DNA of 64,000 nucleotides, from assembly GCA_950295325.1 (NCBI GenBank), contig OX485809.1, forward strand, positions 7,938,001 to 8,002,000. The letters run 5' to 3'. The stretch is from Polytrichum commune (Eukaryota > Streptophyta > Polytrichopsida > Polytrichales > Polytrichaceae). The notes under the pieces are model-generated. The model saw nothing but the letters and a program-made list of their open reading frames with translations, did no database searches and was not told where the DNA came from. A program made the translations under genes and the position numbers. Below are positions 1-64,000 of the stretch, one piece after another (the stretch's first letter is position 1; each line of letters begins with the position of its first letter).

Positions 1-1234
1 ATGGCTCTCTCGCCAGAAGGGGCATTAATTACACATACAACCACAATTGCGGTGGTTGATCGTTGTAATTTACTTTCTTTCACTCTTTTTTTAAGGTTAA
101 GGAGGGAGAGACAGAATTATTGTGAATGAAAACATACTTCTCGTTCATCCAACATAAAATTCTTGAAATAGTATGCAACCCAAATGTTACTTTTCTAAGT
201 TGATTTGGCCCAGAGTTAGTTTTTGAATCCCTAAAATAGTCTACTCGAGGTCATTTAAGATGAATCGACAACAACCTATAAAGGGTCGAGTTGTTATGTT
301 AGATGGATGACAGGTATTCTCGTATGTGATAATTTGCTCTCTCTGCTAAGGACAACCACACCTACCACTATTCTTACTTGATGAACTACCATAGCAGATG
401 TGTGTAGTTGACAGTTGTGATGATTGTATCTTACTTTAATCTTTGGTTTTATTTTTGTTTCTACATTGTTGTTACGTTGTAGCACCGGTACAGAAGAGAA
501 TGTTTAGTATGAGAGAAGGTTTGTAGAAAACAATTGCTTCTAGACATAGTGTACATTTAGAAATGTTTGTGTCCACTCCACATTTGCACATACCAAATAG
601 GAGAGACGATAATTAAGGTCAAACACTTCGATAACAGGGATAGGCCAGGAAGATAAAACCCACTCTTGAACTATAACTACAACTCATGGTTAAACAAAAT
701 AAAACTGTAGACTGTTGTAGTTGAATGTGGGTCTAGCCCACAACCACTCAAGTAGTTGTGTGTAAACACCACTCAAGTGCATTACAGTTGTTCCTCATGA
801 GCTTGTAAATAATTGATGAATAATACTAGTGAGGTTGTTTCTATCAAATGAATAAAATCATTTTGTATGTTTGTTTGTTATACCCATTTGTTGTGTGAGT
901 CTACTTGATCACGGATTTGCTCCTGGTGGGGCCATTCAAATCAATAGTCGAAACACTATTAGATTTGTACTGAAGAGTGCAACGAGCTTTGCATCATCAC
1001 ACATAAGCTCATGTGCCACATTGACATGGTCTTGTGACGATTAAGATATGTGGGTGCGATTTGGTCACTTTTCTTTATCAGACCTGTGTGTTTGATCAAT
1101 GTGTTGGTTCGTGAGGATCAAGAACAAGATTCATATAAACGGCAAATGCATAAACAAGATTGGACTAAGACTTCGAATGTTATTATATACTCCACATCAA
1201 TGAGAGGACCATTGTATTCAGTTTAGAAATCATC
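1..1234. other. AT-rich spacer, no gene seen
   Basis: No open frame with recognisable protein features and no splice-linked coding exons were seen on either strand. The sequence is AT-rich with scattered short stops in all frames. I see no transposon ends here. Confidence 0.6.
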
Positions 1235-1286
1235 AAACATGTACTTTTGATAATCATAACGTTATGATTATCAAAAGTACATGTTT
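1235..1286. repeat. 52-bp perfect palindrome
   Basis: Two 26-base arms, beginning AAACATGTACTTTTGATAAT on each strand, meet with no spacer at 1260/1261. Every base pairs with its partner; the flanking bases 1234 and 1287 do not. It could extrude as a cruciform or be a compact fold-back element. No target-site duplication is obvious. Confidence 0.95.
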
Positions 1287-2243
1287 AATTTGGTTAACCA
1301 AATCAAAGGAAGTTAAATTTGCAACCCCATTTTCGATGATGCGAACGCAACACAAGTTTTGATGCTAATCGGTAGAAGTTGGAGATCATGAAAAACTGAC
1401 CCAATTACACCCTCACAGCTTCTTCCATTTTTTTTTTGTCTATTTTTATGAATGTACAAGACTCCAAGTACTCATATGTGAACTCATCACAATTTTTGGT
1501 TTGGAGGTGCATGTGGTGTCAGAAGTCAGTATCTACAATCTACTGCCATGAAAATAATATATAGGCTAGCGAGAATATTACATCATAGACAGACAAAATC
1601 ATTGTACTGTGTCTCTGCTACACCCACAATATTATCTGCGGCGTCTGTTTCCTTGTTTGCAATCAGTTCAAACTGCAAAGGTCAGTGTAATGGACTGTCG
1701 TAAGGTACTTGAGCATGACTAGGTTACTTTTGTATTTTACTACCCTCCTCTGATAGACTCAGATTCTGAGGTTGATATATCAGTGTAGGTCCACAAATGT
1801 ATCTGAAGAAGCCAGGAGCAATCTCAGATTGTTTTGGAGCTAGTCTTGAAATGTTATGAATTCTCAAAGTCCACTAACAATGATTCCCCAATAGCATTTC
1901 TTTACATGTATTAACATTATAACATATATTACAAATTATTTATAGTTTTCATAATTATACTTTTTAACACACAAAAAATGCAATGACCGGATGAGGAACT
2001 TTACATGTTATGTAATTTTATAACATGACTCAATGTTAATATTATTAACATTGCAACTCATAAACTATCATCAATTTTGATACCAATCAGCTCATCTTGT
2101 TTTACCCCTCAAACCAAGATCGATGCTTTCAAGGTCATAGAGGTATTGAACCCCATCATAAGGTGTCATACATTGTAAGAAAGATGCATTAAAATAGTGG
2201 AATTTTCCGTCCTAGGAAAACACCAACAATGAAATCATACTAC

Positions 2244-3028
2244 ATTAAATATGATTTTTAGTGTCACCAATTCTAACTGTCTTGTCAATACTGCTTGTGA
2301 ACTGCAGTGTAGTGTCACCAACACCAAATGTGAACCCATCATTATTTGTCATTCCTCGTAATTTTTTGGGGTGATTGTAGATTTATAATGTTGCCATTAT
2401 CGTCACTTACTGAGTGATTTCTCATTCAATATACAATCATCCATATGGGGATGTGCAAATGGACGTGACGCAGCCCCAAGTTGTCATGTTAGATTGTGAT
2501 GTTCGTAAACTGGTATTTTTCTTTTTACTACACCAATTTTTTGTTAATTTTGTTTTTTGGTTGACTGCTTTAGTTGGCTGCAACAAATTTTAAATTCCAA
2601 ACAAATTCAGAAAATATTTGGACCGTTCGATCTTCTTGGATGCAAGATCTAACCATCCCAAATTTCCATTGTTTTGTATTTTTTTTACTTTTCCTAGAAG
2701 TCGACTATTCATGGTTGACTACAAGAGTACTCGACTACTAGACCAAAAATTTGATTGACGGCATCAATTTATCCCTTGGTAAACTACACGAATTACCACA
2801 TGCCGATGTGACATTTTTTGGTCCGTTGTCACGTCACTTTCACAAGACATGACGTAATGTGACGGACGTGAACGTGAAATCCTTGCATCCATGACAAAAT
2901 TTCATTACAAGTTGTTGACAAGAGAAGGTAGGGTTTTGGCTAATGGATGCACTTATCCATCATCCATGACAATATTAATTTGTTCACTTATCCATAAGGA
3001 GTGTCATAGTGACATAAAATACCATATA
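2244..3028. repeat. Dispersed repeat, TTTAGTGTCACC-end family, long copy
   Basis: The left end (ATTAAATATGATTTTTAGTG followed by TCACCAATTCTAA) and internal stretches recur in inverted orientation at about 9877-10223. Matching internal blocks include the TTATCCATCATCCATGACAA region and the ATAGTGACATAAAATACCAT end. This copy is about twice as long as the other, so it probably carries an insertion or is the fuller form. It has no coding capacity. The superfamily is not assigned because no clean target duplication was found. Confidence 0.6.
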
Positions 3029-3888
3029 ACACTCAAAATTATATTTAGTGTAGTGTTCTTGTGACTTGTCTAAATTGCCAAGTCCGCAAACTAATCATTT
3101 TGTGTTGGGCTGATGTAATTCCAACACAAATCCATTCATTTCAATGCTCTAAAAGGTAATTATTTGCTTGGCTTTGTTTTAGTGGAGATTAATATGTCAT
3201 GATTCAAGCTTTGACCCAATATAGCAGAAAATTGAAACAGTGAATCATTTCTTGACAGCAAGTACGTAACATTCTATAGGAAACTGCACATGTTTGGTGG
3301 ACCCTGGGAAGGACTTGAGAAAAAAGTGGCCGAGAGCTTGACGCCATCTACTTCCAGACTACATTTGAGTTTATGAAGCTCCAGATCTGAGACATTTGTT
3401 GAAATAGGTACAAAAAACTCTACGGAACATAGAGAATATGTAACCCATCATGATGCTCTAATTACTGTTACATAGTGAAGGAATATCAACGTTGTAGAAT
3501 GTTATGTAAGGAGGCTTACTTCTAACACACATTATTTGCCCATGCAAGGAACTTGAGTTAATAACATAAACTTTGTGATACTTGTAAATGCAATAATGCC
3601 AACTCCAAAGAATCTGCATATGCATTTTGTCACGTTTTAATTTCACTTTAAATGCAAAATCAAATGGCAAAGTGATTCCAATCTCTATTGAATACATATG
3701 CATTTACTTTATTTTTATTTTTACTTGTACTTCACTTTTCCTTTGACGTGTACCTTTTCCAAGTAAAAAGTAAAGGTAACATGCTTTGGAATACTATTTA
3801 ATAGTTCGCTTGGAGGTGTAATAGCTCACTTTTTAAATTTGCATAAAACTCCTACTTCAAGGAGTGGAAGGTGTTTTCACATTTCAAA
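3029..3888. other. Spacer, no gene seen
   Basis: AT-rich sequence upstream of the small repeat-protein frame at 3889. No family match, transposon end or array was recognised here. A promoter for the 3889 frame may lie here, but no motif is decisive. Confidence 0.5.
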
Positions 3889-4179
3889 ATGGAGGGCTTG
3901 GATGTTCGGTACAACAATGCAAAGTGTGAGTTAGATGCTTGGCTTACAAAAGCCAAGCATGACCTAAATGTTCAGTACAATGTAGCAAAGCTTGAGGTAG
4001 ATTCTTACTATAATGCAGCAAAGCATGAACTTGATCTTCACTACTACGATGTAGCAAAGCATGAATTAATAATTCTTGGCTACTTAAATGCAAACCGTGA
4101 AGGTATTTGTATTGACGAGAAGACCTTGGAATGGTCGCTTGAAATGCATGGCTTCCTTCGTTTGTGGATGACTACATAG
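3889..4179 (+). CDS. Small protein of 11-residue repeats (hypothetical)
   Basis: I do not recognise a family. The ATG at 3889 opens 96 codons. Residues about 4-57 are five consecutive 11-residue repeats (one of 12) with the pattern L-D-x-x-Y-N-x-A-K-x-E, such as LDVRYNNAKCE and VDSYYNAAKHE. Eleven-residue periodicity with Ala, Lys and Glu at fixed places is typical of amphipathic helices, as in group 3 LEA proteins and synucleins. That comparison rests on period and composition, not homology. The frame ends at TAG 4177-4179, but another frame opens just before it and runs on to 4349, so this may be a frameshifted or spliced longer protein. The same region encodes nothing convincing on the other strand. 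It could be a real lineage-specific gene, a retained transposon fragment or a pseudogene. Confidence 0.4.
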   Translation: MEGLDVRYNNAKCELDAWLTKAKHDLNVQYNVAKLEVDSYYNAAKHELDLHYYDVAKHELIILGYLNANREGICIDEKTLEWSLEMHGFLRLWMTT

Positions 4180-4349
4180 ACCATACCTGCATACCTGCAA
4201 ATTTGAAGATCATAACAGCAGATGAACAAGTAACGTTTGATCATAAACACATGGTTACATGTAATTATGGAGCGAAGTCTATTATAATGGAGCATGATGG
4301 CAAAATGTATATCATGGAAGACTACGTCAACAAGAAGGCATTGATCTAA
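4164..4349 (+). pseudogene. Possible continuation of the 11-mer repeat ORF in another frame
   Basis: This frame overlaps the end of the repeat ORF by 16 bases and continues for about 61 codons, ending at TAA 4347-4349. It is acidic, His-rich and Met-rich (for example MEHDGKMYIMEDYVNKK) with no family recognised. If joined to the upstream frame by a one-base shift or a small intron, the product would be about 155 residues. I cannot tell a frameshift from an unrecognised splice. Confidence 0.3.
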
Positions 4350-4453
4350 TTTTTCAACTTCTATATTTAGATGAGTGTGTTGCGGGACCAAGGATGGAGA
4401 AGTATAGTCCAAAGGTGATGGTTGCTTCTTCATTATTTTAGATCGCCTCCAAG

Positions 4454-4455
<2 letters not shown>

Positions 4456-4489
<34 letters not shown>
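4456..4489. repeat. (GATA)n microsatellite
   Basis: Eight or more perfect GATA units in a row. It lies 3' of the small repeat-protein frame. Confidence 0.97.
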
Positions 4490-4849
4490 AACTCCGGTCC
4501 CTTTTTAGGAAGGGGCCGGCGTGAATAAAGTGCCTCCAAGAACTTGATCATCTGTGCAATGAAGGACTCCATTACATTGCAAAATTGCGGTCACGTTTCG
4601 AGGGCGATCGATATTTGTCGTACAAAGTATAACGACACCTTCTATAGCCATGATGGGCGTAGACTTGCAAAGAAGTGCATAGACTTCCTCCTCAGTAAGA
4701 CCATAAGAAATGACACGAAACATTTAGGAGGTTCCTTTATGTAGAATTGGAGGATGTCTTTCACAAATAGCCATGAGGGTCACTCCTTCATAAGAATATG
4801 AACCACATGAAATGAAGGGATATCTTCACGGAGATTGTGAAATAATGTA

Positions 4850-5353
4850 CAGTAATCTCCCGCTTAAGTACGCACCCGTTTAAGTATGCATCCCGGTTAA
4901 GTGCGCAATTTTTTTGAAAAAAATGAGGGTTCATACTTTATTGTTTGAACATGCCATACAAAGTCATTTGCCGTGAATGCATCATTTTTTTACCCTTGAC
5001 ATTCAATGTCAGTTTGTTGACATTTTGTTGAAACTTCTCAAACGATCGTCGCAGTTCATCATACATCTGTCCAGCTTCCGTTTGAACACCGGAGCAAAGC
5101 AATTGGTCGTCGATGTTAAGGACAATGTTGTGTAGAGCTCCAAAGCCTTTGAAGTCGGTGGCATTTTCATATTCAACAAATGTTTCGATAGGCTGGATTT
5201 TGGTCAAGCGGGTTGCCTAAAGTTTCATCCGTTTCCCATTGCAATTCATTGAATCAAAGGGTTTAAAAAGCGATATGAGTAAATACGCACCTACCAACTA
5301 AGTGCGCACCAACGGCTCTGGTTCAAAGTGTGTACTTAAGCGGGAGATTACTG
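4850..5353 (-). mobile_element. Internally deleted pogo/Tigger-like Tc1-mariner element
   Basis: The element starts CAGTAATCTCCCGCTTAAGT (4850) and ends with the inverse, ACTTAAGCGGGAGATTACTG (5353). It is flanked on both sides by TA (4848-4849 and 5354-5355), the target duplication of Tc1/mariner elements. A CAGT start is common in pogo/Tigger elements. Sub-terminal repeats of TTAAGTRYGCA occur inside both ends. The element is only 504 bp and keeps a C-terminal coding remnant on the minus strand, so it is an internal-deletion derivative that would have needed a transposase supplied in trans. Confidence 0.85.
4938..5207 (-). pseudogene. C-terminal remnant of a pogo-like transposase
   Basis: An open frame of about 89 codons lies inside the TA-flanked element, with no proper start: it opens from a stop, and the first in-frame Met is deep inside. 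It ends RQMTLYGMFKQ followed by TAA. The Q-x-x-L-x-x-M/F pattern at the extreme C-terminus resembles a PCNA-interacting (PIP) motif, which is described for pogo transposase. The catalytic DDE core and the DNA-binding domain are absent. The assignment rests on position in the element and the C-terminal motif. I cannot show homology of the rest. Confidence 0.5.
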
Positions 5354-5355
5354 TA

Positions 5356-8300
5356 TATATATTCATGGGGTATCCACGCATTTGGTGAATATTATTAAAA
5401 TATTCCTTTTTTTTTCAATTCTAGTTCCCAATACCTTAAATTTTATTAATATTTTTTTATTATGAAACGTTAAATAAGATCTGATTTTTTCATTGCACTA
5501 TATTTTCAATTAACACGAAAATCCACATCCAAGGTATGAAAACATGAAGTTGCGCTAGTGTACGTGGATCACTTTTGCAAGTGATTTTCATACTTCGCTT
5601 GAGCAGGTTGCTTGCTAAAATTTGTATGACCGTACATTGAGCCCATGCTCCTTTAAAGGTTAAGGAGTGTTTTGGATCCCAAGCTTCATGGACCCAGGCC
5701 CTATTGCAACCAGCCCATTACCAAGTACGTACGTGCGTACCTTATTTCAGTCCTCCATGCCTCATTCGGAGTCCTTTGGACTATATGAACAATGTTGTTC
5801 ATCCTCTTGGTAATCGCACCCACCTGCAATCTTGATTCACAATCGAGTCACACTAACTTCCATAGATATCTCATTGAATCTATTTGCGGTCCACGTTGCG
5901 AATCAGAGAGCACCCATTTCATTCCACTGTAAGTTTGCAAAGCTATGAATGGGGAGATCCGACTGTTGCACTGATTTTCCCAATTAGTGCGTGTTACTAT
6001 TCGGAATCACACAATGCTGTAACTGATTTAATGAGAATTCAATAGTCTACCCAGTAGAGTCATTAATGTTCTATAATGTCTGAACAACCTAGTGAACTTT
6101 CGTTAGTAAAAATTGAAGGTCCTGAGTAAGACGTTATTGCACTGCGTAATTCCAAATAGTAACGCGCACAAAGTGGGATAATCAGTGTGGTTACAGATGA
6201 GCCGGTTGAGATTGGGAAATAACCAGTCTTAAGTTATACAAGACTGTAGGGAACTTGCCAATCATTTCAGAAGCCTCTATTGAATGTACCTTGAATTAAG
6301 TGAAGAAATCTGGAAGAGAAGCGATTGAACGGGAAACACTAGCTTGGATCTTGATCGATGTTGAGCAAAATTTCCCGAGACACTGTTGCAGAGCAGCGGT
6401 TGCAGATTCAAGATGACAGCAGGCTTAAGTTAAGTTACCAGAGAATCTGAACAGCTTCACTCAGTGCTTTTGTCTCATCTTCCAACTTCCACAATTAATA
6501 AAATTGCAACGTATCTATAGATTTGACCAGAGAGCCCTGCATGAGCCGTGGCCGTGCATTTGAAGCATACAAATTATGATGGTTGATTTGAAGCAAGGAA
6601 CACATGTCTTAATTGGACAGAGACTTGCCGCCAAGTTTCTTAATACAGACATCAAATTCACGTAGGTAGATGTTGTATAGCAGAGGTCAGCACCTCTGAT
6701 AACGGAATATCTACACTGATGTGTGCAATTAGGTTGCCTTCGTGAATCAGTTGCCTCTTTATCCATGCAAATTACGTTGGGTCAAAAATAGATTGTAAGA
6801 ACTTGTAATTTTTGTTTAATCTTTCATATGGCAACCATAGTAAAAATGAGATCTTGTTCGTTATGTTAAATATTCAAAATAGTGTGGAATGTTGATAACT
6901 TAGCAGGGTTAACCTAATTGCACATATTGAATGTAGGTATTTTCAAGTTGGATTGTGGTAGTCAACATCACCCAGTGGTCGCTCACGATTTGAAATTGTA
7001 TTCAATCAAGAATGTGACCGGATTAGCTTCTGTTACAATTTGAAATCAGATGCACTTATCAACCTTCCTTTTGTGTTACTTCCCCATTATTTCCCGGGGT
7101 GGTAGGAGAGGGACAACTCGGCTTTCATGATAAACAATGTAATTTTGTTTATGGTTATTTTCCTAGATCGAGTTCATATATCGAGTTGTTCTCCCAATGC
7201 ATCTGGTCTTGTTGCAAACATCTCAAAATGATGTCTTTTCAACATGATGGACCTCTAATTTCACCACATACAATGGAAAATAGGGAATGGAAATGTTACT
7301 ATGCAAGGGTCAATGGATCTAATAAGAAGTTTTACAAATCTTATTAATAATAATATACTTAATTATACCTTTTTATACCTTTCTTTTATAATTGATACTC
7401 TTTTCTTTTTTTTGAAAGTGCTTATTATTGTTGATATCCTATGCTTATTATATAGGAGTTGTCCGCCCCCTCCCCCCCACGCGCTGGTTTCATTCACCTA
7501 ATTCAAAAATTTATTAGATTTGGTCCATTTGGGTTGAATGAGAACCAAAATTATGCAACATGGGACTGACATAGAGTATACTTTAAGCAACAATATCATT
7601 TTCCATGAGGAGGCCTACATGGCTAATTGATGGGTAGAAGAATTTTGCTCATATACATTCATTAAAAAATTCCACATAAACCAAATTGGAGATGGATTTT
7701 TGCTAACTCCTCTACACAAATTTGCAAGTACCTCACAAATTTGAATGCTTCAATCTCAAGAAAAATGTCCACTTAAGACACATTCACCTTAAAGTATGCG
7801 GGCCTTATCATGGGAGTATCATGGAAATAGGATATGTAGGAGCTATATTAGGTGGGTTTGGTTAAACCTTCCCCTGTAAGTCTAAATTTGATGCGCCCAA
7901 CTTAATCTCATTAAACAAATATAGGTCATTGATGCACATTCTGTTTTAAATTTGTTTGATTGAAAGTATTAAAACTACACGCAATTCCCAATGTTTACAC
8001 GTTCAAATTGCACGACTTAGGTTGATGTGGTCACCATTGTAGTATCTTCTTGTTTCGACCAAGTTATATTTGAGTTATATACGACAAGGGTTGAACTGAA
8101 GAACGGATACTAAAAAAGCACAATTCTATGATAAGATTGGACTGTGTGCACAAAATATAGACACCATTCTAGGATCAATAATGAATGCAATTGGAAAAGG
8201 CATGTGGATCACTTGATGAGAAATAAAATCTTCATGTTTGTCCTTTTATATCCTTTGCAAATCTCCAGTCAGATTCTAAAACATAAAATGACGAATTTGG

Positions 8301-9876
8301 CTTTTAAGGAGATTGGGTACTTTGGCTTGCTCTTTCACATTAGGGTTGGGGGAAGGGAAACCCTAGATACGTAAGGCCAAGTCATCCCCTTGAACCACTA
8401 CACTTTGGCATTTTGTGGAGTATTTTAGTCATAGCCGTGTTTAGGTTATCTTATATGGTGGTTGCTTCCCAAATCTCGGGAATTCAAATTCCAAGACATG
8501 TAGATTTCTATGGAGAAGTTGCACAATCGAGGTTGTTGTCCCACACCGTGAGTGTGTGACTTGTGTTTATCAAAGTATGGTCCAACGAGGCATTGATGTG
8601 CTTCTATTGTGGCCACTACCATCTCCACGTCTATTAATAATAATTCCCCCTTTGAATCGGATTGCAAATTGTCTTATCCAGTTAGCAATTAACACATATC
8701 ATAAGTGTTTTGTCGTTCATAACAACTATATAAGATAACAACTACAAATTGCACGGTTCATGTGTGTTTATGCGTAGATTTCCATGTTGGTTTGATGTTT
8801 ATGGTTATTATGATTATGGATGAATGAGTTCGGTGGGGTTAATGTAGGAAATAAATCATCCATCAACCAGAAATTGGTTGCTTAGAAAGTTAGGGTTTAA
8901 AATCATGAGAGCTCATGTGGTTGGACAGGTTTATGCTAAGCTCGGGGGGTGCACCTTTCATTAAAACCTAGAATCACGTGCGTTCACTACATACTCTAAA
9001 AACCCCCTATATACAAGTTATTTTTGTGAAATGAAGTAATACACATACAATTGCAACAATAAATATACAAGTGACAATATGTATACACAAAAAAAACATT
9101 CTTTTATGTATAGTCATTAACATAAGTATACAAATATACTTTTGAACAATAATCAACCCCTATAATATGTATAACAAAATATCCTAGCTTTCATCAGCAA
9201 AGTCGTTGAAAATTTTTTCATCTCCCGGATGTAACTCATAAACATTTGATTCACCAATATATGTCATTGTAGCCAATGCAATTATTGTCTGCAATTATAT
9301 GTCATATGTCCACTTGTTGTTAGCCCCTTTTTGATACCAACATAAACCAATCTCCACGTTTGATGGACGGTCCATCAAGTCAATTGGATCCCTATACTCC
9401 ACCCAACGATTACAAAACTTCCTCCACATCCAATATGAAAACTTATGATATGTAGTATAGTAACAGTACAATACAAGTACAATTATTGCATACTTTTTGA
9501 AGGCCTTCCATATATGTACGTAACTATAAATTATAACATGCATACCATATGTATACGTAATACGGCAAGGCCCAAATCAATACCCTTCCTGTGCACTCAC
9601 GTATACTCGTACATGTTTAGTACAGTGGACCCCCCGAGATGCTAAGGGTACATAGGAGGTGCTTAAACCAACCATTTGGCTAATTTAACCTATTTTGATA
9701 ATCCACATGGGCTAATGGAGTGCATGATTAGCTTAGCGCATTGACTTAGTCATGGTAGAATCAAAGATAAACTAAATTGCACACTCTATGAATTTTATTT
9801 TATTTTTGAAGTCTATCATATTTAGTACTCATTGGTTGCTTGGGAAGTTAGGTACACCACACATGATGATTAGTCT
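5356..9876. other. Long spacer, no gene seen
   Basis: About 4.5 kb with many short frames but none with family features or coherent splicing. It contains a pyrimidine-rich stretch near 7462-7482 and otherwise ordinary AT-rich sequence. I see no transposon ends that I could pair with confidence. Confidence 0.5.
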
Positions 9877-10223
9877 CATATGGTATTTAATGTCACTATG
9901 TTAACTTTTTGGATGACACTTCTTATAAATAACTTTGTAAATACTGTCATGGTGATGGATAACTTCATCCATTGGCCAAAACCCTACCTTCTCTTGTCAT
10001 CAACTTGTGATGAAATATTGTCATGGATGTTTGGAATTTGGATGAAAAATCACTTAGTAAGTGATAGTAATTGCAACACTATAAATCTATATTCCCCAAA
10101 AAAATTATAAGGAATGGCAAAAAAAATGTTGGGTTACCATTTAGTGTTGGTGACACTACACCACGGTTTACAATTAGTATTGAGCAAGACAAATAGAATT
10201 GGTGACACTAAATACCATATTTA
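9877..10223. mobile_element. Short inverted-repeat element, TTTAGTGTCACC family
   Basis: The left end ATATGGTATTTAATGTCACT pairs with the right end, whose complement reads ATATGGTATTTAGTGTCACC. The interior matches the 2244-3028 repeat in inverse orientation. It is about 345 bp and has no coding capacity, consistent with a MITE. A related single end lies near 57595-57640. Confidence 0.65.
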
Positions 10224-10714
10224 ATGTAGTTCCCAGGTAGTTATCCAAATACCTCCCTAGACCCACATTAATTTCAAACCGTCCCAACACCCACCAAAAC
10301 TAACCCAAAATTGTCTTTGTTTTTTTGTCCAAAACCATACCCACTTTCTTTCAAAATTGCCCCGCTTATCGTTTGAATCCGCCCCCAATATGCACCATAG
10401 ACTTGAGGATGGTTCTACGTGTTATCCGGTTACGGGTATAGGACACGTGTATAAGGTACTTTTGTGGTGGAGACAATATCTACCTTAGGATCCAAGGCCA
10501 AAGAGACTCTTTTTGCATTAAGTTATGTACACATAGTGTCATCACTCTTGTTAATCAGGATGTGATAAATAGCAAGGCCCGTCCACCGCAAAAATAAGTT
10601 TACAATGAGATTGGCCCATGTGTTCAATGTATAAACATCATTCTAGCTTATGTAGATAACAGATTTGGACGGGCCTTTGTGATCAATAAAAAAAGATAAT
10701 ACCGTAACACAATA

Positions 10715-10953
10715 GCTGGTTCGTCCCCTGGCGAACGAATATTTATTTATTTTGAAAAAATAAGGTTCGCCTCTCAAAAAACTGAATTTCTCAATTTTCA
10801 TTTTTAGCAAAAAAATCAGTAAAAATGACCTTAAATGGCTTAGAAACACCAAAAGATTGCAAAAATTAATTTATTCTATTTTCGTTTTTCTGTCTTCATA
10901 ATTTCATAATTTTTACGTTTTTTATTTTTAGAATTATTTTTGAACGAACCAGC
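10715..10953. mobile_element. TA-flanked MITE (Stowaway-like), GCTGGTTCGT ends
   Basis: The terminal inverted repeats GCTGGTTCGT and ACGAACCAGC lie inside a TA duplication (10713-10714 and 10954-10955). The element is 239 bp, very AT-rich and non-coding. TA duplication fits Tc1/mariner, but the ends are not the classic CTCCCTCC Stowaway sequence. Confidence 0.75.
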
Positions 10954-10989
10954 TATGGTACTACGGTAGTCTTCACCTTAACCCTTTAT

Positions 10990-11260
10990 AAATCTTGAGC
11001 TTCAGCGCTTATTTTAAATCTTGGAATGACATCTTTGTCATTCACAATTGCTAACAAGATGAGATACCAACCCTGCATAAAAATTTACTGCAAATCCCCC
11101 ATGCACGTCAATGAGGTGTGTCCAACACATAATCACTTCGAAATCTGACAACCTTGATTTATTAGAAGTTATTATGTAAAAAGATCAAATGGTTAAGATG
11201 ATAATGAAGTGGCATTTGGTTGAAAGCCTGGTCGCTATGTGTCTATGCTGGTGTTCAAAG
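10990..11260. repeat. Eroded fragment of the GGGCCACTT MITE family
   Basis: The core TTGATTTATTA...GTGGCATTTGGTTGAAAGC resembles the internal part of the MITEs at 12247, 19830 and 42507 (each has a tract like TAGCATTTGGTTGAGGG). Both termini are missing. Low confidence because the match is short. Confidence 0.35.
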
Positions 11261-11742
11261 TGTGGCGGGAAAGTGATCCCAATTGCCAACTAGATGAGAT
11301 ATCACCCCTGCATGGAACACTATCTTTGACATGCAGAGGATTAAAAATAAGTAAAAATACTTTTTTGCAATAAATATGATTTGGAAGTTGGCTCTATTAT
11401 AAAGTTGTCTCATGTGTAAGGTATACTCATCTAAAATAGATAATTTCTCTCTAAAATGGCCCTCGGACATAGGATTTTGGAAATAAATTCAATTTATACA
11501 AAATTCAGACAAAACATGGATGATATTTGCAGAAAGGTTTTGATAAGCATGACCTTGAAGATAGTGTTGGCAGGACTGATGTATCTGCAAGAGTATACTG
11601 TTCAAAGTTGCTCTCTCTGACAGAAAGGCAGAAAACTTCAAGTAGCACATTAACATGGAAATTTTCAACCTGAAACCAGAACTTAAAAACAGGATATGAT
11701 CTTCTGAAGGAAAGAAACAGGAATGCAAATAAAACAGAGAAG

Positions 11743-14700
11743 TCATGCCTCAAGATATTGGGAGTCCAGTATGCGTCTTCTAGCTAAATCAAAAAGGAAA
11801 TTGAACAATGCAGTTTCTGCAATCTTGGCTGCCTTTTTCAATTGCTTTGGTGACTTCTGGACCTTTTTTGCTTCTTCATGCTCTGCAGTTTCTAGTGACA
11901 GTGATGTTTGAGTCTCTTCATTTTCTCCCCAATCTGCAGCCTTTTGAGCCTCTTCGTCCTCTCCCAAACTCGCTGCTTCTAGTGACGGTGACACTTGCAT
12001 ACTTTCATCTCCGGAATCCACTGCTGCTTCTAGTGGCGGTGGTGAAATTTGAGAATGTTCAATTTCTCCAGAATCAGCTGTCTGTAATGAGAACAGGGAG
12101 GCTTGTGCTTGGTTAACAGCACGCAAAAGCCTCCGTAACTCCTGCCATACATTCTCATGTCAGACAGAACTCAGAATCCAACTCTTTAATCCTAATTTTG
12201 GCAACTCCTTGCAAGATCAGAAGTTTGGCTGTTTTTCACTAATTTAGGAGCACTTTAAAATAGAGTTTGAGGGCCCCTGGCCACTCAAATCTCTCGTCAG
12301 TGGAAAATCTCAAGACCTTCCCACTTCCACCCTACACTATAGCTAAAGGGCTAAGGGACCAAGGAAGTTTGAATGGATGAAGAACTTGGATGAAGTCCTA
12401 CATGGCATGCAATGCAATGGATGATGTTTCATGGTCTATCGGATTTTGCGTCAAGCCCATCACAAAACTGGGAAACCACGACACTTGAATATCTCACAAC
12501 CGTTGATTTATTATAACTTAGTGTGCCCACATGAATAGATGGTATTGAAATAACATTCGGTTGAGAGCATTTGTGTATGTCTTGAATCTTCACTCAAAGA
12601 CCACACGATATCCAATTTAATATTCCATCATACAGCTTTCGGATGAGCTTCAACAGCCCTCACAAGTTCGTGGTGATGGACCTTGGCCATAGTCTAAAGT
12701 GGCCCTGATACTCTGATATTCAGAAGGCCTAGCATGTACAACTCACTTCTTCCAACACAAACACTGTCAATCCTTTGTTCCAGTCACTGTGAATCATGTC
12801 AACCAGAGGTCAAATGATAATTTTTCAGGATACCTGGCGATCGAAGTAAACATCACTTGGACCTGAGAAGACTTCATAAGTTACGTCCTGATATCCGCCT
12901 AATAGGCCTGCAATCCATCGCTGTGCCGTGTTCTGTGCTGACAAGTCTTCCTGGATATGTCAAACATTTTCTCCACCTTAAATAATGTCGGGTGTCATAA
13001 TAGGCATATTTGACCCATCCCAAAATTCTACAAACTGGAAACACCAAATCTCTCAAAGAGAGACTAGACTTCAAGGGACTTTTCTATTAAGAGCTCGTAA
13101 GACCGTCTGTGTCAGAGCTTAATTTTGAAACATAGGTGAATCTCCTTGAACCTCCTCCTTTGATCCAATTTTCTAATGATATTAATAGGATTAATAGGAT
13201 CTGACCCATGGAGCCTGCCACCCTAAATCTCAGCTCAGCCTATGCAAGGCTAGCTTGGCCCAACAATCCTAGTATGTCAAGCTAGTAAGCTGGATTTTTT
13301 TAGCCCGGCCTTGCTCTTTTAGTATGTTAATTTTAGCATCAAGGAAAACTTGGGTGACTTATACATAAGCTCTCAAAGTCACCTTTTAGCCAACTCACCT
13401 GGAGTCTGGCCCAACTTTGTTGATCACTCTAATATTACTCAACACTTTATTTGCTCTTCATGATTCTTTTTGTTGTGTTTGTTAGGGATAGATATATTGC
13501 TCACATCATATATTACTGTCGTCTAAAACTTCCCTTCATAATACCTCTGAAAGATCGTCAGTCTCCTCATCATTGTTGTCATCACTAAACTCATCCTCGC
13601 TTGATTCAGGGGCTGAAGTAGATGCAGATGGAGAGCCTGAGGTCTCACCATCTATGCAAACTTTGAGAACTTGCTCCATCAATTCAGGGTCTGCTTCTCG
13701 GAGCAATCCCCCTGAAACCAAAGCAATAGGGATATGAATATAAGATTTATGTATGCAGGCCTTATGTGGTGACTCTCAGTATATGTTAACCATTGTAGGT
13801 TCAACAATCAACACAATTGGGAGAGGGTGTGTGATCACTCAAAGAAAAAGGGAATCTTCACTTTGGCATCTTGTCAAACTCTGATTCTCAAACTTGAAAT
13901 GACAATCTCCAATCCTCAATTGCTAACCGGATGAGACCATTTCCAATCCAACTCAATGGCCAAAAATCTCTTGAGCGGTGGTGTTTGAGTGCTCACCTAT
14001 ATAGTTGAATTGTCGCCTCTTCCCATTGCGCACCTTGGGACCCAGTGACTGCCACAACCCAAACAAGATTAAAATGCCACTGAAGACATGATCACACAAA
14101 TCATCATCCTAAGCAAAATATATATGTCTTTATGAAACAGTGACTTACATATACAACAGACAAAAAAAAAAGAGTGAGCCTTTTTTATTTATGTCAAGCA
14201 TGCCAAAAATATATAGGTGAGAACCTCAATATGATGGTAGGTCAAAACCAAGAACAATCACGACATAGCAATATACCTTGACAAGGATGACGGCATCATA
14301 AACTTCTTCTGGAAGTTTTGCTAACCTGTTGGATCAAATCAAGTGTGTAAATCAATTACCGTGACAGCTGGAAATCTTAAAACCAGAGCCAATGACCACA
14401 CTACAAACAGCTTGCACAGTTTGCCTCCTGCTACACTGTCCATGTGAGAACTACACTGGTTCTGGTATATACTGTGAGCCGAATTATTGAGCTTATTTCC
14501 ACACTAAAATCATTGGGGGCAATACTATGGATGGACACTGTTCACCAACCCACAATATCGAAAAAAAATTGCTCATGTTGTAGGTTACAATATTTCTATT
14601 GCATTGGAAATAGTGAAAATTCTGAAAGACTTCCAACCTAGGGGAAGGTGGGTTTATCACAGGTGCATGACAAGTGTAACTAGGACTGCACATTGTTTTC

Positions 14701-17025
14701 TTACATGATAGTGTTTATTGTGGGCCTCACTATAAGGTTGCCCAAGGTAAGTCACACTACAGATCTGCCCAAACTATTTTGAGCTTTTTTCAACACTATT
14801 TACCTACCAACCAACAGAATTCAACATCAAAGGTCCATGATGTAGGTTACATTACTTCTAATGGATTGAAAGTAGTGCACATTTGAAAGCCTTCCAATCT
14901 AGGGGAAGGAGGTGGTATATGACAGGGGGATGATGACAAGTGTAGCTAGGGTGGCACTATATTGTCTTGTGTGATGGTGTATACTGTGGGCCGCACTATA
15001 CAGTTGCCCAGGGTAAGTCACACTATACATCTGCCCACGCTATTTACCATGATTAGTGTAACTGCGTTATTTACTTCCAAGCTCCCTCAATAATTTCAAA
15101 CCTTAATCCATGGACTTTTCAGATGTTGGGAAAAATTCAACCTGACAGCTTGCCGAAGTTGATTACCAGACAGAGATGCAAGTTTGGCACCCCAATCTTT
15201 GGCCCTAAGAGCTCTCCTCTTGCTTGCCCCCTTGCTAGCCTTCTCTTCCATTTCCTTACTTTCATCTTCCGAATTGCTTGTTTGAAGGGCGTCACCACGT
15301 TTCGTATATTGCAAGTAGCTGTCTTTAAGACCCTTCTTCCTCCGCCCGTGGCTTTTTCCTGCAGTTCCTGTGTGCGCTTCCCTGATGAATATATACCAGC
15401 ACTGTCAAACAATGACCGATGAATTGCTACTGAGAAATGTCAACACATATTGTGGCATTAAAAAACCAACACTGCAAGAAAAATGGAGTGTGCTGTTGAT
15501 CTTGCATGTTGCTAAAAAGGTCTAGAAATTCAATAGTTCTAAAAAATGCTTCTAAAAATAAATAAATAAATAAATAACTAGGGTTATGTAATATATGCTA
15601 ATTTATGTCTTCAATGTTGAGTCAATGTTGATACATACTCTTCAAGGTTTACTGTCATTTTAATGCTAACTTAACTTTTACCAAAGGATTCATTTAGCAC
15701 CGATTCCACTCATCTGCAGGGTTGAAAATTGCAACCCTGCATCTGGTAGCCATGAATTCACCATTGTAGTTTGATGTGAATGAATCAATGTGATCTATGA
15801 ATCGGGATTAATAATCTCTGCATTTAAATTAATTGTGATGAAGTCGTTTGATGAGTATTAGACCGTCTCAAGTTGGGTTACAGTAGATTTGATTCACACT
15901 TTCCTTACCCCATTTCTACTGCGTGTGTGTGAATTGCAGCCTTCGCACTCAGGCCATGAGCACTCGGATTGTGAGGCTTTGAAGCAGAAGTCAATTACCA
16001 AGACTATGCTATATCTATAGTATGCTAACTGTCCATATTACATTAATTCAACTCCAAATTCATCCTACTAGGTCTAGTAACAATAAAATGTAGAAATAAA
16101 AGCTGGAAATTGCAACCCTATGTTTTGTAGTCACTGATTCAACGTTGGTGGAGTTTGATGCCACTGAATCGATGTGAAATCATGTCGATATATGGATTTA
16201 ATGTTGATATATGAATTTGGATGTTTGCTATGTGATATTCAAGTTCGAGAAAATTTGAAAACGATGATAATGAGCAGGAAGAGAGTGGGCATCTGATAAT
16301 CCAGGGAACACCACTTAGCACAACATTTCGCTAATGTTTCATTCAACATTGATTCAAGTCTTGCAACTCTAAATTGTAGAAATAAAAGACAAAAATTGCA
16401 ACCCCATTTGGTAGGCATTAATTCAACGTCGATGCAGTTTGATGTCTTTGAAATCAATGTTGATATATGAATTTAATGGTTTGTGGTGTCATATTCAAGT
16501 TTGAAAAGATTAAAAAAACCATGACAACGACCAGGAAGAATAGGCACCTGATAATCCAGGGTACGGCACTTGGCACAACATTTAGTTAGTGACTTATTCG
16601 ACATTGATTCATCCCTTGCAACACTCAAATGTGGAGATAAACGAAGAAAATTGCAACCCTATGTTTGGTAGGCATTAATTCAACCTTGATGTAGTGTGGT
16701 GTCATTGGATCAATCTGAAATCACTGTCGATATAAGAATTTAATGGTTTGTGATGCGATACTCAAGATTAAAAAAAATTTCAAAAACCCATGAAGATGTG
16801 CAGGAAGAATAGGCACCTAATAATCCATGGAACAGCACTTGGCCGCTCTTGAGCCCATCCGGAGTGAGGGGGGATGCTGATACGAGAGATGCAAGTAGAC
16901 TCTCCACTGGAATGCAATAAAAAATCTGAGGAGGAGCAGGAAATGCCCAAAACTGTCCTGCGGCAAATACGAGAGGAGAGAAGAGTACTGGAAGGCCTCC
17001 ACAGCTGCCTACTAGCCTGAAGCAT
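11743..17025 (-). CDS. DarP/YjgA-like (DUF615) organelle-targeted protein
   Basis: The bacterial DarP/YjgA family helps mature the large ribosomal subunit; a role on organelle ribosomes is inferred for plant members. Seven exons keep frame: 17025-16839, 15358-15142, 14325-14277, 14048-13997, 13711-13545, 12950-12834, 12141-11743 (395 residues). Residues 1-62 are Ser/Arg-rich, start MLQASRQLWRPSSTLLSSR and look like a plastid or mitochondrial transit peptide. The family core follows: basic KSHGRRKKGLK, then ASKRRALRAKDWGAKLASL (about 110-130), LAKLPEEVYDAVILVK, VRNGKRRQFNYIG (about 156-169) and LLREADPELMEQVLK. An acidic linker comes next, then QRWIAGLLGG (about 234). A long acidic insert with repeated SLEAA/SLETA follows (about 275-350), ending ALFNFLFDLARRR near the C-terminus. 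Bacterial members are about 180 residues, so the insert and leader make it twice as long. The exon 1 donor (CCAA|GTGCTG) is the least certain junction; it was chosen because only it gives the required phase. Start chosen as first in-frame ATG of the leader. Confidence 0.8.
12247..12705. mobile_element. Harbinger/Tourist-like MITE in last intron of the DarP-like gene
   Basis: The left end GGAGCACTTTAAA and right end TTTAAAGTGGCCC are imperfect inverted repeats of the GGGCCACTT family. The interior matches the copies at 19830 and 42507 (tract CCTACATGGCATGCAATG...TTTCATGGTC). The left flank is TTA and the right flank is TGA, so one base of the 3-bp duplication has drifted. It lies wholly within the intron 12142-12833. 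Confidence 0.7.
14580..15060. repeat. Two-unit direct repeat, about 263 bp, in an intron of the DarP-like gene
   Basis: The tract TAGGTTACAATATTTCTATT... (14580) recurs as TAGGTTACATTACTTCTAAT... (14843). Both are followed by GACTTCC or GCCTTCC, then AGGGGAAGG, then a GGTAAGTCACACTA box. The unit is diverged and non-coding. Pieces of the same sequence recur near 43690-44060. Confidence 0.75.
15953..16009 (+). pseudogene. Inverted copy of ABI-like exon 4 inside the DarP-like gene
   Basis: This 57-base tract matches exon 4 of the ABI-like gene (25698-25599, minus strand) at about 51 of 57 positions, in the opposite strand orientation to that gene. It keeps an open frame with the residues HEHSDCEALKQKSITKTM, against HEHSDREGLKQQSIAKTM in the gene, and a possible acceptor (GAATTGCAG at 15931-15939) just upstream. 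The intronic repeat found 5' of the real exon also precedes it (15690-15800). No neighbouring ABI exons accompany it, so it is a stranded exon copy. It lies antisense in intron 1 of the DarP-like gene. Confidence 0.85.
16060..16850. repeat. Three-unit direct repeat spanning the exon 1 donor of the DarP-like gene
   Basis: Three units of about 260 bp each carry an intronic-repeat part (AATTGCAACCCTATGTTT and variants) followed by a block resembling the exon 1/intron 1 border: TGATAATCCAGGGAACACCA at about 16295, TGATAATCCAGGGTACGGCA at about 16549 and TAATAATCCATGGAACAGCA at about 16818. The last is the real border. The duplication has created two decoy exon ends within intron 1. Confidence 0.85.
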
Positions 17026-17184
17026 CACTCCAGACTGTAAAATCTCCACCGCCACAGGAGCAACGTATGAAACGTGTGGCACAACACCAACCTGAAAATG
17101 CGAAATTCCTGTGCACAAATAGGATGAGATGCAACGTGAGAAGTGTAATGAAATGGTAATTGCAGACAGACACCGGTAGCGCCG

Positions 17185-18440
17185 AAGGATATGCAAGTTT
17201 CCCTCCCCGAAGCAGAGGCTTTGGAGGAATTGAATTCTGGAAATTCTGGGATTCGGATGAACCCTTAAAACCCTAGCAATGGAATCGAAAACCCAGGTTT
17301 TCCAATTTTGGGTGGATTTGCAGAAACCTGGGTTTAATTACGGCAATGGCGATCATGGTCGAGTGGGTTTGGTGTCACAAGGTCATGGGTTCAAACCTGC
17401 TCATGAACGGGTGAAATCCCAATGGCATAAAAACAATGCTTACGCAACACTTGGGTTTTGGAGGAATTGGATTGTGGGATTTGAATAGATTTTTAAACCT
17501 CGGCAATGGAATTAGAAACCTCGGTTTTTTAATTTAGGTTGAATTTGTAGAACCATGGGTTTAAATATTCCAATGTTGGACTTTCAAGGGTGATTTGATC
17601 AAAAGGATTTGGTGTCACAAGGTCATGGATTCGAACTTGCTCATAAACAGATGAAAGTCCATCTAGCGTGTGGGAATGAAAAGATGTCAATTTTTGTTTT
17701 GGGGTCAAAAGCATGAGGCTTTGTCACGATGACCTGGTAGTGAGTAAACATTGGCAATTGCGAAGAAATGATGCTTACGCAATGCATGGCTTTTGGAGGA
17801 ACTAGATTATGGGATTCAGACTGAAACCCTTAAACACTGCAAGTGGAATTGGAAACCCAGTTATGGGTGGAATCACATGAACAAGGCTAACATGACTCCA
17901 AGTGTGATGGTTTGGTGGGTTTAGTGCCATAGCATCCTTGGGTCAAACCCACTCGTGAACTATTGACATGGTAATGTGCAAACACCGGCAATGCCGAAGC
18001 ATATGCAAGTTTTCTTGTGTGCAATAGGGGTTTTGGAGGGTTTTGATTTGGGGATTTAAATAGACTCCTAAATCCTTTACATTAGAAATGAAAACTCAGA
18101 TTTTGGTTAACCACTTCATGTGGTGGTTTGGAGGGAGTTGGTGTCACAAGGTCCTTGGTTAAAATCCACTTATGAACTAGTCAAATTATAATGTGTAGAC
18201 CTCAACAATGGCAAAGAATGCAATATTCCCTACTTACCCAAAGGAAGTGTTTTGGAGTAATTGGATCATGGGATTTGGTGAGACTTTTGAACCCTCATAG
18301 TGGAATTGGATCATGGGATTCAGTGAGACCCTTAAACCCTAACAATGGAATTGTACACCTCGATTTTTCTTACTTGCAAAAACATGGGTTTCTTGACTCC
18401 AAAGTTGATGGTCCGTTGGGTGACCACCAACGTATCACAA
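17185..18440. repeat. Tandem array upstream of the DarP-like gene, 5-6 diverged units
   Basis: Units of about 220-330 bp repeat a string of landmarks: TTTTGGAGGAATTGGAT, then a GGGATTT tract, then AAACCCT...CAATGGAATT, then GGTTTGGTGTCACAAGGTC, then a CTCATGAAC box. TTGGAGG landmarks lie near 17220, 17457, 17789, 18030 and 18249. The proximal edge (CCGAAGGATATGCAAG at 17181) matches CCGAAGCATATGCAAG at 17994, so the array reaches into the 5' region of the gene. Some units carry tRNA-like A and B boxes. Confidence 0.85.
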
Positions 18441-18966
18441 AATGATGAAAAGCCCGGGGTGTCCACTTTCTTTCATTGCAGAATTCTAAAGGCAACACCA
18501 TCATGAAGAAATCAAAAAAATATTGTAATAAAATCTTCAGTTTTCAATTAATGACAAGTATACTCCCATGATTTCTTTCTCTCCTATTCATTGTTCTATT
18601 ATACAATTAAAATTTTAAAAAAATGTTCACACAAATGAGTATGTATGTATATAGTAAGATAAACACTATACACCAATAGCTACATGTCTAACATATTCAT
18701 CATAAAAGTACCCCTTAGAAGAAGAAAAATCCTCATGTTGGGCCTAACTAGTGGAGGTCATCTCTCCATGAAACCCTAATACCAAATACCCGGAGGACGC
18801 CTCTTGCTCCCAAGCCAAAGGCACATGTGAACCTTCCCAATACGCAATTCACCAGCCATTGGTTCACTATTGAATTGTTGGACTTATGCAAAGCAAGCTT
18901 CCTCTATCCTCTAGCAGATGAGCCAGTTGGAGGCACAATCTGAAGCCCAAATCATGCTCTCTTCTA

Positions 18967-19681
18967 CTATTCTCCCTGTTTAGTATGACACGTTTGGGAA
19001 ACACACAAAAATAAGTCGTATTATCAAGGTGTCGTCTTCTCATTAATATGACAAATGGCATAAAGTTGTCATATTATCGAGAGAATACGATAACATAAGT
19101 GATATGAGCTTAAAATATATATACAATGAGCTTAAGCAATATAGATGGTATGAAATAATAACTTATGATTCCAAACAAATATAAATATTCTCAAGAACTC
19201 TTGAAACAGGAGTCCAAAGATCTATGGTTTTGCCTACCCAAGTTAGCAACTGTCATCTTATCTAAATCCCCTATTGACTTTTGAAGACTAATAATTTCAT
19301 TAACACCAAAATATAACGAGTTGTCTAATAAGAAACTAGACAACAATGATGCATGACGTTTAGCAACATATTAGGCAGGAGGCCACTCTAACCCTAAACA
19401 TGTCCATTCTGCACTAGTAACCCTAATTCTCATTAAGTTCCCAATGATAAATGAAGTTCCCAAGTAGTTCCCAAGTGAAAACGGATGTATTTTAGATGTA
19501 CATTACATAGATGAAAAGAATTTTAACACTAACTACCTCTTTAATATGACAAAACATAGATTCTAAATGTCACATTATTGAGTGTCGTAGTCGTACAAAA
19601 GAGGGAGTTTTGAACTAAAAACTTTGGTCGCGCAAAAATGTGTCGTAATATCAAGGGTGTCATATTAATGAGGTTAGACTA
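18967..19681. mobile_element. TA-flanked Tc1/mariner-type MITE, copy A
   Basis: The left end CTATTCTCCCTGTTTAGTAT and the right end, whose complement reads TAGTCTAACCTCATTAATAT, share ATATGACAC/AGTATGACAC sub-termini and lie inside TA. It is 715 bp and non-coding. It is closely similar to copies B (21590) and C (30186). Around 19365-19385 it reads ACATATTAGGCAGGAGG, the uninterrupted form of the site that is split by another element in copy C. Confidence 0.85.
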
Positions 19682-19829
19682 TACTTGCAAAATTGGCACA
19701 TCTCCTTCATGGTGGTTGTCAACAACTGTGTTGACCACATTACACAAAGAGGGGAAGTCTTATTTCTTCGAGCATAAGCATGGGCCTTAGAACTATTCAT
19801 AATGTAAAGCAGATGAAACCATGGGATTA

Positions 19830-20328
19830 GGGCCACTTCACACACACAAGACTGAGAGCCCGTGACCAGTACACTTCAAGCACTCTCATTGGTGGAAATG
19901 GCGGAGCCGGTCCAAGTTTGCTTCACACTACGCTCAAGAGACCAACAGAATACGTGAATGCAAGATGGATGTAAAGTCTACATGGATTCCTACATGGCAT
20001 CGAATGGATCATGTTTCATGGTCATGGACTATTTTCAAAAACCACCTCTTGGAGGTAGGCCTAACACAAAACTGAGAGACCATAGCACTTTAAATGCTCA
20101 CAACTATTGGTGTATTCTATTTTATCATGTGTGAGGACCTGCTTGAATAGAAATTCATTGAAATAGCATTTGTTTGAGGGCCCGATCACATATGACTTCA
20201 AACTACACTTGAGGGTCCGTGACCACACTACATGCTTTTGGAGGTGGTTTAGGACGGCCTTTGGACACTTTCCTTTGGGCTCTCACAATTTCATGGTCAC
20301 GGCTCTTGGCTCATGTGTGAAGTGGCCC
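19830..20328. mobile_element. Harbinger/Tourist-like MITE, TTA target duplication
   Basis: The ends GGGCCACTTCACACA and TGTGTGAAGTGGCCC are near-perfect inverted repeats. A TTA duplication flanks it at 19827-19829 and 20329-20331. It is 499 bp and non-coding. The 3-bp TTA duplication and the GGGCC start are those of PIF/Harbinger-derived Tourist MITEs. Family members lie at 12247, 30610, 42507 and 53786, with a partial copy at 48348. Confidence 0.9.
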
Positions 20329-21589
20329 TTAGTCCCAATCCCTAAGTTTATGAGAATGAACACAAAGTCACCCAAGTTTCCTTAATGCTTAAATTATCAT
20401 ACACAAAGAGCGATGTCAGGCTATTAAAATCTAGCTTTCTAGCTTGTTCTAGTAGGATGGGTGGGTCCCATTTTATTGCATACCTTATTTCAAATCCTAA
20501 AATTCTCTTAAAATTTGAGAGGTGGAAAGAGGAGGTCTCAAAAGTTTCACACAACTTTCGAATGCACAACGAGCTAACGAGCGTTTAATAGAAAGCTTTC
20601 TCAAAGAAGGATCAAACCCACAGTTTTGTCCCTCTTGAAGGACTTTATTGTTTTGGTCTATGCTTGGCCTGCCCATCGTAGATAGTAGGGCAAGCTAGAA
20701 AGCCGGTATTAAAACACCCGATAAAAGGTGTACAATAATTTACACATTAAAAAAATTGTGGGTGAGTTTGTGTTGATTCTCATGAATTGAAGGTTTCATT
20801 TGCTTTACTTTACAAATGATTCTACTGAAAATGAAAACGACCATTTTTGATGATTTGACACCAAAAATAGCATCAAAAACATTGAATTAGTATTGAAGAA
20901 TCCAAGAGGAATGAAAATTGGCCCTCAACGTATAGAGGACTTGTTTTTACTAGAGCCCCTTCATTCACAATGGATGAGTTTACATAACACCATGGAGCTT
21001 GATCCGTCCAACTAGAAGCAAAGACTCGAAACTGCCCAACACACTCTACACTCCGTAATATCACGCTCGTGGCAACCAAAGTGCACATGATATTAAGAAG
21101 CTATGTTAACATGGGTGCGTGATGAAAGAGAATTAATGTAGCATGTGACATTGTGGAATAACACAAAGTCAACATTACAACAATGACAATCAACGACAAT
21201 GTGATGTGTGCAAGCATGTGGTTGAGTTTCCTTGATGACTCATTTTGATGTCCAAACCCATGATGTAAGGGAGGCAAACGTGACAATAAGGAGGGAGATT
21301 TAAACTAAGAACATCCGTTCCCTAGAGTCCCGGGATACACGGGAAGGAGTGACATTAAGGAGGTTGACATGGAGTTGAGAGCGTACTACATGCATAAATA
21401 CAGAAGGAAAGCTGTCTCTAATAACTTAATGCTTAAAAGGGTAGGCACACAAAGTACGTACCATTCTCCAAATGAGTGTGACACCTCACCCTCCTGCCAC
21501 TCAAACTGCCATGGTACACATGGAGTAATTAGTTCACCTTTCTCTTTTTGGGAGGTAAGGTACTATTGATGGCACTTTAGAAATGACTA
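20329..21589. other. Spacer between MITEs, with one dispersed repeat
   Basis: No gene was recognised. The part from 21055 to 21380 recurs at 43320-43655 (see that entry). The rest is AT-rich with no landmark. Confidence 0.5.
21055..21380. repeat. Dispersed direct repeat (partner at 43320)
   Basis: Long matching blocks such as GTGGAATAACACAAAGTCAA, GCAAGCATGTGGTT and GGAAGGAGTGACATTAAGGAG occur in the same order in both copies, with indels. No terminal inverted repeat or coding frame was seen, so the element type is unknown. Confidence 0.75.
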
Positions 21590-22308
21590 CTGTTCTCCCT
21601 CTTTAGTATGACACGTTTGGGAAACACAAAAAAAACAAGTCGTATTATCATCGAGATGTCGTCTTCTCACTAATATGACAAATGGCGTAAAGTTGACATA
21701 TTATCGAGGGAATACAAAAACATAAGTGATATGAGCTTAAACTTATTTATACAACGAGTTTAAGCAATATAGATGGTATGAAATAATAACTTATAACTCC
21801 AAACAAATACAAATATTCTCAAGAACTCTTGAAACAGGAGTCGAAAGATCTCTGGTGTTGCCTACCTAAGTTAGCAATTGTCATCTCATCTAAATTCCCT
21901 ACTAACTTTTGAAAACTAATACTTTCATTAACACCAAAATATAAAGAGTTCTCTAATCAAAAACCAGACAATAATGATGCATGACGTTTAGCATCACTAA
22001 GTTTTACTATAGGTAGAGCAACGTCATCCACGTCTACACTAGTATCCCTAATTCTCATAAAGCTCCCAACGGTAAGTGAAGTTCCCAAGTAGTTCCCAAG
22101 TGAAAATGGATGTATTCTAGACGTACATAACATAGATGAAAGGAATTTTAGCTATAACTACGTACCTTTAGTATGACAAAACGGAGATTCTAAATGTCGC
22201 ATTATCAAGTGTCGTAGTCGCAACAAAGAGGGAGTTTCGAAGTTAAAAGTTTGGTCATGCAAAAATGTGTCATAATATTGAGGGTGTCGTATTACCGAGG
22301 GTAGACTG
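21590..22308. mobile_element. TA-flanked Tc1/mariner-type MITE, copy B
   Basis: The left end CTGTTCTCCCTCTTTAGTAT and the right end, whose complement reads CAGTCTACCCTCGGTAATAC, lie within TA (21588-21589 and 22309-22310). It is 719 bp, non-coding and the best preserved copy of its family. The CAGT terminus and TA duplication recall pogo/Tigger, like the element at 4850, but the two families do not share internal sequence that I can see. Confidence 0.9.
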
Positions 22309-22310
22309 TA

Positions 22311-23208
22311 CTCAATCACCTTGCTCAAACTGACAGGTCTGTCAGGTATAAAGTTGGGTGACGCAAGATCTGTGAATCAGCCATTAAAAAAGTATAGGAG
22401 CATCATACCCCACGAGGTCGTCTTAAAAGGCTGATGTTTGTACAATAAATGGCAAGGCTCGTATTCAGGAATGGACATCAGAAAGACATATGTTTAAGAA
22501 ATGAGTTCAAAATCAATCAACTATTTGAGGTTCATCAGTGAACAGAATTAATTGGGAGTGCCTGTGTGATCATTACAAGAGAGAATATCTTCACTTTGGA
22601 CTCCAATTGCTTGTGCTACCCAGAAATGACAATTCCCAAACCGATCCAACAGTCAAAGATGTGGAGTTGGAATTGCCCACAACAGGGCCACGTACCTTGA
22701 GCATCCTGGGTCTGATGCATCACTTCTTCGTCAGCACGCTGATTTTTGTTGATTGCAAGGATGGAACGATCCATTTGAGGCATAAATATGACTTGTAGAA
22801 ATATACAAACAGCTGAAGGCAAGATTCAGTTAGAGTGTTTGAAGTAGTTATCATCCCCTTACACGCTGGGGCTTTATTGTGTATCAAAAAGAATTTTTGA
22901 ACACAATTGAAATTGTAAGGAACACAATTTCTCTCTTCACGTGTGCAAGTCTAGACTCTAAACTAGAGGCCACGGCCACCGTTCTATTCTGTTCTGGAAT
23001 GTGTACTGAAATGGTTTTGATACAAGTTGCCTTTATTGATTGATGGGCATGCAGGGCAAAGGAGTTATGTTTGTAGAACATGTGTATGTGTCCTAGCTCT
23101 CTGCAGGTTGAAAGATGGCATGGAGGTGAAATCTTACGTGCTGAGTGATAGGGAATTCTAAAATTAAATTTAAGCGATCACCTGAGCAAGTAGACTTGCC
23201 CACCAACT
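22311..23208. other. 3' flank of the ABI-like gene, no further gene
   Basis: The block at about 22540-22680 is a dispersed repeat: AATTGGGAGTGCCTGTGTGA...ATCTTCACTTTGG also appears near 13815-13870. A short minus-strand frame at 22700-22790 ends at a GT but has no acceptor or family match. The 3' UTR of the ABI-like gene must lie in this stretch. Confidence 0.45.
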
Positions 23209-26200
23209 TCAAGTCCTGCGACCCAGTAATGATCGGAGAATGCCTTTGCCTCTCGAGGGTTTCGAATCTTCAGGAGCCGGCAATGATGGGGTCAAGAACA
23301 TTGTCCTTTCAAGATCGAGGTTGCCCGTCTGTTCAAATACAAAGTATGAATCAATGTTAGATGAATGCAAAGTGATATCATAAACCTCCAAATTCTCATA
23401 TTAACATTGATTTCACATTGACTCGATCACATCAAACTACAATATTGAATCAATGCCTACCAAATATAGAGTGCAGTTTTTGCTTCTGTTTCTTAGATAT
23501 TATAGTTGCAACACCTAAAAGGTTGACATATAAGCAGAATTAATGGTGAATAAATCATTAGCTAAAGGTTTGAGTTTGCCCAAAAAGAAAGTAAACCCTA
23601 AAGGGTAGGTATAAACATTAAACACTGGTCACATGCAGCAACTAGATATTCAGCATTGATCATTCCTCACTGCCTGCAATGAAAGCATGGCAGCAGGACT
23701 TGAGCTTGCCTTCTGCACGGGAGCAGGCTTTGAAGAAAGTAGAGATCCAGGCATGGGAGTACTGCTTAGTCTGGAAGGAGCTGCTCCTGAAGCTGACTGC
23801 CCTGCTGCTGCCTTATTAGCTGAGAATGAAAATGATGTGGACAATGATGGACCCTTCCTGAAGGATGCATTGGCTGTCCCTGCAATCCCACATCAAAACC
23901 TCACTTCACTTCACCTGAACAGATAATGAAAACACGTCAAGAGGACCCCTGATCTCTGGGATGTTACAGTTGCATAAGAGACAGATGATGGCACTCACGA
24001 TTGAGAAATGAGCCCCTGTTGTGCGATAACGCAGATGGTGGAGGTTGCTGCCCGCCCACACTGCACAAACATAAATCAGTGTTACTAACTAACACAAGGA
24101 TGCAGAACCCCATAATATGCAATCGTAGAAAAAGTAAGTAGCCACTTTGTGGGGACCCTAAGACAATGTGATGCTTCAGCATCCAAGCTGCTCAACTTTT
24201 GGTCTCAATGACTGGAAATTATACAAGGAAAAGGATTTTATCTACTGGCTGATACTCACAAGGCAACTTAGTGGGCTTGAGGTCCACTGCCCACAGTTTG
24301 CAACCTACAAAAGAATCTGAGACATGAATATGGACCTGGTGGTGGATAGTAGTCCGCTTGGGACACCTGTAGTTGTTGAAGCCATTTCTGTCGCAAAATA
24401 CCAAGCCTGCGGTCCAGATGACGCATCCAAACCTGTCATTTGAGAATCATATCATGAAAGAGCAACAGATTGAACTCACTCCCGTATCTACCATAAGTAA
24501 GTGAAACTCGAGAACTGTTTAAGAAGTCTCACTTCAACTGCAATGAATATTAAACTGTAGATCGGGAAGTACTCATTCGTCTTAACTTTGCACATTGAAA
24601 ATCTAGATAAACCACAAACCCAAGAGCAGTAAGTCGTTGTTGGATTATAGTATCTTAAAAGTACACCACCAATGGGAGATACAAACATCACAAAACTGCA
24701 AGTGACCTGAATTTAATGTTATGTCAAAGCTGTTGATACATACTCACCCTTTGAGGATTGATTTCTGTGCAGGGCTAAGTCAACATTTACCTAATGATCT
24801 ATTCAATATTGTCTCACAATTCAACCTTTTGGGTCTTGCATCTATCAAATATAGAAACAAAAGATTAAAATTGCCACCCAATGTTTGGTACACATTGATT
24901 CAATATTGCAATTTGATGTGACGGAATAAATGTGACATCAGTAATGTGGATTTAGAGGTTTGTGATGTGGAGATTTTCTCACCTGGTTGTGACGCTGCGT
25001 TTTGATTTGGCGGAGCATGCGGTTCAGGTGATTGTGGTATTTGTATGCGAGTGATGGTCGAGGGTTGACTCAAGTCAAAAGTCTCGCGCATCAACACTGC
25101 ATTCTTCTGTCCTGCTCTTTTTGGAGCAACAGGCTCTAAATGCTCTGCACAGTACAATTAAACAGATTAAGACATGCTCAAAAACTAGAATGCCAAGAGG
25201 TGCTAAAATGAGTTTGACCCTCAATGAGCTGAAATATGTTGCTCTTCACTCAAATGCGAAGACTACCTCCAAGGATGCACCACAAGTGCAAAGAAATTAT
25301 TGATATAGTGTGCAAAACGACCAATGGAAAATTGTAGGGAACCTCTCCCGACAAAAAGTCCATTGAGTTAAAATTATACGAATAACTCTATGACTTATTA
25401 TGGCTACAGGATTAGCAATTTTGAGTCAGCATCTCTTCAAGGAATGACTCAAAAGTCATGAAACAACAGGGAAAGTGAGTTAACCTACAGTAGAGGAGTC
25501 CATCCCATCTTCCAAAAAAAACTCAAACCTGGAGTTTGAAATTGAAAAATAGTTATCCGTGTGCTGTATATAGTTCGTTAATTTGAAATATGACATGCCT
25601 GGAACTTTGTAGTGCATATAGTTGACCTGCATGGTCTTGGCAATTGACTGCTGCTTCAAACCCTCACGATCTGAGTGCTCATGGCATGCTTGCAAACGCT
25701 ACAAGACAAAACACACAAACTTAGACAACATCGAATCAATGCCCACCAAATATAGGGTTGCAATTTTAATCATTCGTTTCTACATTTTATTGTTGGAAAA
25801 ACCTAGAAGGTTGAATAATGAGTTGAATCAATGTTGAATGCTGAATGAATGCCTAGCTATATGTAAAGTTAGCACTTTAGGAAAAGATGTTAAACCCTGA
25901 AGGATATGTATCGACACTGGCTCAGCATTAAACGCTGGTCACTTGCATTTTGAGATGCTATGAAATTATTACTTGACACAGTTCAATACATTGAGTATTG
26001 TTTTACAATTAAGAAGTGCAAATGGAAGATAAAAATCTGATTTCACAGGAAGCTGAATTGACGTATTGCATGGTGTATCACCTGTGCAAGAGCCGATGTA
26101 CTGATTTGTGCTATGTCCACCTCGTGTTGATGCTGTGCAATCAAATCATTCAACTTGTATGCAACTGTCCCCAGATGGTCCACAGCATTCACCAATGCCT

Positions 26201-28015
26201 TGACTGAGTAGTCCTTTAGATTGTCCAACACCCTGCCAGAGTTCCAACATTAATTGAGCCTATGAAGAAGTTATGGAAATGATCATTTTCAAAAAAATTG
26301 TCAACAATGATTCAACTACGCACATGGGGAGTCGGAAAGGAAAAACAGGGTGAAATGAAAGAACGCTCACCCCTGTTTGTTGTCACCAAAAAGATATTGG
26401 TGTTCACAGTAGTCAGCTGCTTGATAGAGCTGTGGTCGCAAACTTTTCAGCTCCTGCCAGACACACAACAAGTATCTGTCATCATAGACGGTCTCTACCA
26501 ATCTTTCTGGTCTTCGCCGTGACTTTGAATGTGAACACAAAATTTGCAAGAAAGAGTACAGGGAGTGGTCAAAATGAGTGAACAGAAGGTTTAAGAAGGG
26601 GTCGTGAGCTCCATCACTGCTTACTTCTGTTACAGTAGAGTAGAAGCAAATTAAACATCGATTTATAATGCATAAAAGGTCACTTCGAAATCCGCGTCGG
26701 AGGCGCTTTGATAAGAAATTGCTGGAGAATTGAAGAAACGGCAGAACTACTCACGAGACAGAGGAAAAGTAAAATTCTGAACAACAGGTGATGTGTAACA
26801 ATGCAGATAGGAAACAAATGCGTCTAAGAGCTTCAGGTTCGACAGCTTTGACTGTTGAGGTAACGTTAATATGGGATCGAGAGCTCCATCACTCCTCACT
26901 TCTGCCTGGTTCTGTTACGTTAGAGTAGAAGCAATACTGTGGTTCATAATGCACGAATAATAAGTAATTCTTGCCATCGCTCGAACAGAAATGTCTTCTC
27001 CGGAACGATCTTAGGTCATCTCGAATGCAAGGCGGATGCACTTTGGTAAGAAAATGAAGAAACGGCAGAACTCAAATCGAGACAATGAGAGTGAGAAAAA
27101 AGACACAGAGTGAAGTTCTGCAGAACAGGCGGTGTAGAGTAATGCAGAAAGGAAAGTTCATGTGCGTCTAAGAGGTCGAGGATCATTCTTAAGCGAAAAC
27201 TGAAGAGATTAAATAAATCGAAGTAGAAAACTGGACACCGCGAGTAATTTTCGAAACCTTATGAGCGGGAGTACAAGGAATTCGTTAACTGAGAGCTCTA
27301 TCACAGCTTACATCTGCCTATTTCTGTAGTATAGTAGAAGCAAAACTGTAGTTCATAATGCACTAAAGATATGTAATAATTCCTGCCATCTCTCGAAAGA
27401 GCAACTACATAAGAGAAATTTCTTCTCCGGAACGACCTCAGGTCACCTCGAATACACTTTGGTAAGAAGTACGGGATAAAATGAAGAAACGGTAGACCTC
27501 AAAATCCACGGCCCATTGATGAGAGTAATAAAACTAGAGAAAAATAGAAGTTATGCACAATAGGTGATGTTGATTGCAGAAAGGAAAGTCCAAAATTCGT
27601 CTAAGAGCTTCAGGATGATCTTCGAGGAGGAAAGTTCGACTGAATATAAGTGGGAGCGAAAAAAGAGTTTCGTTAACCGACATAATCCCATTGATGAGAG
27701 TAATAAAAATAGAGGAAAGGGAAGTTTTGCAGAACAGGTGGTGCAGAATGCAGAAAGGAAAGTTCAAATGCGTCTAAGAGCTTTAGGATCGTCTTCAAGA
27801 GAGGAAATCGAGATGAAATAAATCGAAGTGGAAAACTGGACACTGAGGAGTAAGTTTCACCAAAGAATACCACTGATCACCACCGCTATCACTTACACAC
27901 TCACCCGGTCACTTACCTGCAAGGCTAAGAGGAAGGTGCGAGTCTTGTCCAACTCCTCTTCATCTTCTTGTAACGAGGAACGCGTCTCCTCTTCATCACT
28001 GTCTGTTTGCTCCAT
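23209..28015 (-). CDS. ABIL: ABI-1-like (ABIL) subunit of the SCAR/WAVE complex
   Basis: ABI proteins belong to the SCAR/WAVE regulatory complex that activates ARP2/3 actin nucleation at the cell cortex. Nine exons keep frame: 28015-27917, 26453-26371, 26232-26082, 25698-25599, 25144-24983, 24432-24336, 24060-23999, 23879-23671, 23328-23209 (360 residues). An acidic N-terminus (MEQTDSDEEE) leads into the conserved helical region, about residues 22-144: TFLLALQELKSLRPQLYQAA, ADYCEHQYLFGDNKQ, LDNLKDYSVKALVNAVDHLG, TVAYKLNDLIAQHQHEV and ACHEHSDREGLKQQS. A Ser/Pro/Ala-rich linker follows (about 150-320), and the C-terminus is basic (GKGILRSLLGRRT), as in plant ABILs. Length fits the family (about 300-400). 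Intron 4 must use a GC donor (CCAG|GCATGT) to keep frame, unless a small exon was missed. Introns 1 and 3-8 hold arrays and repeats. ATG chosen because it starts the acidic leader and the first exon ends in a good donor. Confidence 0.88.
23395..23520. repeat. Intronic repeat family (GCAACCCTATGTTTGGTAGG type)
   Basis: One of several copies, here inverted. Others lie at about 15690-15800, 16085-16160, 16320-16470, 16590-16710, 24770-24960 and 25720-25880. Shared parts are an ACAATAAAATGTAGAAA-like box, AAATTGCAACCC, GGTAGGCATTAATTCAAC and GTTTGATGT. I see it only in introns of the DarP-like and ABI-like genes. No terminal inverted repeats were found. Confidence 0.75.
24770..24960. repeat. Intronic repeat family, copy in ABI-like intron 5
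   Basis: Contains ATCAAATATAGAAACAAAAG, AAATTGCCACCCAATGTTTG and GTACACATTGATTCAATATT, the landmarks of the family described at 23395, in the plus orientation. Confidence 0.7.
25720..25885. repeat. Intronic repeat family, copy next to ABI-like exon 4
   Basis: Contains CGAATCAATGCCCACCAAAT, GGGTTGCAATTTTAATC and CATTTTATTGTTGGAAAAAC, the inverse of the same landmarks. It lies immediately 5' (in gene sense) of exon 4, the same arrangement as at 15690-16009 in the DarP-like gene. Confidence 0.75.
26600..27850. repeat. Tandem array in intron 1 of the ABI-like gene, about four units
   Basis: Landmarks recur in order: TAGAGTAGAAGCAA near 26636 and 26921 and a variant near 27330; GAAGAAACGGCAGAAC near 26737 and 27057 with a variant near 27482; GCAGAAAGGAAAGTTC near 27144 and 27747 with variants near 26803 and 27577; and GCGTCTAAGAGCTT at about 26820 and 27770, with variants near 27168 and 27597. 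Period varies from about 170 to 430 bp, so units have suffered indels. It is non-coding and GA-rich on the plus strand. Confidence 0.8.
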
Positions 28016-28259
28016 GTTTGAGTGGTTGCCGATCGCCTCCAGCTCAGGGTTCACATTCGCACAACCTCATTTAACCTTCTTCGACAACCTACCAATTCCA
28101 GAATGCTCGTCGCCTCTTGGCAAAACTCCTCTATAAAATCTCCTATCTCGAAGGCACTATAACACGTAGCTCAGCCGCTGTAAATCGTACTTCGCTGCAT
28201 TATCTAAGAAGGCTTTCTCCAGCTAAAGCACAGATCCTTCTTCCAAACCCATGCACTTG

Positions 28260-28466
28260 CTACCAATCCGAAATTTTTATTTTTCCAAGTGTTGGCCCCG
28301 AAGCATCATAAGCGGGGAGTAAGAATAAAATAGAAACGGAAACCACCAAGCCAATTGTCATGCACAGATTGAGCGTTTCTTTTCTTTCACGTGAAGACAA
28401 CGTACGCACCCGGCGAAGTAGGAGCCAGCATTTGCAGGCTGCGGAAATTAGGCCCCGGAAGGCCAT
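28260..28466 (-). CDS. Small single-pass membrane protein or upstream ORF (uncertain)
   Basis: The ATG at 28466 opens 68 codons ending in TAG at 28260. The first 35 residues are basic and amphipathic (MAFRGLISAACKCWLLLRR, then RTLSSRERK). A hydrophobic run follows (LCMTIGLVVSVSILFLLP), so it could be a mitochondrial or endomembrane small protein. It ends 245 bases upstream of the ABI-like start on the same strand, so it could instead be an upstream ORF in that gene's leader. No family is recognised. Confidence 0.3.
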   Translation of the reverse strand: MAFRGLISAACKCWLLLRRVRTLSSRERKETLNLCMTIGLVVSVSILFLLPAYDASGPTLGKIKISDW

Positions 28467-28554
28467 GCGAGATTCCTGCTCACTTTTTATAGCGAGCTGA
28501 TCTCTCGAAATGACTACTTGCATTTGCAATCTCCTCTTTCCAAAAAGAACAATA

Positions 28555-29470
28555 ACAGCTACAAGCTGCCCCGATCTCCGGCAGTATTCAGCTTACATCA
28601 GATCATCAAACTTTCTCTCCCGTAGCATGTCGTCGAGACTAGTCGCAACAAAATAACTTCCAACTAATCCTCTAATCAGCAGCCTAGACATAACCTCCAG
28701 TTGCCTCAATGTGAGTTGCAAAACGGATGCAAGCGATCCTTATGCATCCGACATAGCCTAAACAAAAGTGAAGTTGAAGGTTATTGCGGAATGCATGCAA
28801 CTAATGCTGCGCCGACCAATAGCGAAGAAATGACTTAAGATTGGATTTCCACTAAGTTTTAAGAAGGGTCCTCTATCCAAAAGATGAAGAGCTGCAACAA
28901 GCTGACCAGATCTCCAGCAGCAATATTGATCCTACGACTGACTGCCTACTCCTTCACTTTGCACATCCTTCACACATAACATCCGCACATCACAAACTTC
29001 CAAGTAATCCTTGAATCAGCCTATAAAGCGACATAATCTCCATTTGCACCAAACCGATCCTAAATCCTTTGACACAGCCTAAACAAAAGTGAAGTTGAAG
29101 GTTGTTGCGGAATGCAACTGATGCTGCGCCGATCAGTAGCGAAGAAATGCCTTGAATTGCTTGAGATTGGTTCTCCTTCAAGTTTTTAGAAGAGTCTTCC
29201 TTCCAAAAGAGTAACAGCTACAACAAGCTAACCAGATCTCCGGTAGCAATAGTCCTACGGCTGACCCCCTACTACTCCTTCACTTTGCAAATCCTCCATA
29301 ACTTGAAACGCACTTCCCAAACCAATTCCAAGTGATCCTTGTGCCAGCCTACACGCCGACATAACCTCCAATGAGATTCTGAATGCCATTCGACATAGCC
29401 TAAACAGAAAGTGTCTCAACACAGGGGACGCAGGTTTGCCGATATCGATCAGTAGCGAAGAGATTACTTG
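28555..29470. repeat. Three-unit direct repeat upstream of the ABI-like gene
   Basis: Landmarks AACAGCTACAAGCTGCCCCG (28553), AGAGCTGCAACAAGCTGACC (28887) and AACAGCTACAACAAGCTAAC (29213) recur, each followed by AGATCTCC or GATCTCCGG and a CCTACTCCTTCACTTTGCA tract in the last two. Each unit later has an ACATAACCTCCA/ACATAATCTCCA and AGCCTAAACAAAAGTGAAG tract. The period is about 330 bp. Confidence 0.8.
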
Positions 29471-29761
29471 AAGTGGCAATTAAATGATATGATTAATAAG
29501 GCTGTGAAGTGGATGACCGGTTTCTGCCATCATCATCACGTTCAGCTCATGCTTCTGGCGATGGGGCAACATGGCGGAATGAGTGTCCAAGTAAGCTCAG
29601 TACTCGATCGACATCGATCATGACGATCATTCATGAGTCCGCATGGCTGGGGTCGGGGGATGCAGGATTTAGATCCGATTGATGAGTAGTAGTCCCTGCA
29701 TCGATGGCGCCCGAAGTCTTTGACTCCATCCGCAATATCTGCACACATATAAAGTACGTCA

Positions 29762-29947
29762 TTAGTACAGAGTGACTGACTTGAATCTGGTGGTGCAGTT
29801 GCCAAAAACAAAGTGCATGGATGATTACTAAAAACTAAGTTGCTACCCGATTGATTAGTACAGAGTGACTGACTTGAATCTGGTGGTGCAGTTGCCAAAA
29901 ACAAAGTGTATGGATGATTACTAAAAACTAAGTTGCTACCCGATTGA
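29762..29947. repeat. 93-bp tandem duplication, two units, one mismatch
   Basis: Units 29762-29854 and 29855-29947 differ at a single base (GTGCATGG against GTGTATGG). Because 93 is a multiple of three, a minus-strand frame reads through both as two near-identical 31-residue repeats (QSGSNLVFSNHPYTLFLATA and so on). I see no evidence that this frame is expressed. Such low divergence means the duplication is recent. Confidence 0.95.
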
Positions 29948-30185
29948 TCAACGGCGTGCACCTTCACGTGACAAGCTTCGTGATTAAGTATTGTTAAATC
30001 CGATGATCATGGCTGGTGATCGTCACCATTTCCAAATTCCTATATGTAGGATCCTCCGTACTTGCCATCATATTCATGGAATCATCATAACATTAAGTAG
30101 TTTATCAATCACATTCTTAAGGAGGGTAAGTTAGTAGTGTTGCTCTCTTTTGTAATCTTAGTTAAATCTGTCATTTATCAATGTA

Positions 30186-31519
30186 CTGTTCTCCCTGTTT
30201 AGTATGACACGGTTGGGAAACACACAAAAAATCGTATTATCGAGGTGTCGTCTTCTCATTAATATGACAAATGGCGTAAAGTTGTCGTATTATTGAGGGA
30301 ATACGAAAACATAAGTGATATGAGCTTAAAATATATATACAACGAGCTTAAGCAATATAGATGGTATGAAATAATAACTTATAACTCCAAACAAATACAA
30401 TATTGAAATAGGAGTCTAAATATTTTTGGTGTTGCCTTCCCAAGTTAGCAATTATCATCTTGTCTAAATTCCCTACTAATTTCTAAAACCTAGTAATTGT
30501 ATTAATATCAAAATATAAAGAGCTCTCTAATAAGAAACTAGACAACAATGATGCATGACATTTAGCATCAAGATATTGGTGATACTGTATCAACCGTGGC
30601 AACATATTAGGGCCACTTCACACACAAGACTAAAGGCCCGTGACCATTGCAATATGAGAGCTCTCATTGGTCGAAAGGGCGAAGACCGTCCAAGTTCACT
30701 TCACAAACAAAGGTGAAGGCCTAAAGGCCCAAAGATCAAGACTTCATGAATGAAAAGTCTACATGAAGTCCTACATGGCAAACTATGGATAAGGTTTCAT
30801 GGTCTCCCGGAATTTTTGTTAGGCCCACCTCCAAGAGGTGGGCCTAACGCAAATTCCAGGAGACCGTGACCTTTTTTAATATATTTTTTAGCATGTTAGA
30901 TTTCAGGAGAGACTGCAAGGCATGTTCCATAACAGATTCCAAGACAAACAAACACCACCGAGTAATTCTCTTAAATTGATAGAGATTGAGACATATTATG
31001 TTAAACCAAATCCTCCCCTCTTTTTCCACCAACAAAATATGCAATGGTCCCGCAACATGGTTCATTCTCACTTCACACTATGCTTGAGGGCCCGTGACTA
31101 CATAAAACGGCTAACCCAACACCCATTGTAGAGCCTTTGGATGAGAGTCAAGGGTCCTCACCATTCTAAGGTCACAACTTTTAGCTCATGTGTGAAGTGG
31201 CCCTTAGGTAGGAGGCCACTCTAACCCTAAGCATGTCCATTCTACACTAGTAACCCTAATTCTCATTAAGTTCCCAATGATAAGTGAAGTTCCCAAGTAG
31301 TTCCCACGTGAAAAATGGATGTATTTTAGATGTACATATATAACACATATGAAAATAATTACAGCATTAACTACCTCTTTAATATGGCAAAACGGAGATT
31401 CTAAATGTCGCATTATTGAGTGTCGTGGTCGTATAAAAGAGGGAGTTTTGAACTTAAAAGCTTGGTCTCACAAAAATGTGTCGTAATATCGAGGGTGACG
31501 TATTAATGAGGTTGGATTG
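30186..31519. mobile_element. TA-flanked Tc1/mariner-type MITE, copy C, interrupted
   Basis: The left end CTGTTCTCCCTGTTTAGTAT and the right end, whose complement reads CAATCCAACCTCATTAATAC, lie inside TA (30184-30185 and 31520-31521). The interior matches copies A and B but is split at 30610-31203 by a Harbinger-like MITE. Without the insert and its duplication it would be about 737 bp. Confidence 0.88.
30610..31203. mobile_element. Harbinger/Tourist-like MITE nested in MITE copy C
   Basis: The ends GGGCCACTTCACAC and GTGTGAAGTGGCCC are perfect inverted repeats, with TTA on both sides (30607-30609 and 31204-31206). Copy A of the host element has the empty site ACATATTAGGCAGGAGG, which proves the insertion and its 3-bp duplication. 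An internal inverted tract (AGGCCCACCTCCAAGAGGTGGGCCT near 30824) forms a strong hairpin. Confidence 0.93.
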
Positions 31520-31521
31520 TA

Positions 31522-34500
31522 GTAATAGAGTGGAGCACTATTCTTGGCCTTGCGATTTCACCTCTTTCAATAAGGTAAGTGGGCCTTGCGCCCACATCTC
31601 GTATGATGTGAAACACACAATTGATGTGAGACGGTTGACAAATCTAAATTGTGGCCGTAGACATTTTACTTATATTTCTTTGGAGCTCGTATAACTACGC
31701 CCAATCTCCTCCTAACGTACACCCTCTTTTCCACACACTTCATAGCTAAGCTCATATCACATTTAGATTCAACACCTTGCAAATTTACTCCTTAGATCTA
31801 ATGCTTACATATGTGGTGCATGTTGTGGAACACTTCGTGACATGCGTACTTATGAAATGATTTACTATGACCAATCTTTGAATATGATGTCCTACCACTA
31901 ACAAGTTGAATAAAACGTTTGCCAAAAAAAATTAATATTCTCAAGAAAGAAATCACACCTATCGCTTGATGTAAACATGATTACTTAAAGTTGTATTTAT
32001 TTGTATAATGATCGGATTGCCAAATAGGTTCTCTTGTCACTATATATGATTTGTAATTAAAAAAATTAAAAAAAAATTACATCCCAAAAAAAAATCACAA
32101 TTACAATCCATTTCATTTGGAAAGGGGAAAAAAAAGGTGAAGAAATATGAACTCACCCATACCTTTAATGATAATTAACTTTCTACCAATGATTAGCCCA
32201 ACTTTCACTTGAATGCCCGCCTCTCATTTTCCCCATCTCATCTATGTTGCACTACAAGGTGGACCACACTAGTTATTGAATCATCCTAAATCTGCATACA
32301 TTTCTTAATATATGATATGTTACAAATAATTATTCAATATGATTTTTTGAAATTATATCACTAAAAATAATTATTTGTAATTATAGTTTATAATCGTGAT
32401 GAAACAAAAATGATGTGGGCCACAAAAGCATAACTTTTTTTATAGTTAATGTCAAGTTCATAACTTGGAGCAAGTTGAGTACAACTTTGGTTGGTCAACC
32501 TTAACTCCTCTCTTCAACCTTTGGTTAATCGTAATTCGGATGTGTGGGTGTGCATGCAATCGGTGAGCAAGCATATCAATAAGTTGATGCTCACTAACTC
32601 GTATTCTAAGTTAATTCTCCTAATTATGTGGTGCAAGCGATTTGATCATGATTTTAGTTAGCGAGCATTTTGGTCACCTTATCTTCACTACTTCATAAGT
32701 TAGCTAATTCTCTTCACTAGGTGGTGGTGTGGTGGACCTCATTTAAGGAAGGGGTTAACCCTTAAAGCACATAGCAGCTGAATATACAGCCCAATACACA
32801 TCGTTGCAAGCCTCACCAAGTCTAAAGGACATACTTTGGAGCTTTGGGGTTTGGGGTTTTAATGCTTTATTTTGTAGAATTTTGTATGTTAAGGAGAAAT
32901 GTAAAAGCATGTTCACATATGACATGGATGAGCAAACTGTTGCGTATGTATTTGCATCCAAGGGCACCCAAACTATATGCTTTGATCCCAATCTACAATA
33001 ACATTAAGGTGTTCAGCCGACCTAAAAGTGCACTATAAAATAAGTTAATTATAGATGATGTTATTTTCGACACAATTGGCTAAAAATAAAAGTATGTAGC
33101 TCAAATACACATTTGTGTGCATAGAGAGGCCCAATTAGGGTCTTAGACGCATGCATGGTTAAGAGCCATGGCCATGCCACACTGCATAGCACCATCAATA
33201 AGATGTTGACTCTTCTTGGGGATCATAATCAAAAAGACAAGGTCAAAATTGGAGAATGGGCTTCAAGATGTCATGCATAAAGGTTTACGAATATACTTGA
33301 AAGTTTAAGTTTAAAGCATCAAAAGCGAGCATATCCAAATTTAGCCCATTTATCAAATGCATTATTCCAATCAAAGCATATGTATATGTAGAATGTTTTA
33401 TAGGGTGACCGAGCTCATTTACATGATATAGGCTCAAATACATACCATGTACATGTATTCATCGTTGTTGCTTATCACTCCCTTTTTTCAAATTTTCAAA
33501 AGATGTGCTAAAATTTAATTCAATACCATAGAAAAAAGTAAAACATTCTTCCAAGTTGGAAACTGATACAAATCATCACACATCCCCTATAAACACACCT
33601 CCTTTCCTTTACGGGTCAACATCTCAAGCTATTTCTTAAAGAACCTTTCATGCACTTTTCACCCAACTAAACATTCACCTAATTCTCTTGGTTAAATGCA
33701 AAATAATAAGCTATATGAAGGCGGACAAAGCACATGACATTATTCAGATTCATAACAGTGTTTTGTGGGACTCACGGGATTCCACAAAATATTCTATGGA
33801 CTATTGTTACTCCCGCAAAACATTGTTATAGATATGAATAATGTTATGCAAGGACAAGAAACATTAAGAGTTTTCCATAAAAGGGGAGGGAGGGGGGGGG
33901 GGGAGTGTGAAGGGAACAAAGAGGGCAAGGTGGGACCAAGTAGGTCTTAGCCTACTGCTTAACCCTTGAAGGATGTGTGGTCTCAATAAATGGCCATGTA
34001 CAAAATTTATACAAGCTTCACCAAGTTCAAAAAACACATTTTATACGTTGATGTGTTTGAAACCTCATTATATGCATCGCCTTATGTCAAAAGAGAAAAT
34101 GCCTTTGTGAGCTTCCTAACACCTTCCTTTTGAATGAATTTGACTTCAAGAGTCATTCATAAGCCCAAATTGGGTCTCTCGATCGGGAAGTTAAGATTAG
34201 GTTATGGATTGCATGAACAAAAGTAATATCCTATGAAGCTAAGAGCAAGCCCATCCATTGCCATATCCACAAATATTCCCACACCCATCCGCTTTTGTAG
34301 ATACGGTTGTGGGTACAGTGCATTCTTCCACATGTTCCCATATCCACATCCAGACTCCACTATGCCTGAATTCATTATATAAGATCACAAGATAAGATAT
34401 GATAAGAAGATTCTATTTTTGCCCATGAGGCCTTTATGTATATATCTCCCCATCATGCCCAATTGTCTTAAGTTTAAGCAGAGTAAAAGTACATTCTTAT

Positions 34501-35277
34501 GTTAATTCAAAACTGCAAAAACTATCAGCGCAAAAATAATGAACTCTATGCTTTTCCTTAAGCTCAATCTAGACTACCGTCATCTTAGTTTATTCAACAT
34601 GCATCAATAACAGCCGGCCCACGTTACATGAATTAAAACACCCTACACTTGTTTTAGGCAAGTGGAAATATGAGGGGAATACGAACATTGATGGCTCCTA
34701 CTATTATGTTTGTTGAGAGTTTGCATGAAAATGGAGCCATGAAAAAAGAAAATCACTGACTAAGATTTTTTTGTCAGCTATGAATTGCATGTATCCTCAG
34801 TCATTGAAAAATGACTCTACATTGAGCCATTTTACACTCACTCTTCCTTTCTCTCACCAAGCACAACAGCAAAAAAAACATAAACAAATCCAAATAAAAT
34901 CTGACATAGCAAGCAAGTTACCAAACCAAAAATTAGCATGTGAGCCCAAATACAGAAGTCTGAAATGTCAACTTTGTCGGCAAATTTCTCATTGGGATCA
35001 CAAGTGCAATTACAGAATCTTTTTGGTAAAAAATAATAGTCTCTTGATTCCTGAGCTCCTCTCCGTTTGCTCCTAAATCCAACAAATTGCAAACCTCCCT
35101 TGCTAAGGAAGGTGCTTCCTTCATTTTGAGACTCTGGTCATGAGAAGCACACTGACATAACCTTTGCAGTGCCTGCTCAGAACCACTCTCAGGTAATGCA
35201 CCTCAGACATTCACCTCAAACAATTTTGGAAAAACTTGAATCCATTATACCACCACGTTTGTAAGTCAATGAGAGAC
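31522..35277. other. Spacer, including the 3' flank of USB1
   Basis: No gene was recognised. A tract at 32750-32850 (TTAACCCTTAAAGCACAT...GCCTCACCAAGTCTAAAG) has a diverged repeat at 33957-34060 (TTAACCCTTGAAGGATGT...GCTTCACCAAGTTCAAAA), so about 1.2 kb may be a tandem duplication with much decay. A poly-G run lies at 33884-33903. Confidence 0.5.
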
Positions 35278-37974
35278 TTATGGATTAGCTGTCCAGATTG
35301 GAAATACCTTTTGACCTACTTTACACTCCACCTTACTGGCTTGTGATGACCAGAAAACAACTCTGTCTCCAGCAACGCTCCTCTTCTCTTCTTGGGAGTG
35401 GGCCATAATGTTGAGCTCAGTTGCTACCACAGCAAGGGCCTCCACCACATCTCCCAAGGCATACGCCAATGAAATGTGAGGCCGTGGATTCTGCACCCCC
35501 AATGCAACAGAGAGTCAGTATACCACATGTACAAAATTGTTGATAAACGTCATTCTTGGCACTGATACAATCTTGGAAATAGCAACTACCTTTGATGTAC
35601 CTGAGAACCGTGTCCTCAAGCATGAAGCAAAAGAATCAAAGGTTCTATTGCATATGACACAAAGAATTGCTTCCCATCTCTTAACACAAGTTATTCCCTG
35701 TAAAAACAGCACTAATGTGGAGAGGTAGAGAGCCCAATATACGATGAGACATACCTTGTAAAAAGTGGGTAAATTGTGTAGTTTATACACGTCATCAACA
35801 AAAGAAACCTGCTTTTGGATCTGCACAACAAAAGACAGAAATAGTTTACTAACTTCTGAAGAACAAGCTTCTGAGGTCCCAGAAGCATTCTACCTTCAAA
35901 GGAATGGACAAAAGCAACCAGCCTCCATCCTTCCGGATACAGAAGCTTAGAACACTCGCAGCAAAAATACATCTAAAGTCCTGCATAGACTGTAACTACT
36001 ATATCCTTTTCAAACATGATAATTGATGCCCTTTAGTTCATAGTTTACCAAACTTGTAATATAACCCAAAGATACATCTAATTCGTTTGTTGAAGTTAAG
36101 GGAATGGGTTGTCAATCATCTGAGAGCAGGGACCTGTGTTCAACATCCTAACCTCAGGTGTTCCTGCTGCCACAATCTCAAGGGACAAAAAGGAGCGCGT
36201 ACGATCATCATTGATGAATACCTCCCAGCTTCCAAACTCAACCCAAAACCTGTCAAACAGACAAATAAGAATCAACTCCTGTCTACTAACAATATTATTC
36301 TATAGGCTTGACAAAGAGATCTTAGTGGACTGCAAAGAACGATTTGTGTTCAGATTCAATAGATGTTCTCAAAGACATCAACCAATGAGAACTTCATATG
36401 TATACTGCTGATGAGACAGTCCAAATTATTGCTAAAAAATAGTGAGATTGATATCTACATCTAAATGAGCTACTTTTATCAACTAGGTTCTAGGGAAATA
36501 TAAACAGCAAACAAAGACTGAAGCAAAGCTGCAAACCAAGAGAAAGATCGAAGCAAGTGCTTGGCTACAGATAGGACAGAGACCAAATGCAGATGTCAAA
36601 CCCATATAGAACTCCAAAAAACCCACCGTTTCTGACTCTCAAACTTACGCCTCAGCATAGGCACAATTGTGTCAACCTGATGTATACGAATAGGAACTGT
36701 GTGCCCTAGGCTGATGTGGAACTCACTCGCCAATTTGATGGCTGCAACCCATCCACAGAATATAGCCATCAATTTGAAGGTCAGCTCCATTGGTCTAGAA
36801 GACCCTTTACTGTCTAGACCAAATTTGCATCACTACAAGATCAAAATCATCTCTTACATTGGATATCCCTATATGCATCTAGACGTGAAGGAACAATAAA
36901 ACGTACCCTGTTTGGACTTAACCCTCGTTGATAAGTCATCATCCTCCATGGACTTCAGGCTTGGAAACATAAATGCTGCTTTCTGGAGATAAGGTGCTAA
37001 TTTGCTTTGTATAGGTGATGACAGTGTCACTGCCGCCAAAACAATTAAATCAATCAGTTTTGTGGTCCCTTCCAGGACATGCTTGCCAGGAATGTTCTAG
37101 AAGTGGTTGCTCCGGACCACCTGCTTTTTCTGTGCTTAAATTGAATATCACCACAAAGCAATGAGATATGTCCACTAGGTGAAATGCAATATCTACATGA
37201 AGCTGAGGAGTACACAGGGAGTTACACTAACCAGGAATGTAAATGTGAAGTGCAAAGTTGCCGTCAACATGTGCAAACCTTCGGACTCGCCCTCCATGTT
37301 CATCTATTGTCTTGCTCTCACTCACTGTCAACACATGTTGAAACGATCAGGTTATAATTTAACTAGAATACCTCTCCACTCTGGATGTGCTTCTTTACGC
37401 TATTTTCTGTGGCAGTGTCACCAAATGCTGAAGGGTTGAGAAATTAGCAGCAGTGGAAACAGATTCAATCCGCTAGAAGATATCGCAAGTCCAATGCACA
37501 AACACCGACGTTGATGAGTACATCAAGCACAGAATCTATATCAGGCAAGCAACTGTCGCATGCAAATTGATAAATCCTTCAATCTTTGGTTATAAATGCT
37601 AGCCATTGAAAAAAATCATGACACAGACACAGAAGTCTTTGAAAATCTTTTCAAACTGCATACATGAATACAACTACATAGTCAAAGAATTCCTTCCTCT
37701 CTGTTTTTTCCAAGTCACATCCAAAGATAGCGAAGAGACCGTCATGGATAAGGTCAGACCAAGACCGATCTACATATCTGAATGCCTTACGTGGATTAGG
37801 AAGCGGACTGAAAAATTCCAACGGAGGAGGTGGAAGCAGAACTGAGGAGCTTGGCAAAACTTTCCCACTTGCAGTAGAAGCAAGCTTCAATCTCTTTCTC
37901 CTCAAATCACCACCCTCATTCGCGTCGTCTGTATCCGAGCCTGAGCTAGAGTCGTAGCATTGTAAGGCCTCCAT
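35278..37974 (-). CDS. USB1: USB1, U6 snRNA 3'-5' phosphodiesterase
   Basis: USB1 trims the oligo-U tail of U6 snRNA and leaves a cyclic or 3' phosphate end, protecting U6 in the nucleus. Seven exons keep frame: 37974-37791, 37324-37232, 37029-36907, 36741-36627, 36249-36153, 35820-35755, 35490-35278 (296 residues). After a disordered acidic and basic leader (SSSGSDTDDANEGGDLRRKR) and a Pro-rich stretch come FAHVDGNFALHIYIP (about 78-92), FHISLGHTVPIRIHQ with the first H-x-S (H142, S144), WEVFINDDRTRSFLSLEI, VDDVYKLHNLPTFYK, and PRPHISLAYALGD with the second H-x-S (H231, S233). The two H-x-S tetrads define the 2H phosphoesterase active site; their 89-residue spacing fits the human enzyme. Length is close to known plant forms. 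All introns are GT-AG. The C-terminal residues after VECKVGQK could change if the GT there is used as a donor. The ATG is the first in frame with a typical USB1 leader. Confidence 0.92.
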
Positions 37975-38884
37975 TACATTCCTTCTGCGCCTTTTGCGGC
38001 ATTATCCCTCCATATCAGACTTCCCAGAGAGTAAAATTCATCCACTTGTTGCAAATTCCGGGTGTCAGACCCAGAAGCTTGGAGCAGTACTCTTGCAATG
38101 TCGAATTGACGACTGGAGGGAAAATGAGCTTGTCTTCAAAGCAAACATAGTAATTGTAAGGAAAGATATACCTTACGGGATTCGAACCGGAACCCATGTT
38201 CTCGCCATGACAAGACGATGTCCTGTATACCCCCAGACGAAAGGGACAAAATTGCTTTGAACAAATATATTCGGCCAGAGCTGCGGCTGTGCTGTATTTC
38301 GAATAGGATCGTCAAGATCCGTCGCTTACACTGTGCTACGATAGGGTTTGTCGGGTGATTGCATGAAATTCGCCTGCATCGTCCTTTGAGAAGACTACCG
38401 AATTGAACTGATATTGTCGACCGCTGAACAGACTAGACTCTCTTATGATATATTACAAATGCATGCACAAGTCCTTGGAGGAAAGAGTGCCACATCGAAG
38501 GCAAAGATGGTGAGCAAACTTAGGCTTGAAACAGACGCCACAAGTAATCGACAATAACGAACACAACAGCAGAGTGAATTGCACACTGATTGCTCGAAAG
38601 GAGACCAACTTCGGGATCGCGGGCCAGCTTGGGACACGCAATCATCTGGCACAAAGTGCATTGAGAGTCCCCGCCTGTGGTCCGGACTGCAGGACTTGGT
38701 GCACGTAATTCGAACATAGTGACTGGAACTCCAATAGCAGCACCAAATCCTCTCCTAATCTCGCTTATTGTTCCCCCTCCCCTGTGCAGTTTTCCGATAT
38801 CGATAACCGGATTAAAATAACCGAGCAAACTCGACAAATTGAAATCATGTACCGACAACTGAAACTCCAGGATTATTATGTAAA
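37975..38884. other. USB1 upstream region
   Basis: Holds the promoter and 5' UTR of USB1. No TATA box stands out. A GGTTCGAATCCCG B-box-like tract lies on the minus strand near 38175-38190, but no tRNA folds around it (see rejected items). Confidence 0.5.
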
Positions 38885-39245
38885 CACGCGAAGGAGCGGA
38901 GCGATCAGAAATTTCTCTTCAACGCGCCAGAGACAAGTCGGTAGCCAGAGAAAGCTGCGAATATGACCACAAAATACACCGCATTTTCTCTCAGGTTTCG
39001 TTGTCGCTCTCCTTTTGCTCTTTTTCTTCAAGCCTCCAAGGAACAAACATGAGCTTCAAATGACACAAACCAGAATCCGCGATCAGAAATTCCTCTTCAA
39101 TGCGCCAGAGACAAGTCGGTAGCGAGAGGAATGCGCGAATATGAACACAAAACACACCGCATTTACTCTTAGGTTTCCTTCTCGCCCTCCTTTTGCTATT
39201 CTTCAAGCCTCCAAGAAACGAACAAGAGCTTCAACTGGCACAGAC
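38885..39245. repeat. Two-unit tandem repeat, 178-bp period, upstream of USB1
   Basis: GATCAGAAATTTCTCTTCAA at 38903 and GATCAGAAATTCCTCTTCAA at 39081 begin units that continue CGCCAGAGACAAGTCGGTAG, then AATATGA(A/C)CACAAAA, then TTTTGCT...CTTCAAGCCTCCAAG and CACA(A/G)ACCAGAAT. Divergence is about 10%. A start of a third unit is seen at about 39241. Confidence 0.9.
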
Positions 39246-39369
39246 CAGAATGCGATGGCTTCCTTCTGCAACCTGTCCCCGACAATCCACGCGAAACCCA
39301 GCCGTACGTCACGTCCTCGGCTTGTAAACGCGGCGAGCGATCGAGATCAAACAAAGCGCGCGTTAAGGC

Positions 39370-40030
39370 ATCCCCTTCCGAACTTAAGCCGCCATAACCT
39401 TAACGTGGTCTGCACTGCACTTCCACGGCTCACAAAATCGGCGATCGATCGAAATCAAGAAATATCCAAAAACCGAAGACCTCTGCAGCAGCAATGAAAT
39501 AGCGACAGTCCACCTTAAGGCATCTCCGATGACAGCAAGTGCCTGGAAATGGACACATTCACGTCTACAAGTTGAAGCCGTAGGAAAGTCATCCAACGTC
39601 CTTAACAGAACTAAAGCCGCCAAAACCTTGACGTAATTCGCACTTCCACGGCTTAGAAAAACGGCGATTCAAATCAACAACGCAATAAGTTCCAAGCATG
39701 TAGCAGCAATAAAACAGCAACAGTCCAACTTAAGGAATCTTCGGTCACAGCAAGCGCCTGGAAATCATGCACTCACGTCTATAAGTCGAAGTCGTAGGAA
39801 CGTCATTCAACGTCCTTTACCGGACTTAAGCCGCCAAAACCTTGACGTAAATTACACTTCTAAGGCTTCCACAAGGGCGATCTGATGCAAGGAGTGCAAC
39901 AAGTTTGAAGGATTTGAAGCAGCAACGAGACAGTAGCAATCGCCCTTAAGGGTATCTCCGAAAACAGCAAACGCATGGAAACTGCATACGTACTCATCAG
40001 GAGTCGAAGTCGTAGGTCGCATTGGATTTG
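39370..40030. repeat. Three-unit tandem repeat, about 214-228 bp period, upstream of USB1
   Basis: AAGCCGCCATAACCTTAACG (39386), AAGCCGCCAAAACCTTGACG (39614) and AAGCCGCCAAAACCTTGACG (39828) mark the units. Each goes on with a CACTTC(C/T)A(C/A)GGCT tract, a GGCGAT box, CAGCAGCAA or similar, a GACAGT/CAACAGTCC...CTTAAGG tract and GACAGCAA...GCCTGGAAAT or variants. I saw no coding frame common to all units. Confidence 0.9.
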
Positions 40031-40216
40031 CGAAGAGCCAATCCTTTTCCGCACACAAAAGCGCAAGAATATACGCATCACGCCTTGCCATGGCCCACTC
40101 TACTTTCTTGTGCATGCGGCTATGGTCATGGCCATGGCCATGGCTCTGGTTATGGCTATGGTTATGAAGAAGGAAGATCTTACGACGAGGAAACCTTCGG
40201 TGACGCCATTACGGCG

Positions 40217-40445
40217 GAGAACGGGAAAGCGCATAGTGGAAGGAAGGCCGTCTGCTCAGTAAAGTGCACTCCAGTAAAGTCTCAACACGTGTCTAATGAC
40301 ACGTAGGCGCGTAATGGACGTGAAGGAAATCTCAGCTTATTGCTGCGGAGAACGGGAAAGCGCAGAGTGGAAGTAAGGCCTTTGTTGAGTGGAGTTCATT
40401 CCAGTGGGGTTTTGACACGTGTCTGTGACACGTAGGCGTGTGTTA
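40217..40445. repeat. Two-unit tandem repeat with G-box palindromes, 131-bp period
   Basis: GAGAACGGGAAAGCGCATAG (40217) and GAGAACGGGAAAGCGCAGAG (40348) start units that both include GTGGAAG(G/T)AAGGCC and end with a CACGTGTC...GACACGTAGGCG box. The second unit holds the 10-bp palindrome GACACGTGTC (40414-40423). CACGTG is the core bound by plant bZIP and bHLH factors. Confidence 0.88.
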
Positions 40446-42506
40446 GACATCTTCTATTAATTGTAGATTACATCATCCAACATAAAAACTTGACTTCCTA
40501 TATGTTTGTGGTCGTATCATATCAAATGACATGGATCAGACTAATTCATGATATTTGAAGCTAATTATGGTGTCAATTCAACTAAAATAGGTAACCTCTA
40601 AATTGCATATCATTTAAAGGTTTTTATAGTACACTCATATGCGATTATGTCCTCTTGTCATGTGTGTGTGTTTGAGAGTAACAATAACCACAAAGTGACA
40701 CATGTTTTACCAAAGGACAGTATTGGAAGCTCGTATCATTGACAAAAGCATATGCTTGCTTCTTTATTTTTATCTATATTTACCTTGGAAGATAAGTAAT
40801 ATGTCCATGAGTAAAGTATTGAGCACTCCTAAGCCCAACCTCAATCAAGAGGAGTAAAACAATAAACAAATGTGTTGGTATGTAATTCCATTACAAATGC
40901 TACTAACCTTTATGGTTATGTGAATTCATGGAGAATCGTGCCACATAATTCCCTCAAAATTTCCATGAGCACCAAATTCAATATCTGAATAGGCTGCACC
41001 ACAAACTTCCAAGTCCACACACACACACACACACACATTACGAAATAAATCTTAATTCTTAATGGGACTTTGTTAATAAGTAATAGTATATGCTTTTGTC
41101 AATATGGACATGTGTCACTTTTGTTAATAAGTAATAGTATATAGTCTTTGTAGGCGTCTAGTTTACTTGGTGCACCAAACTCTACACTTTACACTTGCAC
41201 CATATTCCTATCAACATAACTCTTGCCAGAAGAATGCGCCTCAAACTTTGGAACCTCCACCACATTCATTTGGATGGGATGTTATGAAACGGTGGCTCTA
41301 TCTCCAACAAGGAATCCTTGGCCGATTCTATACTTGCCCATCATGATATGCATTTCCTCGTGATGTGTGACACCTTAACAACACAAAATCCTTCGTGACT
41401 TGCTATACCATTTGGTTGTTTTGGTGTGATGGAATTGTACAATGCTATAAATTTCTATTCCAAGTTTCATCGTTTCAATAACATAGCATAGATTGGAGCG
41501 GCATGCACACTATATAACATAAGAAAACTTAGTTGCACAAAGTTTCTCGTTATTGGGACATGACTTTTAGAAGAGATTGGATTGCACGCTCAAACATGAT
41601 GATCATTTTATGTTCAATAGTCAGCATCATTGGAGGGACCTTTTTTGAACATTTAATGAGCATGCGAATCTTCACTTTGATGACGAATAAGATATTCATA
41701 TGAGCTCCAAAAATCACGAGGAAAAGTGGCTACGGCTTCAATGCGGATTTGCTAACCATCTTTGTACACATGCATTAGATGGATACTTTCCTTCCTACAC
41801 CCACTTCTCATATGGTCTTAACCATGGAATCAATACAAGATGATTAGCAAAACCGAATTGTGCCCATAGCCATTTGCATCATAATTTCCAAAACTCATAC
41901 GAATGGCTTATTCATCTCCAAAGTGAAAAATCTTGTGTTTATTAAGTGGTCGTATAAGTTTCCTCCTCCCCCCCCCCTCCCAACAAAAAACAAAATGAGT
42001 AAAAATCATGTTGATTGTTGAGCCTAAAATGGTTAGCATATTTTAAACACATCGTCTAATCTCTTTTTCACAAATGTCTTGTTGGTGCCAGTCTCAAATC
42101 CACACATAACCACATATATATATACCGCTCTAAATATAAGTTGTCCAAATTATTGTTGTGTTTGATTTCAAGCACCTTAATTGCATGTTTCATATCCTAA
42201 GCGAAGAGAAGTGGTCTACTTGGAGAAAGTAACCATTTAACACCCATCTACCTTGGGTGGCAATGTTGACGAGCTCTTTGAAACTCGACATCAAGTGGGA
42301 TACTTTCTCTCACTTTCTACATCACCCACTTGCATGGATTACTTGGAAAGGGGTTTGGACGGGGACCTAGTGTCACACAACTTTTCATAGGCCATCATCA
42401 AATATGGATCATATTTTGGATGGTTTCTAGATCCATCTAGAATATGGACAATGGCAAGTGTGGTGGGAGTCTGGGCCCCACCAACTTAGGTAGTCTTTGA
42501 CCATGA
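40446..42506. other. Spacer, no gene seen
   Basis: Contains a (CA)n run at about 41015-41037 and a poly-C tract at about 41967-41980. The part 41687-42260 recurs in shortened form at 58813-58960 (GATATTCATATGAGCTCC..., GGATTTGCTAACCATCT..., GCATGTTTCATAT...), so it is a dispersed repeat. No coding exon was recognised. Confidence 0.5.
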
Positions 42507-43013
42507 GGGCCACTTCACACATGAGACTGAGAGGCCGTGACCATGGCACGTCAGCACTCTCATTGGTGGAAAAGGCGGAGCCGGTCCAAGTTCACTTCAC
42601 ACTATGCTCGAGGGACCAACGGAGTGTATATATATATATATATGCAAGATGGATGTGAAGTCTACATGGATTCCTACATGACATCGAATGGATCATGTTT
42701 CATGGTCACTTGGACTATTTTCAAAAACCACTTCTTGGAGGTAGGCCTAACATAAAACCAGGGGACCATGGCAATCCGAACACTCACAACCGTTTATTGA
42801 TTGTATTTGATCATGTGCGAGGACCCACCTGAACAAAATTTATTGAAATAGCATTTGGTTGAGGGTCCGGTCACATATGACTTCACACTACACTTGAGGG
42901 TCCATGACCACAATACATGATTTTGGAGATGTCTTGGGATGGCCTTTGGACACTTTCTTTTGGGCTATCGCAATTTCATGGTCACGGCTGTTGGCTCGTG
43001 TGTGAAGTGGCCC
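42507..43013. mobile_element. Harbinger/Tourist-like MITE with internal (TA)n
   Basis: The ends GGGCCACTTCACACA and TGTGAAGTGGCCC are inverted repeats. Flanks are TGA and TAA, a one-base decayed 3-bp duplication. The interior closely matches the 19830 copy but carries a (TA)8 run near 42625-42641 that the other copy lacks. Confidence 0.87.
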
Positions 43014-43319
43014 TAAAAGTTACAATGATACATGTCATGCATGTCAAATTTTATATATGACAAGATTCAACCCTTATCAACTTAGTATTTTAAACCTTAG
43101 TATTGTGTCTACGTTCCTCCGGAGTTACCTACGCTTGTTTGGATGAGCTAAGGTGCCACCTACATCCAATCCGGTGGCTATAAGCTTGGAATACTACACC
43201 GGTTATTGAAAATATTGTTGGCCACGCTATAAGCAGGGATATCAACACTAAAAACATCATGGAATTTAATGTGGATGCACACTACATTCCAACATGCAAT
43301 AGATACATTTTAAACTTTG

Positions 43320-43655
43320 TAATGTCACACTTGTGGCAATCAAAGTGCACGTGATGGTAAGGAGTTATGAAGTGTTATCATGGATGCAGGGTAAAAGGAG
43401 AAATATTGTAGCATGTGATATTATGGAATAACACAAAGTCAACACTGCAATAGTGACAATAATTTCAATAAATGATGATAATGTGATGCGTGCGAGCATG
43501 TGGTTTGAATCTGTTGGTGGTTTATTCAAATGTCAAAGACCGTGCTATATAGGAGGGAAACATGACAACAATGAGCGAGGTTGAAACCATGAGTATCCAT
43601 TCCCCTAGGGTTTTGGGATGTGAGAGAAGGAGTGGCATCAAGGAGATTGATATTA
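43320..43655. repeat. Dispersed direct repeat (partner at 21055)
   Basis: Shares GGAATAACACAAAGTCAAC, GCGAGCATGTGGTT, AGGAGGGAAACATGACAA and GAAGGAGTGGCATCAAGGAG with the 21055-21380 copy, in the same order and strand. Non-coding. Confidence 0.75.
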
Positions 43656-45678
43656 TGGAGTCCAGAGTGTAACATATGAGGTCTATGATGTCGATCATAA
43701 TATTTCAATCGGATGGAAAATAATGTGCATGTGAGAGACTTCCAAAAAAAAAGGTCCAACATGTACCCGTCCTTAATGAACGGTTCAGAATCTAAGACTA
43801 TGATACTTAAGTTATTTCCAAAAAGAGAGTTCAATAAAATGAACGAATTCTTATATATCCCAAAGATTATCCTTGGTAAATGTGATTAATCTATTAATAA
43901 GAGTTCCGTTCATTTTGGGTATGTGGAGAAATTGATGCAAAAACCAGTTCTCTAAGTATAAGGTTCCACACTATTTTGATGCATCGTGGAAAAACATTGT
44001 GGGGCATACTATAATGCATCAAACGGTAAGTCACACTCGAAGTATGCCATAATATTTACCATAAACAATGTAGTTAGGTATCTACATTGGTAAGTGTAAC
44101 TAGGTATAATGTGCTAAATAGATAGTGTATAGAGCATGAGTGGGGGTGATTTTTTTTTCACAATATCAAAGCTTTGCCAACTATTATAAAATTTCAATTT
44201 ATTTTGTTGATTTCTAAATATTAAATAAATAACTCTCTTATTTTAGAATTCTAAGTGTGATGCATTGTTATGAGACATTTGAGACTTGTGCAAGTGATTG
44301 ATTGGCATCCAAGGTGATTGTACTCGATTGCAAGCTTCTTGTGTAAACATTGTGTGTGACTTAGAGCGTTTGAGATTATTAAGAAAAAGGATAAAGTCTA
44401 TACCTATGACGAAATGGCATATTGGAATTGGTTTTGTATTGGGAATATGTGTTGGAATTGATGCACGTTCAATGGTTTGTAGCAAAGTAATGTCTGACAC
44501 ACTATACCTTACTCTTTAAAGTAGTGCTACGTTATTGGACAATTTCTACTAAAAACGGTCACATGCTACCGGACACTGGTAATGGCTATTAGTTACTAAA
44601 GGTAGTGTCTACTCCCTACAAGGGGTGAAGTAGTTTCACATCTAATGTCATTGTCCTTACGACGTGCCCAAGGATGTTTTACGAACAAATACTCTACCCA
44701 CTCTAGCCTCCTTCGAAGACCATAGTTCTTCTTCTTCTTTTGATTATATGTTTTAAACAAGATTATGTTTATTGTCTCAACATTGATCACCTCCAAGGTG
44801 CAAGATCTAATTTGGCAGACATTGGGAGAGTGATTGATTGCCCAAGCATGTTTGCATGTGTGTGTGTTAAACTTCATGTTTACAATACATGGATGTCCAT
44901 TGTCTATCTATTATCAAATATACGCATAAATGTGAATGAACATTGAAATGGAAGTTGATTGTCTACAAACTCTATTCAAACTATGAAACCTTCACACTAC
45001 AATGACACCCAATTGGATTGGTGGACAACAAATAGTTTGATGATCTTGGAGGGAATTTAGCGATTGGCATCCTAGGATCATATTGAGGAGGGTAGATAAT
45101 TCCCCTCATTGAAACATGAGCACTAGCTTCATTTACAACAATTCATCCTTGACTGAGGACGGTATTGTCTCGTAAACAATCCTACTCGTACATGATTAGT
45201 TTGAATTGGTTGTTCCATCTGGAAAGGTACATAACATTATTAAGCAGTGTGCGTTTGGTCATGTGGACCCCAAGAATGTAACCATGAGATGCCACAACTA
45301 GTGCACATTTAGTCTTTGGCCAATCGAAGGTAGTTGTTCCATTCCTAAAGATTCCTCTTGCATGATCTTGGGCCAAGACACAGCTTATGTCAACACAATA
45401 AGTGACAAGAAGAAACCTTGGGAAATTAGTTGCTTGCCCATTGTCTTGAATGCTTTGAACTTGAGGAATCTTGTCTCGTAAGGTAGCAACGCCTTAAAGT
45501 AACATCTTCCTCTTGGCACCACATATTTTTCATCCTTAAGTTGTCAACAAGTGAGTGCAACAGTATCATCAAGTAAGTCATAGTTAAACATGATGAATTA
45601 TACGCGGCATCAAGTACAAAATAGCACCACTTTGGCCATTCATAATAGTGTTGTAAGAAGGTTGCAAGAATACTTTAA
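43656..45678. other. Spacer, no gene seen
   Basis: Holds decayed pieces of the repeat found twice at 14580-15060 (near 43690 and 44020). No exon or transposon end was recognised otherwise. Confidence 0.5.
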
Positions 45679-46804
45679 GGGTTGGTTGACATGGGGTCCT
45701 AAGTCCTAAGTCCCAAGTCCCAATCATGTTAGCAAGTCCTAATATGGAGGCAAAGCCCAAGGGGTGGACTCTTCATACAATGTATGAACTAACATGAGTG
45801 TAAGAAGGGTATTGATTGAGGCATTAACATACATAGTATATAGAAGGGAGAGGTTTATTTATCTATTTGTTTTGTTTTTATTCCTAGTGTGTACATTTGG
45901 AGAGGCTATTAATAATTTTGAAATAAAGATGAATGTACAAAAGGCAATGTAAGGGTTAGATCATTTTTTGACGATAGATGTTTTTTCATTCAGTTTTTCA
46001 TCCATTGTTGTCATATGGTAATAGCCCTCAATGACTAACTTGTCCATTTTTGTTAGGGTTTGCATTTGGGTTTTAGTTTTACAAATTGGAGGCTCTTGGA
46101 ACACTCATGGGCTCCTTTTGGATTTTGGTTAAGTTATTGTGTTCTTATCTTTGTTTGTTTGATGCAATCGTTAAGTTACATGTTATGGATAAAAAAAATA
46201 AATTAATTGTAATTTCTCATTGGAAAGTAAAATTGGATTTTGATACATATTAAATGTCTATTCAATTCGTGAATCTAATTTTGTACATGTAGTGGAGGCA
46301 TTTATCATATTAAATTGAGAATCTTAGTATAAGTATATGAGTCCATTTTCTAGCTTGTAATTAGTATGTATACATTTGTTTTCTCCATAAAGTTCCCATA
46401 TATAGGGGGTTTAATTTCACAGGGAGCCATGCACGTCATTTAGGTTTCCAATTAAGAGTCCACTCCCCGGGAAGCAAAGCCCCAACTTTTGAGCCCCAAG
46501 AAACCATTAAAAATGGTTAATGATCATGAAAGTTGGATCTTGACTATTTTATGCAAAAAAAATTGTGGGCCTTGTGTTGAGAGTGGGTCTAGCTTTTTGC
46601 TTAGCTCAACTCTCAGTACAAGTCTCAAGCCTCACCTCCAAAAAGTGTTGCCATGTAGGCATCCATGTCATACTTGGGACTTAGTACTTGGGATCCCATT
46701 TGGAGTGATGAGTCCCAACTTCCATGCTTTTAACAGTTGAGATTGTATGGATTGACCTGAAGCGACTTGGGATTTAGGACTTGGGAGTCCATGTGAATCG
46801 GGCC
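45679..46804. mobile_element. Harbinger-type non-autonomous element, TAA duplication, 1.1 kb
   Basis: The left end GGGTTGGTTGACATGGGGTC pairs with the right end, whose complement reads GGCCCGATTCACATGGACTC. Matching runs on through CCAAGTCC-type repeats for about 45 bases. TAA flanks both sides (45676-45678 and 46805-46807). The ends contain reiterated AAGTCCTAAGTCCCAAGTCC, a possible transposase-binding cluster. No transposase frame is present. Confidence 0.8.
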
Positions 46805-46965
46805 TAAGAAGACCACCAACTTTGGCCAATCACAATGGCTAATCTAAAATCTATCTGGTTAACAAAGTGATCCACAAAAAGGAATGACAACCTCATTTAA
46901 TGAAAGACCCTCATTTGCTAACATGTTGATTTTGTAGTGATTCTCACCTTGCAATCTAGCATCAA

Positions 46966-46987
46966 TCCCCCCCCCCCCGCCCCCCCG
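46966..46987. repeat. Poly-C tract
   Basis: Two C runs broken by a single G. It lies 65 bases left of the fold-back MITE at 47053. Length is prone to sequencing error. Confidence 0.9.
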
Positions 46988-47052
46988 GTACGAACGAGGA
47001 GGATCACAATGTGAAAGAGAATGTAAGTACAAGCAATGTGGATGCACTATTA

Positions 47053-47206
47053 GCCCACCCACACTTACTGGTGTGGACCACTAGTGAATGATTCCTTCCA
47101 ACATGAATCACTTTTAGAGTTGGTTTAGCCAGTGAGAGTCATTGGATGTAACTGGTGTTGGTAAGAACCATTCATTGGTGGCCCACACCAGTAAGTGTGG
47201 GTGGGC
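47053..47206. mobile_element. Fold-back MITE, 154 bp, TA flanks
   Basis: Arms of about 39 bases starting GCCCACCCACACTTACTGGT are complementary with three or four mismatches. TA flanks both ends (47051-47052 and 47207-47208). Almost the whole element folds into one hairpin, a structure suited to small-RNA production. Confidence 0.85.
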
Positions 47207-47208
47207 TA

Positions 47209-49506
47209 TGAACCAATATGTATTGAGGAAGGATGTACTTTGCATGACTTATGTGCATTTTGGAGTCTCTCGATTGGTGAACTTCAAGGAAAAATCCGTA
47301 TACTTCACTTGGTAATGTACAATGCAATAATCAATAGTTTTGACTTTTTGACCGAACAATGTGATAATCAATATAGAAGTTTATTGTACTTGCAAGGAAT
47401 CATGCTGCTATAATTGAAAAAATGGCATAGATTAATTAACCATACTATGAACTTTTGACCTTGATTTGTGCTTTGGCCTATTGTCTCTAAATATGTATGT
47501 GTGTATATTTTGACCTTGCTAGGTAAAGGACGATTGTTTGACATTATAATTAAGAGATAACCAATCAACGGAAATTGTTACCATGTGATTGTCCTATGCA
47601 TAGGTTTTTCTATGCATGTGCACTACACAAGGTCCCACATAAACAAACCTCGTTGCCATATTGTTATCATAGTAAATAAATCCGACCGTTACAAATGTAT
47701 ATATTATTGTGTGAGACCTTGAGCCTTTGATTAAGAGATAATAGTCATCATTGTCAATTCTTACCATAAATAACCTAAAATAAACATGTTTTACCCTAAT
47801 TAACATATCATAGACATGCAATTCTTGTGAAGTTACCTTTAAGTCTTTCATGAGTGTGTCCCTAAGTTTTTTCCTTCCCAAAATCTAAACCACAAGGTCT
47901 CTTGATCATAATCTTTTGAACTGGACCATGCCTAGGCTAACGGAGCAAATCTTGTTGCATGTGACACTCTACAACTCCCATCACTACACAAAGGGGACGC
48001 TCTTGACATTGGGCCCTTTCACATGTTAGGTTTTCATGTTGAATTATTTGGCAACTACAACTTGTTAATGGATAAAGTACATGATAACTTTCCAACATTG
48101 GGGTTCACCTCTTTTATGGGTAGTTAACAACTACTCAATGAAAACGTTGCTAACTCTTGAAGACCGGATTTAATTTCCTTTTGTTTTCTTTTTGTTTTCT
48201 TTCTTATGCATGTCGGTATCAAAATGACATATTGTTACATTTGGCATGATACTCTTTCATCAAACTTGCATCATCTTTGTGTGCTAAAAAACAATATAAT
48301 GTTGTTCTCTACTAAAACCTCCATTTGCTTAAGCTTTGATATGCTTAGGGCCACTTTACATACAAGCCAAGAGCAATTGTGACCATGAGAATCTAAGGGC
48401 CCTTGAAATCTTTCAAAAGGTTGTACCATGGGAAATCCGATTTTGCAATTGTAGGCCCTCAAGCTCAGCGTAAAGGAAAGTGGACCATGTCAAGGGAGGA
48501 CAACATATATTTGGATTCCAATCCCTACCAGGCCATGAACATAATCCACTTGTTGCCTTGTAGTACGTCATGTAGATATTTTACTTCTAAATTATTTGTT
48601 GTTGCAAAGTGTAAAATGAACTTGGATGTCTCTAACTTCTGGACCAATCACATAAGTTGCATATCATGGGTCAAGGCCTATCAAGTTACAGTGCAAAGTG
48701 ACCCTTACATCTCTCTTATTCAAATTGAATTTGAGAAATGCATAGTGAGACGACCACACTTAGAAAGAGTACATATAAGTAATATTGAAGAATGTCATGG
48801 GACTTTGAAAATCAAACTTGTTTGACACACATAAATGTTGGTATGGTATCCTGCCACGGCTGAGTTACAATTTCATGAAGAATTGACCTTTCCATGCATA
48901 ATGTATTGTAGAAGACTCTTTATTTCATTTATTTGTGCCGGAATGTAGTTTCCATGTGGGATACAAGTGATCTTAACAAGTGTGAGCATGACACGTGGCA
49001 GTTTTTTTTAAAGGGGAGAGTATTTAATTTGTGTCGGAATAGAGCCCTCTATGGTATCTAATTGTTGAAGTTGAAAAAAAAGCAATGGAATCCATTTGTT
49101 TGTGTTCAGAATTAACTACAACAACAACCCAGAAGGAATGAACATTGTTCATCCAAATTGGATGAACGCTGTCAGACCCCTGAGAAGTTCATCCTTCAGA
49201 CTCCGAAGACTTGCTCCAGCTTCGGAGAATGGCGGAGGCATGCAAGCAAGCGATGCCTCCACCTCACGAACAATTTTTAGTCCCCGAGCTTCAATGAATC
49301 ACCAAAAGACACTGTAGGTTATATCTCATCAGACCTGCAAAAAATAATTCAAATCTGAGTTCTTTGGAGCTCAGCTGTCCGATCCAGCTCAAATTCGCGG
49401 AAGATATGGTGATCGCCATTTGAGTATGTGGCCTTTGGTTGAATGCAATTTGGGTTATGATTTTTTGCAGCGGGACGTTTTCAGGAGACTGACTCTCCTC
49501 GGATCT
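47209..49506. other. Spacer with a broken MITE at 48348
   Basis: GGGCCACTTTACATACAAGC at 48348, preceded by TTA, is a left end of the family seen at 53786. The match runs to about 48480 (TTGTACCATGGGAAAT tract) and then stops, so the right part is lost. No gene was recognised. Confidence 0.55.
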
Positions 49507-50085
49507 CATCTGTTTTATATCTCAATAGATGTTTTGGAGAAATTTGGGAGGTTAGGGTTTGTGGAGGAAAGGTTTAGGTGCTGAGTGTAATTTCGCCGAT
49601 GTTTTCTGCAGCGGGGTAGTTGATGTGAGGATTGTGATGTATCATCAGCATCCTGGAAGTTTGAGATCGAAATCGGAGGTTGCGAGAGGTTGGGTTGAGT
49701 GAGTGGACATTGGACGTCATCTGTTTATAGTTCTGATGATTTTTATGAGAAAGTTTAAGTGTATAGGGTTTGTGGAGGGAGGGTTTAGGTGCTGAATGTA
49801 ATTTGGAGGATGGGGGTAATTTTCATGTGTCATTGCCATCATAGAGATTTGAAAATCAAACTCAGAGGTTGCGGGAAGTTTGATTGAGTGGACATTGGAG
49901 TTCATCTGTTTATAGTCCTATCGATTTTTTGGCGAAAATTTGGATGATTAGGGGTTAGGTCCTGAGAGTAATTTGGCTGATGTGTTCAGGTAAGTGATGG
50001 GGGGATCCTCGTGTGTCGTCGTCATCTTAGAGGTTTGAGAATAGAATTTGGAGGCTGCGAGAAGTTGGATTGAGTGGACAGGGTG
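49507..50085. repeat. Three-unit tandem array ending at the VPS36 start
   Basis: CATCTGTTTTATATCTC (49507), CATCTGTTTATAGTTC (49718) and CATCTGTTTATAGTCC (49903) start units with period 211 and 185 bp. Each continues with GAAA(A/G)TTT, GGTTAGGGTTTGTGGAGG or a shortened variant, a GGTGCTGA/GTCCTGAG GTAATTT tract, a GTGT(C/A)(A/G)TC tract and GAGGTTGCGAGAGG(TTG). The last unit stops 30 bases before the start codon, so it covers the core promoter or 5' UTR. Confidence 0.88.
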
Positions 50086-50110
50086 GTGGTTGAAGCAAGG
50101 GGGATTTGTC

Positions 50111-53100
50111 ATGGAGGGGCCATGGGTGAAGGTGTTGCAGCCGGTGGAGCTCACAGGCAGTGGGTTGCCGCGGTTCGAGCAAGGGGAGGTGGAGTGTCAG
50201 CTCTTCGAGAAAACCGATCTGGTGGACGAATCCACAGGGTGGGCATTGAAGGGCGGGAATGTGAGCTTAACCACACATCGGATCCTATGGCTAGACGAGA
50301 AGGCGAAGGTAGCATGGGCAGTGCCATTGGGGGCAGCAGGGCAGGTGTATGCGTCGAAGAAGGGGTTGAAAAGTATGTTTGCAGCACCAAGTATGCGCTT
50401 CCAGGTGTGGACGCAGAAAGACGGGCGGGTGTCGAGGCAGGGTAAAGTTGGGGCACAGGGCTCCTTCGTTCTTACAATCGTGTTCAAGGGGAAATCGTGG
50501 GCAGAGTCGTTTCTAAATCGGTTTGGAGAGGTCTTGCAAGCGAAGGCATGGACGGTGCGGATGAACTTCGTGTTGCTTCTCATTGAATTCTTATGTCTGT
50601 GGATTAGGGTTATCGTTCTCAAGGTCTTCTCCTTACTGTGCCATGAGCTTCACCTTGCCCCTAATGTGGACAATAATCTTTCGCCAGGGAGCGAAATCTG
50701 GTAGTTACAAATTTGCAGACCTTTTATTTGCTTGTGTTTTTGTGTACATTGGAGTCATCCTTCAACTCAATAGGACTTTTGTCGGGACTTGGTCCCTTAT
50801 GACTTTCTATTGGTTGTTTTGTATACAAATTTAATAATTTCTTCCACTCGTAGTGGATGCTCGGAGATAGTATTTGATTTTGAACAGTTCATTGAGGGCC
50901 AAACTCATTTTAGCACCTCTTGGCATGCTAAAGTGAGTTTGACTGTCAATGAGCCAATATAGAATGTTCTTTGTTCAAACCTCCACACCACCTCCAAGCA
51001 TGCGCCAAAAACTTACCGAAGATGGAAGGTTTTGTATGCAAAACAACCAACTCCCGTCTAATAATCATGTTGACTTAGAGGATAAGTCTATTGTGCAGTT
51101 GATGTGGTGAAGTTTGTCTGAAGTGTTATCTTGAATCAGGCGAATACTGAAGCTCCACAAAGTCGAATTACACCAGATAGGTTCCCATCAGGTAGGGAGG
51201 CAGGCACCAGTGCTGACTCAGCTGCTGCAGCTGCACCAAGGAGACCAGCTCCGACCAAAATGAATCCAGCAATGGCAGGTGTGAGTGGTATTTTAAGAAA
51301 GGAACAAGAGCAACAAGAGGAAGTTGACAAGAACATGAAAGTGGCCTTCCAGGATCTGAATGGTTTGATGGTGCGTTCTGCACATGACCAGCTTTGGATT
51401 CAGTCCTCTGCCACAATGCTGTATTTTAGTTATGTTCAGTTCCATAACTTTCAGACTACAGTTTAGTCTAAATTTAATTAATTCAATGTTAACATTGATG
51501 TCACTCATTTAATCAAAGAACCACGAGAAAAGGCGGGTATAACAGACAGCAAAGCCTTTGGAATCAAAAGGAACCTGGCAGCTGATTTTCTCCAGAAAGT
51601 TAAAGAGCAAATGGGCTGTTCCTTTCTTAGCAAGAGTTTGTGGTGACAATTGCATTTAACAGTGCTGGGAAGTTTACTGGTTATCTACATGTGCATCACA
51701 GAGTAAGGCAAAAGAGATGGTGATGTTAGCAGAAAGAATGAGGGTGAGGCTACTACAAGGTCAAGCAGAAGAAGAGGGTATGGGTACAAAGCAAGAGATG
51801 CAAGATTGGATGTTGAGTGTAGGTATCACATCGCCAGTCACTAAAGAATCTGCTGGGGCACTTTATCATCAGCAGTTGTCACGTCAGGTGCATCTCTCAA
51901 TGTCTGTTTTTTTTTCCAGATAATTCAAAATGAAAGTTAATCAAAACCTCGACCTTACTTGAAGATGCTTTTCTGCTTGGATAGGCTCTTTATAGAGTTA
52001 ATAATGTGACATGTTCTACATTGTCAGTTTGTAATTATGAGATATCAAGGGGTGTTCGCTGTATTTGATATAATGGTCTTAATTGAATGCTCACATAAGT
52101 GATGGACAACAACTGTCCGTTGCTAAATTGTCTTCAATGGGGCTATCCTCTCATGCATCAAAGTGACCATCACCAGTGCATGTATTTTTTCTGCTGTTGG
52201 AAGCTTAAATAGTGGCCAGAATATTTGAGGGGTTTGGGTTAGGCCTGATTCTGATATATCCACCGTTATGCCTCATTTTGGTATAATAAAGATAGGAAAA
52301 GAGTAATTCTTTAAAATTTGTATTGATGTGAACCTGTCATCTTTACTCTTTACGATGTTTTAACACCTGTACAAAATGCATATGTCACTAAATGAACTGG
52401 GCTGTTTCTCCTGGGCAAGTTCATCTGGGGTATCTCACTGGTTGCATTGTATAAAATTATTAAAAAAAGAATCCTTGTGATCACCTCAAACTTTTGTGGT
52501 ATACTGTTCAGACATCTTTTCACTATCTACAAAGGTCTATCATGTCACTTCTGTTTCAAATACTGACTGTATGGGGCAGATTGGGTTGTTGGTTGGTGTC
52601 AGCTAGCTGACTTTGTGAAAGATCCAGTACAAAGGGCAGGTGGCATGCTTGCCTTGGTAGATGCCTACTGCTTGTTTAATCGAGCCCGTGGAACAGGTAT
52701 GCATATCATACTCCCTCACTTCAGGATTCTCAATCTCATTGATTCTTTTTGAGGTGGTGTTTGCTAAAATCCTACTTCCCTGTACAACCATCAGTGAGGT
52801 GTTTTGGTGTTGAATACTTTCTAGTGGAGGCACATATTGAAACTGGGAAAATGTCGCTTGGGATACAGAGCTTATTTCACCAGAGGACCTGCTGACAGCG
52901 TGTACAGTGTGGGCTTCAATCGATGTGTAAGTATATCCATCTCTTAGTTCCAGCATCTCCATTCTCCTTCTGGTCTTACCCTCTATGTTGTTCTTGGTCA
53001 TTTTGGTTCTGTGATGAAGCATATCTTAAGAAAATTTTAAGAGAAAGTACTAGATGTTACATTCAAAATAGAGCAATCTCATTATTGCTATTACTGGTCT

Positions 53101-54844
53101 TAGTTTGAGATTGCACTTATGAGTAACTCTGCGAATGCTGGCACATATTGAATTATGTGACAAAGGCATATTGGACTTCTGTCACAAAGTTCTGATTGGG
53201 ATAGGTATATAACAATATATTATTTCTTGGCCAAATAGTATATCTATAATTGGTGTTTTGAAGAGTAGCAGTTCTGCTGCAGTGGATTGATGCTAAGTAG
53301 CAGTTTTGGATCATGCAGACCTGTCAGGTTACGCAAATTTGACAGCGGAGTTATGGTGATTCAGTCTGTGACACAAAGCGATGATGAGGTGTGCCATCTT
53401 TGTTGGTCTAAGTCACTCTACAGGCATTACTACTGATTCATCAGAATTAGAGATGGAAAGTGCTGTTTAAGGAATATAATGTTTATCAAATGTTACCTGC
53501 TACATTCAAAATGTCAACCATTTTGTTCACTCTTGGCATACATCTTGGATGTCACATTAGTAACGTTACTCATTTTTCATATGCAGGTGTTCCTGAGACT
53601 GACCACATTAGTTAAAAATGGAGATGCTGCAAAGCTGGGCGTGAGTGCTACTGAAGCAGCTCGTTCATTGGGCATGGCCCCTGCTCTTGCTAAAGAGCAA
53701 CTTCTGGCTGCAGAGAGTCAAGGTAGGATCTACTCTGCAATTTTCAGATCAAATGTGAGGAATTTGAGTGCGATAGTCATATTTAGGGCCACTTTACACT
53801 ATGGCCAAGGGCTGTGACCATGAAACTGGTGGGTCTTTTGAAACCCATCCGAAGGCCGTACCATGGAAAATTGAAACTGAATTTTGTGTGGTCACAGGCC
53901 TTCAAGAGTAATGCAAAGACAAACATACGTGACCGAGCGCTTGACTGAATGCTATTTCATTACCATCCTATTAGTGTGGGCCCTTTTACACAATAAGCTA
54001 TACAAAATCAAGGGTTGTGAGATTTTGATGTGTCATGGTCTCCTGGTTTTGAGCTAGACCCACAATCTCTTTGAGGTGGACTTGATGCAAAATCCGGTAG
54101 ACCATGAAATATTATCCATTTCATTCCATATAGTATCCTGAATCATCCATTTAAACTTCATGGCATTATCCATGAAATCTTATCCATGAAACAGTATCTG
54201 TTTTATACCTACCCAACTTCCTTCTTCTCTTGGGGCTCAAGCTTGAGTATAAAGTGAAGTAGACAGTCTTGGTATTTTAGGGATTCTAGGTTTCAATAGC
54301 CACAGTTCCTCAAGCTCTACTGTAATGTGCCCCTTATTCCTTGCTTTGTGATTCTTGAATATAGGCGTTCCAAATTTTTTCACCAAGTTCCTTTTGAAGC
54401 TTAGTGCCCCTTTATGAATCAGGAGGTCTGACTGCTAGTTGCAGATTAGATGGTTGAGTTTGAGAAATAACTGGTTCAAGTTCAAGACTTAAGGCAAATT
54501 GCCAATTAGTTTAGAGGTTTATATGGAATATGCCCTTTATCAATAAAGAAAATCCGAAGAAATTAATATGTGGAAACACTGGGATCTTGATCAATTTTGC
54601 ACAAATTCTTCCTGTTCACGGGGACATCCCCCTTCATCTGTAAGTGGGGTTACTTACTATTAGTTCATCTTTGTGTGGACTGTGATTCAGCCATGCATTT
54701 CAGACTAAGTTATCATTTACTGGAATTTGTGTTTCTGCAGGCCTTTTGTGTCGAGATGATGGGGCTGATGGCTTGCGATTCTTCCACAACTTCTTCAGAG
54801 ATATTATTGTTTCTGAAGTATTTCAAAGTAGTCAAGTAGACTGA
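50111..54844 (+). CDS. VPS36: VPS36, ESCRT-II subunit
   Basis: VPS36 is the membrane- and ubiquitin-binding subunit of ESCRT-II, which sorts ubiquitinated cargo at endosomes. Eight exons keep frame: 50111-50554, 51140-51370, 51702-51887, 52603-52696, 52869-52926, 53319-53388, 53587-53722, 54741-54844 (440 residues). Exon 1 (1-148) is the GLUE/PH-like domain, with [16 protein letters not shown] and [18 protein letters not shown], as in plant VPS36. An Ala/Pro-rich linker follows (about 155-180). Then come [127 protein letters not shown] and [19 protein letters not shown], the two winged-helix repeats. Length is close to the Arabidopsis protein. Exon 1 is GC-rich, unlike its surroundings. The ATG at 50111 starts the GLUE domain. 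A MITE sits in the last intron. Confidence 0.93.
53786..54333. mobile_element. Harbinger/Tourist-like MITE in the last VPS36 intron
   Basis: The left end GGGCCACTTTACACTATGGC pairs with the right end, whose complement reads GGGGCACATTACAGTAGAGC (about 11 of the first 13 bases match). TTA flanks both sides (53783-53785 and 54334-54336). It is 548 bp with a family core (GTACCATGGAAAATT, ACCATGAAATATTATCCATT). It lies between the exon 7 donor (53723) and the exon 8 acceptor (54740). Confidence 0.8.
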
Positions 54845-57800
54845 TTATTCTTTGATACTATTGTGCAATAAAAAATACAGATGATTTTACATAAATTTTG
54901 TGTGGATATACTACATGTCTCTTTCATGTTCGATAACTGTATGTTTTATCCACAGTATTTGTAGTCCAAAGCAATTATCTTACATTTCTGAAGCATTAGT
55001 GGTGTTGACTGGGGTGAAACAACTTTGACAGCTGATTATTAAAAGCCTCCTGTCATAAACGTTCCAGTATGGACTACAATGACATACTTTTAAGTGGTTG
55101 GATTGTGGGGTTTAATCAATATGTTCTTGTTGTGTAGTAACCTTCGAGGAACCTACATGGTCATCAACAATTTTGAAAAGATTGAAAAATTGAAATTGAT
55201 TGGACTTTTTGTGTTAGATGAGCTTGTAATTTTCACCAAGATGGCTTTCAAAGTTGATTCATTAGACGTTTGGTTTTGCTGTGGCTGTGCTATTCCCTTC
55301 ACCTTTGAAGTTTTGAAGTTTTTAATTTCTAGGGGATTGTTAAATCAACCAAATAGTTTGTTAAAACAACCACAGCAATGCATTGCACGGTCACATGATC
55401 TGTCAAAATTTGATTTTTCATCATACACATGAAGAGGACCAAGTTATCAACTATGTGTTATGATTAATAAATTTGGCCAACTAAATAGATTACACAACTT
55501 GGCCAACGCTTATGTGTGTCTTTGTGGTTGTTTTAACAAGTTCCTGGTTGATTTAACAACCCCCTTTTTATATTGCAATATCATTAATGAATATCATTTA
55601 TTAAATTGAATACATTTTAAGAACTAGGTAACCTCATATAATGAAATTTGAATGTCTCTTATTTGTGCAACAATTTTTATAAAATTTTCATATAGTAATT
55701 TTTAGAATGTTTGAAAAATACAAAACCTCTTGAATTTAATTTTTTCAGGCATGCCATGCAATTTGTTGCATGATATAAAGAAATAAACACAAGTCTGAGA
55801 CTTCAGAAGAATTTGATGGTTTTTTTCGAATAGATTGATCATTGAGTTGTTGCTCGACGTGAGGCCCATGTGAGAAGGCAATCTATTAAAGATGACCTTA
55901 CATGTGAGACCCATTTCATCCAAGAAAGTGAGGCATGTGTGGGACAAATGCTATTGATGGACGATGATGCTTGCAAGGACCATTTGAGATAGGTTTCTTT
56001 CACTATTTCTTAACGCAGTACTAGGTCGTCTCATGTGTTTACACTAATCATTTCCAAGTTGATATAAACCTCCATCATACTGAGGCCACCACACTCCATA
56101 AGTTTAGGGAGTTAGCCTTTTCACACTATCATGATATATTTCTAATCCCATAGGCCTTTTGACTTCTTGAACGTTAAAATCAGTTCCATTTCATTTGGAC
56201 GCCCAACAAGTGACCCATGTGCGATGGATACTGGGACATAATATTGTGGTGCTTTGTTATATAGGTGAATGCATGATATCAATATCAACGTCAATAATGG
56301 AATCAAAGAACATACCCATGGGCATCAAAATTGTAACACAAACCAAATGTTGATACTTTAGCGGGTATGTCAAAATGAGAAAGTCTTTGTACATTTGAAT
56401 CATTATTTGGGTCAAGACCATTCCAGTCCATATTGATACTCAACGGAGTTTGCCTAAGCCTGAAGGTCCTTGCATGATATATAAATCTCGAATGGGTGTC
56501 AAATACAAACATATTGTCAAATATCCATAACCTTCAAATGGTATCAAAAAATGTGAAATACTCCTTATAGATACCCAAATAGTATTGGAAAAAACAACAC
56601 TAGACCAACATTTATTCAAACAACACGGGATAGCATTTAGGGCGTTTGGCTAGTCACCATTTTCGTGATGGACTAATTGTTGCCGGTTATCTTCCACATT
56701 AAGTTAATCAAATCTGACAACTTTTCTAATGACATACATATCATAATAAAGTAAAATAAAGATAGCGCATGTATCCAGGTACCGGCAGGGTTGTGAGTCC
56801 GTTAGCCTTATGTTGATCACAGTTACATATCACATGTTACTTGTATGCCCAACTAAATGCTATTCTTTGTAGGGTGTGTGGGGACGTTTTGACACTTCTA
56901 TTCATTGGACCAATGAGTGATTTTCTTGGATGTCTTGCACAAAATCCAAAATTTGACAAAAAAGTCTTGAAGCCATAAAATAAAATAAATAAACCTACTT
57001 CTTGTAGGGGCTGTTGTAAACGACATGATGTAACATTGTGAAGGGCATACTTTTGGAAAGCCAATCAATGATGATGTGTAGCGAATCTGTTTTTAACATG
57101 CATTCACTTTCATTGGAGATCTTGCTATATTGTATGCGTTGGGGGCCTCAATTTATGTGTTTTAAATTCCCAAACAATTGAGTACAAGGTACTTGCATTT
57201 ACATATCATATAAAGTAGAAGCGAAAGCGACCAACATTTGCATGGAACATAATCATATCTGATATAATATGCATACAGTGTGTGGGTGTTATTTAATTCA
57301 TTCTTTCGTGTTCTCCAACTTCTACCAAAAACAAGATTCACACGACAAGGCTTGTTTTACATTAGCTAATCCTACAATAATGCATTGGCAAAAATTGGAA
57401 TGAAAATTGACCTACCTCATGTTTTAGTTGTGGTTATACATAAGTCCTCCCAATTGAGTTCACTATCGATATGTGAGTACAGTAAATATGATATAATTAT
57501 TTTACTATTGATATAATTATTTACCAAGTAAAGTTGTTAATGTTCTATGACATTTGCAGGTGAACTATGATATATATATATATAACTGCATAACGCCAAA
57601 TAGCAAGTGACACTAAGTACCATATTTAGTGCAGTTGATTAAATTCTAGGATGTTGTCGTCCAATTTCTTTAAAACATGTTTCTTTATGTTGTTTGTTCT
57701 TTGATCCTCTCCTAACCAGCGCCCCAATAAAAAAGCAACCAATTAACACCCACATTGTGGAGCTCCACAAGATATTCTAAATCCCATTCTAAACCATCAC

Positions 57801-59460
57801 ATGAAATGTGGACATGATGATTGATTTTTTTTTGTCAAAGGTGATCTCTGTAACCTCCAAAATGAAAAATGAGGTGTACTTATGGAACAGGACCATCAGT
57901 CACAAATGATGGTAGAGATTCACATATGTAATTATGTTGAGTCACAAATTGTTGTAGAGATTCATCATAGGAGGTGAGGTTTAGTCAGCAAAATCAGTTA
58001 GAACACCCGAGAGACAATCAAATCGATTTACACACAGATTTGGAACAAGAAATTGCTGCTGTGGTGGAGAATGCGGTTCACACTAACTTACATTTTCGCA
58101 GTGTGAGAGTACGCATTGGTTTCTTCCGTCTTCACACATTAAAATCCTTTCAGGATTCTGTGGCCATCATTCGATATTGATGCTCGTTCGATTTCTTATG
58201 ACACAATGACAATATGGAAGGTTGATATCAGTCACTGCTGATTCCTGAAATAGTAACCTATTGCAAATCAGACTACCTTCTGTTACTCATAAGCATTGCA
58301 AACTGTCAGTTATTCAATATGCATTGTGGATGAGACTCCTACTACAGTGTACTGTACACGAGAGCAGAAGAAACTGTCAGTGTTACAGAAATTCCTGTGG
58401 ATCAGATTACTATTACACGAGTGTAGGAAATTGCTAACTGGAACTGCACTTGCTTTAAAGAATGGAATAGAATACCACATGACTGGGGATAGTAGCTGCA
58501 AATAGAAACATACCATGTAAATTTTGATCGTGGCCATCAACAACTTCAAATTTCAGTATACTGATAATGATCATAAATCACAACAGCAATCAGAAACACA
58601 AAGTGGTTCATAAGGTAGACGTGCCTAATTCGGTTACTTATCTTATTAGGACACCTAGATTTGAGTGATATGTGGTTAGGTGTAGCTCCGAGAATACCAA
58701 AAAGATGTGTTAACAAGGAGATACCCAATCTAGGCTCAATGGTCAACATAATTGGGAGGACCTGCACAGTATATAACCATTTAATTACCAGAGAGAATGT
58801 TTATTGTGATATGAAGTAAGGTATTCATATGAGCTCCGGAAATTATGAAGCTTGAGTTGGATTTGCTAACCATCTCATACTAACCGCATGTTTCATATTC
58901 TAGGAGAAGTGGCCTAGTCAAACAACATAACCATTAAGACCCATCAATCTACCTTATACACTACTTTGCAACCCACATGGACAGCATTTAGTTTCTTCAA
59001 GATATTCTTTAGTTGGTTCTGAATATATCTGGGCAACCTGAGTACAGGGCAACTGCAAATGCAAGATGATGTAGCTTGTGAATTGTAACCAATATGGAAT
59101 CGACTAGATTTGAAACACTCAGATTGTGCCTCAAAAATAGGTGGCTCTCACATACTTTACACTACTGTATAATGATACATAGGAAAAGAATGCTTTCTTT
59201 CTCTCAACTGCATTACAAATTCTCAGCTCCATGCAGTGCTCAAAACTGAGCATGTCTGCTTGCCTATCTTTCTCTGAAGCCATGATGGACAGGATCGTGG
59301 AAGGCGGTTCCCATCATTTCATTTGCAATCCTTCAACACAAAGTAGGAGGGCCAAATATAGGCAATCCCCACATACTTGGTGAGAAAGTGGAGAGTCAAT
59401 CGGCTGAGTCATAGTCCACATGGAACCCTTGACACTACTTGCATACCTCGCCATTTGAGG
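54845..59460. other. Spacer between VPS36 and the CDPK gene
   Basis: Convergent 3' ends. Holds the MITE at 55331-55565, a stray end of the TTTAGTGTCACC family near 57595-57640 (GTGACACTAAGTACCATATT), a (TA)n tract near 57568-57582 and the dispersed repeat at 58813-58960 (partner 41687). No gene was recognised. The short plus frame near 57974-58180 has no support. Confidence 0.5.
55331..55565. mobile_element. Inverted-repeat MITE, 235 bp
   Basis: The left end AGGGGATTGTTAAATCAACC and the right end, whose complement reads AGGGGGTTGTTAAATCAACC, match for about 43 bases with few differences and include a shared TTGTTAAAACAACCACA. No clean target duplication was seen, so the superfamily is open. 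Confidence 0.8.
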
Positions 59461-62400
59461 TCACTTGTGCTGCTTGGTGTGGTCACTATTTGTTCTTGAT
59501 CCAAAACTGGCTTGGTGCAGCAAGCTCTGGAATTCAGGTAGACTTATTCTCCCATCTCCATCTGTGTCAGCTTCATCTAGCAAAGTTTCTACTGAGCCTT
59601 TAATTCCTGTGGCCTGCATGTTTACATAATTTCAAGCTCGTTAAGTATGTCAATAAAGTCACATATCTAGCTGAGGATCACAAGCCTTGAAGGCTACATA
59701 GACTTTTGAATGCAGTCAACTGAAGTTTACAAACTGCAGTTACCATATCTTACAAGTGAGGATCTTAGTGCATGATTTTGTTTTGCAGGGATATCTCCCA
59801 GAGTCCTTGGCCTTTAGAAGAAAATTTGAGACCAACAAATGTGCGTTCCACATGGGACAAGGACATCGTTTTGGTTTAGGAGATTCTTCCAAAGGGAAAA
59901 TTTCTGAAAACATGTACTCATGTTCAGATTGAATACATCTATACAACAATGTACGTTCATGCTGCCACTGTCCCACTCAAGGTGCATTGAAAATTATGAT
60001 GAGATGGGCCAACTCCAGACGGTCCAACTAGGGAAAGAAGATGGGATGCGAATGTGGGTTAAAAACATTCAGGTCAAGGGAAGGAACTGATAAAAATATA
60101 AGACCTTTCTCATAGACAACTAATGCCTCATACTTACAATCTTCAGTTCATCAGCAGTAATGTAACCATCCCCATCCACATCAAATTTCGAAAATGCAGC
60201 TTTTGAGCGGCTTTGCCACTTCGCAGAATTGTTCTCCTCCAGCTGGTGAACATGGAGTGTAGCCGCAACAAATTCATCAAAATCGACCATCCCATCCATA
60301 TTACTGTCCATCTGGAATCCCAGAATACCACAATTAGCTATTAGAGAAATAGTTCCTTCCCCCTTTGGTTTGCAACTGACATATACTGAAAACTGCTGGA
60401 AGATATCTGCATACTTAAAATGCACAGATACCACTCTAAGTCATTCTCTTACCGCTTGAAGAATCTCCAGGACTCTCGATTCCTTCACTGACCAAGGCCT
60501 ATCCTTTTGCAAAGCCTGGTCCACACATCACAAGACCAAATAAACTGTAAATGCCAATTCAAAATACACTCATCCAGATAACCACCTCATGCAATCAGGA
60601 AAACTTGGTGAAGTATAGTAATCCTAAAGCCAATAACATACATGTCTTATTTCTTCTAAGGTGATAGTGCCATTTCTGTCAACATCCATCGCATCAAATT
60701 GATCCCGCAGATCATGAATCTCCTCTGGATCCAGAGTGCTTGCCAATGCCTGCAAGTCAGCACACCAGTAAGATATAAAAGAGATAATTGTACCATCACA
60801 AAATTCAAGCACACTTCTCAACAAACTGCAAAGCTCGTTTGATGCTTGTTTGCATGAAAGAAAATTTCAGAATTTCAAAATCCGAAGTTAATTTGGCAGT
60901 TCAGCAATACCCTTAAAGCTAGCTGCTTGAGCCGAGAGTACTTCACAAATTCACGCATATTTGAGAGTACGGAAATGTCTAAAGGCATATCAGAAGCATC
61001 TCCTCCTTCCCTTACCCAGGGATGTGCTGCACCCATTTACAGGACTTCAATGGTTAGATGCAATCCACAACTTACAAATGGAAGGTCAAACTTCTCAGTT
61101 AAAACTATGTACACTACAAAAATCATGATGAGCACTCAATCAGCACTTTTTCAGACAGGATGTGTTATGTTAATTGAGGGGTAACATACACAAGGCTTGT
61201 GCAGCAGTCAGTCTCAAATGTGGGTCCTTCACCAACAATTTCTTCACAAAATCCAGACCACTGTGGGTTATTGAAGGCCATGGTTTTTCTTTATAGTCTG
61301 GTTTCTTCTTCAAAACCTGTCACATAGAAGGAAAATTTACATTTTAGTATGTTAAAATTTTGAGGGGGGAGGAGGCACTACTATCTAACCAACAGGAGAA
61401 TACTCACATTTCACACTTGATTTGATGTAGAAGCAAATACTTTACATTGTCTTCGTCCAGGGGCATACACTTGTTTCAGCAAGCTATCCAAAAGACCAGA
61501 ACATCCGACCATTGGTTATTCCAAATGGTTTTCTCGCCTACCTCATTGAAGATGCCTGCTTCTGTTTTATCCCAAAAAGGCCTTCTCCCACATAGCAGAA
61601 TGTACGTAATTACACCAATACTCCATACATCAGATTCTGGCCCAGATTTCCTCTTTAGAACCTCAGGAGCCACATAGTAAGCACTTCCAACCACGTCGTG
61701 AAAACGTTTGCCTGTGAATTTTACAAGAAATGAAAGCCTCTCAGATACTTGTAGCCTAGCATACTCACACGTACTCAAATGGCTTCACATTCAGGATGAA
61801 GCTGACGAAAAGCATTGTCAGGAGCTGTTTAGAGGCTAGAAGTAGATACATTAAACAGAAACAGATTTCTAGAAACATATGTTGACCTGAGTGCAACAAT
61901 CAACTTGATCCATGAAACCTGACACACCAGTGCGCCCTAAACAGTTGCACAAATACTCTTGCACGCATGATACATTTGTGATCTGAAGTTAATGAATAGT
62001 ATCATACTACACCCCACATAGCCAGAAATCAAAAATCTTCATTTGGAAAATTGACTTCATTGATGGTAATTTCTTAGTTGTTGAATGCAAAGGCTTGAAA
62101 TGATACACATACCTGGCTTTATGTAATCGGACAATCCAAAATCAGTCGCCTTCAGAGGCGAATCCTCTTTCTGGGATTTAAACAAAAAGTTCTGCATGTC
62201 CCACCCATTAAGGTGTCACTATCTTGGCTGAGTCTGCAAGAGGCACTTGGACAATTTTCATGATGAAGGACTTTGTACATATAACCACAATAGTGATTCC
62301 ATTCTCAAATACCTCAGGGACTTGGAGATCATACCTCTGGTTTCATATCACGGTGCACAACGCCATTCAAATGGCATCGAGCAGCAACATTCAGCATCTG

Positions 62401-63621
62401 CCTGACAATTCTAGCAGCATCTTTCTCACTATAACGGCTGTCTTTCCTACACAAACCATAGCAATACATTGATGATCAACAAGAAGATTATTAACTCCTG
62501 TAAGATTGCATAACTAAGATAACTTTGTGATGCAAAAATTCGGTTGCCAACCAAGACGCTGACTCGGGAAATTCATACTCTCCAAAGACAAAACACGAAA
62601 GCACCACAAGCTACTATACTGCACATCAAATGTACCAAGTCGAGGAAGTCATGAACCTTCTCATAGCCTTCACACTCGAGTCAACAAAATCACAATGCCA
62701 CTATCTGAAAACTGGTCAACTCATAATTTCACACTCATCTGCATAGTGTCATGTCCTTGTTATTAGGTATGCAATGAAATTCAGGTACTCAGAGAAAGCA
62801 ACCATTTTTTTGAGCTTAATAGTCTCTTACTTTGCAAGAATTCGATCAAGCAGTTCACCACCTTCACATAACCTGCAAAAAGAAGATAAAACTAAGTAAG
62901 AGACAGCATATCCACCAGAAAAAAGCCTTCCATCTGGAGCATCCAATTTCATGCTGTGTGGTCAAAGCACCAACTCTACTTTGGATGAATTTAGATTCTT
63001 CATTGAGGAAGGTATTGCCCAATTAATCTTGCAGAAGAAGCAGTTTCATGTCTGATTCTCCAAATGTATCTTGACATGGGTTCGAATTCCAGAACCAAAC
63101 CTGATAGCATTATACTCCACTAATCTCACCAGTTATCTGGACCATACACTCACATTCCTGAATATAAAAGTAGACCTGCGAGGGATTGAATTAGGTCTAT
63201 ATATGTACAGGAGTTGACTGTATCCAGAAAAACATATTTTTGAATGATCCATTTCCATTGGACTCAACGACCTGCTAGAGGATACTTTTGCAAGAGTTGT
63301 AGACTAAGCAATGGAGACATTATTATCCAATCACTTTAGTGTGGAAAAGACACTGGGCATATTTCTAGCAACCATAAATTTGTAATCATTAATAATGATG
63401 TTTTATTTCTAGTGGTACTAAATTCGGAAATCGGCAATTTTATGTCATAGTATTTTTTTCTGGGGTACAGAACTAGGGCGATGTACATACTCCATTGCAA
63501 TGTAGACCATGTCATCATCCTCGAAAGCTGCATAGAACTGCACAACATTCTCATGTCCAGAAAGAGTTCGCAATATTCTTACTTCCCGCTTCACATCCTC
63601 CACAGAAATTGGAAGTGTCAT
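59461..63621 (-). CDS. Calcium-dependent protein kinase, subgroup IV (CPK16/18/28 type), N-terminus outside window
   Basis: CDPKs are Ser/Thr kinases switched on by calcium through their own calmodulin-like domain. Members of the CPK28 group act in immune and growth signalling at the plasma membrane (family knowledge). Eleven exons keep frame: 63621-63491, 62872-62831, 62446-62335, 62191-62113, 61711-61542, 61316-61190, 61026-60911, 60749-60642, 60515-60453, 60311-60138, 59613-59461 (424 residues seen). In order: [34 protein letters not shown]; catalytic loop [22 protein letters not shown] with the [43 protein letters not shown]; then the autoinhibitory junction [20 protein letters not shown]. 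Four EF-hand loops start DVDRNG, DSNMDG, DVDGDG and DTDGDG, all with canonical acidic positions. The protein ends with [15 protein letters not shown]. The glycine loop, the VAIK lysine and any acylation signal would be upstream of 63621, past or near the right edge; no such exon was found in 63622-64000. Confidence 0.93.
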
Positions 63622-64000
63622 CTGTGATACCACAACGAATGTGCATTTTCAGGAACCCTATTTTACCATAACATATAGTGCCCTAGCTAAACCTAAGAGC
63701 ATGACCTTGCAACCAGATAATTGAAGCACCTGTGATATAGGACCATTACCAAAAATCTCCGCACCCTTCTACTTGTATACTTCAAACAGTGAATACTGAT
63801 TTGTAAGAAATGCTGGCTTGTGTAAAATCTATCTCGATGCCAAATTTCACGATCTTCCTTCCACATGGTTCTTACTCTTTCGACTACTCAATAATTTGCA
63901 CCTTTATGATTGGACCGGTCATTAATTGGAGTGAAAAAAACATAATTGGCTGTAGAACATAATATGGAGCGGTCATAGAGGCCAGAACAGAAAATCCAAT
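63622..64000. other. Intron of the CDPK gene, to window edge
   Basis: The acceptor CACAG lies at 63626-63622 (minus strand). No upstream exon with a glycine-rich loop or an N-terminal acylation motif was recognised up to base 64000, so this is taken as intron. Confidence 0.6.

Follow-up and report, generated by a model that had tools for sequence, protein, structure and literature searches.

The window analysed here, a single 64-kb stretch of nuclear DNA from a plant-like eukaryote, holds four genes whose 5′ ends are visible, and throughout this work their start codons stand in for transcription starts. These start codons were placed by splice reconstruction (Table 1), and genes were sought with Pfam on six-frame stretches in which stops were written as X, covering 1–60 kb of the plus strand and 1–45 and 49–64 kb of the minus strand. 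USB1 and VPS36 were recognized by their domains. For the DarP-like gene the domain match, in exon 2 at about 15.2 kb, was weak (E 0.2), and for the ABI-like gene the six-frame stretches gave no Pfam match; its name is that used in the earlier note, with which the exon 2 translation is consistent. A protein kinase with EF hands, a combination that fits a CDPK, was matched on the minus strand, and its 5′ end appears to lie beyond 64000.

More 5′ ends may lie within the window, for example near 4.3–5.7 kb or near 12 kb. The stretch from 4251 to 5750 is CpG-undepleted (observed/expected [o/e] 0.83–1.09), has no Pfam match and is adjoined by a direct pair with an offset of 66 bp (3902–4064); it is possibly another promoter or a recent insertion. 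On the minus strand, 11746–12159 stays open over 138 codons; its translation is acidic, repetitive and coding-like, with no convincing Pfam match, and this frame may be an exon.

Table 1. Start codons, first exons and tandem arrays of the four genes, in order along the window
Feature	Position	Strand	Details
Direct pair, probably in DarP-like intron 2	14574–15045		offset 262 bp; 79% identical; blastn E 1.3e-43; absent from the earlier note
About three-copy array, DarP-like exon 1/intron 1 junction	16072–16843		offset 255–286 bp; blastn self-comparison
DarP-like exon 1, inferred	16817–17025	-	start codon 17025; in-phase splice to exon 2 at 15381
Complex array upstream of DarP-like start codon	17146–18368		1,011 of 1,223 bp in repeat matches
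Complex array in ABI-like intron 1	26591–27858		offsets 175, 275, 324, 412 and 609 bp; blastn
ABI-like exon 1, inferred	27917–28015	-	start codon 28015; between two arrays; exon 2 starts at 26453
Array upstream of ABI-like gene	28532–29475		main pair 28731–29413, offset 321 bp, 75% identical
Recent tandem duplication, 93 bp	29761–29948		one mismatch; TRF and blastn; absent from the earlier note
USB1 start codon (HVSL family)	37974	-	Pfam matches extend to about 35.3 kb
Two-copy array upstream of USB1	38901–39254		178-bp unit; 86–87% identical
About 2.8-copy array upstream of USB1	39380–40016		offset 228 bp; 74% identical by blastn, 63–77% between hand-cut copies
Two-copy array upstream of USB1	40208–40441		offset 131 bp; 80% identical (blastn)
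About 2.8-copy array, VPS36	49506–50080		offset 211 bp; 69–76% identical; blastn
VPS36 start codon (Vps36_ESCRT-II and EAP30 domains)	50111	+	Pfam matches extend to about 53.7 kb

Repeats were called blind to the genes by comparing the window with itself by blastn, and pairs with an offset below 1.5 kb were counted as local. At E ≤ 1e-3 this gave 32 direct and six inverted local pairs. At E ≤ 1e-2 the real sequence held 36 local direct pairs, as against none in each of 10 Markov-simulated sequences, which yielded no local inverted pairs either. The earlier note had proposed, from the letters alone, that tandem arrays with units of 130–430 bp lie at all four visible 5′ ends, and the self-comparison recovered each array that it named, with edges within about 85 bp and main offsets of 131–412 bp, composite offsets being longer. 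A local inverted repeat at 41632–41966, with arms of about 130 bp that are 72% identical, is possibly a foldback element.

At the DarP-like gene, exon 1 is flanked by the upstream array and the intronic array. Every unit of the latter repeats the end of exon 1 together with its 5′ splice site; the donor copies at 16817–16826 and 16548–16557 have GT and that at 16293–16302 has AT, and alternative donors at the end of exon 1 are possible on this pattern. The offsets of the upstream array are 216–335 bp plus composites, with a main extent to 18359 and a weaker pair reaching its far edge. The additional pair at 14574 probably lies in intron 2. The intronic array of the ABI-like gene spans 1,268 of the 1,463 bp (87%) of intron 1, of which 1,105 bp fall within repeat matches. 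In the array upstream of this gene, weak partial copies flank the main pair. A TATAAAA at 28491, about 40 bp downstream of the array's weak lower edge, is weak promoter evidence since TATAAA occurs 60 times in the window. The nearby 93-bp duplication has an overlap of 2 bp at its junction.

USB1 has three separate arrays, 0.9–2.5 kb upstream of its start codon, and the most distant of them stops where CpG o/e falls from 0.75 to 0.28. The array of VPS36 stops 31 bp short of the start codon. ARAGORN called a tRNA-Asp (gtc) on the minus strand at 38165–38248, in the gap that separates the arrays of USB1 from its start codon; we rejected this candidate, which had no Rfam support (nothing at E ≤ 1 in a search of the whole window).

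The local direct pairs are clustered at the gene starts. At E ≤ 1e-3, 30 of the 32 reach to within 2.5 kb of one of the four start codons, and 6,073 of the 6,310 bp of their footprint lie inside that distance, a density of 0.304 inside and 0.0054 outside; the limit of 2.5 kb was chosen post hoc, after the data had been seen, and the number of genes is four. The starts used in this count were within 3 bp of the exact values, and a recount with the exact values gave an identical footprint. Neither local inverted repeats (density 0.005 inside, 0.0227 outside) nor dispersed repeats (0.118 inside, 0.161 outside) showed a preference for starts. The earlier note's observation that spacers hold fewer arrays was borne out as well: at E ≤ 1e-3 only two pairs are farther than 2.5 kb from a start (3902–4064, and 11042–11078 with 11277–11313), plus a weak third at 11883–12078 (E 0.08). 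At E ≤ 1e-3 the interval 30–38.9 kb and the sequence past 50.1 kb, where USB1, VPS36 and the kinase have their 3′ parts, contain no local direct pairs, the 3′ ends of these genes being approximate.

We evaluated this placement in several ways. Under circular shifts and mirror images of the positions, the observed amount of repeat near starts was matched in 23 of 2,560 arrangements and the observed mean distance in 28 of 2,560; with four anchors placed at random and spaced by at least 5 kb, amount or mean distance was matched in 0 of 5,000. When pairs were grouped into arrays by hand, 10 fell inside 2.5 kb and two outside, giving a binomial P of 0.0003 that assumes independence, which arrays within one gene may not have. 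Planted tandem copies that resembled the real ones in length and identity were recovered in spacers in 297 of 300 trials and near starts in 287 of 300, so the clustering is not a detection artefact, a faster decay of spacer sequence being outside the model of this test. TRF returned 14 rows, of which the three with a period of at least 45 bp (16200, 18259 and 29761) are all near starts; the 11 short-period rows (4–33 bp) are not concentrated there, with five inside the 2.5-kb limit and six beyond it. At default scoring TRF proved too insensitive for units this diverged and recovered the arrays only partly. Tandem-duplicated DNA is thus confirmed to cluster at gene starts in this window.

The arrays consist of about two to four adjacent copies in direct orientation; in those at 14574 and 40208 the aligned copies are 26–56 bp apart, with no detected match between them. 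By blastn, the identity of pairs at E ≤ 1e-6 is 69–86%, plus one pair at 99%, and at E ≤ 1e-3 it extends down to 68%. Compared over their whole length, hand-cut copies are 63–87% identical, and outer stretches at the ABI-like gene, at 41–53%, are probably not full copies. The units of the ABI-like gene, USB1 and VPS36 match neither dispersed sequence in the window nor one another at E ≤ 1e-3, which agrees with the earlier claim that unit sequences differ from gene to gene; the exception is the unit in DarP-like intron 1, which overlaps a dispersed family found at about 15.7, 23.4, 24.8 and 25.7 kb. Gene-specific units, together with pair identities of 68–99%, indicate that duplication recurred independently, in events spread over a long time and not in a single burst. 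A satellite or minisatellite was rejected, as it needs many homogenized copies and the arrays have few and diverged ones. We also rejected a transposon with internal repeats, since the unit is not multi-locus in the window for the ABI-like gene, USB1 and VPS36, and is partly so for DarP-like intron 1. Dispersed families of about 70–90% identity, MITE-like by appearance, lie in spacers or introns at 18964–22312, 30174–31521 and 42503–43671.

Base composition differs between the arrays and the remainder of the window, with a CpG o/e of 0.68 across the arrays and of 0.43 beyond 2.5 kb of the starts. Six of the 10 arrays have a value of at least 0.70 (ABI-like intron 1 and upstream, the three of USB1, and VPS36), and the other four, the three DarP-like arrays and the 93-bp pair (0.30), range from 0.10 to 0.60. 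In overlapping windows, the mean array fraction was 0.655 in the nine with CpG o/e of at least 1.0 and 0.017 in the 85 at 0.3–0.5, while the 62 below 0.3 still had 0.057. Values of at least 0.75 occur at the ABI-like gene in 26.5–28.75 and 29.25–30.5 kb, with a dip to 0.59–0.72 over the upstream array; at USB1 in 38.0–40.5 kb; and at VPS36 in parts of 49.25–50.75 kb, with 0.65–0.68 across much of the array. Because 11 of the 35 windows at or above 0.75 lie away from the four starts and have no array, CpG state alone fails to explain the arrays, and position at a gene start predicts them better than CpG alone. This composition leads us to infer that methylation is largely absent from these 5′ ends in the germ line. 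A signature of methylation decay in transition/transversion ratios was not found (0.97–1.23 in arrays against 1.26 in other repeat pairs).

Known systems offer partial parallels. At FWA, the nearest locus-level parallel in that literature, four independent promoter duplications are described in closely related species, and the authors suggest that the duplications may be a consequence of epigenetic control and may stem from arrested replication or from nicking by the DEMETER demethylase (PMC2270340). Both cases show short tandem direct repeats, recurrent and independent, at the 5′ end of a plant gene. FWA, however, is a single imprinted, methylated locus with a SINE-related insert, whereas the units here are specific to each of four unrelated genes, six of 10 arrays are CpG-undepleted, and in three of the four genes the units have no dispersed relative in the window. 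In rice, patch-repair duplications arising from adjacent nicks are a common class of plant insertion and are said not to come from slippage (PMC7971508, citing Vaughn and Bennetzen 2014). Like the arrays here they are local tandem copies, but in rice the proportion of tandem duplications drops with length above 125 bp and is down to 5% by 200 bp, and a concentration at starts is not described in the part of that paper on which we draw. Against a repair origin of the rice type, for which units mostly below about 125–200 bp would be expected, offsets here include 93, 131, 175 and 178 bp but also 211–412 bp, and most units exceed 200 bp. Breaks with 3′ overhangs give rise to tandem duplications in human and mouse cells (PMC8355091). 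There too a tandem copy results, by near-blunt joining of filled-in ends; those duplications are small and were shown at induced breaks. Short tandem repeats delineate gene bodies across eukaryotes, with repetitiveness that likewise shifts close to gene ends, but the motifs concerned are monomers and dimers and not units of 90–400 bp (PMC11686069). Among titles and abstract openings of the open-licence literature, we found no description of 100–500 bp arrays clustering at plant gene starts.

The earlier note had offered a local duplication process linked to promoters as one explanation, and in that general form the proposal is favoured by the data. We put at about one half the probability that the arrays reflect recurrent tandem duplication from nicks or breaks in open 5′ chromatin, followed by neutral drift. 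On this reading, 5′ ends, being open and for the most part free of methylation in the germ line, would suffer nicks or double-strand breaks, whether from transcription, from topoisomerase or from nicking in meiosis or demethylation. The stretch between two nicks would then be copied in tandem as staggered breaks are filled in and end-joined, so that stretches of about 90–400 bp around first exons would be duplicated repeatedly and independently over a long time. The resulting arrays would drift neutrally, lengthening promoters and first introns and sometimes duplicating splice sites. Terminal homology is readable only in the single recent event, the older arrays being too diverged; its 2-bp junction overlap is easier to reconcile with end-joining of filled-in staggered breaks than with slippage or unequal exchange. 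This junction, with the staggered-break and FWA parallels, favours a mutational hotspot at open 5′ ends.

The main rival to this reading is slower sequence turnover at 5′ ends. Duplications may have been equally frequent everywhere, with old ones surviving at 5′ ends only, as transposon insertion, deletion and deamination of methylated cytosine turned over spacers and distal introns faster. The somewhat higher density of dispersed repeats off starts (0.161 against 0.118) is in keeping with this, as are the CpG o/e of 0.43 away from starts, a sign of methylation, and the age of the arrays, 16 of the 17 strongest pairs being old (69–86% identity). Spacers nonetheless keep dispersed pairs of similar divergence (for example 734 bp at 85% and 516 bp at 84%), which argues that DNA of comparable age survives there. 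Detection power was also comparable in spacers, within a test whose model leaves out faster decay, and the sole recent duplication (29761) likewise lies near a 5′ end, although one event says little. We consider preservation bias rather unlikely as the explanation.

That the arrays are functional promoter or first-intron elements under selection, such as multiplied transcription-factor sites or elements of intron-mediated enhancement, we judge improbable. Their location upstream of and inside first introns would suit such a role, and ACGTG-type words recur in the USB1 array at 40208–40441. Yet conservation between copies is not clearly patchier in arrays than in dispersed and inverted pairs (mean z 2.77 in 14 alignments against 2.33 in 29), in what is a weak test, and a longest run at P < 0.05 occurred in two of the 14 and four of the 29; nor do the ABI-like, USB1 and VPS36 units share a common sequence at E ≤ 1e-3. 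The role in transcription that the earlier note had held out as its other possibility thus finds no support here.

Less probable again is an origin from transposons, in which SINE- or MITE-like insertions near 5′ ends were then multiplied in tandem, as in the FWA promoter. It draws on the unit of DarP-like intron 1, a member of a dispersed family, and on A-box- and B-box-like words at 17356–17397, in one copy of one array, that upstream of the DarP-like gene; they lie on the strand opposite the gene, like the SINE-related insert of FWA, and were found with a pattern derived from this array's own sequence. Rfam lends a SINE origin no support: the same array has no tRNA match at E ≤ 10, and its five Rfam matches are all far below gathering scores. 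With at most one mismatch allowed, the window shows no excess of B-box-like words (72 against an expected 75), and the units of the other three genes have no dispersed relatives in it. R-loop formation or replication slippage at promoters, the routes that the earlier note had suggested, are very improbable: strand asymmetry is strong at some arrays, with a coding-strand GC skew of 0.55 at VPS36, but the skew has the expected positive sign in only four of the 10, and from slippage one would expect terminal homology longer than the 2 bp of the one readable event (partly from PMC7971508).

Tentatively, we extend the favoured reading, of duplication from nicks or breaks at open 5′ ends, to the possibility that tandem segment duplication has a standing hotspot at the 5′ ends of genes in this lineage. 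Serial local duplications via nicking or breakage may, over long periods, build up promoter islands and first introns there, with splice donors and the surroundings of core promoters multiplied as a by-product. If general, this would reveal the sites and the manner in which plant promoters and first introns grow and would tie a common, poorly mapped class of mutation to open 5′ chromatin. Whether promoter repeats are a cause or a consequence of chromatin state would then become testable with an assembled genome and methylation data.
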